This document shows, in pieces, positions 1 through 64,000 of a stretch of DNA of 64,000 bases. The notes below the pieces were generated by a model, which searched no databases, was not told where the DNA came from, and saw only the letters and a program-made list of their open reading frames with translations. The position numbers and the translations under genes were made by a program. Origin of the DNA: Deroplatys truncata (taxonomy: Eukaryota; Arthropoda; Insecta; Mantodea; Mantidae); NCBI GenBank assembly GCA_030765065.1, contig CM060978.1:53162421-53226420 (forward strand). The letters run 5' to 3'. Position 1 is the first letter of the stretch. Each line of letters begins with the position of its first letter.

Positions 1-1388
1 TGTAAATAAATTGTGTATGTTAAAGAGATCTACATTTCTTGTGTAGTACGTTTTCGTCTATCGCTTAACGTTTACCAGTTATACAAGATTACACAAAATT
101 CCTTCCGAATGAAGAGGACTTTACAGGCCATTCCCAGAAAATTGAAGATATGCATTTTATTTGACGTGTAAATATCTTTAATATACGATATTTTAATCTA
201 AATTATTAGACCCATTTTTAAAAAAAGAAACATTTTCCAAGTAAAGCTAGTTGGGGTGGGGGTATTTTCTTAAAAAACCCTCCTGTCGCATCTTGAAGTA
301 GGTGTTGTATTGTAGTAGTATTATATTTCAACTGTTGTGGAGCCGAACTTGTAGTAGCTGCAACCGCACGTATAGTACCCGGTAGCCATCGTTCAAAAAT
401 TTAAAAAAAAATATAAACTTTGTAATTTGACTGTTTCTTTAAACATTATATATTTATGTTTGCCTCGGCTGCGTCAGTATTATTGTTAGAGACATGGATA
501 TCTTAGCAAGGTTGTGGTGTGACAAGAATGTAGGCTTACACAGATTATAATTTTACTTCACTCCTTTTGTTAACACTTGATACGATTAAAATAACGCTTC
601 TCTGATATAGAGAGTTTTGAGATTCTTTTTATTAATTAATTACAGTTTTTTAATACGTAAACTTATTTTTCGTCTCACACGAATACATATTATATTTCTT
701 CAGGACACTTTAGGACTACTGTTTGAAGGCAACTGACTTCTAGATTTGTAAATTTTGCTATATTTCAGTTTCTGATTGTCTAATCCTACACCAATAGAAT
801 ACCTTCATTTAACTAAAGCTTTTTCTGGTTGTTGATTGGCTATTTTATAAACTGTCACTAAAATAACATTATTGTTACTTCAAAAATCACAAGTAGTACT
901 GTTAAACTTTCTTACTCATTATTGCCTCAAGGTTACCTCATTGTTACCTCATTGTTAGCAACTTTAAACTTATTATTCTCACAGCTCCTACATTATTAAA
1001 TACGTAATATAATCACATAACATTATCACATATGGATACAATAATATAAGCATATACAATGACTGTTACATACATTTTACAAATTATTACATACACATAT
1101 TGCTTCAAGGCGGGCTGTTATTGAATTTATATTTATATAATTAGACTAAAATTATATAAATGTTAAAAATACTGCATCAATCTGACTTATCTGACTTTTC
1201 GTTTTTGAGTTTAGTTGTTCACACACACTCAAATGAACCTTTATCTAAAAATGTTTTTTTTTGTTTGAATTCAGGGGATTTCAAAACATGTATTTACGGT
1301 GTAATCTCGGTATCGAATTTTTTGGTGGAATGCAATACCTTCTCTACCTACTATGTTCGTGGTAGAGAAAGTAAAAACCACTTTTAGG
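1..1388 (+). repeat. Rep-A copy interrupted by a solo LTR
   Basis: A Rep-A copy in forward orientation enters from outside the window (its left end is missing) and finishes with the family's right terminus 'gtagagaaagtaaaaa' near 1388. It is split by the solo LTR at 294-1179, and ATCT is present on both sides of the LTR. The sequence resumes after the LTR exactly where other copies read on (the stretch before the internal CA tract), so the LTR arrived later. No gene is visible here. Confidence 0.75.
294..1179. mobile_element. Solo LTR, family B (copy 1)
   Basis: An 886-bp block begins TGAAGTAGG and ends ACTGCATCA, flanked by the perfect 4-bp duplication ATCT (290-293 and 1180-1183). It shares the family landmarks 'cctcggctgcgtcagtatt' and 'gtaggcttacacagatt' with seven other blocks in the window. 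TG...CA ends plus a 4-bp target duplication are what a Ty3/gypsy-type LTR leaves after the internal region recombines out. The TATA-rich stretch and the position of PBS-like units suggest the element is transcribed from right to left, but this is inferred. Confidence 0.88.
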
Positions 1389-2830
1389 AAAAGGTCTGTA
1401 TGTGTGTCTGAACAGCATAACTCAAAAACGAAACGTTTGGAATATACAAAATTTGGTAGTTAGGTTCAGTAACTTCCGAAGATACGACACGAATATTTTC
1501 AAGAAAAATCACCCCAACTCAAACTACTCTTTATACAGAACATTTTTAGAAATGTTTGATTTTCTAAAAAAAATGGCTCTAACGATTTTGATAAAAATAC
1601 CATGTATTAAATTTTCTGGGAACAGCCTGACTTTTACATAATTTTGTATAACTGGTAAACTTTAAGAGATATAAGAAATTTACTACACAAGAAATGTAGA
1701 TCTCTTTAAAACACACAATTTACTTTAAATAAACTTTTTGTGGCATTAGCCATTTCTGAGATATCCATTATTGATTATTAGATTTGCTCAATGCTTTGAT
1801 CTTTTTAAGTACCATAGATATTCAGTTGTTTCTCGCGATTGCATGGAAACAGTATGAAATTTTAAGCGTCCAGATCTTGAACATTTGACTAGCGTTGTTT
1901 CCTTTGCATCTATAACGTAATGTGTAATGTAGCTATTTCTGCAAAATATTTATTTGGATAAAATGTAGCAGACAGAAAAAAATCTGATGTGTTACACTCA
2001 CATGACTTTCTCTACCCTTGTACAAACTATTTTTACAAACGGTTATTCTCCATATGCTTCATGTTAATCGAGATGTTAATCTTAGTGCTAATTTTCTTGT
2101 AGTTGCAAGGGGAATATGGTAGGTTATAAGTGATAGTCAAATATTTTAAGAGCTGATTGCTATGTGGAGCATTCCATTCTCATTGTATGTCCAGTACATA
2201 AAAAAACAAATAACGAATTCCCATTTGAGAAAAAGTATTGGTAAATTTAAAGAATAACAAGCAATATCTCGAAAATGGTTCACTCAACAGAAAAAATGTA
2301 TATGACATAAATTGTGTATTTTAACAGGATCTACATTTTTTATGTAGTAAAATTTTGTCTATCTCTTATGGTTTACCAGTTATGCAAAAGTCGTTCACAA
2401 TGAAGAATACGTTAGGAGACATTCCCAGAAAATTCGAGATATACATTTTATTTGTCATGAAAGATCTTAAATATATGATATTTTATCGCTAGAGACATTT
2501 TTGAGAAAATTAAAATTTTCGAAAAATGTTTCATGTAAAGGGTAGTCTAGGGTGGGGGAATTTTCTTGAAAACCTTTGTGTCGTATCCCTGGGAATACTG
2601 AACCTAAATACCAAGTTTGGTGTTTATCCACTGTTCGTTTCTGAGTTATATGTTCACAGACACACACACACACACACTCACACACACACACACACGGAAA
2701 TGTTTCCAAATATGCTGTTTTTGGATTCAGGGCGTCTCAAAACATATATTTCCGGTGAAATCTCGGTATCGAATTTTTGGGTGGAATACAATACTACCCC
2801 TACTTACTGTACGTAGTAGAGAAAGTAAAA
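1389..2830. repeat. Rep-A copies, inverted pair (1389-1976 minus, 1981-2830 plus)
   Basis: The first part reads as Rep-A in reverse, lacking its outermost right end. The second is a near full-length forward copy: it starts 'aatctgatgtgttacac', carries a (CA)n tract at about 2656-2696, and ends 'gtagtagagaaagtaaaaa'. Short open frames here translate the repeat's CA tract and flanks and are not genes. Confidence 0.75.
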
Positions 2831-3077
2831 AGGCTTATATTTCTATATACTTCTTGTGAGTCCAGATAAATGTTTGCATAAATGTTTTCATTACACGTTT
2901 AGTTGTAGGTGCAAGAAGGATATAGGAGCCTGAATTGTGGCGACGCTTTAAAACATGATAAAAGTATTGACAAATTCAAACCAGTCGCAAAAACGCGTAG
3001 GAAATGGTTAATGCCACAAAAGCTTTATTTGAAATAATATGTGTGTTTTAAATATATTTACAACGTAGTATCACGGT
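2831..3077 (+). repeat. Rep-A' copy, left part (target of LTR element)
   Basis: A diverged Rep-A relative is interrupted at 3077 by the LTR retrotransposon and resumes at 7044. The 4-bp CGGT is found on both sides of the insertion (3074-3077 and 7044-7047). Confidence 0.65.
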
Positions 3078-4102
3078 TGATGCGGTATTACTTTTCGTAT
3101 TATATTTTTGTGTATTTGTAGCCCCACGTTGTGGAAGCCAATTTGTAACGGTATTAATGTTGTTTTTGTATTTGTTATTGTTAGCCCCACATTTGGGAAC
3201 CAATTTGCAAGAGAAATTGCTTTACGTAATGTTGTTTACATCAGTGTTGAAGCCATCTTGTGACGTCATTCATTTGTTTGGTTTGTAGCTCCATCTGGCG
3301 TAGCAATTTGCATCAGTTTTGAAATAATTCACTTTAAATGTCCTCCAGCTAGCTCTTTTGGGTCGAACATATCTCTTTGCAGGTGGTGAAGCGGAAAGGA
3401 ATCTTTTATCCAGAAATTATACTTAATGACGAAATTGGTTTTATAACTTTTATTGCCGAACACGTTCACAAACACTTTTACATATTGATCTGGATACTCG
3501 CCAAACTGAAACTGTTTGTAATAACTTCTTATCACTTTTAACTCACGTACTTCAACTTTGTATATATTTAACTGTATAATACTTTAGATTCTCATCATTC
3601 TGCTGCGCGTAACTTATGACGAACTGAAGACAGCGTGTTAGAAATTTTGATGAACTGGGCGACCGACGTGTAAGGTATTGAGAATTTTGTTGAACTGTGG
3701 GGCGATCTACCTCGGACCTGGCTTATATATACTCCCACTCCTCGACATGCCTAAAGATTATAAATGAACTGCTATTGGCTAATAAAACGCGCCAACATTA
3801 GCGTCTATTTTAATATCCAATGAAAACCACGAATACATATTGCTTTAGGAGACATTCTAGAAGCTTCTACCGAAAAGGCGCGAAACATTACGTAACTTCC
3901 TTGTTCCCAGTAATGATAAACAGCTCACCCCATCGCTGCATTATTGCGTTATTACTGACAGTTTCAGTAAAGCCGTATATTATTATTTACCAATAATAAT
4001 TACAATTAATAAACATCTGAAATCAATGTCACATAAAAATACATATTTATATTACAATCATTATTTACCTTTAAGTAATTTGTGATACAAATTACCGTAT
4101 CA
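3078..4102 (-). repeat. LTR (3' copy in element orientation)
   Basis: This 1025-bp LTR begins TGATGCGG and ends CCGTATCA on the + strand. On the minus strand it carries a TATA motif (3720-3740), then an AATAAA complement at 3448-3453, the order expected for U3-R-U5. Near 3119-3311 it contains several degenerate repeats of a 'cccca...ccaatttg' unit that resembles the primer-binding region outside the LTR. Confidence 0.9.
3720..3740 (-). promoter_or_regulatory. LTR TATA box (left LTR)
   Basis: On the minus strand this reads GGGAGTATATATAAGCC, a consensus TATA element followed by a GC-richer presumed start region. The copy in the right LTR (about 6660-6681) would drive the element transcript leftwards. 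The assignment rests on motif and orientation only. Confidence 0.6.
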
Positions 4103-4113
4103 TATGCCCCACT
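4103..4113 (-). promoter_or_regulatory. Polypurine tract
   Basis: On the minus strand AGTGGGGCATA abuts the LTR that starts TGATACGG. A purine-rich tract directly before the 3' LTR primes plus-strand DNA synthesis in LTR elements, and its position fixes the minus orientation. Confidence 0.7.
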
Positions 4114-4707
4114 AGAAACATAATTATAAATATTTATAACTTGTTTGGAAATTTTATAATTGTGTTTTTAGTCTCCTACATCTTGGAACACATGCTATCA
4201 CTTTCACTTGACACTTCACACGCATTTAACACACGACATATTTTTTTTTTTATCTCGCCACTACTTACTGGCTCTGGTTTAATTAATTTAGATATTAATC
4301 TGACATTACAATTTTTATAGCAAATACTGTACCCTAAATTATTTAATCACTGCTACCAAATTGTTTACTTTCTTAAGTTGTTGACAAAAATTTATACATT
4401 TAAAATTTTTGTAATTATTACACATATTTACCAAAATATTCACCCTCTACACAAATATTTACATCTCTTAAATCTAGACAATGTTTCACCTTTTCTGTTT
4501 GCTACATAAATATTTGTTTTTAATTATTTTTACCAATTTTTGTTATTTTGTACTTTATTTTAACAATACTCTTGGAATTGTATTTACGTACTTTTAATTT
4601 AATAGCATATTAAGTTTCAATCTTTGCATTCTTAATTTTCAAATACTGTTACAGTTACTAAAAATTTAATTTTTTTTTTAAATATTTATTTCTATTTTCT
4701 CATGACA

Positions 4708-4709
4708 TA

Positions 4710-4740
<31 letters not shown>

Positions 4741-4741
4741 T
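4708..4741. repeat. (TA)n microsatellite in the LTR element
   Basis: An uninterrupted AT dinucleotide run lies just downstream (element sense) of the Gag-like frame. Confidence 0.95.
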
Positions 4742-4823
4742 TAGTTAACCCTCTTACGTTCCAATACATTTCTCTGCAAGTCATCTTTACCTCTCCAGCA
4801 TTTACTTTACATCTCATTGCTAT

Positions 4824-5708
4824 TTACCCTCCTGGATCAAATTGTGTGTGGCTAAACATTACTCGTAGCCGTAACCTAACCTTCAAATTGTTGTTCATGA
4901 ATAACCTCTTGTATTCATTTGAAATTTCCTCACATGATAACATTTGAAAACAATCTACAGTTTCTTGAACAACACATCTTTTAACAACTTTCATTTTCAA
5001 TTCTTCTGCTATCTCTTTACTTTGAAAGTACTCTGACAAATCTGTACTAAACTGTACTGGACTGGAGTTTTCATTTTGAACATCTTGGTACAATTTATTT
5101 CTTTGCGTTACTGTTTCATTCTGTATTTCTGATATTTCCCCTCTGAAATTAACTTGCGCCTGATTTACATCTACATTCCTAACCTCTTTTATCTCTCTTA
5201 GCTCACTTGTCATATTACTCACTTGACTTCCTAACTCTGTACATTCTACATTAACCTCACTTTTAGTATTAACCTCACTTTCTTTGTTACCTATTTCCTT
5301 GCTCATGTCTAGCATTTTCTTTGAAACTTCTCCTATCTCACTTGCTATTACTTCCTCATTTTCATCTCTCATTTCTGGCATACTACTATCTAGCTTCATA
5401 ACTTTCTTTTCACTTTCTTCACTGCTTTGATTTACTGTTTGCTCTAATTTCTCATAACTATGAATTAGTTTATCTAAGTTCTCATTATACTTTTCCATAT
5501 CTTCCCTGTTTTGATCTATTTTCTTACTAATATTTCTCAGCAATTCCATCATTTCCTTCATCATACCAGCATCAATAGTAATATTTCCTGCTATTCTATT
5601 CTTATTTTCTGCACTAACATTTCCTCCCTCCAATACTACATTGATTGAGCTTTTTTTTGTAACCTGTATTGAATTACAGCTAACTGTTACACTATCCCCT
5701 TCCATCAT
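4824..5708 (-). CDS. Gag-like coiled-coil protein of the LTR element
   Basis: This 294-codon frame is the only substantial open frame in the interior of the LTR element. Residues about 1-45 are a Ser/Asn/Val-rich head. Residues about 50-210 are rich in Glu, Lys, Ser, Asn and Met with heptad-like spacing, predicting long coiled coil. Residues about 215-275 (around 'SEYFQSKEIAEELKMKVVKR' and the following 'CFQML') resemble the start of a Ty3/gypsy capsid fold, with hydrophobic spacing ending in an 'EYKRLF'-type helix. No CCHC zinc knuckle is present, so the protein looks truncated after the capsid N-lobe. Its start ATG-ATG lies about 310 bp downstream of the right LTR, a usual leader length. 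Its inferred role is particle assembly with helper proteins supplied in trans. The Gag assignment is inferred from position and composition; no sequence search was possible. Intact coding agrees with the near-identical LTRs. Confidence 0.6.
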   Translation of the reverse strand: MMEGDSVTVSCNSIQVTKKSSINVVLEGGNVSAENKNRIAGNITIDAGMMKEMMELLRNISKKIDQNREDMEKYNENLDKLIHSYEKLEQTVNQSSEESEKKVMKLDSSMPEMRDENEEVIASEIGEVSKKMLDMSKEIGNKESEVNTKSEVNVECTELGSQVSNMTSELREIKEVRNVDVNQAQVNFRGEISEIQNETVTQRNKLYQDVQNENSSPVQFSTDLSEYFQSKEIAEELKMKVVKRCVVQETVDCFQMLSCEEISNEYKRLFMNNNLKVRLRLRVMFSHTQFDPGG

Positions 5709-5997
5709 TGTTTCTTGTTTTACACTTTTTTTTTTAGAATTAAAATCACACTTTTCTAACCTTTCTGATGCTATCTGCTGTTACTTAGATGTCCAGCTGT
5801 CTGCCCCATTCTCCTAGGTTTGTATGTCGCTTCGATGAATCTGCGTAGTTTTGTCGTTCTGTAGTTTGAATTTCCCTGTTGTTTCTGGAATCTGCGTCTT
5901 GTAGATCATTTCACCGCTGCATTCCTGGTTATGTTGATCCTTTCCTGGTCATCTTGTTTCTTTCCTGGTCATCTTGTTCCTTTCCTGGTTATCGTGC

Positions 5998-6018
5998 CCC
6001 ACGTTCGCGGTGCCAATT
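5998..6018 (-). promoter_or_regulatory. Primer binding site
   Basis: On the minus strand, AATTGGCACCGCGAACGTGG immediately follows the end of the right LTR. A PBS begins with TGG, matching the CCA 3' end of a tRNA. The tRNA used cannot be named from this alone. Related sequences recur inside the LTR. Confidence 0.65.
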
Positions 6019-7043
6019 TGATGCGGTATTACTTTTCGTATTATATTTTTGTGTATTTGTAGCCCCACGTTGTGGAAGCCAATTTGTAACGGTATTAATG
6101 TTGTTTTTGTATTTGTTATTGTTAGCCCCACATTTGGGAACCAATTTGCAAGAGAAATTGCTTTACGTAATGTTGTTTACATCAGTGTTGAAGCCATCTT
6201 GTGACGTCATTCATTTGTTTGGTTTGTAGCTCCATCTGGCGTAGCAATTTGCATCAGTTTTGAAATAATTCACTTTAAATGTCCTCCAGCTAGCTCTTTT
6301 GGGTCGAACATATCTCTTTGCAGGTGGTGAAGCGGAAAGGAATCTTTTATCCAGAAATTATACTTAATGACGAAATTGGTTTTATAACTTTTATTGCCGA
6401 ACACGTTCACAAACACTTTTACATATTGATCTGGATACTCGCCAAACTGAAACTGTTTGTAATAACTTCTTATCACTTTTAACTCACGTACTTCAACTTT
6501 GTATATATTTAACTGTATAATACTTTAGATTCTCATCATTCTGCTGCGCGTAACTTATGACGAACTGAAGACAGCGTGTTAGAAATTTTGATGAACTGGG
6601 CGACCGACGTGTAAGGTATTGAGAATTTTGTTGAACTGTGGGGCGATCTACCTCGGACCTGGCTTATATATACTCCCACTCCTCGACATGCCTAAAGATT
6701 ATAAATGAACTGCTATTGGCTAATAAAACGTGCCAACATTAGCGTCTATTTTAATATCCAATGAAAACCACGAATACATATTGCTTTAGGAGACATTCTA
6801 GAAGCTTCTACCGAAAAGGCGCGAAACATTACGTAACTTCCTTGTTCCCAGTAATGATAAACAGCTCACCCCATCGCTGCATTATTGCGTTATTATTGAC
6901 AGTTTCAGTAAAGCCGTATATTATTATTTACCAATAATAATTACAATTAATAAACATCTGAAATCAATGTCACATAAAAATACATATTTATATTACAATC
7001 ATTATTTACCTTTAAGTAATTTGTGATACAAATTACCGTATCA
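6019..7043 (-). repeat. LTR (5' copy in element orientation)
   Basis: This 1025-bp twin of 3078-4102 differs at about two bases. In element sense it is the promoter LTR (TATA near 6660-6681 on the minus strand). Short frames at the same place in each LTR translate to identical peptides; they are repeat shadows rather than genes. Confidence 0.9.
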
Positions 7044-8975
7044 CGGTTTACTCGTTATACAAAATTATACAAAATATGTTCGAAAGAATAGGAATTCACA
7101 GACTATACGCAGAAAATTCCACATATACATTTCGTTAGTTAAATAAACACCCTAAAATTGTATTTTAATAAAGCTGTTAGAGGTAGTTTTGCTAAAATAA
7201 AAAACAATCAACATTTGTTCATGCAAAGGGTAGTTTGGAGAGGGGAGTTTCTTGAAAATCATTTCCTATCATTTGAAGATGAACCAAGGGGGTGATTTTA
7301 GGAGTAGCCGAACTTGAAGTAGTTGCAACCGCACGTATGACACCCGGTAGCCTTCGCCCCAAGTTTAAAAATATATAATTTGTAATTTTTACCGTTTCTT
7401 TAAATATTATATATTTATGTTTGCCTCGGCTGCGTCAGTATTAATTTGTAGAGACATGAATTTCTTAACAAGGAATGGTGCGACTGAAGAATGTAGGCTT
7501 ACACAGATTATAATTTTTACTTCACTACATTTATTAATCCTTGACACGATTTAAATAACACTTCACTGATATAGAGAGCTGTGAGATTATTTATTAATTA
7601 CTTGCACTTTATAACTCGTAAACTTTTTGTCTCATACTGAATACGTATTAAACTTCTCGAGGACGCGTCCCACGTCCGGTTAGGAACGCTGTCTGCTAGC
7701 AACTGAATTGATTTCTACTTCCTAAATTTGTACAATTTGCCCTATTTCAGTTTCTGATTGGCTATTCCTACTCCAATAGTATACTTTTATTTAACTTAAG
7801 CTTTTTTCTGGTTGTTTACTTGCTATTTTATAAACTATCTCAAAAATTACATTATTGTTGCTCCAATAATTACCAGTAGCATTATTAAACTTTCTAATTC
7901 TTTATTATCTCAAGGTTACTCATTGTTACCTCATTGTTAGCAAGTTTTAACTTATTATTCTCACAGCTCCTACATTATAAAATGACGTAATACATTTACA
8001 TAACATTATCAAACATGTACATAATAATATAAACATTTGTACAATGACTGTTACATACATTTTATATGTTATTTTATACACATATTGCTTTAAGGTGGGC
8101 TGTTACTATATGTTATACTATACAATTTGACTGAAATCATTTAAGTGTTGAAAATACTGCCTCAATTATTTATTTATGGATATTTATTAGATTATGCTAT
8201 TCAAGTACACACATACAAGGAAATATTTCTTAAAATTAATGTTTACTTTCTGTATCACTAACCTTGTAAGGTAGAGGAATCATTTCATTTCACCCAAAGC
8301 TTAAAATGAAATTTTCACTGGTAATACAAGTTTTGAGGGCTCTGAATCCAAAGAAGAACATTTTTAGAAGTGTATATTTGTGTGTAGAGTATTACTCAAA
8401 AGCCAAAAGTAAGATAAATTCTAAACTTGGTGTTTGACCTTCCAAAGCTGCACACGAAGATTTTCAAGAAAATTCCCCTACACAAACTGCCAGATGGTAA
8501 ATTGTTCGTCGCTTTTGATTTTCACACATACCTCTAACGAATTTTGATTGAAATACGGCATATTTAAGAAATTTACACGACAATTAAAATGTATATCTTG
8601 AATCTTATGGGAATAACATTGAACCCCTCTTCATTCGGAAATAATGTGTATAAGGATAGACAAAAACGACAGTTGATGTCACAACATACACAACATACAC
8701 AATTTATTTCAAATAACTTTTTCTGGCTTCAACCATTTCCGACATAACTGCTATTATTGGTTTGAATATTTCAATACTTTGTCAATTTCTAAGGTGCTGT
8801 CGCTATTCAGTTGCTTCTCGCAATACCACGGAAACAGTATGGAATTTCAAGGCACCATATTTAGAGATCCGTTTTAAAGGATTTGTTTATCCTGTCTGCT
8901 GTATGTTCTTTGTAACTACAACGAAGTGTATAAGGAACCATTTCTGCAAACTTTATCTCGTTTAATCTAAAGTAG
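7044..8975. repeat. Rep-A' copies, with solo LTR
   Basis: From 7044 the Rep-A' copy interrupted at 3077 resumes. It is broken again by the solo LTR ending at 8164 and runs to about 8240. From about 8285 to 8975 a reverse Rep-A' copy follows. The sequence is diverged and indel-rich, older than the elements inserted in it. No coding sequence is visible. Confidence 0.6.
7274..8164. mobile_element. Solo LTR, family B (copy 2, degraded left end)
   Basis: It contains the family B core ('gcctcggctgcgtcagtatt', 'aggcttacacagattat') and the right end 'aaaatactgcctca' at 8164. The left end is blurred: the boundary lies between 7274 and about 7284 because Rep-A' sequence is similar there, and I find no clean duplication. 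Confidence 0.7.
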
Positions 8976-8981
8976 GAAGAA

Positions 8982-10738
8982 AGTATCTGAGGTGTTACAC
9001 TCACATGACTTTCTCTACTCTTGTACAAACTATTTTTAAAAACGCTTATTCTCCATATGCTTCATGTTAATCGAGATGTTAGTCTTATTGGTAATTTTCT
9101 TGTAGATGCAAGAGGAATTGGTAGGTTTTAAGCGATAGTCAAATCTTTTAAGAGCTGGTTGCTATGTAGTTCTCTTTGCATTACCAGGGCAAAAAAAAAG
9201 AGAAAAGAATAACGAATTCCCATTTAAGAAAAAGTGTAAGTACTGGAAAATTTAAGGGAATAACAAGCAATATCTCAGAAATGGTTCACTCAACAAAAAA
9301 AAAATGTATATGACATAAATTGTGTATTTTAACGCGATCTACATTTTTTGTGTAGTAAAATTTTGTCTATCTCTTATGGTTTACCAGTTATGCAAAAGTC
9401 GTTCACAATGAAGTTGGTATACGAAGTATTCTTCCTAAAACTTATTTTCCTATCCACTACATTTGAATGCAAATTAAGCTTTGCAGAAAAACCTACATTG
9501 CATATTCGGCTATAGATACAAAGAGAACAGCGATAATCAAATGTTTAAGAACTGAACGCTATATGCTGGCCTTAAAATTCCATACTGTTTCCATGACATC
9601 GCCAGAAACAAGTGAAAATCGATGAGACTTAAAGAATGGCAAAGTATTGAACAAATCGAACCACTTATAACGGATATCTCGGAAATGGCTGATGCCACAA
9701 AAAAGTTATTTGAAATAAACTGTGTTTTAAAGAGATCACCATTTTTACTTACGTTCAGTAAGTAGGGGAAGTATTGTATTCCACCCAAAAATTCGATACC
9801 GAGATTTCACCGGAAATATATGTTTCGAGACTACCTGAATCCAAAAAAAGCATTTTTGGAAACATGTCACTGTGTGTGTCTGTGTGTGTGTTTGTGTCTG
9901 TGTCTGTGAACAGCATAACTCAGAAACGAACAGTCGGATAAACACCAAACTTGGTATTTAGGTTCAGTATCTTCTAGAGATGCGTCACGAAGGTTTACAA
10001 GAAAATCCCCCCACCCCGATTACCCTTTACATGGAACAGTTTTCGAAAATTTTAATTTTCTCAAAAATGGCTCCAGCGATTTTGATTAAAATATCACATG
10101 TGTAATGACTTTTGCATAACTGGTAAACCATAGAGATAGACAAAATATTACTACACAAAAAATGTAGATCACGTTAAAATACACAATTTATGTCATATAC
10201 TTTATTTTGTTAAGTGAACCATTTTCGAGATATTGCTTGTTATTCCCTTAAATTTTCCAATACTTTTTCACAAATGGGAATTCGTTATTCATTTTTTGTT
10301 ATGTCCTGGACATACAAAGAGAATGGAATGCGCCACATAGCAACCAGCTCTTAAAACATTTGACTATCACTTAAAACCTACCATATTCCCCTTGCACCTA
10401 CAAGAAAATTAGCAATAAGAGTAACATCTCGATTAACTGGTATTCTAATCAAAATCCTTAGAGCCATTTTTAGAAAATCAAACGTTTCGAAACATTTTCC
10501 ATGTAAAGGGTGGAGGGATTTTCATTAAAATCTTCGTGTCGCTTATTTGGAAGATTGAAATTAAGTACCAAGTTTGACGCACACACACACACACACACAC
10601 ACACACGGATATTTTTCTAAAACGGCTTCATTTGTATTCACGGGCTTCAAAACATGTATTCCCGGTGAAACCTTGATATGAAGGTTTTTGGTGGAATACA
10701 ATACTTTCCATATTTACTATACGTAGTAGAGAAATAAT
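8982..10738. repeat. Rep-A / Rep-A' mosaic
   Basis: Parts alternate: a forward Rep-A 5' half (8982-9420), a forward Rep-A' piece (9420-9735), a reverse Rep-A copy starting 'cagtaagtaggggaag' (9745-10440), and a forward 3' piece with a (AC)n tract at 10577-10607 that ends 'gtagtagagaaa' (10441-10738). The inverted arrangement suggests repeated insertion or rearrangement among copies. Confidence 0.65.
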
Positions 10739-11139
10739 AAGGGGAAAGAGGCGGGCTCCTAAAAAGGTACTGGAAATTGTCACCCTCACTTAAAAGGCCT
10801 CCCGAAATATCCGCATGTTTACAAGCGCGTAGCTTGTTGGAGGCAAGTTAGGCCCATCTTGCAGGAAACAGAACGTATTCTCCGAGCAGTACCGTGCACA
10901 GAATCTCTTCGCGAGGAATACATTTCTGAATGAGCTAGTATCGACCTCCCAAAGTAGATGCCTGTGTGTTATACCATTTGGTAATAGCTCCTCTGTTTTC
11001 ACAGCAAAGAAAACAATACTTTTGTAATTGGATGAGTTTTCAGCTGCAAGCATTTATAAATTACACAGTGCTAATAAAAACCATGCTTTACTTTGTTTTA
11101 CATCTTTAACTGTCCGCCACGGCTACCTACCATGAAAGT
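10739..11139. other. Low-repeat sequence, no recognised gene
   Basis: This is GC-richer and more unique-looking than its surroundings. It contains an 87-codon minus frame (10790-11053) with no motif I recognise and no splice context that convinces me. Confidence 0.4.
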
Positions 11140-12144
11140 TGAAGTAGGTCGGTTTTACTGTTGAACTTTACGTTGTTTATTTATTTAGCTACACGTATGG
11201 GTGTCAATTTGAGAAAGTGTTTTGTTACTAGGAGTTTACACCACGCTTTGGGCGTTAATTTGAAGTAGAGTTACTGTTGTTACGTAATATGCTGTTATGT
11301 ATGTAAAGCCGATTTTTAAGATGTATTTTTGTTGTTACGCTCCAAGTTTAAAAAAATTTACTTTGTTATTAAGCTGGTTCTATAGATATTATTTATGTTT
11401 GTTTTTGCCTCGGCTGCGTCAGTATTACTTTAGAGACACGTTTCTCTTAATCAGGGCGTGGTGCGACAAGAATGTAGGTTTACACAGATTTTAAGTTTAA
11501 ATTCACTTCTTTTTATTAATCCTTGACACAAATTAAATAGCACTACACCGATATCAAGAGCTGTGGGATTCTTTATTTAATACTTGCACTTTTTCATCGC
11601 GTATACTTATTTTACATCTCACACGAATAAGTAATATTTCTCTAGAAAACACATCTTCCATCCGGTCACTATCAAGGTCAGCGAGCAACTGAACATATTT
11701 CAACCGTCCAAACCCGCAAACCTTGATATTTCAAGTCTCTGATTGGTTAATCCTAGTCCACTAGAATACCTGCATTTTACTAAAGCTTTTTCTAGCTGTT
11801 GATTGGCTATTTTGAAACTGTCACAAAATTTACATTATCGTTGCTCTAATCATGACTAGTAGCATTTAAACTCTCAAACTCATTGTTACCTCAAGGTTAC
11901 CTCATTGTTACCTCATTGCTAACAACGTTAAACTTATTATTCTCACAGCTCTTACATTATTAGATTACGTAATGCATTCACAAAACATTGTTAAACATGT
12001 TTGCAATAATATAAGCATATGCAATCACTGTTACATACATTTTTATAAATTATTACATACATATTGCTTCAAGGCGAGCTGTTATTGAATTTACATATTA
12101 TATAATTTAAATGAAATTATTCAAGTGTTAAAAATACTGCTTCA
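11140..12144. mobile_element. Solo LTR, family B variant (copy 3)
   Basis: This 1005-bp block runs from TGAAGTAGG to ACTGCTTCA, flanked by a perfect AAGT duplication (11136-11139 and 12145-12148). It belongs to a longer subfamily with 44623-45558. Its left part carries two or three degenerate copies of a 'cacgtatggg...caatttga' unit, like the PBS-like repeats in the young LTR element. Confidence 0.9.
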
Positions 12145-12187
12145 AAGTTTGGAAATGTTTCTGAAAATGTTACCTTTTTCTTAATAA

Positions 12188-12450
12188 ACAATCTGATGTG
12201 TTTCATTCACAAGACTTTCTTTACTCGCTATCGTCTGTTTTTATATAGCTTCTGCGAACTATCGATACGAAAGCCTATTTTTCTATCTACTTCATATTAA
12301 TCGAGATAAACCATTTCAGAAATACTTTTATTGCATATTTCGTAGCAGCTACAAGAGGGATAGAGGAAACGGAATCTACAGTCAGATGTTTAAAAGCAAG
12401 TGACCACTTGTCACGGCCGAGAATAATTTAACAGATTCACTACTTTCTAT
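12188..12450 (+). repeat. Rep-A' fragment
   Basis: It begins 'aatctgatgtgtttcattc' followed by 'gactttctttactcg', the diverged head of the repeat. It is cut by the adjoining mariner. Confidence 0.55.
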
Positions 12451-12453
12451 ATG

Positions 12454-13761
12454 CGAGGGTAGTCCCAGAAGTACATGAGTTGACGTATATATAGCGGTTG
12501 TTGTTCCAAACAAATGACTATGTTAGAAAGTACCAACCTTATAAAGCTTAAGTTTGAAATTTGACGATACTACGTTGTTTAGTAATTGTTCGGGCAGGCA
12601 TTAATAATGAACTCTCTCAGCGAATTTGTAAACATGGATAAAACTGGCCATCGTTATGTGATACAATACTTTCATTTGAAAGGTCTTAGTCCAACTAATA
12701 TTAAAGCTAGATTCTACTCTGGGGGAGTCTGCCCCTTTGCTTACAACAGTAAAATATTGGGTGGCAGAGTTTAAACCAGGCCGTACGAGCTGCCAAGACG
12801 AACATCGCAGTGGTCGACCAAATGAGGTGACCACGCCAGAAACTGTGAAGAAAATCCACAAAATGGTATTGGATGACCGTTGACTGAAAGTGTGCGAGCT
12901 AGCAGACATCCTAGGCATTTTAAACAGTGTTATACATCGCATACTGACTGAAAATGTAGACATGAGAAAGCTGTGCGCAAGATGGGTGCCGCGTTTACTC
13001 ACAATGGAACTAAAGCAGCGTCATGAGGATGTTTCAGTCGAGTGTTTGGCGATGTTTCGCTGCAATAAAGCAGAGTTTTTGCGTCGGTTCATAACCATGG
13101 GTGAAACATGGTTTCATCACTTCACACCTGAGACGAAGGAACTGTCAAAACGGTGGATTGAAAGGGAAGAATCGGCTCCAAAGAAGGCGAAGGCAGTTCC
13201 ATCTGCAGGCAAGGTCATGGCGTCAGTTTTTGGGGATGCGCGTGGTATAATTTTCATTGATTATCTTCAAAAATGAAAGCAATCAATGGCGAGTATTATG
13301 CAAACTTATTGCAGGGTTTGAATGATGAAATCAAGCAAAAAAGGTCGCATTTAGCGAAAAAGAAAGTTATGTTTTATCAAGACAATACACCAGTTCACAC
13401 ATCCAATATCGCCATCGCCAAAATCAATGAATTAAAATTAGAATTGCTTCCTCATGCACCCTATTCGCCAGACTTAGCCCCCTCTCATTTTTTTTTCTGT
13501 TTCCAAAGTTGAAGAAATGGCTTGGTGGTAAAAGATTTGCCAACAATGAAGAGGTGAAGTTTACAGTTGATGGCTATTTTGCAGAACTCGACGGTTCTCA
13601 CTATAAACAGGGTATCGAAGCTATTGAACATCGCTGGGAAAAGCGTATCGCGCTGAAAGGAGACTATGTAGAGAAATAAAGATGTTTTTTCCGAACGTTT
13701 TTGCATTTTCTTCTATAGGTCGGTACTTTTGGGACAGTCGGTACTTCTGGGACAGCCCTCG
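12454..13761 (+). mobile_element. Mariner element, both ends present, inactive
   Basis: The inverted termini match: CGAGGGTAGTCCCAGAAGTA at the left, and the complement of a CGAGGGCTGTCCCAGAAGTA end at the right. TA follows the right end; the left flank has drifted to TG. Its length of about 1.3 kb is normal for mariner. Near the right end the terminal motif is partly duplicated ('cggtacttttgggacag' then 'cggtacttctgggacag'). Confidence 0.88.
12607..13679 (+). pseudogene. Mariner transposase, broken
   Basis: The frame is split by frameshifts and stops into pieces at 12607-12774, 12890-13276 and 13273-13512, with a further C-terminal stretch to about 13679. In order one sees the N-terminal DNA-binding region, a 'WVPRLL' version of the mariner WVPHEL motif, the catalytic core, and a SPDLAP motif. 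The first catalytic Asp site reads MGETW instead of the family's MDETW, and the last reads SPDLAPSH instead of SPDLAPSD. Two of the three metal-binding aspartates are therefore replaced, while the middle one (QDNTPVHT) remains. Overall it resembles the mauritiana-like insect mariners. It cannot be an active enzyme. Confidence 0.88.
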
Positions 13762-13763
13762 TA

Positions 13764-14249
13764 CTTAAAGCCATGGCAAGCAGGGAGACAAATCATCAGT
13801 AAGGATGCAAAACTATGGATTATAACCTATAGGTGAACCGGGATCATTATGGAAAATCTAAAAGAAGTTATTTCAATTTTAACGCAGCGTAATTAAAAAA
13901 AATATCCTTTACCTTAGATTCACATTTCGTTGTTTCACAGCAGAATCAACCAAACTCCATCCTCGCAATAAGGCTGATGCTACGGGCACTTTACACTGAG
14001 CTCTTACAATTACGAAGATTACAGTCTAAGAGGTCGAGTCATTCCATACAATTTCTTTTAATATTGCTCATCCCCACCCTTACATCATACCAATACGTCA
14101 CCAAAGCAATTAGTATAATCTAGATGTTACTGGAAAAATCTAATGCCACCAGAGCTGAGTAGAGCCTTCCGGTTAGGACCACCAACCCATTTCGGGAGGG
14201 TCGACCCAAGTCAGACCTACCAAACTAAATCACCATGTGCTCGCCACAA
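13764..14249. other. Unique-looking intergenic sequence
   Basis: I see no gene, RNA or repeat family member here. A GC-richer stretch near 14155-14220 stands out slightly. Confidence 0.4.
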
Positions 14250-15686
14250 TATGCTGGCATTAAAACTCCATATTATTGCCATGATATGGCGAGAAACAAC
14301 TGAATAGCGTCTGTATTTTAGCAAATGACAACGGTGTTGAAAACTTGGAACCAATAATGATGGATATCTCGGAAATGGTTGATGCCACCAAAGTATTATT
14401 TGAAATAAATTGTGGGTTTTAAAAAGTTCTGCAATTTTTGTGTAGTAAGTTTTAGTCTTCTTTTATGGTTTACCCGTTAAACATTATAAAAATTTCCCGC
14501 CGAATAAAGAGACTTCATAGAGCATTCGCAGAAAATGTAAGATACATATTTTATTTGTCATGCAAATATCTTAAATGCATAGAATTTTAATCAAAATTAT
14601 TAAAGTCAATTTAAAAAAATAAACAATATGGAAAATTCTATAAACAGGACAGTTTAGGTTTGGGGATTCTCTTGAAAATCTTCATGCCATATTTTTGGAA
14701 GATATTGAACCTAACATTATCGGACATTTCGTTTTTTGAATTGTGTTGTTGATATATACACACGAACCTTTTGAATTAAGGGGGCCTCAAAACATGTATT
14801 TTACAAACTATGAATTTTTAATATAGAAAAATCTGATGTTACACTCACATGACTTTATCTACTCTTGAACAAACTATTTTTACAAACGCTTATTCCCCAT
14901 ATGCTTCATGTTAATCGAGATGTTAATCTTATTGCTAATTTTCTTGTAGATGCAAGGGGAATATGGTAGGCTTTAAGCGATAGTCAAATATTTTAAGAGC
15001 TGGATGCCATGTGGAGTATTCCTTACTCTTTGCATTACCAGGACAAAAAAATGAATAACGAATTCCCATTTGAGAAAAAGTATAAGTATTGGAAAATTTA
15101 TGGGAATACCAAGCAATATCTTGAAAATGGTTCACTCAACAACCAATATATATATAAATTGTGTAATTTAACGCAATCTACATTTTTTGTGTAGTAAAAT
15201 TTTGTCTATCTCTTATGGTTTAGCAGTTATCCAAAAGTCGTTCATAATGAAGAATACTTTTGGAGACATTTCCAGAACATTCAAGATATACATTTGATTT
15301 GTCATGAAAATATCTTAAACATATGATATTTTAATCATAATCGTTAGAGCTATTTTTGAGAAAATTAAAATTTTCGAAAAATGTTCCATGTAAAGTGTAA
15401 TCTGGGGTAGGGGGATTTCTTGAAAACCTTTGTGTCGCATCTCTGGAAGATACTGAATCTAAATATCAAGTTTGGTGTTTATCTTACTGTTCGTTTCTGC
15501 GTTACGCTGTTCACAGACACACACACAGACAGAACACAGACACACACGCGGACATGTTTCCAAAAATGCTTTTTTTTGGATTCAGGGGGTCTCAAAACAT
15601 ATATTTCCGGTGAAATCTCGGTATCGAATTTTTGGGTGGAATACAATACTTCCCCTACTTACTATACGTAGTAGAGAAAGTAAAAA
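14250..15686 (+). repeat. Rep-A' fragment followed by full-length Rep-A
   Basis: A forward Rep-A' piece (14250-14828) is joined to a full-length Rep-A copy (14829-15686, 858 bp). The latter is a good reference copy, from 'aatctgatgtt...gacttt' to 'gtagtagagaaagtaaaaa' with a CA-rich tract at about 15518-15550. Confidence 0.8.
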
Positions 15687-16215
15687 TAGCAAAGGATTCT
15701 GAATATGGTTAGTTTGATATGGTTGTACCTATGCAAAATATGGAAATAGACGATGGCGCAAAATTCAGAAAGCAAATATGAATGTTCATGCAGAAATTTC
15801 CATTGTTGACTTGACAACCTTCTTCATAAGAATGTGATTTCTGTTCCACCTTTAGCTGCCCAGACAGAAACTTGAAGTAAATCAAGCGTTACCGACAACA
15901 AAAAGGCAATGTCAAAAGAAACGCCAAGACAACGAAGGGCATAACGTTACAGAAGGGGCACACACTGCTCCCAAAGGAAAATCTGAGCGCAGCAAAGGAA
16001 CAAGGTATAACGAGGTGCCGTACAGAATCTCTAGAAAAAGAACAAGAAGAACAAGTCTTCTATGCATCCTAATTATAACTAAAATACATGTGGGCCTTTC
16101 TATATCTTGGATACCCGGGCTCAAACTCGGGATGTGATCAGTTGTAGAGTTTTGAACATAATCACAGAACGTAAGTATATGTTTTGAGGCCCCATGGATA
16201 AAAGAAGCGCATATA
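15687..16215. other. Unique-looking intergenic sequence
   Basis: No convincing gene. A 190-codon minus frame (15912-16484) runs through it, but its N-terminal part translates Rep-A and the rest has no recognisable domain. A short (TA)n tract lies at about 16206-16226. Confidence 0.4.
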
Positions 16216-18163
16216 TATATATATATTAATCGAGATAAACATTTGCAGAAACGATATTTCGACATACAAAGAGAATGCAAGGGCAATATAGAAATACAGT
16301 AACCTTTAAGCACATGCATATGTCTTAATAGCTGGTTGCTAGGTGCAGCACCATTCTCTTTGTCACAGATTAATACTCTTTGCATATCCAAGACAAAAAA
16401 TGAATAACGAATTCCCATTTGAGAAAAAGTATAAGTATTGAAAAATTTAAGGGAGTAACAAGCAATATCTCGAAAATGGTTCACTCAACAAAAAAATGTA
16501 TATGACATAAATTGTGTATTTTAACGCGATCTACATTTTTTGTGTCGTAAAATTTTGTCTATCTGTTATGGTTTACCAGTTATGTAAAAGTTGTTCACAA
16601 TGAAGAATACTTTTGGACACATTCCCAGAAAATTCGAGATATACATTTTATTTTTCATGAAAATATTTTAAACATATGATATTTTAATCAAAATCGTTAG
16701 AGCCATTTTAGAGAAAATTAAAATTTTCGAAAAATGCTCCAAGTAAAGGGTAATCTGGGGTGGGGGGATATTCTTTAAAACCTTCGTGTCGCATCCGTGG
16801 AAGATACTAAGTTTGGTGTTTATCCGACTGTAATTTGTACAAGAGTAGAGAAAGTCAAGTGAGTGCAACACATCAGACTTTTTAGTCATGCTGTTCACAA
16901 AAACACATAGGTCCTTTTTCTAAAAATGCTCTATTTTCAATTCAGGGGGCTTCCAAACGTGTATTTTCTGTGATATCTCGGTATGGAATTACTAGAATAC
17001 AGTACCTTCTCCTCCGACTATGTACGTGGGAGAGAATGTAAAAGTGTGCGTTCGTGGGTGCAACAGATCAAATAAGGCCGAATGTCGTGTGAAAACGAAC
17101 AGACACATCCTCGCCCCCGCACCAGCCGGTGAAACATCATGGCAAGCGTCATCTTTTTCAGCACTACTGCATACTCGAAACTTCTTCCACACTTAATCGA
17201 AGATCCTCCAAAGCATATTTTTACTTTCTCTACTACATATGGTAAATAGGGGAAGTATTGTATTCCACCCAAAAATTCGTTACCGAGATTTCACCGGAAA
17301 TACATGTTACCCTGAATATAAAAAAAAGCATTTTTGGAAACATGTCTGTGTGTGTGTCTGTGAACAGCATAACTCAGAAACGAACAGTCGGATAAACACC
17401 AAACTTGGTATTTAGGTTCAGTATGTTCCAGAGATGCGACACGAAGGTTTTCAAGAAAATCCCCGCACACTTTATATGGAAAATTTTTCGAAATTTTTAA
17501 TTTTCTCAAAAATGGCTCTTACGATTTTGAATAAAATATCATATGTTTAAGATATTTTCATGACAAATAAAATGTATATCTCGAATTTTCTGGGAATGTC
17601 TCCACAAGTATTCTTCATTCTGAACGACTTTTGCATAACTGGCAAACCATAAGAGATAGACAAAATTTTACTACACAAAAAAATGTAGATCGCTTTAAAA
17701 TACACAATTTATGTCATGCCATTTTTTGTTGAGTGAACCATTTTCGAGATATTGCTTGTTATTCCCTTAAATTTTTCAATACTTATATTCTCAAATGGGA
17801 ATTCGTTATTCATTTTTTTGTCTTGGATATGCAAAGAGTATTAATCTGTGGCAAAGAGTATGGTGCTGCACCTAGCAACCAGCTATTAAGAGATATGTCT
17901 ATGCTTAAAGGTTACTGAATTTCTATATTGCCCTTGCAAATACAAAACAAGGAGGACATAGTACGCCTTAAGCGATTTAAGCGATAGTCATGTATTTTTA
18001 TAACTGGTCGTAATGTGTAAAATGTAATTTTCTTTGCAAGTCAAAAGATCGTTTCAGCAAATGTTTATCTCGATTAATGTGAAATAGATGGAGCGTAAGA
18101 GTTTGTAAAAATATTTTGTACAAGAGTAGGGAAAGTCATGTGAGTGTAACACATCAGATTTTT
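16216..18163. repeat. Rep-A copies, converging (16216-17043 plus; 17219-18163 minus)
   Basis: Both are of a Rep-A subtype carrying 'ggtgctgcacctagcaacca' in place of the usual mid-segment. The first contains a misplaced copy of the head sequence (16830-16885). The second ends 'catcagattttt'. A less repetitive 175-bp gap lies between them. Confidence 0.7.
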
Positions 18164-18364
18164 CTACTCGCGATACCATGACATAGTCGAAATTCAGTTG
18201 ATCCTCGCGATTGCATGGAAAGAGTATGTAATTTTAAGGCTAACACATGGCATCCACTTCTTAAAGATTTGACTATCGCTGTTCCATTTGTTTCTATAAC
18301 GAAATGTGTAGTAGCTGTTTCTACATAGGTTTATGTCGATTATAATAAGGTATATAGAACAAAA

Positions 18365-18635
18365 TTTGATATGTTATACTCACATGACTTTCTCTACTCT
18401 TGTACAAACTATTTTTACAAACGCTTATTCTCCATATGCTTCATGTTAATCGAGATGTTAATCTTATTTCTAATTTTCTTGAGGTGTAAGGGGAATATGG
18501 TAGTATTTAAGCGATAGTCAAATATTTTAAGAGCTGGTTGCTATGTGGAGCATTCCATTCTCTATGTATGTCCAGGACATAAAAAAATAAATTACGAATT
18601 CCCATTTGAGAAAAAGTATTGGTAAATTTAAGGGT
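18365..18635 (+). repeat. Rep-A 5' fragment
   Basis: It starts 'tttgatatgttatactcac' and stops before the midpoint of the repeat, shortly before the Tc1-like element. Confidence 0.65.
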
Positions 18636-18722
18636 CTAACTTAACTTACGAAATCTGTGCACTAATGCGCTAGGGTATACGTGCCTTTAGTACGAGTAGA
18701 GCTGTGTTTTACTCTAGAGATA

Positions 18723-19963
18723 CACTACGTGACCAAAAGTATCCGGACACCAGGCTGAAAATCACGTACAAGTTTGAGGCGCCCTCCATCGGTAATTCTG
18801 GAAATCAATATGGTCTTGGCCCACATTTAGCCTTGATGACAGCGTTCACTCTCGCAGGCATACTTTCAATCAGGTGCTGGAAGGTTTCTTGGGGAATGGC
18901 AGCCCATTCTTCACGGATTGTGGAACTGAGGAGAGGTATCGATGTAGGTCGGCGAGGCCTGGCACGAAGTCTGCGTTCCAAAACATCCCAAATGTGTTCT
19001 ATAGGATTCAAGTCAGGACTCTGTGCAGGCCAGTCCATTACGGAGATGTTATTGTCGTGTAACCACTCCGCCACAGCCCGTGCAGTATGAACAGGTGCTC
19101 GATCGTGTTGAAAGATGCAATCGCCATCCCCGAATTCCTCTTCAACATGGGAGGCAAGAAGGTGCTTAAAATATCAATGTAGGTCTGCGCTGTGATCGTG
19201 CCACGCAAAACAACAAGGGGTGCAAGTCCCCTCCGAAAAAACACGACCACACCATAACACCACCGCCTCCCAATTTTACTGTTGGCACTACACACGCTGG
19301 CAGATGACGTTCACCGGGCATTCGCCATACACACACCCTGCCATCGGATCGCCACATTGTGTACCGTGATTCGTCACTCCTCACAACGTTTTACCACTGT
19401 TCAATCGTGTAATGTTGACGCTCCTTACACCAAGCTAGGCGTCGTTTGTCACTTTCCTGCGTAATGTGTGGCTTATGACCAGCCGCTCGACCATGGAATC
19501 CAAGGTTTCTCACCTCACGCCTGTCATAGTACTTGGAGTGGATCCTGATGCAGTTTGGAATTCCTGTGTGATGGTCTGGATAGATGTCTGCCTATTACTC
19601 TTTACGACCCGCTTCAAATGTCGGCGGTCTCTGTCAGCCAACAGACGAGGTCGGCCTGTACGCTTTTGAGCTGTACATGTCCCTTCACGTTTCCACTTCA
19701 CTATCAGATCAGAAACAGTGGACCTAGGGATGTTTAGGAGTGTGGAAATCTCGCGTACAGACTTCTGACATAAGTAACACCCAATCACCTGACCACGTTC
19801 GAAGTCCGTGAGTTCCACGGAGCGTCCCATTCTGCTGTTTCACGATGTCTAATGACTACTGATGTCGCGGATAATGAGTACCAGGCAGTAGGTGGCAGCA
19901 CAATGCACCTAAGATGAAAAAGTATGTTTGTGGAAGTGTCCGGATACTTTTGATCACATAGTG
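18723..19963 (-). mobile_element. Tc1-like element with both ends
   Basis: The termini match over 28 bp with two differences: CACTACGTGACCAAAAGTAT at the left and, on the complement, CACTATGTGATCAAAAGTAT at the right, with TA on both outer sides (18721-18722 and 19964-19965). Its length of 1241 bp is normal for Tc1. Confidence 0.93.
18805..19830 (-). pseudogene. Tc1-like transposase, frameshifted
   Basis: The minus-strand pieces, in order, are: 19830-19510, with the two N-terminal helix-turn-helix DNA-binding units ('LTDFERGQVIG', 'VREISTLLNIPRSTV') and a GRPRLL linker; 19384-19166 and 19295-19038, with the first catalytic Asp in 'SDESRYTMW' and a 'VMVWSCFFG' strand; and 19074-18805, with 'SPDLNPIEHIWD' containing the terminal catalytic Glu. 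The second Asp is in 'FQHDRAPVH' near 19095. All three DDE residues survive, but frame changes between pieces disable the gene. It is a Tc1 family member with the DD34E signature. Confidence 0.9.
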
Positions 19964-20057
19964 TATTTTGAATTATTGTGCGTAAAAGTAATGCATGTGG
20001 TGTACTGGTTGAAGGGTTGCTCATGTTGTACTGGTTGCTTTCTTACTTTATCCACAT

Positions 20058-21672
20058 CCTAGGTATAGTACGAAGAGGTGGTATTGTATTCCACACATAA
20101 ATTACATATCGATATTTCCTCGGAAATACATATTTTGAGGGGCCATAAGCCATTCGAAAATCATTCCTAGAAAAATGGTTGGTGTACTTGTGTCTGTGAA
20201 CAGCATAACTCAAAAATAATAAGTCGGATGAATACTAAACTTTATTTTTAAGTTCAGTATCTTCCAAAAGAGTGACACAAAGATTTTCAAGAGAATTCTC
20301 CACCCCAAATTACCCTTTACATAAAATTTAAATTTATTTTTCATTTTCTTAAAAATGATAACGTGTTTGATTAAAATACCAAATTATTTTCTCTACTACG
20401 TATAGTAAGTACGAGTGGAGTGGAGTGACGACGAGGGGACGCGGTGCCGATCCAGAGAGGATATTGTACCTAAGCCCCACGACGAGGCGTCCCGGGGAGG
20501 AAGGATTAGGCGAGAACAGACTTTGGGTGGCCGCATCTAACAGCGACGTTACAGCAGTGACAGTGTCCCTAAGTTTCCAGATAGAGACACCCCGGCAGAC
20601 CAGGAACCCCATCCCAAATGGAGAGGGTCAAATTCCTCACAAGGGGATTCGGAAATCCCGGCAGCCAGCCGAAAGACGGAGAGAGTCATCTGTCACGCTG
20701 CACCGAAACACCATCGCCGACATTTGCGACCCTGAAAGAGACCAATGGAGGCAAATATGAATGAAATAAAGAATGGAACGAAATGGAAGGACAGAAAATT
20801 CTAGGGGTCAGAGTGGGCGGTCGCTGGGATCGATCCCGGGACGTCCCGATTGCTGGCAACAGATGTAACTGCCTGAGCCATCCTGCTCGGTATAGTAAGT
20901 AGGGGAAGTATTGTATTCCACCCAAAAATTCTATACCGAGTTTTCACCGGAAATACATGTTTGAGACCCCCTGAATAAAAAAAAAACATTTTTGGAAACA
21001 TGTCCGTGTGTGTGTCTGTCTGTGAACAGCATAACTCAGAAACGAACAGTCGGATAAAAACCAAGCTTGGTATTTAGGATCAGTATCTTCCAGAGATGCG
21101 ACACAAAGGTTTTTTAAGAAAATCCTCCCACCCCAGATTACCCTTTACATGGCAAATGTTTCGAAAATTTTAATTTTCTCAAAAATGGCTCTAACGATTT
21201 TGATTAAAACATCATATATTTAAGATACTTTCATGACCAATCAAATGTATATCTTGAATTTTCTGGGAATGTCTTCAAACGTGTTCTTCATTGTGAACGA
21301 CTTTTGGATAACTGGTAAAGCATAAGAGATCGACAAAATTTTACTACACAAAAAATGTATATCGCGTTAAACTACACAATTTATGTCGTATACATTTTTT
21401 GTTGTTGAGTGAACCATTTTCGAGATATTACTTGTTATTCCCTTAAATTTTCCAATACTTATACTTTTTCTCAAATGGGAATCCGTTATTCATATTTTTT
21501 ATGTCCTGAACATGCAAAGAGAATGAAATGCGCCACATAGCAACCAGCGCTTATAAGATATGACCATCGCATCTCTATTAATATGAAGCATATGGAGAAT
21601 AAGCGTTTGTAAAAATAGTTTGTACAAGAGTACAGAAAGTCATGTGAATGTAACACATCAGATTTTTTATAT
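20058..21672 (-). repeat. Rep-A' and Rep-A copies with a SINE inserted
   Basis: A reverse Rep-A' piece (20058-20387) abuts a reverse Rep-A copy (20388-21672). The latter is interrupted by a SINE at 20412-20889 with the exact 12-bp duplication GTATAGTAAGTA (20400-20411 and 20890-20901). Confidence 0.8.
20412..20889 (-). mobile_element. tRNA-derived SINE (family S2) with perfect target duplication
   Basis: Read on the minus strand, it opens with a tRNA-like head ('ggctcaggcagttac', then a B-box-like 'gggatcgatccc'). It continues with the body shared with the copies at 25289-25861 and 41543-41999 ('ttggtctctttcaggg', 'cttcctccccgggacgcc', 'ggcttaggt'). Flanking GTATAGTAAGTA is identical on both sides. 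It is non-coding and depends on LINE enzymes. Confidence 0.85.
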
Positions 21673-21763
21673 AGGTTCTCTAAACTATTCCTATGAAAGC
21701 TTGTTTTTTTTCTATCTACTTCATGTTAATTGTGATAAACGCTGGCGGAAATAGTTTCATTAC

Positions 21764-22447
21764 TAGGGCTGCGACATCGGAGTCGCTACGTGGAGCAAAG
21801 CGTATAGAATAGGAAGGTATGGTTGTAGCGATAAGGGCTGACATTAACTCCGTGCGGTACAAGAATAATTATACATGTTTAATGTGTCTGCAGACATGTC
21901 TGCAGTATTATTTATAACATATACAACTGACGTATATAATTGAAATGTTCTTACTAAACCATTAATGCAACACGCTACGTCACAACGTGCACATGGATAA
22001 GATTCTATGTCAATTTATTGCAATGAATTACAACCTGCAACTTTGTATCCCGTAGTTTATATAACGGAATATTGGCAGAAATAAATGCCGCGCACAGTTC
22101 TTCATTAAACGTTTGGTTTGACGGAGGTGATTGCTGTAGTAATTTATCCTCACATTTTTCAATACAACGCTTGTATGTTTCTGTGTTGACATGTCTTCCC
22201 ACATTACTAGCACTATTATGCAATTGTGCTGTTGCATGATTTGTAATAAATGTTTTCATTAATAATACAGAAAACATTATCCATACCCTAATATATAGTT
22301 TTGCAACGTTGTGGACTTTCGTACCCTTCCTCTGTCATTTTGTCTACGTAAAGACTGTGCGGCGATACACTTGATTCAACTGTACAGGTAACCCTCTCGT
22401 TGTAAACAGTCGACTACAAACGTAACGACTCCGATGTCGCAGCCCTA
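21764..22447. mobile_element. Short hAT element, perfect ends and 8-bp duplication
   Basis: The 684-bp element is bounded by perfect 22-bp inverted termini beginning TAGGGCTGCGAC and flanked by the exact 8-bp duplication TTCATTAC (21756-21763 and 22448-22455). Eight-base duplications and near-CAGGG ends are diagnostic of hAT. It is too short for a full transposase and so is non-autonomous. Confidence 0.95.
22005..22277 (-). CDS. CGGBP1/hAT-like fragment inside the hAT element
   Basis: This 90-codon minus frame has 'FNEELCAAFISANIPLYKL' at residues about 57-75. It strongly recalls the segment of CGGBP1-like and hAT-transposase N-terminal proteins in which '[DN]FN..LC.A...A[ND]IP..KL' follows a zinc-finger region. 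The residues before it ('LLQQSPPSNQT') fit the same family's linker. It lacks the preceding BED-type finger and any RNase-H-like catalytic core, so it is a fragment. It could be a remnant of the parent transposase retained by internal deletion, or a short DNA-binding product. Family recognition is from memory of the motif. Confidence 0.6.
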   Translation of the reverse strand: MFSVLLMKTFITNHATAQLHNSASNVGRHVNTETYKRCIEKCEDKLLQQSPPSNQTFNEELCAAFISANIPLYKLRDTKLQVVIHCNKLT

Positions 22448-23224
22448 TTCATTACACGTTTCGTTGTAGATACAAGGGGAATAGTTGAAGGGGGCTTTAA
22501 AATTCGATACTTTCCTTAACATCGCGAGAGATACATGAGTAGCGACAGGGCTTTAAAAAGCATTGAACAACTGACTAACAAGTATTAACGGATATCTCGG
22601 AAATGGCTGATACCAGAAAAAACGATTAATCGAAACAAATTGTGTTTTAAAGCGATCCAAATTTTTTGAGTAGTACTTTCGTGTCTATAAATGAATGTTT
22701 ACCAGTTATACAAAATTATACAAAATTATTTCCTGATAAAGAGAACTTCTGGTAGTTGTTACCAGAAAATTCAAGATATAAAATTTAATTGTAATGTATA
22801 TAACTTAAACATCTGGTATTTTAATCAAAATGGTTAGAGCTATTATTCAGAAGCTACAATATTTTGAAAAAGTGTTTCAAGTAAGGGTAGCTTGAGTTGG
22901 GAAATTTTCTTGAAAATCTTTCTTTTGCATTCTTGAAAGACACTGATCCTAAATAGAAAGTTTGGTATTCATTGAAGATTTTTGAGTTAAACCGTCTCTC
23001 TCACATACACATCGACCTTTTTCTAAAATGCTTCTTCTTTTGGTTTAAGGGGCCTCAAATCTTGCATTTCCGCTAATATATCGATACCAAGTTTTGTGTG
23101 GAATGCATTACCTTCTCTTCCTACTAGATACTGGTAGAGCAAGTATTTTCTTAAGAATAGTTCGTTGAAGCAATATAAAAATAAACGATAGTAGGCAGGG
23201 AAATTAATGTAAATGTGACGCATC

Positions 23225-23415
23225 AGAATATTTCTGTAGCGTAGCTGTTAAGGTCATACCGGGGGCTTTGACTGAAACATCTGCACTCCCAGACTCTATA
23301 TAGAGTAGGGAATAATCCTAATTAAAGAAAAATTACCACCCCAGCCGGGAATCGAAGCAGGGACCTTCAGGTGAAAAGTCAGCTCGCTGACCAGACCATT
23401 ACGGAGGCAATCAAC
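23225..23415 (-). mobile_element. tRNA-like SINE fragment
   Basis: On the minus strand, 'taatggtctggtcagcg' resembles an A box and 'gcttcgattcccgg' a B box, about 40 bases apart as in tRNA genes. The acceptor arm is imperfect and a non-tRNA body follows, so this is a SINE head rather than a functional tRNA. Confidence 0.6.
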
Positions 23416-23424
23416 ACCTGGATT

Positions 23425-23790
23425 CTTTTACATATGATCTATCATTATTGAGATCGTCTCGTCTGTTGGAAGCGATGATTCCCTCGCTTCTGTGGTCGAT
23501 ATGACCTTGGCGTATGACGTGCTGAATTTATAGTGCAAAGCTGAAGCAGCAGGTGGGCTGCTCAACTAATTAAAACTTCGTTAAATAACCGCGTGGTGTA
23601 CTAACGAAGCTGGGAGTCCATATTAAGACCATTTTGTTTACGAAATACCAGCCAACTAGATAAGCAATACTTTACCTAATGAGAGGCGTAAGCTCCACCT
23701 ACATTAATAGCTTTATTTAGAAATATTTTGGGGCTTATTTATGTTTACGTAACATCTTATGCACAGACACTCATGCAAACACGTTATGGT
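23425..23790. other. Unannotated intergenic sequence
   Basis: I see no gene or recognised repeat here. Confidence 0.35.
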
Positions 23791-23986
23791 CGTCCTCCGT
23801 GATGTAGTGGTTACCATGCTAGCCTCTAGTACGCGAGATCGCGGGTTCAAACCCGGCGGAGGTCCATGCATTTTTTTTGGGCGTAAAAATCCTTAGCTGG
23901 GCTTTCTTCGGAAGGAAAGCCGGTGGCCCCGTGTGGTAGATTTATGACATGTAAAAGAACCTCAAGCCCGATAAAGAGGCCTCTGA

Positions 23987-24295
23987 TGAAGTAGGTTGTA
24001 TTGAAGGAGTTGTATTATATTTCAACTGTTGGGAGCCGAACTTGAAGTTGGTTGCAACCGCACGTATAGTACCCGGTTTCCGGTAGCCTTCGCCCCAAGT
24101 TTAAAAATATTAACTTTGTAATTTGACTGTTTCTTTAAATATTGTACATTTATGTTTGCCTCGGCTTCGCCAGTATTATTGTTAGAGAGATGTTTCTCTT
24201 TGCAGGGTTGTGGTGCGACTGAAGAATGTAGGCTTACACAAATTATAATTTTACTTCACTCCTTTTATTAATGCATAACACGATTTAAATAACAC

Positions 24296-24385
<90 letters not shown>

Positions 24386-24903
24386 AGAGAGCTGTGGGAT
24401 TTTTTTATTAATTACTTGCACTTTTTAACATTTCGCGTCCGGTTAGGAACACTGTCTGCAAGCAACTGAACTGTAAATTTGTAAATTTTTATATATTTCC
24501 GTTTCTGATTGGCTAATCCTAGTCCATTAGAATACCTTAATTTTACTAAAGCTTTTTCTGACTTGATAGGCTATTTTTATAAACTGTCACAAAATTTACA
24601 TTCTTGCTGCTCCAAGAATTACATGTATCATTATTAAACATTATAATTCATTATTGCCTCAAAGTTACTTGATTGTTAGCAACTTTTGACCTATTTCTCA
24701 CAGCTCCTACATTATTAAATTACGCAATATATTCACATAACATTATTGAACATGTATATAATAATACAAACATTTACAATGACTGTAATATACACTTTTT
24801 ATATATTGTTACATACACGTATTGCTTTAAGGCGGGCTGTTATTGAATTATATATATTATATAATTAGACTAAAGTCATTTAAGTGTTAAAAATACTGTC
24901 TCA
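23987..24903. mobile_element. Solo LTR, family B (copy 4)
   Basis: This 917-bp LTR starts TGAAGTAGG and ends TACTGTCTCA. It sits inside the S1 SINE with CTGA at the left (23983-23986) and GTGA at the right (24904-24907), one base drifted. A large compound microsatellite (24299-24382) lies within it. Confidence 0.88.
24299..24382. repeat. (AC)n(TA)n compound microsatellite
   Basis: About 14 AC units are followed by about 28 TA units, at the place where other family B LTRs have only 'cactgatatagagagct'. Confidence 0.97.
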
Positions 24904-25288
24904 GTGAACAAAATTACCGGTCTTTCACGCCCAGTATAGAATGGGACGCTAAGGACCACAGCAGTTAAACAGCGTCCATAAATAAAACTCGGTTTAATTT
25001 TAATTTAAACACGTTATGACAGAAAATAGAAGCCATTTCCATTCATATTACGTTTTTGGGGGGGGCAATTATGAAGTTTGAGCGACCGGTTGTGGCATTT
25101 GCTCGAGCCTGTGCTATGTCCAAGGGTACTAACAACGTGAACTTTGTACTCTATAATTGTATCCTTTTTGCTTGCAATTGCAATACATCCAAAAATGCTC
25201 TACCGAAATTTCCCCAGAAATACCTGTTTTGAGGCCCCCTGAATAAAAAAGCATTTTTAGAAAACGGTCTGTGTGTCTATGCATCTGT

Positions 25289-25861
25289 ATGGAGCGGGAT
25301 GGATCAGGCGGTTTCGTCTGTAGCCCGCATTCGGGAGGTACCAAGATCGATCCCCGGCCACCGCCCACTCTAGCCCATGGTTTTTTTGTGGTTTCTCCGG
25401 ATCGCCAGGCGAATGCTGGGGTGGTTCATCTTCTACCGCGACACTCCTTCTCCTCATTTCCTGTACCCATCAACTTCCTGGTCATCCGTTTCAGGGTTAT
25501 AGGACCAGGCGACGGTGTTCGGTGCGTTGCGGCTGGGCGGTGGCTGAGCGTTCTATAAAGATTTCTTCACCGGCGTCGCTGCGGTATTGCTCCGTTAAGT
25601 CTCTCCTCACCGTAGGGCTTCGCTCCGGGAGTCCCTGGAGGTGTTGACTTGTTGGCAGGGACCGTGCGGCGGCAGATGCGTTTTATCTGCAAACGTTAGG
25701 GACCCCGCCCATGTTTGCGTGCGTCGGCATCCGAATCTGGTCGCCTCATCGCTCCCTCCCAGAGGTTACGTTGGAAGCATTATGGGCCAATTGGCCTGCG
25801 TGAGGTGCTCTGCCCGGATTCCGGGGGCCACTCCGTGACACGTACCTTTTACCTTTACCTT
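25289..25861 (+). mobile_element. tRNA-derived SINE (family S2)
   Basis: The head 'ggatcaggcggtttcgtctg', a B-box-like 'agatcgatcccc', and a body shared with 41543-41999. The tail is a repeated 'acctttt/acctt' unit. The flanking near-duplication is TGCATCTGT (25280-25288) and TGTATCTGT (25862-25870). Confidence 0.8.
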
Positions 25862-26007
25862 TGTATCTGTGAAGAGCATAACTCAAAAACGAAAAGTCGG
25901 ATAAATACCAACGTCGCATTTAAGTTCAGTATCTTTCAAGGATGCGACAGGAAGATTTTAAAGAAAATCGCTCCCCACCCCAGACTACCCTTTATATGAA
26001 CGATTTT

Positions 26008-26286
26008 GTCCTCCGTGGTTTAAGGTTCCATGGTAGTCTCTAGTTCCCGAGGTCGCGGGTTCAAACCCCGCAGAGGACGATGCATATTTTTTCCGCGTGA
26101 AAATCCTTAGCATGGCTTCCTTCGGAAGGGTAGTAAAGCCGGTAGTCCCGTGTCGTAAATTTATGGCACGTAAAAGAACCTCAAGCCTGATAAAGAGACC
26201 TCTGAGCAAAATTTCTGGTCTTTCAATTCCAATACAGAATGGGACGCTAAGGACCACAGCCGTTAGAGAGCGTCCATAAAAAAAAA
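26008..26286 (+). mobile_element. tRNA-derived SINE (family S1), uninterrupted
   Basis: The head 'gtcctccgtggtttaagg', B box 'gggttcaaacccc' and 3' acceptor-like 'gaggac' are followed by the S1 body and an A-rich tail. This is the reference copy for the split one at 23792-24987. Confidence 0.85.
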
Positions 26287-26884
26287 TGTAACGAAATTCT
26301 TAATTTTCTAAAAATTGGTTCTAACGATTTTTATTAAAATACATATATTAAATATATTTATATGACAAATAAAATGTATTGGGAATAGTCTATGAAATTC
26401 TGTTATTCAAGTTGTATAATCTTGTATAACTGGTAAACGCTAAGAGATACATTAAAACGTATTCCATAAGAAATGTAGATGTCTCTAAAACGCAAAATTT
26501 ATTTTAAATAACTTTTTTGTGATATCACCCTTTTCCGAGATATACGTTAGTAATGGTTCGAATTGTTCAATAGCTGGACACTCTTTTAGAGCCCTGTCAA
26601 CATGCGCTTGTTTCTCGCGATGTCATGGAAACAGTGAGTAATTTTAAGGCCAGTATTTAGCGTCCAGTCTTAAACATTTGACTATCGCTGTTCTCTTTGT
26701 ATCTATAACGAAATGTGTAATGTAGCTGTTTCTGTAATGGTTTATTTGGATTAAAATAAATTAGATAGAAAAATATGCTTAGAAGGAATAATATGTATGC
26801 TACTATAAACAAAAGGGTAGAGAAATTCAAGCAAGCCAACACATCAGATTTTTTAAATTTAGGTGGCTTTAATACATGTATTTA

Positions 26885-26932
26885 TGGAGAACAGGGTGTG
26901 CCACAAGGCTCAGTACTGGGTCCGCTACAGTT
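26885..26932 (+). pseudogene. Tiny non-LTR reverse transcriptase fragment
   Basis: The translation reads GVPQGSVLGPL, the conserved non-LTR reverse-transcriptase block that comes before the catalytic YADD region. Only about 45 bp matches, wedged between Rep-A' sequence at the left and Rep-A sequence at the right ('gttttggaaacatgtccg'). Confidence 0.7.
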
Positions 26933-27674
26933 TTGGAAACATGTCCGTGTGTGTGTCTGTTTGTGTCTGTCTGTGAACAGCATAACTCAGAAACGAACAG
27001 TCGGATAAACACCAAACTTGGTATTTAGGTTCAGTATCTTCCAGAGATGCCACATGAAGGCTTTTAAGAAAATCCTCCCACCCCAGATTACCCTTTACAT
27101 AGAACATCTTTGGAAAATGTTAATTTTCTCAAAAATGACTCTAACGATATTGATTAAAATAGTATATGTTTAAGATATTCCCATGACTAATGAAATGTAT
27201 ATCTCGAACTTTCTGGGAAGGTCTCCAAAAGTATTCTTCATTGTGAACGACTTTTGCATAACTCGTAAACCATGGCATAGACAAAATTTTACTATTCAAA
27301 AAATGTAGATCGCGTTAAAATACACAATCTATGCTATAGACTTTTTTGTTGAGTGAACCATTTTTGAGATATTGCTTGTTATTCCCTTAAATTTTCTAAT
27401 ACTTATACTTTTTCTCAAATGGGAATTCGTTATTCTTTTTTTTTGCTTGGTAATGCAAAGAGAATGGAATGCGCCACATAGCAACCGGCTCTTAAAATAT
27501 TTGACTATCGCTTATAACCTACCATATTCCCCTTGAATCTACAAGAAAATTAGCAATAAGTTTGACATCTCGATATCTCGATTAACATGAAGCATACGGA
27601 AAATAAGCATTTGTAAAAATAGTTTGTACAAGAGTATAGAAAGTCATGTGAGTGTACCACATCAGATTTTTTAT
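26933..27674 (-). repeat. Rep-A copy, missing its right end
   Basis: This reverse copy starts at the internal GT tract and ends 'ccacatcagatttttt'. The missing outer part is replaced by the short reverse-transcriptase fragment. Confidence 0.75.
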
Positions 27675-28223
27675 ATTATTATTCTGTATATTTAACTTTT
27701 CCAGCGGGTAATACCCATTTGCAGTGAACACTCACACACACACACACACGTACACAAATCTCTATATCGAAACCTTGGGTGCAGTGCAATACATCCTATA
27801 AGTTCTAAGTCCGTGGTAGTGAACTTAAAAGTGTAGCAGCAAAATGGCTGTCATAATTTTCATGTGCATACACATTTAAGCCGTATTTTTCCAATTGACA
27901 TGGGGCGCACAGTGTTTTAAACGTCCCGCTTGGCAACGGGTTTAAATGCGAAAAGATCGCGGTTGTGATGGATGATACAAAAAGTGACCCGGAAATATTG
28001 TAACGGATCAATTGTAATTTTCCACACTTTGCACCGAACATGTCGTGCATATCATACCTATATACGGGAAAAAGGGCAAACCTGTCGCATCGTTTACAGC
28101 TGTTGAAGTAATTTGTATATTGCATGCTGTTGTGAAACGGTGCATTCTATCAAACAATACAGCTGCAAACAAGGTCGCCTGTGTTTTCCGGATTTTCTCG
28201 CTCGAAACCTTTAAGCTGTATAA
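27675..28223. other. Mostly unique sequence with a small CA-rich Rep-A' scrap
   Basis: A (CA)n run at about 27730-27748 and a Rep-A'-like end near 27770-27830 are followed by about 390 bp of unrecognised, less AT-rich sequence. Overlapping frames exist on both strands but none shows a known motif. Confidence 0.4.
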
Positions 28224-28704
28224 CATAGGGTTATTCAAAAGGAAGAAACAGACTTTAAATATTTATTTCTAAGGAACGACAATAAATGACGACACACGCG
28301 ATACATCACTGAATAGAGAAAAGTTCAAAATATTATTTTATGTATTCAAAATGTGAGCCATTTGTTATGCGAGTACGACCAATGTTTTTCCGTTTGCATA
28401 CGCAACCATATTGTAAATTTTTTATGACGAGAAGGCTCTTTGTTAAACCTATAACGAAATGTACGCTGCAATGAAACAATGGATTCGCTCTTTGTATACT
28501 GCAGCACACAAACGTTTTTCTGTGGCGTCGCCATTTTCTCGTAAACAAACGCAGTGCCGCTGTAAGTAATAAATGGAACTAACAGGTGGGGCTTAAAACT
28601 GTGAACTTTCCTCTATTCAAATATATGCTGTATGTGTCGCTATCTGTTGTCGTTCATTAGAAATAAATATTTAAAGTCTGTTCCTTCATTTGAATAACCC
28701 TGTA
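28224..28704 (-). mobile_element. MITE with ~95-bp inverted ends and a transposase N-terminus
   Basis: The ends 'agggttattcaaaaggaaga' and, on the complement, 'agggttattcaaatgaagga' continue as an inverted repeat for about 95 bp. Both arms share 'cagactttaaatatttattt'. Between them, a minus-strand stretch keeps part of a transposase (see next entry). This looks like an internal-deletion derivative of a Tc1/mariner-superfamily element. Confidence 0.8.
28346..28534 (-). pseudogene. Transposase N-terminal remnant (DUF4817-type)
   Basis: It begins MATPQKN and continues with 'SIVSLQRTFRYRFNKEPS'. This closely follows the N-terminal helix-turn-helix of a widespread insect DDE transposase family in which 'SV..VQR.FR..F...PP' precedes a 'C.CKGKS.GRPR' linker. 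A degraded 'CVCKRKNIGRTR' version of that linker appears just downstream in another frame. No catalytic domain is left. The fragment at 33379-33879 is the C-terminal half of a similar transposase. Confidence 0.7.
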
Positions 28705-28707
28705 TAT

Positions 28708-29106
28708 TTCTTTTCCCAGAAAATTCAAGATATACATTTTATTTGCCATAAAAATGTCTTAAACATATGATATTTTAATCAAAATCGTTAGAGCTATTTT
28801 TGAGAATATTAAAATTTTCGAAAAATGTTCCATGTAGAGGGTAATCTGGGGTGGGGGATTTTCTTGAAAACTTTCGTGCCGCATCTCTGGAAGATACTGA
28901 ACTTAAATACCAAGTTTGGTGTTTATCCGACTGTTTGTTTCTGAGTTATGCTGTTTACAGACACACACACGGACATGTTTTCAAAAATGTTTTTTTTTTG
29001 GATTCAGGAGGCCTCAAAACATGTATTTCCGGTGAAATCTTGGTATCGAATTTTTGAGCGGAATGCAATACTTTCCATACTTAGTATACGTAGTAGAGAA
29101 AGTAAA
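28708..29106 (+). repeat. Rep-A 3' half
   Basis: This forward fragment runs from 'cccagaaaattcaag' to the terminus 'gtagtagagaaagtaaaaa'. It includes a short (CA)n tract at about 28960. Confidence 0.8.
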
Positions 29107-29109
29107 AAT

Positions 29110-29271
29110 TAAATTGACCCAAAAATGACCATTATAACGTCCTCCAAACAAAACACGACTAATGGCATTTACTTTCCCCCATAATATCAAGCAACTTTTA
29201 TTAAAGACCTTTCCTTCTACAACGCTTAGTTCTGGAGATATTGTACAGTCTCAACTAAATGGTCCACCCTG
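29110..29271. mobile_element. Fold-back MITE (family F), half copy
   Basis: It matches the right arm of the elements at 47721-48019 and 52690-53321, ending 'tggtccaccctg' before TA. The left arm is missing. Confidence 0.7.
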
Positions 29272-29435
29272 TATATGTCATTGACTTATAAAAACGAATA
29301 AACCTGTAAATTATAACGTTTTGAAACTAAGCTTATCGAAGTTTTACGGAAATAACAAAATATTGGAGGATAGGTTGTCATCGCCAGAGTGCGAGTAAAT
29401 GCTCAAAACTGGCGACATAAGTTAAAAGGTTACTT

Positions 29436-30279
29436 TATTACTTTCCCTACTACGTATATTACGTAGGGGAAGTATTGTATTCCACCCAAAAATTCGTTAT
29501 CAGATTTCACCGGAAATATATGTTTTGAGGCCCCCTGAATCCAAAAAAAGCATTTTTAGAAACATGTCCGTGTGTGTGTGCCTGTGAACAGCATAACTCA
29601 AAAACGAACATTCGGATAAACACCAAACTTGGTATTTAGGTTCAGTATCTTCCAGAGATGCGACACGAAGGTTTTCAAGAAAATCCCCCCACCCCAGATT
29701 ACCCTTTACATGGAACCTTTTTCGAAAATTTTAATTTTCTCAAAAATGGCTCTAACGATTTTGATTAAAATATCATATGTTTAAGATATTTTTATGACAA
29801 ATAAAATGTATATCTCGAATTTTCTGGGAATGTCCCCAAAAGTGTTCTTCATTGTGAACGACTTTGGCATAACTGGTAAACCATAAGAGATAAACAAAAT
29901 TTTACTACACAAAAAATGTAGATTACGTTAAAATACATAATTTATGTCATATAAATTTTTGTTGTTGAGTGAATCATTTTCGAGATATTGCTTGTTATTC
30001 CCTTAAATTTTCCAATGCTTTTTCTCAAAGGGAATTGCTTATTAATTTTTTTTCGTCCTGGTAATGCAAAGAGAATGGAATGCACCACATAGCAACCAGC
30101 TCTTAAAATATTTGACTATCGCTTAAAGCCTACCATATTCCCCTTGCATCTATAAGAAAATTAGCAATAAGATTAACATCTCGATTAACATGAAGCATAT
30201 GGAGAATAAGCGTTTGTAAAAATAGTTTGTACAAGAGTAGAGAAAGTCATGTGAGTGTAACATATCAGATTTTTTTTTC
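29436..30279 (-). repeat. Rep-A copy ending against the first GPA2 coding exon
   Basis: This is a full-length reverse copy from 'tactttccctactacg' to 'acatatcagatttttttt'. The terminal T-run merges into TTTTTTTTTCAG directly before the short leader of the GPA2 start exon. Confidence 0.85.
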
Positions 30280-30281
30280 AG
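30271..30281 (+). promoter_or_regulatory. Putative splice acceptor upstream of GPA2 start codon
   Basis: T9 followed by CAG precedes 'aaacgacaag' and the ATG. The pyrimidine tract is the terminal T-run of the Rep-A copy. An upstream non-coding exon is implied if this acceptor is used. The alternative is a transcription start close to the ATG. Confidence 0.5.
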
Positions 30282-30291
30282 AAACGACAAG

Positions 30292-30421
30292 ATGGTGCCA
30301 GTAAGTTGGAGACTACAATACTGCTATCTATTCTTGGTGCTGGTTGTGTTCCTCAGCATGGTCTCAAGAAACAGCGCCAGGGAAATGGATGTCTGGAAAA
30401 GGCCGGGATGTCACAAAGTTG
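30292..30421 (+). CDS. GPA2: Thyrostimulin alpha subunit GPA2, coding exon 1
   Basis: GPA2 pairs with GPB5 to form thyrostimulin, a secreted cystine-knot hormone that acts on the LGR1-type leucine-rich-repeat receptor. This exon encodes residues 1-43 and the first base of Gly44. A hydrophobic signal peptide covers about residues 8-24 ('YCYLFLVLVVFLSMV'), with likely cleavage near SRNSA-R. The mature chain then starts with 'VWKRPGCHKVG', holding knot cysteine Cys40. The exon ends GTTG|GTATGT, a good donor, in phase 1, and exon 2 restores the Gly codon. The chosen ATG is the one that gives a signal peptide. Identity rests on the continuous match of all three exons to the known insect GPA2 pattern. 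Intron 1 (30422-33030) carries Rep-A and a solo LTR. Confidence 0.93.
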
Positions 30422-30737
30422 GTATGTATGCAATCCTATACCACACTGTGTCAAAATTGAACTTAAGGCTTCAGTAGTATTTTTATGCCACGTGCATAAG
30501 CAGGAGAAATGCAATATTTTGTTATACCGGTATTAAATTATTGAAAGATATGAGAAAGAACATTAGGTTTAGTGTTTAGAATTATGTTTGAGAAACTTTT
30601 ATAAACTGGAGTTTTAGCAGAATTTTCAATTTTCTGTTTATACAAACTATAACTCTGATAACGTGTATTAAATCGCTGTGTCATTTCTATAAATGTGCGG
30701 CAGGGAGATTATGTTTTGCTAAACATTCATGTTTTTA

Positions 30738-32622
30738 CTTTCCCTACTAATTACAGGTAGAGCATTCACCCAAACATTCAGTATGTATATTTCATCGGAA
30801 AAACATGTTTTGAAGCACCATCAATAAAAAACCTGATGTGTTACATTCACATGGCTTTCTCTACTCTCTATAATTAATTAATGGGTATAAAACTATATTT
30901 ACTAAAGCTTGTTTTTCTATCTACTACATTTTAATCCAAATAAACCTTTGCAGATTCAAAGGGTGAGGCAGTATTATTAATATTAAATGATTTCAGTCAA
31001 ATTATATATGTAAATTCAATAATAAATTTAATAACAGCCCGCCTTAAAGCAATATGCGTATGTAATAATTTGTAAAATGTATGTAACAGTCATTGCATAT
31101 GCTTATATTATTGTAAACATGTTCAATAATGTTATGTGAATGCATTATGTAATTTAATAATGTAGGGGCTGTGAAAAACAGGTCAAAAGTTGCTAACAAT
31201 GAGGTAACAATGAGGTAACCTTGAGTCAATAATGAGTAAGAAAGTTTAACAGTACTACTTGTGATTCTTGGAGTAACAATAATGTAATTTTAGTGAGAGT
31301 TTATAAAATAGCCAATCAACAACCAGAAAGAGCTTTAGTTAAATTAAGGTATTCTATTGGAGTAGGATTAGCCAATCAGAGACTTGAAATACAGAAATTT
31401 ACAAGTTAAGACGGTTGAAATAAATTCATTTGCCTCCAAACAGCGCTCATAACCAGACGGGAGATGTATCCTCGAGATATTAATTGCGTATTCGTGTGAG
31501 ACGAAAATAAGTTTACGTGTTAAAAGGTGTAATTAAATAATAAATAAAAGAATCTCACAGCTCTCTATATCAGTGAAGTGTTATTTAAATCATATCAAGC
31601 ATTAATAAAAAGAGTCAATTAAAACTTAAAATCTGTGTAAGCCCACATTCTTGTCGTATCATAACCCTGCCAAGATATCCATATCTCTAAAATAAATACT
31701 GACGCAGCCGAGGCAAACATATATATTAAATATTTAAAGAAACAGTTTAATTACAAAGTTAATATTGTTTTAAACTTGGGGCAAAGACCACCTGAAAGTA
31801 CATTTGGGGTGAAGGCTACCGGAAAGCGGGTACTATACATGTGGTTGCAACTGCTACAAGTTCGGCTCCCGAACAGTTGAAATACCACTCCTATAACAAA
31901 CCATCTACTTTAAGGGAAGAACGATAGTCAAATGTTTAAGAACTGGACGCTCTACGATGACCTTATAATTCCATAGTGTTTCCATGCAATCGTGACAAAC
32001 AATTGAATGCTGAAAGGGCTTCAAAGAATGACCAAGTATGGACAATTAGAACCTTTAATAACGGATATCTCGCAAATGGATTATGCCACAAAATTTTTAT
32101 TTGAATAAATTGTGTATTTTAAAGAGAGCTACACTTTTTTGTGTACGTTTTCGTCTATCGCTTAACCTGTAGCAGTTGTACAAGATTATACAAAATTTCT
32201 CTCAACTGAGGTGGACTTCACAGGCAATTCCCGCAAAGTTCAAGATACATTTTGTTTTTCATGCAAATACCTTTAATGTACGGCATTTTAATCAAATTCG
32301 GTACAGCCATTTTTTAGAAAATAAGAAATATCCAAATATTTCATGTATAGAGTAGTATGGATTAGGGATTTTCTTGAAAATCTTTGTGTTGCATCTTTGA
32401 AAAGTACTGAACCTAAGTACCAAGTTTGATATTTATCCGACTTTTAGTTTTTTAGTTATGCTGCTCACAGATGGCCACACACACACGCACATGTTTCCAA
32501 AAATGCTTTATTTGTATTCAGGGGGCCTCAAAACATGTATTTTTGGTGAAATCTCGGTATCGAATTTTTGGGTGAATGCAATACTTCCCCTACTCACCAT
32601 ACGTAGTAGAGAAAGTAACAAG
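30738..32622. repeat. Rep-A' copies in GPA2 intron 1, with solo LTR
   Basis: A reverse outer fragment (30738-30831) is followed by a forward Rep-A' copy (30832-32622, ending 'cgtagtagagaaagtaac'). The latter is split by the solo LTR at 30964-31912. It includes a CA-rich tract near 32475. Confidence 0.7.
30964..31912. mobile_element. Solo LTR, family B (copy 5, inverted), in GPA2 intron 1
   Basis: The copy lies in the opposite orientation to most others: it starts TGAGGCAGT and ends 'catctacttta', with the final base pair of the TG...CA end mutated. It is flanked by perfect AGGG (30960-30963 and 31913-31916). Its length is 949 bp. Confidence 0.9.
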
Positions 32623-33030
32623 TTTTCTTAAGATTAGTTTATAGAAGAGCGGATAGAGAATGTGATGTGAATGTCACACATTAAAATGTGATGTGTAACA
32701 TTCAAAAAGCAATTTTGGAGTTTGTTTACTCCGAAGTCTGAAAATAATCCCCAAATCATCATGCTTTTGGTTTCCAAAGCCTACTGCAATTAAAATTCAT
32801 ATGCATGAAAATGAAAAAAAAAATATTTAGTAAATGTATTTACGTATATTTAATGGTCTAGATGTACAGAGTTTAAAACTACAACATTCATGACCAATGG
32901 AACAAATGAGTTACTTTTTAAGCAACTTTTGTAATTTGTTCCCCTTACTTCTGAGATATATTTTAAATTTTTTTGGGGCCGGGGACAAATTATCTTTACA
33001 AAAGTGAGAATAAGGTATGTCTTTTTTCAG

Positions 33031-33206
33031 GACACACTCGGAAGATCAGCATCCCTGACTGTGTCGAGTTCCACATCACGACGAATGCATGTCGAGGTTA
33101 CTGCGAATCTTGGTCTGTACCCTCGGCCATAGATACTCTCAGGGTTAACCCTCACCAAGCCATCACATCTGTGGGACAGTGTTGCAACATCATGGATACC
33201 GAAGAT
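33031..33206 (+). CDS. GPA2: Thyrostimulin alpha subunit GPA2, coding exon 2
   Basis: It starts after TTTTTTCAG and ends at GAT|GTAAGT, both strong splice signals. It completes Gly44 and encodes residues 45-102. The stretch contains 'SIPDCVEFHITTNACRGYCE' and, near its end, 'SVGQCCNIMDTED', giving knot cysteines 54, 64, 68, 94 and 95. CxGxC-type spacing (here C-R-G-Y-C) and the CC pair are hallmarks of glycoprotein hormone alpha chains. No N-glycosylation sequon is visible in the mature chain. The exon ends in phase 0. The reading frame is intact and the codons look under constraint, unlike the surrounding repeats. Confidence 0.95.
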
Positions 33207-33337
33207 GTAAGTAATTGCTTTTTTAGGTGCTTTAAACTTCAGGAAATTCTGTAATAATTATTGTATGCATATAAAGGTTAGTTAAATTATATTCGAACCC
33301 AATCGCGGCCTCTTGCTACTGCGCGTGACAGCCGGCA

Positions 33338-33360
33338 GTCGCCGGGGAAATTACCCCGGC
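33338..33360. repeat. GC-rich palindrome in GPA2 intron 2
   Basis: GCCGGGG and CCCCGGC flank a 6-base AT loop. It lies just beyond the C-terminal end of the transposase fragment and may be part of that element's end. Confidence 0.6.
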
Positions 33361-33378
33361 AGAGGTGAACTAAAGTTC

Positions 33379-33879
33379 TTAACTTATAAATAGATGCTGG
33401 AAATGTTGACCTGCTCTCAAAAGGGCAGCATATCTCGTATAAATATTCTCGCTCACTCTCCAAAGCTCAGCAGCAGGAATTCTTGTGATTTCTTGCACAA
33501 TGTTTTCTTTAAGTTTCTGTAACGTGCGAGAATTGGAACGATACACATTGTCTTTTAAAGAACCCCATAAATAAAAATCACAACTCGTCAGGTCAGGAGA
33601 ACGAGGGGGCCACAAATCAACACTAATTATTCTGTTGTCAAACACCTCTCTTATTGCATGTAATGATTCGGCAGCCGTATGTGCTGTTGCAGAATCTTGC
33701 TGGAACCAACCATACGATTTCTCTTCTTCTGTCAAGCGATTGCAAAATGGCCTCAGAATTAACCTCTGATATCGCCCTGCATTTATTGTTTCATCACAGA
33801 ATATATTAATTTTATTAAATTGGGAAGTTCTTGAGGGCACATAATTTCCATAGCTTTTGTCATAGTTTGAGAAATTCAC
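33379..33879 (-). pseudogene. Transposase C-terminal half in GPA2 intron 2
   Basis: This open minus frame of 166 codons has 'WFQQDSATAHTA' (second catalytic Asp) and 'LWPPRSPDLTSCDFYLWG' (third Asp). A helical tail follows ('NIVQEITRIPAAELWRV'). This is the C-terminal catalytic part of the insect DDE family with the PPRSPDLTPCDFFLWG signature. The N-terminal DNA-binding part and the first Asp are absent, so the copy is truncated, although its remaining frame is uninterrupted. A similar shorter fragment lies at 63198-63410. Confidence 0.85.
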
Positions 33880-34643
33880 CCTCTTGAAGGGGTTTTAGTG
33901 ACCGAGAGATCTCCCAGGTAAGTAGGTAAGTAATATATTTCATTTTTTATTTTCAACGATAAATTTTCGGGACTTTCTGCACAATGTTCTTTGCAGTTAA
34001 CTCGTGTAATAGTTTCACATATTCAATTCCTAAAACAAATATAATATTAATAAACTAAATAACTTCCCCGTGCAACAATACCTTTAAATTTCACCGTATG
34101 AAGCATGGCATTTAACGTATAACTTTTTCACTATAAGCTGAAAGGAGAAGTAAACCAAACCACGTGACAAGAGAGCACCTCATTGGCTGGTGGACAAACT
34201 ACAACCTTTCCCGCTTAGCATGTCGTCTCTTCCTCTACAAAACACAGTTCGGTTCAGATCGTAACATTTTGTGGTTATTCTCGTGCAGAGAAATTTATAA
34301 CACTTATTATTGTAACAGTTAAATTTATGAAACTAAATGTGTTTGTTCAGATTCACGTATAACAAAATGAAGGTTATAGCAGAGGGTTTAAGAGGGCATG
34401 CGGAGGCGCTGTAGTTCGTTTCCGGTATCCGGCTGAGTATCCTCGGCCACTGAAGAAAACACTAACGCGGAAAATGGAAATAAAACAATTGTGTTAAATC
34501 GACAATGAATATGGTTGGACATTTTTTAGCAATAATTGAACTTCTTTGTTAGTGATGCAGAGTTGTTGCTCGGATAGCTTGAGTCTCGTTTGTTTTCTGT
34601 TGTGTTTTAACCTATAGTGCTAATCGTCATTTAACTTGTTGAC

Positions 34644-34977
34644 TGAAGTAGGTTGTTGCTTCACGTATGGAAAGCCAATTTGAAGTAGGAGTTGTATTGT
34701 ATTTCGACTGTTGGGGAGCCGAACTTGAAAGTAGTCGCAACCGCACGTATGGTAAAACGTTTCCGGTAGCCTTCGTCCCAAATGTTTAAAAAAACATTAA
34801 CTTTGTCTTTAAATATTATATATTTATGTTTGCCTCGGCTGCGTCAGTATTTATATTTTTTTAGAGACATGAATGTCTTAGCAGGGAGTGGTGCGACTGA
34901 AGAATGTAGGCTTATACAGATTATAATTTTACTTCACTCCTTTTATTAATGCTTGACACGATTTAAATAACACTTCA

Positions 34978-35056
<79 letters not shown>

Positions 35057-35626
35057 GTGAGATTTTTTTATTAATTACTTGCACTTTTTAACACGTAAAC
35101 TATTTTTGTCTCACACAAAATACGTATTAAATTTCTCGAGGACGCATCTCGCGTCCAGTTAGGAACGCTGTCTACAAGCAACTGACTTCTGAATTTGTAC
35201 AATTTCCTCCATTTAGTTTCTGATTGGCTAATCCTAGTACAACAGAATACCTTAATTTAACTAAAGCTTTTTCTGGTTGTTGATTGGTTATTTTATAAAC
35301 TGTCACAAAAATTACATTATTGTTTCCAAGAGTTACAAGTAGTATGTTAAACTTTCAAAATCATTATTGCCTCAAGGTTACCTCATTGTTACCTCATTGT
35401 TAGCAACTTTTAACCTATTATTCTCACAGCTCCTACAATATTAAATTACGTAATACATTCACATAACATTATTACATGTATATAATAATATAAACATATA
35501 TAATGACTGCAATATACACTGTTTTGTATCTTGTTACATACACATATTGCTTTAAGGCGGGCTGTTACTGAATTTAATATTATATAATTTGACTGAAATC
35601 ATTTAAGTGTTAAAAATACGGCTTCA
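34644..35626. mobile_element. Solo LTR, family B (copy 6), in GPA2 intron 2
   Basis: The 983-bp LTR runs from TGAAGTAGG to ACGGCTTCA with perfect TGAC duplications (34640-34643 and 35627-35630). It carries a (TA)n(GA)n microsatellite at 34979-35054. Its left part shows one PBS-like 'cacgtatggaaagccaattt' unit. Confidence 0.93.
34979..35054. repeat. (TA)n(GA)n compound microsatellite
   Basis: About 22 TA units are followed by about 16 GA units within the solo LTR. This is the same LTR position that expanded in copy 4. Confidence 0.97.
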
Positions 35627-36083
35627 TGACTCAGAAAAGTTTAAAGCAAAGGTGTATTATGTGTTAGAAGTTTGTGATGTAAGGCAAAATATAGGAATAA
35701 GACATACAATGTTTAAAAGCTAATTATCCCCAAGCTGCGCAATATATTGTATCTGCATTCTGTCTGAAGTAATTTCCTCTCACAGGTACTTAGTTCCCGT
35801 CATCCTCCACGTGGTGCTGCCATGTGCTCGGTGGAGTGATACATTTAAGTTTTGTTTACTTCTCCTTTCAGCTTATAGTGAAAAACGTATAGTGTTTTGG
35901 GCGTTGCCTCTAAATATGCCATGTAATGTTTTTGAGCTAACTAAACATTTTACATTATCTTCTTCTGCACAGCAAAACCTCATCCTCCCATTCAGCTACG
36001 AAATTTCCGTTTTCTGGAAAACGATGGTTTAATAGACAGTGAACTCCACCACTGAACTGTTTACTTCTGATCACCCTCTCACC

Positions 36084-37093
36084 TTTAGCTACTCTGTATT
36101 CACTCTTAGGTTGATCCGCGTCAAAACAAACCCCAGCTGACCAGTGCACCGTTATAATGTATCCTTCCGCCATTCGCATTAGAAATATTGTCACACTTTC
36201 AGACCATGTGGCCAGTACAAGCGGCACGTAATGCAAAAAGAACAGAGTCCTTATTTCGACAACTAAAACGGTGACTAGGATATTCTGTTAAGGGTTAAAG
36301 GTGATAAGATTGATAGTTGCAACAAAAAAACATTTGCACATATAATAATAGTTAATTCTAAAATAAATGAGCGAAAAATAAAGTAACAGGTATGCGATAA
36401 CCTAATTTATTTGCTCTCTGGAAGCGGCACTTTATTAGCTGTTGGCAGCTCAGTTTAAAAAAGAAATTGTGTACTGTTACCCGAATTGCATTCTTCTTAA
36501 AATCACTACATTCTTGCATCGCGTATTTCATATGCTTTCTTTTTTTTCCTGGTGTAACCACTTTTCTCGTTTCAGATTTTTCTGCACAAGCACTGCTTAT
36601 ACTTGTACTCGAAACACCGGCGAACTCAGAAGTTAATTTCACCATTCCTTTCGCGCAAAGTGTTGGATATTTCTCACATAACTTATAATAAAGATTCAAT
36701 ACTATTGTTTTTTCACCACTAGTCAATGCTAATGCTTTACGTAATTCGACAAAAACACAAGAGCGAATTCACCGTCCGCCATGATACTAAACACAACTGC
36801 TGGTTTCTGGCTGTAAACAATATTCTGCGCCTACCCGGATGTCAGGTGACTCATACGAATTGTATCATGGGACTTGTAGCTCTGTTTTACGGTATAAATC
36901 AGCGTTAAATAAAACCTTAGGTATTTGTATAGAATGTTATACTATTTAAGGATAAATTCATTCTAAAATTCAGAGATTAGCATAGCACTACTTTCCTGGG
37001 CGCATTCTACCGTGTTGCACCACGGTGCACTGGCCACATGGATTTGTTTTGCCGCGGATCAACCTAAGAGTGAATATAGTTTAGCAACACTGA
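36084..37093 (-). mobile_element. DNA transposon remnant with ~70-bp inverted ends in GPA2 intron 2
   Basis: The left arm (36090-36157, with 'cttaggttgatccgcg') and the right arm (37014-37090, with 'cgcggatcaacctaag') are inverted copies over about 70 bp. Between them lies an N-terminal transposase fragment on the minus strand. Exact outer boundaries and target duplication are not resolved. Confidence 0.6.
36358..36726 (-). pseudogene. Transposase N-terminal fragment
   Basis: This 122-codon minus frame starts 'MTSGEKTIVLNLYYKL'. It then shows 'EFAGVSSTSISSACAE', a Lys/Arg-rich 'TPGKKRKH' and a 'FKKNAIRVTVHNFF' helix. This order matches the N-terminal region of a common insect transposase family (a winged-helix-like start, a basic TPGKK patch, then a 'DDFD...IRR.I..FY' helix). 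No catalytic domain follows. The family match is from memory of the pattern and should be treated as likely, not proven. Confidence 0.6.
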
Positions 37094-37212
37094 CCCAGGC
37101 TGTGTGCGCTTTCAGCCGCCTTACGTTGAGACTACACTCTGAGTCGAGACACAAGCTTTGCCCACCTCTGGTTAATATCTCCAACTCAGTGATACCACTT
37201 CCTTTGTTTCAG

Positions 37213-37305
37213 GTGGAGGTGAAGGTGATGTGTCTAGATGGGGCTCGAGACCTGATATTCAAGTCTGCCAAGAGCTGTTCTTGCTACCATTGCAAGAAAG
37301 ACTAA
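37213..37305 (+). CDS. GPA2: Thyrostimulin alpha subunit GPA2, coding exon 3
   Basis: The acceptor is CTTTGTTTCAG. The exon encodes residues 103-132 and ends 'SCSCYHCKKD' before TAA (37303-37305). Cys109, 124, 126 and 129 complete ten cysteines in the mature protein, the number and spacing expected for the GPA2 cystine knot. The C-terminal CSCYHCKKD is a strong family signature. The whole protein is about 132 residues, normal for an insect GPA2. GPB5, often a genomic neighbour in insects, is not seen in this window. Confidence 0.95.
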   Translation: MEVKVMCLDGARDLIFKSAKSCSCYHCKKD

Positions 37306-37510
37306 CCTGACAAAGGAGGGAACACGACTTTACTTTGTTTTATTGTACCTGATTATACTGGTCCTTACTTCCAACCTCGGTACATGCAGTCCATGTAACA
37401 TCTACTGCTATCAGCGTATTATGGACTTTGTTTCTTTCTCCTTCTTTGTCAAATCTTACTTTAAATAAATATATTATGTACTGTTCAGTATTATTAAAAT
37501 AAATATATAT
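37306..37510 (+). terminator. GPA2: GPA2 3' UTR with polyadenylation signals
   Basis: AATAAA hexamers occur at 37464-37469 and 37498-37503, about 160 and 195 bases after the stop codon. The true cleavage site is not determinable here. Confidence 0.7.
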
Positions 37511-37680
37511 TGTTGATATATTTTCAACCCATTTCATTGCTTAAACCTTATTTGCATAACTATCGCCACAAGAGGTTATTAAATAAACTCGAAACATCGA
37601 GTGGTATTTATTGTGAGTATTTCAAGAATAAAACCTATATAAACAATGCTGTTATTATTTCAAAATAGACACAATAATTG

Positions 37681-38047
37681 TATATTATGCAACAGCCCCC
37701 CGCATTAGGCTGGAGCATGGTGCTCTGGTTCTCGGTCACGCAATGCGCCTGGATTCTATCCTACCCGTGACGTTGCAAATATTAAGGCCCGGGTGTAGGA
37801 CGGTGCCTATTAAGCATCATGCGGAAAGTGAGGAGCTGCGGTAGGCAGCGACTCCGGCTTCGAGAACCAGCATTCGGCTTGGGGGATTGTGATGCTCGCC
37901 ACACATCCTCACCGTATCGTCCACTTCTGCCGAGAAGCCGGCAGTTGGGTTGGCAGGCCAAGGCCTTGCATGGGTCGAGGAGGAGCGTCTTGTGAGCGTC
38001 TTAATTATAATTATAGTCAAGTTTAATATGACTGTTTTGGTCGACCA
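37681..38047. repeat. Repeat G copy with a GC-rich 300-bp insert
   Basis: The outer parts 'tatattatgcaac' (37681-37693) and 'gagcgtcttaattat...cgacca' (37993-38047) match the uninterrupted copy at 39856-39966. Between them lies about 300 bp of GC-rich sequence (37694-37992) not seen elsewhere in the window. It may be a SINE or other insertion. No gene is recognised. Confidence 0.55.
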
Positions 38048-38598
38048 CACTATAATTTCAAAACTTTGAGGTTTTTACAAAAAAATCTTACTTGTTAATT
38101 GTATTAATTAAATGTTGAGATCACGCTGTATTTATTGATTTGTGCAGGTAATGTGAAAGCTACACATATTAAAGCAAAGGAAAATGAACTTAATTTATTA
38201 GAATGTTAAAATTACAATGAACAGTATTTATTTTATTTTAAATACACATACTTCATTGTTTATCTGGGGAATGGATCTCGGTGGGTTATTGTTTTGAAGG
38301 TATATGGGCGATGGGGGAGCTGCACGCGCTTCCCAATAAGATCATAATGAGTCGCTGAAGTATTAGGGTTGCCATAACAATTCATTTACGTTAGGTGTAT
38401 ACGTCAGCGTATTCTAATGCGGTCGAACAATAAAGTAGTTTAATTGTGCAATCCTAGCATTATAAACAGGGTGTTACTGTATTTAATATCGCGCTTAATT
38501 GGCTCATTATAGCACACGTGCTAATAATAACAATCACATAATAAAATGTTCTATGTTACCGCGACTTATAGGGAGAAGATGAAACTATTTTGTGATAT
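38048..38598. other. Unannotated intergenic sequence
   Basis: AT-rich sequence; no gene or known repeat seen. Confidence 0.35.
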
Positions 38599-39503
38599 TT
38601 TTACTTTCTCTACTACGTATAGTAAGTAGGGGAAGTATTCGATACCGAGATTTCACCGAAAATACATGTTTTGAGACACCCTGAACCAGAAATTCATGTC
38701 CGTGTGTGTCTGTGAACAGCATAACTCAGAAACGAACAGTCGGATAAACACCAAACTTGGTATTTAGGTTCAGTATCTTCCAGAGATGCGACACCAACGT
38801 TTTCAAGAAACTCCCCCCACCCCAGATTACCCTTTACATGGAACATTTTTGGAAAATTTTAATTTTCTCAAAAATGGCTCTAACGATTTTGTTTAAAATA
38901 TTTTCATGACAAATAAAATGTATATCTTGAATTCTCTGGGAATGTCTCCCAAAAGTATTCTTCATTGTGAACGACTTTTGCATAACTGGTAAACCATAAG
39001 AGATAGACAAAATTTTACTACACAAAAATGTAGATCGCGTTAAAATACACAATTTATGTCATATACATCTTTTTGTTGAGTGAGCTATTTTCGAGATATT
39101 GCTTATTACTCCCTTAAATTTTCCAATACTTATTTTCCCAAATGGGAATTCGTTATTCATTTTTTTGTCTTGGATATGCAAAGAGTTATAATCTGTGGCA
39201 AAGGGAATGGTGCTGCACCTAGCAACCAGCTATTAAGAGATATGTATGTGCTTAAAGGCTACTGTATTTCTATATTGCCCTTGCAATTACAAAACAAGGG
39301 GAACATAGTACGTCTTAATCGATGGTCAAATATTTTTAGAACTGGTCGCTATGTGTAAAATGTGATTCTCTTTGCATGTCAAAAGATCGTTTCTGCAAAT
39401 GTTTATCTCGATTAATATGAAATAGATGGAGCATAAGAATTTGTAAAAATAGTTTGTATAAGAGTAGAGAAATTCATGTGAGTGTAACACATCAGATTTT
39501 TTT
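38599..39503 (-). repeat. Rep-A copy (subtype with 'gctgcacctagcaacca')
   Basis: A full-length reverse copy from 'tactttctctactacgta' to 'cacatcagattttttt', with a short GT tract near 38700. Confidence 0.82.
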
Positions 39504-40448
39504 ATTCAGGAGGGCTCAAAACATGTACACTGTCGTGCATAAAAAGTGACCATTCCTCTAGATCGCCATGGTATTTTTCCCCAGGTAACCAACTTTTGTC
39601 TCCACCCAGCCAGTATCAATTCTCTATGTGACTGGTCTCAAAACAATACAGGGACATAAAAAATAACCAAATGAACATGTTTATAAGCTATGTCGAATTA
39701 AGCAGTGGTTTGGATACCATCTCTTTGAAAATGTTTGGCTGCGATTGGTACACAAGGAAAGCCTAAACCAGTTAGAAATAATTAGCCTTTTAGAGGAAGA
39801 GCTGAAGAATTATTTGCATGTGTGGTTAAACCGAAAGACAACTACGATAGTATAGTATATTATGCAACGAGGCTATAATGGCAGTAATTAAAACGCGAGT
39901 ATTATCATACGAGCGTTTTAATCATCATTATAGTCAATTTTCATACGATTGTTTATGCTCGACCATGTATATAAATAAAAGGTTTCATAAGTATTCGTTT
40001 CCGGTTTGAGTGATGTGTTACAATCGTTATTCCTTTATCTATGGTTACAATACAATGACCTTGTAGCACCTGGCATTTTCTAGAACGAATTTATACCTTT
40101 TGATATTCTCAATCCATGAATTGTGCATAGAATTTCTCGTACATCTTTCTTGACCTTTGTGGCAACAAGTTATTGGTAAGATTGAGTGCTTTTATCGTAA
40201 TTTCTGGGGGCGTAAGTTGAATGTCACTGTTACTAGTGTCAGACATTTTGACTTTTTTCTAAACTCGCGGTAATACCGTTGTCGATCGAAACGAGAATAA
40301 TCGATACTTGCGCTTTCACAATGTGACCACTTCTGATTGGTCGAATGCCAATACTTTAATGAACAGGTGTACTTTAATGAGGCCCATTAAAGTACTGCTA
40401 CAAGTCGTATAAATACTACATTTTGGCATGGTTGAAATTGAAATTGAG
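39504..40448. other. Low-repeat region with repeat G copy
   Basis: Apart from the 110-bp repeat G unit at 39856-39966 I see no recognised element or gene. The start 'acactgtcgtgcataaaaag' has the look of a transposon terminus, but no matching inverted end was found. Confidence 0.4.
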
Positions 40449-40697
40449 TTTTTATTTATGGACGCTCTTTAACTACTATGGTTTTTAGCGTCCCATTCTA
40501 TATTGGGCGTGAAACACCGGTAATTTTGCCCAGAGGCCTCTTTATCAGGCTTGAGGTTCTTTTACGTGCCGTAAATCTACGACACGGGACCACCGGCTTT
40601 ACTTCCCTTCCGAAGGAAGCCGTGCTAAGGATTTTTACGCCCGAAAAAATCCATTGCCCTCCGCCGGGTTTGAACCCGCGACCTTGGGGGCATGGTT
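40449..40697 (-). mobile_element. tRNA-derived SINE (family S1), head truncated
   Basis: Read on the minus strand, it has 'gggttcaaacccgg' (B box), the S1 body and a 3' A-rich tail at the low-coordinate end. The 5' acceptor-arm half is missing. Confidence 0.82.
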
Positions 40698-41542
40698 GAG
40701 CATAAACATTAGCGACATGGAGACGAAGGTTAAAACTGTTGACTCTACTAAACGGCATTAAGAAAACGGTATAAGGTTTAAGTTGCAAAGTTACCCTTGC
40801 ACTTCGGCCATACTTTGTATGTACCCTGTCAATCCAGTGGCTAGAAATGCTCGAAAAACAGGGATGGTCGCGCTGGTAGAGGGTGGGGCTAGATTTTGTA
40901 CCAACATAAACAGCTCCGTTCCATTATGCGCACCAGTATACATGTGTTTGCGATGAAATATTGATATCGAATTCTTGTGTGGAATGTAAGGTTTGAACTC
41001 CACATGTGAAAACTGACGTAATCTTTAATCCCGATATATTTTTCACAAAAATCAATTACTATAACTTAATGGCAAATCGAGAATACTTTGCATTCTTAAG
41101 AAACTTTTGCAAGCTGTTTTAAGTTTTATAGCTCATTTGATTAAAGCATTGAGCAGCATTGGCCAGGATTTCAATGTGTAGATAAGGTAGGTTCCAGTCC
41201 TTGCCGTGGTGCTAACAAGTCCGTACCAAAGGAGCGGGTAGACCCAGGTAAAGTAAACAATGATTGGCATCAGCAGCTTTAAAATTTATTTTAAGGTACG
41301 CTAATACTAATAAATACTAAAATTTATACCAGAAAACTAAGAACTGTCTACTATTTGTATTTATTATATTACACGTATAAGGGAACGTGTGGTTTTATAG
41401 GATTATGATACACCTTAAACTGTTAAGTTGAATAAGACTTGAAAAATTCATGCCAAGATCTTCGGCTCTCCTTGTCGATGCTTTAGCTACTTGAGCTAGA
41501 ATGGCAAGATGCTCGTGAGCACATTAAATTAAGGTTAAATCA
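40698..41542. other. Unannotated intergenic sequence
   Basis: It contains short Rep-A'-like scraps (around 40945-41000) and otherwise nothing recognised. Confidence 0.35.
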
Positions 41543-41999
41543 ACCGAGTAGGATGTCTCAGGCGGTTTCGCCTGTGGCCCGCATTCGGGAGGTCGTGGGT
41601 TCGATTCCCATGGCCGACCTTCCTCACACATTGTTTTTCGCGGTTTTCCCGGGTCGCCATGGGAATGCTGGGTAGGATTTTCACATCCCCCGAATTTCCT
41701 GTCCCTCCATTTCATCTCCATTCTCATTTTATTTCATCTTTCATCCGTTGGTCTCTTTTAGGGTTGGAAGTGTCGGTGTATCCGAGCCCTTGAGGCTCTC
41801 TGGTTCGCAATCCATCTGCCAGGGAGTCTGTATCTGTAAACTTAGGGCCCCTGCCATTCCTGTGCCTTCACTCCTGGTTCCAGCCGCCCGGTGTCTCCTT
41901 TCGCCGTATCCTTCCTCCCGGGGACGCCCCCTTGTGCGGCTTAGGTCAATATTGCCTGTGTGGATCAGTGCCGAGTCCTCTCCGTAGCCAATCTAATCC
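41543..41999 (+). mobile_element. tRNA-derived SINE (family S2) with 12-bp duplication
   Basis: The tRNA-like head 'gatgtctcaggcggtttcg', B box 'gtgggttcgattccc', then the S2 body. It is flanked by AAGGTTAAATCA (41531-41542) and AAGGTTAGATCA (42000-42011), one mismatch. It is the best-preserved S2 head in the window. Confidence 0.87.
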
Positions 42000-42011
42000 A
42001 AGGTTAGATCA

Positions 42012-42447
42012 TATTAGATAATAATTATTCTTTAAACTGCTTCATCTTTATTAAAACGTTGACTCTCTGAAAACTGACAGAACACAGGTAAAAGAACTGA
42101 ATCATTACTTACAAACCTAAAAAATAACGTTTGCCAGTTTGCCCCAATGCCCCTTACCAGAGCATATAGTATCGTTACATTCACTGACCTCGCATAATTC
42201 CTTTGGTAAGTATGATGAAAATGTCTTAAAAGGCAAGCGAGGAAGTCGTAATTATAGAAAGAGATAGGTATCGACGCTTTAATGACTATCTCCTTAATTA
42301 TTGGCAGTCCAATTTCCTTGTTTCTTCACGACTTTAATTACATTCCACTTTCCGATAAACTTCCATATTTTACCTGATACAGATGTCACTATTGCGTTTT
42401 CTTAAAGCCGAGCTTACCGTTGGCCATATTAATCCTCAGGAAGGATG
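42012..42447. other. Unannotated intergenic sequence
   Basis: No gene or recognised repeat. Confidence 0.35.
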
Positions 42448-43956
42448 CAAACAAATCTGATGCGATACATATACATAACTTTCTCTACCCTTTATCGTTT
42501 ATCAGAGGGTATACAAACTATTATTACTAAAGCTTATATTTCTGTCTACTACATTTTAATTCAAATAAACCTTTACAGAAATAGCTACATTACACATTTT
42601 GTTACAGATACAAAGGAAACAGTGACAGTCAAATGTTTAAGTAATCGACGCTATATGTCGCTGCTCACATACACATACGCGTGCGTATACCTTTTTCTAA
42701 AAATTCCCTTATTGTATTAGGGACCTCAAAACATGTATTTCCGGTGAAAGCCGGATATGGAATTTTTGGGTAAAATGCAATATCTTGTCTATCTAATATG
42801 TACCTACATGATAGAGAAAGCAAAAAAATTTTCTCATGTGTTACACTCACATGACTTTTTCTACTCTTGTACGAACTATTTTTACAAACGCTTATTGTCC
42901 ATATGCTTCATGTTAATCGAGATATCGAGATGTAAATCTTATTGCTAATTTTCTTGTAGGTGCAAGGGGAATATGGTAGGTTTTAAGTGATATTCAAATT
43001 TTTTAAGAGTTGGTTGTTATGTGGAGCATTCCATTCTCTTTGCATGTCCAGGACATAAAAAAAATATCTGATGTGTTACACTCACATGACTTTCTCTACT
43101 CTTGTGCAAACTATTTTTACAAACGCTTATTCTCCACCTACTTCATGTTAATCGAGATAAACATTTGCAGACTCTATCTTATTGTTAATTTTCTTGTAGA
43201 TGTAAGAGGAATATATATTTACAAGGGCAATATAGAAATACAGTAGCCCTTAAGCACATACATATCTCTTAATAGCTAGTTGCTACGTGCAGTACCATTC
43301 CCTTTGCCACAGATTAATACTCTTTGCATATCCAAGACAAAAAAATGAATAACGAATTCCCATTTGAGAAAATAAGTATTGAAACATTTAAGGGAATAAC
43401 AGGCAATATCTCGAAAATGGTTCACTCAACAAAAAAATGTATATGACATAAATTGTGTGTTTTAATGCGATCTACATTGTTTGTGTAGTAAAATTTTGTC
43501 TATCTCTTATGGTTTACCAGTTATGCAAAAGTCGTTCACAATGAAGAATACTTTTGGAGACATTCCCAGAAAATTCAAGATATGCATTTTATTTGTCATG
43601 AAAATATCTTAAACATATGATATTTTAATCAACATCGTTATCCATTTTTGAGAAAATTGAAATTTTCGAAAAATGTTCCATGTAAAGGGTAATCTGTGGT
43701 GTGGGGATTATATTTAAAACCTTCGTGTCGCATCTCTAGAAGATACTGAACCTAAATACCAAGTTTGGTGTTTATCCGACCGTTCGTTTCTGAGTTATGC
43801 TGTTCACAGACACACACACACACGGTAATGTTTCCAAAATTCTTTTTTTGGATTCAGGGGGTCTCAAGACATATATTTCCGGTGAAATCTCGGTATCGAA
43901 TGTTTGGGTGGAATACAATACTTCCCCTACTTACTATACGTAGTAGAGAAAGTAAA
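42448..43956 (+). repeat. Three Rep-A family units in a row, all forward
   Basis: Rep-A' (42448-42830), a truncated Rep-A head (42832-43058) and a full-length subtype copy (43062-43956, with a CA tract near 43808) follow each other. The junctions are A-runs directly before the next 'tctgatgtgttacac' or 'tctcatgtgttacac' head. Confidence 0.78.
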
Positions 43957-44399
43957 AATGTGTTTATTAATTCAGATGATTGTAAGATGTGTATTTGTCG
44001 TGAAATCTGCACATGAAGTTTTGCATGGAATGCAATAGTTTCTCTCAATAAAGGTGAATGGTAGATTCTTGTTAATGTTGAGGATATATGGAGAACATTT
44101 TTGTAAATTTGAAAAATGTGTCAGTTTCAACAGACGTTACAGAAAGCATATGTCGCGAGCCTTTTGTGGTACTCACTCCACAGTTCCTAGAAACTTCTAT
44201 ACATGCACCTGTTTATTTCGAGGTTTTTACAAAATGAGAGCGGTGTGAATGTAGGTAGTTACTATTTCGATGTGCCTGGTCCATGAATGAAGTTAATTAG
44301 AGAAGTGACCTGTGTTTGATACGTGGGCGTTGATAATTTCATCTCTCTGCGTGTCAGTCTCCGTTTTACTGGTTTTATACTCCTTACTTATTTAACACG

Positions 44400-44622
44400 A
44401 GCGACATTCTTTTCTCTGTTATCTACTTCTTTCGCTTTAATCTTATACAGGATGAAAAGCTTCGGCTTGAATCGGAATTTTTATCTTCTCATATTCTTTG
44501 TCCAAACAGTATCGTTTATGGAAAGACAGAATCTGACGAATGAAAAATTCAATGCCATCGCCGGGAATTGAACCACGGATCTCCCGGTCTCCGTCCGGTT
44601 GCTCTAACCAATGAGCTACCAT
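44400..44622 (-). mobile_element. tRNA-derived SINE (family S3) cut in its tRNA head by a solo LTR
   Basis: On the minus strand, 'tagctcattggttagagc' is a near-perfect A box and 'gtggttcaattcccgg' a B box. A 7-base anticodon-like loop and the acceptor 3' half 'cgatggca' are present. The matching acceptor 5' half 'tgccat' lies on the far side of the LTR. Lack of a long variable arm and the following body argue against a functional tRNA. Confidence 0.7.
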
Positions 44623-45558
44623 TGAAGAAGTATTGTTCTTGGAGTTTATTGTTTATTTATTTAGCTCCACGTATGGACGTTAATTTTAAGAAGATTGTTT
44701 GTTACGTAATATGCTGTTACGTATGAGAAGCCGATTGTAAGATGTATGTTACGCTCCAAGTTTAAAAGAACATTTATTAATTTTGTTATTAAACTGCTTC
44801 TATAGATAGTATTTATGTTTATTTTTTTGCCTCGGGTGCGTCAGTATTACTTTAGAGACACGTTTCTCTTAATCAGGGCGTGGTGCGACAAGAATGTAGG
44901 CTTACACAGATTTTAAGTTTAAATTCACTTCTTTTTATTAATCCTTGACACAAATTAAATAGCACTACACTGATATCAAGAGCTGTGAGATTCTTTAATT
45001 TAAAACTTGCACTTTGTTAACGCGTATACATAATTTTCGTTTCATAGGAATACGTAATATTTCTTTAGAGAACACATCTTACATCCGGTTGCTATCAAGG
45101 TCTGCAGGCAACTGAACATATTTCAACCGTCCAAACCCGTAAACTTCTGTATTTCAAGGCTCTGATTGGCTAATCCTAGTCCAATAGAATGCCTGCATTT
45201 TATTAAAGCTTTTTCTGGCTGTTGATTGGCTGATTTTAAACTGTCACAAAATTTACATTATTGCTGCCTTAATCATGACTAGTAGAATTTAAACTCTCAA
45301 AACTCATTATTGCTTCAAAGTTACCACATTGTTAGCAACTATAAACTTATTATTCTCACAGCTCCTACATTATTAAATTACGTAATGCATTTACATAACA
45401 TTATTGAACATGTTTACAGTAAAATAACCATATGCAATGACTGTTACATACATTTTAAAAATTATTACATACATATTGTTTTAAATTGAATTTACATATT
45501 GAATTTACATATTCTATAATTTAATTTAAATAATTAAAGTGTTAGAAATACTGCCTCA
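44623..45558. mobile_element. Solo LTR, family B variant (copy 7)
   Basis: A 936-bp LTR, TGAAGAAGT to ACTGCCTCA, with perfect CCAT duplications (44619-44622 and 45559-45562). It is inserted in the S3 tRNA-like head and belongs to the same subfamily as copy 3. Confidence 0.92.
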
Positions 45559-45754
45559 CCATGGCAACATGCTGGCACGACATTAAATATTGCAACTGAT
45601 TTGCACTTTTCCCGGTAAACCACAAGGAGATCTCAAATTGTATTGACATAACATATCCAATGGCGACTTACAATGTTGTAAGTAAGCCCGGAGCTCATAG
45701 TTTCAACCACTATTAGGTCAATTAGGTCAAGCCGTGTGTTGGACAAGGTTGAAA

Positions 45755-45835
45755 CAGCAGAATCTGACGACTAAAACATTCAATGCCATCGCCGGGATTT
45801 GAACCACGCATCTCCGGCTTGTGTGGAAGAACAAT
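45755..45835 (-). mobile_element. tRNA-derived SINE (family S3) fragment
   Basis: 'gccatcgccgggatttgaac' matches the acceptor and T-arm side of the S3 copy at 44400-44622. The remainder is truncated. Confidence 0.6.
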
Positions 45836-45852
45836 TAATTGCACCATTGTTT

Positions 45853-47163
45853 ATTACTTTCTCTACTACTTAAAGTAAGTAGGGGAAGTATTGTATTCCA
45901 CCCAAGAATTAGATACCGAGATTTCACCGGAAATACATGTTTTGAGACCCCCTGAATCCAAAAAAAGCATTTTTGGAAACATGTCCGTGTGTGTATGTTT
46001 GTGTGTCTGTGAACAGCATAACTCAGAAACGAACAGTCGGATAAACACCAAACTTGGTATTTAGCTTCAGTATCTTCCGGAAATGCGACACGAAGGTTTT
46101 CAAGAAAATCCCCCTACCCCAGATTAACCTTTACATGGAACATTTTTCGAAAATTTTAATGTTGTCAAAAATGGCTCTAGCGATTTTGATTTAAATATAT
46201 ATGTTTAAGATGTTTTCATGACAAATGAAATGTATATCTCGAGTTTTCTGGGAATGTCTCCGAAATATGCTTCATTGTGAACGACTTTTGCATAACTGAT
46301 AAACCATAAGAGATCGACAAAGTTTTATTACATAAAAATTTAGATCGCGTTAAAATACACAATTTATGTCATATACATTTTTTTTTGTTGGGTGAACCAT
46401 TTTTCTGATATTGCTTGTTATTCCCTTAAATTTTCCAAAATTTATGCTTTTTTCAAATTCGTTATTCTTTTTGTTATCCTGGTAATGAAAGAGAATGGAA
46501 TACTGCACATAGCATCCAGCTCTTAAAATATTTGACTATCGCTTAAAGCCTATCAATTCCCCTTGCATCTACAAGTAAATTAGCAATAAGATTAACATCT
46601 CGATATCTTGATTAACATGAAGCTAATGGAGAATAAGCGTTTGTAAAAATAGTTTGTACAAGAGTAGAGAAAGTAAGGTGAATATAACACATCAGATTTT
46701 TTTTTGTCCTGGACATACAAAGAGAATGGAATACTCCACATAGCAACCAGCTCTTAAAATATTTGACTATCGCTTAAAGTCTATCAATTCCCCTTGCATC
46801 TACAAGAAAATTAGCAATAAGATTAACATCTCGATATCTTGATTAACATGAAGCATATGGAGAATAAGCGTTTGTAAAAATAGTTTGTACAAGAGTAGAG
46901 AAAGTAAGGTGAATATAACACATCAGATTTTTTTTGTCCTGGACATACAAAGAGAATGGTATACTCCACATAGCAACCAGCTCTTAAAAGATTTGACTAT
47001 CGCTTAAAGCCTACCATATTCCCCTTGCATCTACAAGAAAATTATCAATAAGATTAACATCTCGATATCTCGATTAACACGAAGCATATGGAGAATAAGC
47101 GTTTGTAAAAATAGTTTGTACAAGAGTAGAGAAAGTCATGTGAGTGTAACACATAGATATTTT
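45853..47163 (-). repeat. Rep-A copy followed by tandem duplicates of its terminal ~230 bp
   Basis: A complete reverse copy (45853-46702) is followed by two more copies of its last segment (46703-46936 and 46937-47163). Each starts 'gtcctggacatacaaag' and ends 'cacatcagattttttt' or close to it, giving about three units in tandem. Confidence 0.8.
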
Positions 47164-47165
47164 TT

Positions 47166-47560
47166 ACTTTCTATACCACCTCCGTATAATAAGTAAGGGA
47201 GGTATTGTATTTCACCGAAAAATTCAACATCATTTGAACTGAAATACAGATTTTGGGATGCCTTGAACTCCAAAATCTGATGCGTTACATTCACATGACT
47301 TTGGTGACCTCTGGATGTTAAAGAAATTCGAACCATGAATAAGGGATATCTCGGAAATAGCTGATGCCATAAAAAGTTATTTGAAATAAATTCTGTATTT
47401 TAAAAAGATCCACGTTTTTTGTGTAGTACGTTTTCGTCTATCGTTTATATAGATTACCTATATCAATTTTCATTCGGATGAGGACTTCACAGCCTATTCC
47501 CAGAAAATTCAGTATATACATTTGATTTGTCATGTAAATATCCTTAACACGTTAAGCGCC
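47166..47560. repeat. Rep-A' fragments, opposed
   Basis: A reverse outer end (47166-47272) is joined to a forward head and middle (47273-47560, starting 'aatctgatgcgttacattc'). Confidence 0.6.
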
Positions 47561-47720
47561 AGAGCTTCCACTAAAACATTGAGTTTTGCCTATAAAATGA
47601 ATCTCTGTAGTCCCTATCTAAACATTAATACCATTAGGTTTGGAGTTGGAATATTATGGGGGTCTAAATTTTAATATAAAAATGATGTCAGCATAAAACA
47701 ATTTATTAACTGTGTTTATA

Positions 47721-48019
47721 CAGGGTTTATCATTTAAGTTGAGACTGTACAACATCTCAAAAACTAAGCGTTGTAGAAAGAAATGTCTTGAATAAAAGTT
47801 GCTTGATGTTATGGGGGAAAGTAAATGTCATTAGTCGTGTTTTGTTTGGAGGATGTCGTGGTGGTCATTTGAAGGTCAATTTAATTGTTTTAAAGGGTTA
47901 TCCAACTAATGACATTTAATTTCCCCCATAATAATAAGCAGCTTTTACTAAAGATATTTCTTTCTACAACGCTTAGTTTTGGAGATACTGTACAGTTTCA
48001 AATTAAATGATACACCCTG
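47721..48019. mobile_element. Fold-back MITE (family F), short form
   Basis: The ends CAGGGT and ACCCTG are flanked by TA on both sides (47719-47720 and 48020-48021). The arms are inverted copies for about 130 bp or more with almost no spacer ('gactgtacaacatctc' against 'gagatactgtacag'). Confidence 0.85.
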
Positions 48020-48845
48020 TATAAAGTCAGGCAATAGAACAGAATAAACCAGCAAGCAAAATCTTAATGAGAATTGCTGTCAAAGAATTCGTTTGGTTCT
48101 TACTTACAAAGTATACAAAATAGAGTATCAAAAATGTTTTGTTTTCAACTTTGAAGTATAAAAGCTAGCAAAGCATGGTCCCCCCAAAAAAAAACAAAGG
48201 GAAAAAAGTTTTCTGTCGCATTCTTTACAGTAGGTGGTTACTTTATTTTTTGATAAATTTCCTGTCAGTTTCTTTTTTAACATTCTCTACAATACTTTCG
48301 TACTTTACGAGCTGGTCCGTCATGTTTCTTGAGAGTGTGTGTATTTAGAGATTTCCTTTTCCTAGAAATTAACACCTTACTGCTGCTGAAAGCGATCACC
48401 CAGAATTTAACTTTAGAACAATAACACTTCTATGATTTTTTCTTTTGTTTGAAATCTATAACGCAAGTGTGAGGACAAAATCCCATCCAATAATGGTAAA
48501 CATCACGAAAACGCATTTTCTATCTTACAGATAAGGGCCGCCAACCTAACAATACCGGCATTTTATCATTCAAGCCAACAGAAGCGCCCTGAGCGAAAAC
48601 AAGTCAAATCTACTTCAATAAATCCATAAATTTGTTAAAGATTACCATAGACCGCTGGTTCCAGGTTAAAATTCTTGTGTGCGGCCACGGCGGCTCACAG
48701 GAACCACCAGAATTATGTTTTATAATAATTGTCTATAAAGTCTTCTACAAGACTAACCTTTGCAGCAAATTACTATTTAGAGTGTCCTTTATTGACTTTT
48801 GGGAAAAAATCGCAACGGTCTGTGGGAAAATTTCATCCAATATCT
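48020..48845. other. Unannotated intergenic sequence
   Basis: Mostly unique-looking; no gene recognised. Confidence 0.35.
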
Positions 48846-49085
48846 ACTGGCGCTTAATATATGGTATTTGAATCAAAAAAGTTAAATATATTTTTCAGAA
48901 GATATAAGGCTTCGAAAAATTTTCTATGTAAGGGTAGTTTGGGGTGGGGGATTTTATCGCAAACCTTCTTGCCGCATCTTTGGAAGGTACTGAACATAAA
49001 TACAAAGTTTTGAGGTTATCATATATTTGGGTGGAATACAATACCTTCTCTACCTTTGTACTATGTACGTGGTAGAAAAGTAAAT
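48846..49085 (+). repeat. Rep-A' 3' fragment
   Basis: It runs from 'atggtatttgaatc' to 'gtggtagaaaagtaaat'. The internal CA tract is deleted. Confidence 0.6.
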
Positions 49086-49245
49086 ATGAAATATGTCAGA
49101 TCAAAAATAACTGATGAGCATTTAAGAGTCCTTTCTCATGATAGGCAGCACAAAATTATAACCACAAATATCTGAAATTATAACACAGAAAAGTCAGTTT
49201 TATTCTTCTCATTGAATAAGAACTGTTACTAATGTAAAATACTTC

Positions 49246-49999
49246 ATGTTACAGGCGTATGTGTGTGTCTTACACACACTAACACCTACATATCTAGGGT
49301 TGGGAAGGGGTACTGCAAACTACGGAGTTCTTCCTGAGGTCGGATGCTGGGAAGATGCTGTATTTGCTAAACTAAATGTAGTTAGGTACTGGCTGCGAAT
49401 AATTAAAGGTGATCAAAACAACTCTAAGAGCAACATGTTATCGTCATAAAATGAACAACATAGAGCATCCAAAATGGTGGGCGGAGGGGTTACAACGGGA
49501 ATTATGAAAAATTGGCTTAAACGATATCTGGCAAAGGGGTAATAAAAATACACAGAGTGCCGTGAAAAAAGTCAAAAGACGACTATTTGGTATAAACAGG
49601 CAGAAAATAGAGTCTGAATGTAGACAAGCATCAACATTGGAACTACAAAATGAAATAAAAACTAGGTGGGGTAAGGAAACATATATTTTGGAATTAGGTA
49701 TGAAACAGAGAACGGGAAGAGCATGGCTTAGGTTGGGAGGGTGGAAAGCTCGCAAGATTGTTGATGAAGATGGCAGGAGGATTTGCCAATTATGCGGGGA
49801 ACAAGAAGACTGGACGCATATTTTGGCAGCATGCGTGCAGACGGAGGGTATTAGGAAAAAATTATTACCGGAAGTATTTTTGGCTTCCAACAGACGGAGG
49901 ACAGCATGCTGGGCCTTGATTCTAAACAGTCAAAACTGGCCAAGCTTGGGCACATACTTAATGGAAGTACGTGTACTAAGAGATAAGGTGTTTATGTAA
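49246..49999 (+). pseudogene. LINE ORF2 C-terminal domain, frameshifted
   Basis: The piece at 49246-49449 shows 'KLNVVRYWLRIIKG', like the helix that follows the reverse transcriptase in many LINEs. A frame change leads to a second stretch (from 49451, one stop at about 49505), 'EHPKWWAEGLQREL...' and then an open 145-codon frame (49562-49999). That frame contains the zinc-knuckle 'CQLCGEQEDWTHILAAC', spaced C-x2-C-x7-H-x4-C, the usual C-terminal CCHC of LINE ORF2 proteins. The reverse transcriptase and endonuclease domains are missing through 5' truncation. I cannot assign the clade (Jockey-, R1- and I-like elements all carry this motif). Confidence 0.8.
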
Positions 50000-50031
50000 A
50001 TTTTCATTAAATATATGCGGTGCTTGAGCAC

Positions 50032-50065
<34 letters not shown>

Positions 50066-50276
50066 GTGTGTGATTCAGAGTGTTTTCAATTTTATATGTA
50101 TGTATATAGTGTGGTGATTATAAACAGTTGTTTCTAATCGATTCTGCAAGTCACGTATACAGACCAGGTATTTTTCTAGAGAGCATGTACGGTCAGATGA
50201 CCCATGCGAATGTGTTATGCAATTAATGTAATACTAAGTATTTAATAAATACCACTACTACTACTACTACTACTAC
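49246..50276 (+). mobile_element. LINE 3' end, 5'-truncated, with (ACT)n tail
   Basis: It comprises the C-terminal coding part of a non-LTR retrotransposon ORF2, a 3' UTR containing a (GT)n tract at 50034-50060, and a terminal (CTA/ACT)n run at 50253-50276. Trinucleotide tails rather than poly(A) are typical of several insect LINE clades. Confidence 0.75.
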
Positions 50277-50284
50277 ATTGCCCA

Positions 50285-50575
50285 TGAATTAACGGCGGCG
50301 CCGTTGCGCCCAACACCAAGGTGATCCAGGTTCGACTCCAAGGACCCGCATGTGGGATTTGTGGTGTTCAGAATGGCGTCTGGGTGGGTTTTCTTCGGGT
50401 GGTCCGGTTTCCCCCGCCATTCAACATTCCATTAGTGTTCTATTTTCACTTTTCCTGTCATGCATCTTGGCTGACACTCTCTGATCCATAGACCCTCAGC
50501 TCTCTAACAGGATCTGACCACAGACATTGGCTTGTAAGTCCTGCGGGATGTAAGTCCTACGAAGGAGAGGATAAT
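50285..50575 (+). mobile_element. tRNA-like SINE, diverged
   Basis: 'caggttcgactcc' fits a B box and 'gttttcttcgggtggtccgg' a SINE body. The head is degraded and no target duplication was found. Confidence 0.5.
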
Positions 50576-50906
50576 CAGAGATTGCTTTGTCTATGAGTTA
50601 CATTTTCGTGAGACTATGAATGAAATGATCATTTTCTTATTGTTTAATTACATCAGCTATTAATATGTAAATATAGATTTTAATTCAATAAGACTCTGTG
50701 GAAACTAAATGATCTTTGCGTAAGTTTATGGTTCCTATTTTAAACTTATATGACTGCCTGCGATTATTCTTTGGCGGTTAATGCTACCTCCGTCATAAAA
50801 AGTTTGGAAACCCCTGTAGTAGACAGGAAAATAATATTTTGTATGTATAGGTTTTAGAAGCTATGTAAAAATAAACGACAGGTTTAGAGAAGGTTATATG
50901 AATATA
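50576..50906. other. AT-rich intergenic sequence
   Basis: No gene seen; a Rep-A'-like scrap is possible near 50840-50905. Confidence 0.35.
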
Positions 50907-52270
50907 CACTGCCGTTTGTGAAAATTGCAACACCAAGAAAGAATTTTCCGAATAACTCCAAACTTGGTGGAAGTGTAGAAGAGTGTGCAAGCAATAAGTG
51001 ATTAGGTTTGCAGAGAAATGGGGTACATGTAGGCCGAGCAGAGCCCTCTCGTGTCGGTCCAACAAACTCAGTGTTGCGCCCAGTGTAGTCAGTGCAGAGC
51101 TGTCAAACAAGGTGGAAACAATAAAGTGAGTGCCAGTATACCTCGTCGACGTCAAAGGGAGCCATATCGGCGTGTGAGTGAGTTCAAACGGGGCAGAATG
51201 ATCGGTCTCCGTGAAGCGGATTTGTCATACCGTGAACATTTCGGCTCATACAGGCCATGCTGCTACGACAGTGATGCATATGTGGAAGCAGTGTATAGAT
51301 GAAGGTCGTACGCAGCGAAGAGCGGGTACTGGACCATGGAACATGCCCACACCACGGGATGACCGTCATCTTGTCCGCATGGCCATAACAGACCGTACAG
51401 CTTCATCCACAGTGTTGGCTTGACGCTGGAGCACTGCAACAGGTTTGAACTTATCTGCATGAACGGTTCGTCGCCGTCTGCTGCAGGTTGGACTGGTTGT
51501 ATGCATGCCATTACGTCGGCTTTCAAGCTCCTTCGACTGCAATGGGCACGTGAACACCGTCACTGGGTGCTGAGTGGCAAAATGTAGTCTTTTTGGACGA
51601 GTCCCGCTTCAATGTGCCCTGCAACGTAGTATGCGTAACCTGCAGGGCTGCACTGTTGAGCGTCATAGCGGACAAACACCAGGTGTGATGGTTTGGGGCG
51701 CCATTGGTTACAACAACCGATCTCGCCTCCTACGAATTGAGGGCACTTTGAACAGCAACCGATACCTAACGGTGATTGTAGAGCCTGAGGTACTTCCCCT
51801 GCTTCAGGCATCTTCACAGGTCAAATTTCAACAGTAAAATGCCCGGCCACATATTGCAAGGAATGTACAAGCCTTCTTCGAATAGCAACGGGTACCATTG
51901 CTTCCCTGGCCTGCACGTTCGCCTGACATGTCGCCCATCGAACATGTCTGGGATATGGTTAGTCAGCACCTGGGGCGTCACGGTCCTTCAGTAACCAGTG
52001 TCACGGATTTGTGGGCTCGAATACAAACTGCGTGGAGGGAAATCCCTCAGGAATTTATTCAGAACCGTTTTGATTCAATACCACGGCGTATAGCAGCTCT
52101 ATTTTCAGCGCATGGAGGCCACGCCAAATACTGAATATTAGGGCTCAAAGGTCATGTATAAATTTGAAAAGTTAATCATTTGTTAGGTGTCTTGTACCTA
52201 AACTGTGCTATTAAATTCATTGAATTCATGCGTTTCCTTTTTGGTGTTGTAATTTTCACAAACAGCAGTG
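50907..52270 (+). mobile_element. Tc1-like element with both ends
   Basis: The termini CACTGCCGTTTGTGAAAATT and, complementing the right end, CACTGCTGTTTGTGAAAATT match over about 30 bp with two differences. TA precedes the left end (50905-50906). The right flank has drifted. Length 1364 bp. Confidence 0.93.
51165..52134 (+). pseudogene. Tc1-like transposase, multiply broken
   Basis: The pieces carry, in order, 'RVSEFKRGRMIGLREADLSY' (first helix-turn-helix), a shifted stretch 'CIDEGRTQRRAGTG' leading to 'RDDRHLVRMAI' (second DNA-binding unit and linker), 'TPGVMVWGAIGYNNRS' (core strand), and 'WPARSPDMSPIEHVWD' (terminal catalytic Glu). At the second catalytic position, where related proteins have QQDNARPH, the sequence reads QQ, stop, NARPH: the codon for the catalytic Asp is a TAA near 51836. 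Another stop lies before 'QRVPLLPWP'. It is a different subfamily from the element at 18723-19963. Confidence 0.88.
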
Positions 52271-52312
52271 CGCATTTGAAATATACGTAAGAGGAAAAGC
52301 GGTCGATGTTCG

Positions 52313-52641
52313 TTGTATTTGGCTGTGTTTAGTATATCAGGTGTAATGCTAGATTTTGGATGGCACTATAACCTTTATGCTGCTAGGGAACATTGGACAT
52401 ACCTATATAAATGCAGAAAACAGAAAAAACGGATAGTAAGAGACCAGAAGTCCTCTCAAAACAAAGCGAAGTCCCAGGGGAAGAAAATTTGCAAGTCTGT
52501 ATTCTTCTTTCAGATCAAACCCCTTCTGAATACAAAAATACCTTGGAGGTGAAAAACAAGCTTAAACATAAAGGCCAACTATACCTGCTGGCTTGCGATT
52601 TCATTCCGGTAAGAGTTACGTATCTGCAGGATTTCGGGTCG

Positions 52642-52650
<9 letters not shown>
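52313..52650 (+). other. Coding-like open stretch of unknown origin
   Basis: The frame 52411-52650 has ordinary-looking composition ('NLQVCILLSDQTPSEYKNTL', 'LYLLACDFIPVRVTYLQDFG') before it runs into the (TA)n tract. It is preceded by 'ataaatgcag', which could be an acceptor, and 'tcg|gtacat' could be a donor. I do not recognise the protein. It could be a host exon, a transposon remnant or chance. Confidence 0.3.

Positions 52651-52676
<26 letters not shown>
52646..52676. repeat. (TA)n microsatellite
   Basis: A TA dinucleotide run beside the fold-back MITE. Confidence 0.93.
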
Positions 52677-52677
<1 letters not shown>

Positions 52678-52689
52678 CATATGTATATA

Positions 52690-53321
52690 CAGGTGGGCCA
52701 TTTAAGTTGAGACTGTACCTTATCTCCAAAACTAAGCTTTGTAGAATAAACGTTGCTTGATATTATGGTGGAAAGCAAATGCAATTAGTCGTGTTTTATA
52801 TGGAGGATGTCGTATTGGCCATTTAGGGTCAATTTATTTTTTAAATGAGAACCTACCTTTTTAATGTTGTTTTCTCACTCCTCATAAAATACTAAACAAC
52901 ATTTGAGCGAAACACTTTGCAATTGTTGTTACACCAATGTAAATAACAACGAAAGTTCTGAATGGCTGTGTACGAAGAGCGCAATGAATGATTGGACCAA
53001 ACATGGATGGTCATTTGAGGGTCAAGTTACGTTTTGTAACTGGTAATCAACATTTTGTTATTTTGTTTCGTTATTCCACATCGCAAAATAAAGTGCTTTT
53101 TATAAACCATTTTCTAATGAAAAACAACATACAAAATGTAGGTTCCCATTTAAAAACAATAAATTGACCCTAAAATGACCATTATAACGTCCTCCAAATA
53201 AAACACGACTAATGGCAGTTACTTTCCCTAATAATATCAAGCAACTTTTATTAAAGACATTTATTTATACAACGCTTACTTTTGGAGATATTGTACAACC
53301 TCAACTTAAATGGTCCACCCT
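52690..53321. mobile_element. Fold-back MITE (family F), long form
   Basis: Long inverted arms ('ggccatttaagttgagactg' at the left, the complement of 'cctcaacttaaatggtcc' at the right) of about 170-190 bp enclose a spacer of about 270 bp that the short form lacks. TA-rich flanks. No coding sequence in the spacer. Confidence 0.82.
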
Positions 53322-53434
53322 ATACGTATAATTTAGTGCGGCATGAAAAATATTTTATTTCCATAGAGAATCTACCAAACTGGAAAACAAAGTAAGATCA
53401 TTAAAATCTGAAAATAAGTATTTCATAACGTTTT

Positions 53435-54700
53435 AAAAATCTGATGTGTTACATTAACATTACTTTCTCTACCTTCTATAGTTTATTAGGGGTATACAAA
53501 CTACTCTTAATAAGGTTTGTTTTCCTCTCTACTTCATTTTAATCGAGAAGCACCTTTCCAGAAATAGCTACATTACACATTTCGTTGTAGATACAACGGG
53601 TATAGCGATAGTCAAATGTTTCAGAACTGGACCTACACGCTGGCCTTAAAATTCTACACCCTTTCCACGACATCGCTGAAAATCGAAAATTCAGCTGTTT
53701 CTTGCAGTTGCATGGCACGAGCATGGGATTTTAAGGCCATCATATAACGTTTAGTTTTTAAACATTTGACTTTGTTATTCCCTTTGCACTTTAACGAAAT
53801 GTGTAATGTAGCTGCTTTTGCAAAAGTTTGTTTCGATTAAAATAATGTAGACAGAAAGTAATATTCACATGATTTTCTCTACCGTTTATCGTTTATTAGT
53901 GGGTATACAAATTATTCTTACTAAAGCTTATTTACTATCCACTACATTTTTATCCAAATAAAGCGTTGCAGAAATAGCTACATTACACATTTCGTTATAG
54001 ACACAAAGAGAACAGAGATAGTCAAATGTTTAAGAACTGCACGCTATACGCTGGTCTTAAAATTCCATACTGTTTCCGTGACATCGCGAGAAACAACTGA
54101 AAATCGATGGTATTTAATAGAGTGACAAAATATTGAACAAATCGAATCATTAATAACGAATGCATCGGGAAAGGCTGATGCTACAAAAAACTTATTTGAA
54201 ATAAAGTGTGATTTAAATAGATCTACACTTTTTTGTGTAGTATGTTTTCATCTATCGCTTAACTTTACCAGTAATATAAGATTCCACGAAATTCCTTCCA
54301 AATGAAAAGGTCTTCAGGGGCTATTCCTAGAAAATTCAAGATATACATCTTATATTTCAGTAAACACCTTTAATATGTGGTATTTTGATGAAAAACTTTA
54401 GAACAACGTTTTAAAAAATAAAACATTTTAAAAAATGATCCATGTAAAAGGTAGTTTGCTGTGTTGAATTTTCTTGAAAACCTTCCTGTCGCATCTTGGA
54501 AGCTACTGAACCTAAATACCAAGTTTGGTATTTATCCGACTTTCATTTTTGAGTTATACTGTTCATAGACACATACACACACACGAACTGACCATTTTCA
54601 AAAAATTTTTTTTTTGATTCAGGGGTTCTCAAAATATATATTTCCGCTGAAATCTTGGCATCGAATTTTTAGGTGGAATGCAAAGCTTTTCAGATTTTTA
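53435..54700. repeat. Rep-A' copies
   Basis: Several joined pieces: forward head (53435), a reversed piece, then a longer forward copy from about 53870 to 54690 with a CA tract near 54570. All are diverged. Confidence 0.6.
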
Positions 54701-55082
54701 TATTAAGTTCTTGTCTATCTCTCATGTCTTACCGGTTAAAGGTACCCACAGCTGAAATTTGGTTAACTTTCAAAAAATTAAAACATTTGTTTTTCTCCAA
54801 AAATACCTGAATTTTTCGTTTCAATTACATATTATGGCTTTTGCTCTCAGAAACGTTAAGGCTTTAATACGTGACCATTTAATTGCCCAAAACATACAGC
54901 CTAAAGACCTGTATTTACTTCAAATGCCTTATACTCAAATTTGATTTTTCTTATACTTTTGGGCATTAAAGTATTCCACATGTTGTTGTTTGTAACCGAT
55001 CCGGAGAAACTCAGAGGAATGAATTTAAGAAGTGGTATATGGCATAAATATTTCGTCCACTGAGAAACTGTTACAAAAAAAA
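54701..55082. other. Unannotated sequence
   Basis: No gene recognised. A 61-codon plus frame (54759-54944) has no known motif. Confidence 0.35.
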
Positions 55083-56165
55083 TCTGTTGTGTTACACTCA
55101 CATAACTTTCTCTATTCTTGTACAAACTATTTTTACAAACGCTTATTCTCCATATGCCTCATGTTAATCGAGATATCGAGACGTTAATCTTATTGCTAAT
55201 TTTCTTGTAGATGCAAGGGGAATTGCTAGGCTTTAAGCGATAGTCAAATGTTTTAAGAGCTGGTTGTTATGCCCAGGACATAAAAAAATCTGATGTCTTA
55301 CACTCACATGACCTCTGCTCTTGTACAAAGTATTTTTACAAACTCTTATTTTCCATCTATTTCATATTAATCCAGATAAACATTTGCAGAAACGATATTT
55401 TGACATGCAAAGAGAATTACATTTTACACATAGCGACCAGTTCTAAAAATATTTGACTATCGCTTAAGGCCTACTTTGTTCCCCTTGTTTTGTAATTGCA
55501 AGGGCAATATAGCAATATAGTAGCCTTTAAGCATAGACATCTCTCTTAATAGCTGGTTGCTAGGTGCAGCACCATTCTCTTTGCCACAGATTAATGCTCT
55601 TTGCATATCCAAGACAAAAAATGAAAAACGAATTCCCAATTGAGAAAAAGTATAAGTATTAAGAAATTGAAGGGAAGATCTCGAAAATGGTTCACTCAAA
55701 TTTTTGTGTAGTAAAATTTTGTCTATCTCTTATGGTTTACCAGTTATGCAAAAATCGTTCACAATGAAGAATACTTTTGGAGACATTCCCGGAAAATTCG
55801 AGATATACATTTTATTTGTCATGAAAATATCTTAAACATATGATAGTTTAATCCAAAACGTTAAAGCCATTTTTGAGAAATTAAAAATGTTCGGAAAATG
55901 TTCCATGTAAAGAGTAATCTAGGAAGGGGGATTTTCTTGAAAAGCTTCGTGTCGCATCGATATTGAACCTAAATACCAAGTTTGGTGTTTATCCGTCTGT
56001 TTGTTTCTGAGTGTTCACAGACATACAAACGGACATGTATCCAAAAAGGCTTTTTTTGGATTCAGGGGGTCTCAAAACATATATTTCCGGTTAAATCTCG
56101 GTATCGAATTTTTGGGTGGAATACAATACTTCCCCTACTTACTATACGTAGCAGAGAAAGGAATA
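55083..56165 (+). repeat. Rep-A head fragment plus subtype copy
   Basis: A truncated head (55083-55287) is followed by a longer forward copy ending 'cgtagcagagaaagg' at about 56162. The junction is again an A-run before 'tctgatgtcttacac'. Confidence 0.75.
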
Positions 56166-56739
56166 ATTTGTGTGATTTAAATTACACAATGCTTTTTAGA
56201 AAAAAAAGTTTTTTTTCTTTCACTTCTTTTGTTTGCTCTACATTCTACAGTCGATAAAGCAGAGGACAAGAAGAAGATATGAACTCCTTCCCCTATCCCA
56301 TACTGATTTGCCGCTTGAGCGAAGGAAAGGTCAGGATTTGAGAGAAATCTCGTTAACCTCCCTGGAACCAAGCGCCTCTGTTACTAAGCACCGCACAGTC
56401 GGGGCGATAGTCTCTTGTTTTTAAAAAGTAGGCAGCACGGTCTCTTTAAAATACGATGTAAAGCTCATGTAAAACACGATGCGTTGTACCAGATGATAAA
56501 AGGAGGTTGAAATTTGAACACAAAACGAAAATATTATACTTTTTCCCATATTAGCTGCCTATTTTAATCTTTCGTCAAATTACAACTATATTTTTATATT
56601 CTCTGCTACTTATTTACGTCAGGTGGAGGTGGTGTATTTCGCCAAACAAATATATAATTTTATAAAAAAATTCAAGTACTCTTTCACATCACTTTTTTCT
56701 ATTCACGTCCACATATCATTCCTACATAAGTTTAGTACT
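56166..56739. other. Unannotated sequence
   Basis: Unique-looking, with T-rich and GC-richer blocks; no gene recognised. Confidence 0.35.
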
Positions 56740-57950
56740 TTCTCTAACACGTAAAGTAAGTAGAAGTATTATATTCTGGATGTTGAGATTTTACCGGTAG
56801 TACATGTTTTTAGGCCCTCCGATTAAAATATTTAGAAAAAGATTCGTATGTGTGTGTGTGTGTCTTTGAACATTAGGAGTATTCAGGAAAATCCTCCCTC
56901 GCCAGACTATGCTTTACTTGGAATATTTTTACTTTCTCTACTACGTATAGTAAGTAGGAGATGTATTGTATTCCACCCAAAAATTCGATACCGATATTTC
57001 ACCGGAAATATATGTTTTGAGACCCCCTGAATCCAAAAAAAATCATTTTTGGAAACATGCCCGTGTGTGTGTCTGTGAACAGCATAACTCAGAAACGACC
57101 AGTCGGATAAACACCAAACTTGGTATTTATGTTCAGTATCTTCCAGAGATGCGACAGGAAGGTTTTCAAGAAAATCCCCCCACCCCAGATTACCCTTTAC
57201 AAGGAACATTTTTCGAAAAGTTTAATTTTCTCAAAAATGGCTCTAACGATTTTGATTAAAATATCATATGTTCAAAATATTTTATGACAAATGAAATGTA
57301 TATCTAGAATTTTATGGGAATGTCTCCAAAAGTATTCTTCATTGTGAACGAATTTTGCATAACTGGTAAACTATAAGAGATAGACAAAATTTTATTACAC
57401 AAAAAATGTAGATCGTGTTAAAATACACAATTTGTCATATACATTTTTTTGTTGAGTGAACCATTTTCGAGATATTCCTTGTTATTCTCTTAAATTTTTC
57501 AATACTTATTTTCTCAAATGGGAAATCTTTATTCATTTTTATGTCTTGGATATGCAAAGAATATTAATCTGTAGCAAAGGGAATGGTGCTGCACCTAGCA
57601 ACCAGCTATTAAGAGATATGTATGTGCTTAAAGGCTACTGTATTTCTATATTGCCCTTGCAAATACAAAACAAGGGGAACATAGTACGCCTTAAGCGATA
57701 GTCAAATATTTTTAGAACTGGTCGCTATGTGTAAAATTTAATTCTCTTTGCATGTCAAAAGATCGTTTCTGCAAATGTTTATCTCGATTAATATGAAATA
57801 GATGGAGCATAAGAGTTTGTAAAAATAGTTTGTAAAATCTAATGTTTTATTCAGGACACCTCAAAACTTATATTTAGCGTGAAATCTCTATACAGAATTT
57901 TGTGTAGTGCAATACCTTCCCTACATACTATATGTAGTGGAGAAGGGATT
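56740..57950 (-). repeat. Rep-A' fragment and Rep-A subtype copy
   Basis: A reverse Rep-A' outer end (56740-56926) precedes a reverse Rep-A copy (56927-57835) with a GT tract near 57063. A forward 3' scrap ends at about 57945. Confidence 0.75.
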
Positions 57951-58339
57951 ATTCAAAATATCGAGTAGTGCACAACTGGAGGACTGTTATTTTGGAACTG
58001 TAAAATTGTACCTGTCGTTATTTCTTGTGGTAGTTGCAATTTGAAAACTGTTCCAAAATAACGTTTATGTTATTTTTTCCCCTCTAGTAACAATGGCGAG
58101 TCTGTCTCAACGCATAACCTACAATGTATATGAAATCTCTCCTTGTGCGTTTAAATACTCCCGCAATACAGCAGAAGCAGAGAAGTTGCCGATACATCAG
58201 GGGTTATACCAGAAAGCGCCAATTACTTTAGGCAATACAGTTGAATCTGAATGACATAAGTTATTCGAAGAGACTATAACGGCCTCAGAAAGTACAGAGG
58301 GTTGATCACAATCAATGGTAACAAACTTAAGATCCCCTT

Positions 58340-58920
58340 TCCTTATGAGAAACCACGCCTCCACCAGCAGTGATGTTTCATCTGGCAGCCTTTAGCTTGA
58401 GCTATCAATCTGCAGCAAGGCTTCCGCTGGAGCAAGCTGCTGCGAAATTCAGGGATGTCCAGTTCATTCCACTTCTTCTGGCAGCTTCCCAGAGACCTTC
58501 CAAATTTCGCGGCTGTCGTTTGCTTCCAATAGCTCTTTTCAGTAACCCAAATGCACAAAACTCTATCAGTGATGCTTTAGAAGTGTTATTACGGATGTCG
58601 ATGAAAGGTATGGGATTTATTCCCATTCCTCTCTATGTTATCCAAAAATTTATAGGTTGAAACAGACGTATGGCTTGATTCCTTATGTAACCAGACTTTA
58701 TTTACATCTGTACCATAGAGAGCAGGGATTTCTGTATAGAAAATTGGTATCAGGACGTTAGTCTGATAATATGCCGAATTGCTTTTCACATTTTTATGTA
58801 CACGACGAATGGTTAATTTGTCATTGTAACTGTACGTTGCTATTACCATGAAGTCATTTGGGAAAGTTTTTTTAGTTTCCTTATACCAACTTTGTAATTT
58901 TGTTCTCTCCTTGGTCGGTA
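58340..58920 (-). pseudogene. Transposase-like C-terminal remnant
   Basis: On the minus strand, 'KVWLHKESSHTSVSTYKFLD' resembles the second catalytic segment of DDE transposases (usually H-Q-D...HTS). After a frame change, 'FCAFGLLKRAIGSKRQPRNL' and 'LEGLWEAARRSGMNW' follow, like the third segment and tail of a mariner-superfamily protein. The catalytic Asp appears lost at the HKES position. Frames are shifted at about 58600, so this is a decayed copy. I recognise the general layout but not a named family. Confidence 0.5.
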
Positions 58921-59361
58921 CTACTCGTATATAGCCCAGGGTTTGTAGCAGTCACTTAGATAAACATATTCCTCATGTAAAAAGACAACTAACATCCATT
59001 TTCATCAGCTAGGTATCGTTCATACAGCTTTTTGGTGTTAGTGGCACGTTCTGTAATGTATTTAGCAACATCTTATATCCCCAGCTCTTATGGCACTTTT
59101 CTAGAATGAAATTCTGGTTGATTATGGTGTTCACAGTAGTAACAGGGATCGGATCCATAATTACAGCGCAGTGACCCTCTGAGTTACTGGATTTGGCTCA
59201 GAGGCATGGGCCTTCACTTTCCAAATTATCTGAAGTGACATTACCTTTTATGTTGAGTGCACATGAGATCACTTTCTTGGATATGCAAAATTACGCCCCT
59301 TGCACTGCTTAATAATCTTAGAATACAAGTATTTTGCATCGGAAAGGGCAATAATGTACCC

Positions 59362-61167
59362 TTACCAGAATGGTTTCATTTGGGGGAATAGAAAAACGTC
59401 GCATGTGGCCGGATCTGAACTGTAGTGAGGATGGGACAAATATCTGACTACTGATTCCTGCAGAAATTGGGTTGTTTTTTGTGCAGTGTGGGCAGACGCA
59501 TTGTCATGGTGAAACAAAATTCCACTCAGAACAGTCTTAGAACGCTTTTTTCCCAATTCATTGAACACTTGTGACAGACATTTTGTGGTGTATCGTCTGG
59601 CATTAACAGTAATTTGTCCCTCAAACGGAATCATCAGAATGTGGCCACTTGCTGAGAAGAAGCAAGAGATCATCTTCCTGCCAACACTTCTCGTTCGCTT
59701 CGCTTTTCTGTTGGAGGCATCTTCTCCTGGGAAGACCCATCCCGATGACTGTGATTTAGTTTCTGGATCATATTGTTAAATCCAAATTTCGTCACCTGTT
59801 ATGATGTTAAATATGTTTTTGGATCTTCCTCCATTGAACTTTTCAATCATTTCCTGGCGCCATTGTACACGTACTTGTTTGTGCTCATTTGTGATGTAGT
59901 GGGGGATCCAGCGACTGCAAAGCTTTCTGACGTCAAGTTCTTCATTCAGGATTTTTTCACTGCTGCCGATGCAATATTCAGAGAATCTTGAATCTGACCA
60001 TATGAGCAACGCATTCCTGCAACATGCGTTCTGCTTTCATCACATTTTCGTCCATTGCTGTAGCCGGGCGTCCTGTTCGGTCTTCATCTTCTAAACCTTG
60101 AGGCAGTATTTTTAACAGTTAAATGATTTCAGATTTCAGTCTAATTATATAATATATAAATTCAATAACAGCCCGCCTTGAAGCAATATGTGTATGTAAC
60201 AATATATAAAAAGTGTATATTAGAGCCATTGTATATGTTTATATTATTGTATACATGTGTAATAATGCTATGTGAATGTATTACGTAATTTAATAATGTA
60301 GGAGCTATGAGAATAATAGCTTAAAAGTTGCTAACAATGAAGTAACCTTGAGGCAATAATAAATTTGAAAGTTTGATAATGCTACTTGTGATTCTTGGAA
60401 GCAATAATGTAATTTTTGTGACAGTTTATAAAATAGGCCATCAACATTCAGAAAAAGCTTTAGTTAAATGAAGGCATTCTATTGGACTAGGATTAGCCAA
60501 TCAGAAACTAAAATGGAGCAAAATTTACAAATTCAGAAGTCAGTTGCTTCTAGACAGTGTTCCTAACCGGACGCGAAATGCGTGCTCGAGAAATTTAATA
60601 CGTATTTTGTGTGAGACAAAAATAGTTTACGTGTTAAAAAGTGCAAGTAATTAATAAAAAAATCTCACAGCTCTCTCTCTATATCAGTGAAGTGTTATTT
60701 AAGTCGTGTCAAGCATTAATAAAAGGAGTGAAGTAAAATTATAATCTGTGTAAGCCTACATTCTTCAGTCGCACCACTCCCTGTTAAGACATTCATGTCT
60801 CTAAAAATAAATACTGACGCAGCCGAGGCAAACATAAATATATAATATTTAAAGAAATAGCCAAAATTACAAAGTTAATATGTTTTTTAAACATTTGGGT
60901 CAAAGGCTACCGGAAAGTTTTTACCATACGTGCGGTTACAACTACTTCAAGTTCGGCTCCCCAACGTTTGAACTACAATACAACAACTTCCTGAAACTGA
61001 CTTTTCATACATAGCAGCAGCAAACCTTCTTCACTTTGCATACCATCGATAAATGGTGGATTGCCTAGGGCAAAGATCCCGAAATGTACGATGCATTCTC
61101 TCCCCCATAAACCGACTTTTAAGTCCTAGAAGGTCATAGCAGGGAAGTGCTCTCGCTTGAGATTCAT
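59362..61167 (-). pseudogene. Mariner transposase split by a solo LTR
   Basis: Minus-strand order: the start 'MNLKREHFPAM' at 61167, then (frameshifted) 'RQSTIYRWYAK' up to 61034; the solo LTR (60099-61033); resumption with 'GLEDEDRTGRPATAMDENVM'; then 'LDVRKLCSRWIPHYIT' (WVPHEL-like motif) and 'ITGDEIWI' (first catalytic Asp). The last stretch, 59673-59362, has 'FHHDNASAHTAQ' (second Asp) and 'SDPATCDVFLF' (a degraded SPDLAPCD with the third Asp kept). Stops and shifts are present in several places. The gene is long dead, and the LTR arrived in it later. Element ends were not resolved. Confidence 0.83.
60099..61033. mobile_element. Solo LTR, family B (copy 8, inverted), inside a mariner
   Basis: The 935-bp LTR starts TGAGGCAGT and ends CTTCTTCA. 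The flanking 4-mers (ACCT and CTTT) no longer match, but the interrupted transposase reading on both sides proves the insertion point. Confidence 0.85.
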
Positions 61168-61376
61168 CCTAGCGTATGACGTAGCAAAACCTTCTATACA
61201 TACAGAGGCGGTGTTGACGATGCACATTGTTGGAGCGCGCCCAGACTTGCACTGTGGCTATCTGAACTTCAGTCTGAAGTTAGGAAAATATTCTTTGGCT
61301 TATCACTACTTATTGTTTCCCATTCTCAGAACTTTGTGACAAGAACCGCTACATTCTGTTGGAAGCACCAATGCTA

Positions 61377-62668
61377 CGAGGGGCACCATTTATATTTTGA
61401 GCCTTGGCAACCCTGAATGTTGTAGGTGCAATCTGACGTTTCCATTGGAAAGTTTGACATTTTTGACCATAATCTACTTCAAACATTTTGTCAATAGAGC
61501 GTCATTTGTTTTGTTTACACTAACTTGAAAATTGTATGTCAACAAAAACATGGAGTTGACTCCTGAAAATGTTCGTGCAATGATTTATTACGACCTTCGA
61601 CGTGGATTATCAAGACAAGAGTGCATGGATGAACTAACTTCCACATTTGGTGACGAAGCTCCATCCTGTGCCACTGTGAAACGCTGGTATAACAAATTTA
61701 GTCGTGGCAGCCGTTCGCTCAATGATGAAGTTCGTGAAGGTCGTCCAAAATCAGTGGTTGTGCTAGAAAACATTGATACTGAGCAAAACCTAATAATGAA
61801 AGCTCATCATGCGACATATTGTGAGATTGAGGTAACCCTAAGCATTAGTTCTATCAGTATATATAAAATATTTCGTGATTATTTAGCCGTGAAAAATGTT
61901 TGCTCTCGTTGGATCCCACATAATTTGACACAATCTCAAAAAGATGCTCGTGTCGATTGGTGTACAAAAATGCTCAGGAAATACAATGGTGGTGCCTCAA
62001 AAGACGTATATAAGATTGTAACAGGTGACGAATCATGGATCTATGCGTATGAGCCGGAACGTAAACAGCAGTCGACTGTATGGGTGTTTCAAGATGAAGC
62101 AAATCCTACAAAAGTTGTTCGCACTCGAAGCACTTCATAGCAAATGGTCGCCTGCTTTTTCAGCAAAACTGGCCATGTGGCAACAGTGCCTTTAGAGGAA
62201 CGTAAAGCGTTCAATGCCGAATTTTACACAACCATTTGTTTGCCGGAAATCTTCGGTGAAGTAAGGAAAACCAACGAGAACCGTAGGATCGTTCTTCATC
62301 AAGACAATGTGAGCACACACACATCTCGTCTAACAACAGAGTATTTGAAGGTTCAAAAAATCGAATTGATGGGTCATCCGCCATACAGTCCTGATTTGGT
62401 ACCCAATGACTTCTATTTGTTCCCGGGCATCAAGAATAAATTGCATGGACAACGATTTTCGTTGCCAGAAGAAGCCGTTGATGCCTTCAAAAACCATGTT
62501 TTGGAGGTGTCTCAAGAAGACTGGAATAAACGCTTTGACAAATGGTTCAAACGGATGCAAAAGTGTATTGATCATAAAGGAGAATATTTTGAAAAACAAT
62601 AAAGCAGTTTTCAATTAAAAATTGCTTTGTTTTAATTATTAGGTTCAAAATATAAATAGTGCCCCTCG
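61377..62668 (+). mobile_element. Mariner element, almost intact
   Basis: The inverted ends CGAGGGGCACCATTTATATT and, on the complement of the right end, CGAGGGGCACTATTTATATT match over about 27 bp with one difference, with TA on both outer sides (61375-61376 and 62669-62670). Length 1292 bp, normal for mariner. This is the best-preserved DNA transposon in the window. Confidence 0.96.
61550..62602 (+). pseudogene. Mariner transposase with a single in-frame stop
   Basis: The start at 61550 (MELTPENVRAM) is preferred over an upstream ATG at 61532 because it fits the family's N-terminus. The frame is continuous to 62602 except for one TAG (62138-62140), at a site where related proteins have Lys in 'TSK.MVACFF'. 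Domains: N-terminal helix-turn-helix unit with 'TVKRWYNKFSRG' at about residues 42-53, 'RWIPHNLT' (WVPHEL equivalent), then the catalytic residues: Asp in 'TGDESWI', Asp in 'HQDNVSTHTS', Asp in 'SPDLVPNDFYLF'. The last two are 34 residues apart, the DD34D signature of true mariners. All three are present. About 350 codons. The copy is inactive unless the stop is read through, but it is very recently dead. Confidence 0.93.
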
Positions 62669-62670
62669 TA

Positions 62671-63190
62671 TCACACGGAAGATTGGTTACTAAAGTGTAA
62701 TCCGCATCATTTATATTTTACGCTAAAACGAACAAATAAACATTTGATAATTAAAATGATAAGCTTACATCGTGCCTTTCCTCATGCATTAGCTTGAGGG
62801 TCTCGAGGTTTATTGCGTTCAACAACCAAATCTTTATTCTTAACAACATTTTGTTTTGTTACGGACTTACAGAATGCCCATCAATTGTTAAGCGGCTTTA
62901 ACAGTTACGCTTTAACAAAACGTTACAGAGTAGCCCTGGGTGTATCAGAGAGCTGAGGAAAGTGCTCACATAGAACATATAGGACTACAGTTGTCCATAG
63001 TTACAGGAATCAGATAAAGATAACGAAGTGAAGTATTGCCGTTGGTTTCAGGCGTTCATTGTGCATCATGTGGTTCACAGGTAAAACATAGTTGTATTGG
63101 GCCATCAATAATTCACATGTCATCCATGAAGCACGTAGTACGGGGTTTGGTTCACAGTATCCGTAGAGAATAAAGGGAGCCTTTTTTTTT
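62671..63190. other. Unannotated sequence
   Basis: No gene or recognised repeat. Confidence 0.35.
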
Positions 63191-63197
63191 ACCGGAT

Positions 63198-63410
63198 TTG
63201 GACACTGCAGAGTACCGACGGATTTTCATGAAGTTTGTGGATCAACTGGATGATTTAGAGCTGGGTCATGGATATTTTCAACAGGATACTACATACCATA
63301 CACCAAACCAATCCATTATGCTAATAGAAACCTTTGAAGATCGGATAATCTCCAAGAACCTGTGGCTACCGAGGTCTCCTGATTTGACAACACTGGACTT
63401 CTTCCTGTAA
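63198..63410 (+). pseudogene. Transposase C-terminal fragment
   Basis: A 70-codon frame with 'HGYFQQDTTYHTPNQ' (second catalytic Asp) and 'NLWLPRSPDLTTLDFFL' (third Asp). It belongs to the same broad family as 33379-33879 but is shorter and ends at a stop right after the DFFL motif. Confidence 0.78.
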
Positions 63411-63538
63411 GTAAAATAGAGTTTACCCACCTGCCTAAAGACATTGGATTATCTGAAGCACAACGTTATACAGGAAATTAATGGTACTGACAACACTGTC
63501 CTCAAATGAGCGGTCAGTAACAAGGAATGACTTGAGAG

Positions 63539-63810
63539 TTTTTTATTTGTGGACGCTCTTGAACTGCTGTGGTCCTTAGCGTCCCATTCTATATTGGGCG
63601 TGAAAGACCGGAAGTTTTGCTCAGAGGTCTCTTTAGCTTGAGGTTCGTTTACGTGTCGTAAATCTACGACAGGGGGCCACCGGCTTTACTACCCTTCCAA
63701 AGTAAGCCATGCTAAGGATTTTTACGCCCGAAAAAATCCATCGTCCTCCGCCAGGTTTGAACCTCGGGAACTAGGGGCTAGCATGGTAACCACTACATCA
63801 CGGAGGACGA
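63539..63810 (-). mobile_element. tRNA-derived SINE (family S1), full length
   Basis: On the minus strand, 'tcgtcctccgtgatgtagtg' starts the tRNA-like head. A degraded B box ('aggttcaaacctgg'), the S1 body and an A-rich tail at the low-coordinate end follow. It is the fourth copy of S1 in the window. Confidence 0.87.
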
Positions 63811-64000
63811 CACATGAAACGATGTATTGAGTTATGTATTATACTGGAGGGAGGACATTTTCAGCGTTTTCTACAGAGGTTAGAAATCTTTCCAAGTTAT
63901 TCTACGTTTGAGATATAGTAAATTCTGGCTAGCATAAGTCGTTTTGAAACTAAGAAACATGTTCTATATAAATATATATTAAAATTATAAGGGGAGAAAA
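63811..64000. other. Window end, nothing recognised
   Basis: AT-rich sequence without a visible gene or repeat family member. Confidence 0.35.

Follow-up and report, generated by a model that had tools for sequence, protein, structure and literature searches.

A Helentron/HINE lineage that apparently occupies about a fifth of the 4.3-Gb genome of Deroplatys truncata, often inside its own copies

HINEs are gene-less relatives of autonomous Helentrons, which belong to the Helitron2 side of the rolling-circle elements. In the HINE or DINE-1 (INE-1) systems of mite, Culex and Drosophila, the elements are described as carrying subTIRs, a microsatellite and a 3' palindrome and as entering T-rich targets without duplication; in DINE-1, an IR pairs with the 5' subTIR (PMC4067079). 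Their Helentron partners encode Rep, PIF1 and AP endonuclease, with an S between the G and the P of Rep motif 2 as a Helentron sign (PMC4067079). The subTIRs of HINEs measure about 11-15 bp; one lies near the 5' terminus and the other some 38-60 bp inside the 3' terminus (PMC4067079; PMC7492417). Cg_HINE of the Pacific oyster is composed of a left module (subTIR, IR and microsatellite) and a right module (subTIR and palindrome), contains tandem units of 100-500 bp between the modules and occupies T-rich sites without duplication (PMC7492417). The Helitron2-type FoHeli elements of Fusarium oxysporum form composites with multiple termini, for which self-insertion was the proposed source (PMC5148889). 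The repeat family studied here, Rep-A, resembles all three systems. It is likened to HINE/DINE-1 by structure, not by sequence, and its share of the genome is much larger than those described in PMC4067079. Whereas the oyster tandem units stand between modules (PMC7492417), those of Rep-A are repeats of its 3' part joined at an internal T run. The fungal elements are described as lacking an endonuclease domain and as forming few composites (PMC5148889), in contrast with Rep-A junctions counted in tens of thousands. The element class is already known, and the points of interest are scale and self-nesting. A literature search found neither Rep-A by name nor its literal end strings.

The DNA analysed (the window) is a stretch of 64,000 nucleotides of contig CM060978.1. 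Rep-A, about 850 bp long, accounts for 22,168 of these bases (34.6%) in a profile search. The profile, made from seven copies, gave 65 matches at E<=0.01, 28 of them on the plus strand, and 61 at E<=1e-3, where the reversed window used as a control gave none; this agrees with an earlier note on the same sequence, which had recognised two dozen or more copies on both strands. The final match stops at 57,946. Many matches are older relatives (about 67-76% identity to a full copy) or nested fragments; the 5' end is reached in 26 of the matches (model <=9), the 3' end in 23 (model >=853). With up to three mismatches, the 30-base 5' terminus had 13 matches and the 27-base 3' terminus 14, against zero in 100 shuffles of each. 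Eight copies possess both ends, and the four that had been singled out as full-length are real, aligning end to end. The longest stop-free stretch of the consensus is 95 aa, as expected from the reported lack of coding capacity. A search of Rfam returned tRNA only, and a scan of viral contigs with the exact 5' end as query gave no match. The features of the window are as follows, with strands in Helentron orientation.

1977..2831, minus strand: Rep-A with both ends (profile 2-858)
14827..15686, minus strand: Rep-A with both ends, first genome query (profile 2-857)
16831..16883, plus strand: lone 3' terminal fragment, inverted within another Rep-A copy near its microsatellite
17218..18163, plus strand: Rep-A with both ends, longer variant (profile 2-857)
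26928..27671, plus strand: Rep-A with 3' end; starts at the second T run, model 119 (profile 119-857)
29435..30275, plus strand: Rep-A with both ends (profile 2-858)
38598..39502, plus strand: Rep-A with both ends (profile 2-858)
38603..38614, plus strand: 5' subTIR ACTTTCTCTACT of copy 38598-39502
38625..38636, plus strand: IR AGTAGGGGAAGT, hairpin partner of the 5' subTIR in the same copy
38702..38714, plus strand: GT microsatellite of the same copy
39463..39474, plus strand: 3' subTIR, AGTAGAGAAATT in the same copy and AGTAGAGAAAGT in the consensus
39475..39501, plus strand: 3' palindrome ATGTG..CACAT and terminal CAGATTTTT of the same copy
42831..43062, minus strand: extra 3' unit (model 622-853 by profile), downstream of copy 43061-43958
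43061..43958, minus strand: Rep-A with both ends (profile 2-858)
45851..46702, plus strand: Rep-A with both ends (profile 2-858)
46699..47163, plus strand: two more 231-bp 3' units (model 623-858 twice by profile), with T-run joints
55077..55278, minus strand: extra 3' unit (model 656-858 by profile), downstream of copy 55283-56166
55283..56166, minus strand: Rep-A with both ends (profile 2-858)
56926..57836, plus strand: Rep-A with 5' end and without 3' terminus (profile 2-816)

The HINE layout is visible on the strand opposite to the one first described, whose orientation has to be reversed: the biological 5' end is the former right end (GTAGAGAAAGTAAAAA). The motif ACTTTCTCTACT, reported close to one end and in inverted form at the opposite one, is seen in copies and consensus. 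The subTIRs form an exact 12-bp inverted pair in the consensus, with 5 nt ahead of the 5' one and the 3' one starting 41 nt from the end. The IR AGTAGGGGAAGT pairs with the 5' subTIR in a predicted hairpin of -4.7 kcal/mol, a stability equalled by four of 200 shuffles. The 3' palindrome (ATGTG-7nt-CACAT) is kept in Rep-A and in the coding partner described below; 50 of 200 shuffles fold equally well. A GT-rich microsatellite begins at consensus 137 and its fixed place holds throughout, a GT-rich segment of 18-45 nt occurring there in all 23 spanning copies, degraded in several old ones.

Rep-A targets T runs without target duplication. The duplication test covered 22 copies from the window and other loci, two of 24 (L006 and L074) having been skipped as their end motif was not found; two of the 22 showed at least 2 nt, against 0.96 expected (p=0.24), in line with the earlier observation. 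Of the identity values listed for these copies, use was made of the first 19 rows only, the labels being shifted beyond them by the two skipped copies. Nested insertions are informative in this respect: both halves of the host Rep-A are preserved around the insertion in three of them (L007, C13b and C13c), and in L007 and C13b the host halves are separated by T's alone. Such two-halved insertions confirm the element ends proposed before, save for how many T's they include; both ends of Rep-A contain T runs that vary in length.

An autonomous element with the same ends, which the earlier note had proposed to look for, is present in the same genome. The PF14214 search of that genome gave 152 matches from the 150 scored of 291 candidates. 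Two partner copies read through both ends (~10 kb) each contain a single frame, of 2,441 and 2,387 aa, with Helitron_like_N (4.7e-28 in the first copy) and PIF1 (1.9e-28) domains. Scans of the whole frames at E<=0.01 yielded no endonuclease family among the matches; when scanned alone, the last 223 residues (C-terminal) of the 2,441-aa frame matched Exo_endo_phos_2 (1.8e-6, 28.2 bits for a cut-off of 27.4), and a PDB search with this end found no relative (one match at E=0.37). Rep motif 2 reads RGSPHEH, with the S of Helentrons, at all ten loci L029-L038; among the other 20 Rep loci it was located in L015 and L024, both RGLPHAH. The Rep-A 5' end and last ~36 bp are carried by the 12 partner copies examined (12/12). 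In the ten further copies, read at their ends and in the frame, the Rep-A 5' end and model 818-857/858 are always present, and their distances from Rep are as expected.

Identity between partner and Rep-A is 88-90% over model 2-713 and 34/36 at the 3' end. By the one-family rule (at least 11 identical subTIR bases), the two belong together (GTAGAGAAAGT). The last 60 bases are identical at 41 of 60 positions ungapped and at 48 of 60 gapped; since PMC4067079 requires 80% over 60 bp at the 3' end for one subfamily, the ungapped value places them in different subfamilies. A nearer partner could therefore exist, the 3' identity being below 80% and the 5' identity of 88-90% not above 95%. Rep-A pieces are found inside the partner itself, so that the transfer of ends could have gone from Rep-A to the partner instead of the other way round. 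Around Rep, the partner copies of 10 loci share 96.5-99.3% identity, which suggests that they are fairly recent. The system may be active at present. Another candidate partner, a Helitron Rep frame beside a Rep-A 5' end (L018/L039), was rejected: the frame is antisense to that end, has no more than 336 aa, and borders on a Rep-A piece that stops at model 335.

The suspicion that Rep-A is a HINE is thus supported by the hallmarks and, most decisively, by the existence of an autonomous partner with the same ends. Rep-A is very probably a gene-less relative of this Helentron and would be moved by its protein into T runs. Short inverted repeats close to both ends and an A/T-rich target would also suit a MITE or another cut-and-paste element with terminal inverted repeats, and in some species elements of this kind had first been listed as MITEs (PMC4067079). 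This is very improbable here, as the repeats are asymmetric (offset by 5 nt at one end and by 41 nt at the other), duplication does not exceed chance, T's alone part the host halves, and the partner encodes Rep/PIF1 while no DDE element with Rep-A ends was seen. A SINE or other retroposed origin is less probable still: the A-rich end in the first-described orientation and the occurrence of fragments limited to the 3' end would fit it, but target duplication is lacking, truncation is not confined to one side in the window matches counted above, and it is a Helentron that shares the ends. A formerly unclassified repeat is now classified, with its coding partner in hand.

The following pathway is proposed. 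The Rep/PIF1-helicase/endonuclease of the partner would recognise the shared ends, i.e. the 5' subTIR hairpin and the 3' subTIR, palindrome and CAGATTTT. A single strand would be peeled off through rolling-circle replication, then inserted in T runs without target duplication. The internal T7 run of Rep-A is itself such a target, and insertion there divides the host copy, leaving a head of ~626 bp and a tail of ~235 bp. Repeated insertion at T7, or movement of the composite from an inner or outer end, would produce arrays of 231-bp tails and series of head units. The choice of ends may explain the tail arrays devoid of head units.

At the scale of the 4.29-Gb genome, a sample of 80 kb consists of the Rep-A lineage to 19% (12-27%), and exact matches to the 19-base 5' end number 172,559. 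Such abundance would be high for a single rolling-circle lineage: high genome contents given in PMC4067079 are 6% and 6.62%, and the 28% reported for the house fly in the survey PMC6327564 concerns all Helitrons. A stick insect whose genome is comparable in size has 1.56 Gb of repeats listed as unclassified (PMC10268593); that Rep-A-like elements are among such repeats is only a guess.

Self-nesting is widespread. The two genome-wide counts of nesting junctions are 10,887 and 18,268, with zero for the backward-pattern control; the second consists of Rep-A 5' ends at one internal T run of another copy. These more than ten thousand readable junctions offer a test bed for the strictness of T-run choice and for which of the available ends the machinery uses. 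Nesting also accounts for the 231-bp tandem units, which extend from the internal T run to the 3' end of the element. Ordinary satellite growth by unequal crossover, independent of transposition, would explain the regular 231-232 bp spacing seen in places; a ~3.4-kb tandem array whose unit includes Rep-A does exist, and no head unit precedes the tail array of the window. This explanation is nevertheless unlikely given the boundaries of the units and their surroundings. For 14 of 61 listed tail junctions, a matching head junction lies 834-904 bp upstream on the same strand, i.e. one full element further (null maximum 1 in 1,000 trials), and a head unit and a tail unit flank five of 12 partner copies (HB, C5, C13a, C4 and C5b).

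Together these data lead to a tentative proposal: the lineage may have reached about a fifth of the genome, and a total of roughly one million detectable ends, largely through 'Russian-doll' self-insertion. Its internal T run would be its own preferred target, and nested composites would move from an inner or an outer end; termini, head and tail units and proto-satellites would thus arise anew in a normal life cycle. The excess of T7 junctions could equally result from nested composites that later spread as units, with no target preference, an explanation given just under an even chance. A partner-linked variant, also common to partner composites, was found in 11 of 20 sampled head halves, eight of these 11 being 94-98% like the copy HA. 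Against such spread, six of the 20 belong to the consensus type and have junctions of 5 to 7 T's, which implies several separate insertion events, and the second internal T run has 394 junctions versus 18,268 at the first (counting being uninterrupted for the first run only).

A few other junctions were observed. The joined flanks of 16 window copies, compared with the window, gave two rows across the join, for the copies at 43062 and 55269. Both rows lie within Rep-A repeats and neither is a simple empty site; nested copies from the genome were used in their place. At L003, profile 5-477 and 477-564 also look like the two halves of a host parted by an insertion; the sequence at the junction is less distinct, and this locus was left out of the count. 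In a recurrent junction (1976/1977, 8980/8981 and 18358/18360; L069), the Rep-A 3' end adjoins an older copy that is read in reverse from model ~786. At 1976-2831, the 5' side does not carry on the same older copy; insertion into the A5/T5 run of the older copy fits the 3' side.

Within the limits of what sequence shows, Rep-A, the repeat of about 850 bp that recurs in the window, is a HINE (a non-autonomous Helentron) with an autonomous Helentron of common ends in the same genome. This kind of element is already known; possibly notable for the specialist are the size of this single lineage and its more than ten thousand self-insertion junctions. Rep-A reads in reverse relative to the earlier note. 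Its 5' side runs TTTTT-ACTTTCTCTACT-ACGTATAGTA-AGTAGGGGAAGT, followed by the GT tract at position ~137 of the Rep-A model, and its 3' side holds a run of seven T's at ~616, which separates the head of the element from its tail, and later AGTAGAGAAAGT-CATGTGAGTGTAACACAT-CAGATTTTT at the 3' end. As subTIRs, the first and last blocks pair with each other; the first also pairs with a nearby inverted repeat to form a hairpin, which 4 of 200 shuffles equal. Although conserved, the 3' palindrome is weak (equally good in 50 of 200 shuffles). The same layout is given for DINE-1 and HINEs in passages of PMC4067079 and for oyster HINEs in passages of PMC7492417, elements that Rep-A resembles in this respect.

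A profile made from seven copies matched 65 stretches on both strands of the window (22,168 of 64,000 bases, E<=0.01), eight of which keep both ends; the reversed window gave zero matches to it at E<=1e-3. The copies named in the earlier note are present and align over their full length, and its account of the ends with their inverted motif, of the GT tract and of the absence of coding capacity and target duplication was borne out. Its suspicion of a HINE gained substance from the HINE layout and from the Helentron with common ends. Young copies are 92.9-97.3% identical to the consensus, gaps left out (first 19 rows, copies from outside the window included). Older relatives show about 67-76% identity to a full copy and are often broken by nested insertions.

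The genome assembly (4,289,915,091 bases) was searched for the Helitron Rep domain, with 152 matches from 150 scored of 291 candidates. Long open frames and scores of about 104 bits mark one group of matches, and two of its members, copies HA and HB of the autonomous partner, were read with their flanks. Both start with the Rep-A 5' end and finish with the last ~36-41 bases of Rep-A; each has a Rep-A head (model 2-626) followed by another Rep-A 5' end (model 3-745/746), and the distance between this inner 5' end and the 3' terminus is 10,166 bp in the first and 9,985 bp in the second. Their frames of 2,441 and 2,387 aa contain Helitron_like_N, PIF1 and DUF6570 and match, N-terminally, the herpesvirus tegument N-terminus (Herpes_teg_N, 3.3e-9). 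An AP-type endonuclease came up when the last 223 residues (the C-terminus) of the first frame were scanned alone, and was not listed when whole frames were scanned. A 21-residue (63-bp) tandem array of ~20 copies lies inside the Helentron frame (L040:6363-7616 and the partner frames), and frame lengths vary among partner copies. Rep motif 2 carries the Helentron serine, following the rule given in passages of PMC4067079, at 10 of 10 loci (L029-L038), both fully read copies included. Ten further partner copies, whose ends were retrieved at the predicted spacing from Rep, have the same 5' and 3' ends in 10 of 10; coding evidence in these ten is frame length and Rep match, with the Rep region too for two (L029, L032). 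Canonical-motif (RGLPHAH) Helitrons with stops are present in the same genome (L015, L024).

Rep-A and the partner are 88-90% identical over model 2-713 and agree at 34 of the 36 last bases, and at 41 of 60, ungapped, over the last 60. The rules in passages of PMC4067079 make them one family by the subTIR and separate subfamilies. Given this split, movement of Rep-A by the partner's protein is put no higher than likely. From established knowledge of Helentrons, we infer that the shared ends would lead to actual mobilisation, and by rolling-circle chemistry.

A Rep-A copy used as query gave 7,604 first-look candidates, and the 40 scored were the query itself and 39 others at 89-92% identity over nearly the whole length. 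The consensus gave 1,598 candidates (40 scored), the majority of rows starting near model 148, at the microsatellite. Abundance was estimated from 30 stretches, ten at round-number positions and twenty random, on contigs C1-C3, C5-C7, C9-C11, C13 and C16 (C12 and contigs from C17 upwards lay outside the draw; none fell on C4, C8, C14 or C15). The profile covers 15,446 of the 80,000 sampled bases, or 19.3% (bootstrap interval 12-27%), with a match in 17 of the 30 stretches. Scaled to the genome, this amounts to about 0.8 Gb of Rep-A, with ~1.0 million 5' ends (from 19 in the sample) and about 0.7 million 3' ends (from 13). The genome contains 172,559 exact copies of the 19-base 5' end (control 0); this number predicts about 3 in the 80 kb sample, where 4 are present, and tandem arrays raise such pattern counts. 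Near the start of C1 (G000:C1:20306-122588), the T-run pattern of Rep-A is repeated every ~3,409 bp, at least 31 times; the single unit read (L115, C1:20001-23500) consists of a Rep-A element and ~2.5 kb of other DNA, and the array resembles a chromosome-end macrosatellite that has a HINE within it.

At locus L007, a complete Rep-A lies inside the T run of another Rep-A, whose halves continue on either side. At partner copy C13b, a host Rep-A is interrupted at its second T run (model ~122), its halves being separated by a Rep-A and the partner. Duplication is limited to T's in both cases, and a comparison of the flanks of 22 copies agrees with the absence of target duplication. At partner copy C13c, a reverse-oriented host is split at model 131/134. 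Exact patterns, each with a backward control of 0, counted 18,268 head junctions (head side of the T run joined to a 5' end), 10,887 tail junctions (3' end joined to the tail side), 53,386 uninterrupted T runs and 394 junctions of the head type at the other T run, numbers whose ratios are rough since the patterns are unequal in strictness and the uninterrupted count covers the first T run only. The listing of tail junctions, which reaches 31.0 Mb of C1, has 61 entries, and for 14 of these a head junction lies 834-904 bp upstream on that strand, a distance equal to one whole element; in 1,000 trials with shuffled positions, no trial gave more than 1 such pairing.

Repeated insertion within the inner copy would leave rows of heads in front and of tails behind. 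The same C1 lists hold 21 head-head spacings of 430-700 bp and 5 tail-tail spacings of 215-245 bp. In the window, a 231-bp array (46699-47163) places two tails after a full copy with no head before it; therefore either the head was lost, or transposition started at the inner 5' end and read through to the outer 3' end. Five of the 12 partner copies (HB, C5, C13a, C4, C5b) are preceded by a head and followed by a tail, HA is preceded by a head only, and C9, C1, C10 and C13c have neither; C8 is followed by a tail but preceded by a Rep-A piece that stops at model 711, and C13b is nested in another place. Of twenty head halves chosen from the C1 list, 11 belong to the partner-linked type and 6, with 5-7 T's, to the consensus type, and 3 (L095, L101, L104) are truncated or rearranged. 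Because both the partner-linked (11/20) and the consensus type (6/20) are represented, a preferred target and the spread of composites both seem to contribute to T-run nesting. At L104, a stretch of ~25 bases resembling the 5' subTIR stands between the Rep-A 3' end and the true 5' end; in this one case, transposition possibly started at a cryptic internal 5' end. In four places, the Rep-A 3' end meets an older copy, which starts at model ~786, tail to tail.

Tail-to-tail joins from profile matches (Rep-A 3' end with an older copy)
1976/1977, window
8980/8981, window
18358/18360, window
287/290, locus L069

A second repeat family in the window has eight copies of ~0.8-0.95 kb, with 74-82% identity to the copy at 30964. 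Four of the eight carry a called 11-bp minisatellite, and the copies at 292 and 30964 interrupt Rep-A relatives.

Other features of the window (second-family copies by similarity to the 30964 copy)
292-1179, second-family copy
7306-8164, second-family copy
11339-12144, second-family copy
24018-24903, second-family copy
30964-31885, second-family copy
34699-35626, second-family copy
44753-45560, second-family copy
60099-60976, second-family copy
61529-62602, plus strand, Mariner-type element, a frame divided by a stop into two open stretches, HTH_48 domain in the first
12884-13276, transposase match
18805-19173, transposase match
59362-59775, transposase match
33379-33894, weak transposase match (E=0.0096, below cut-off)
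44553-44625, minus strand, tRNA match (Rfam, 32.6 bits)
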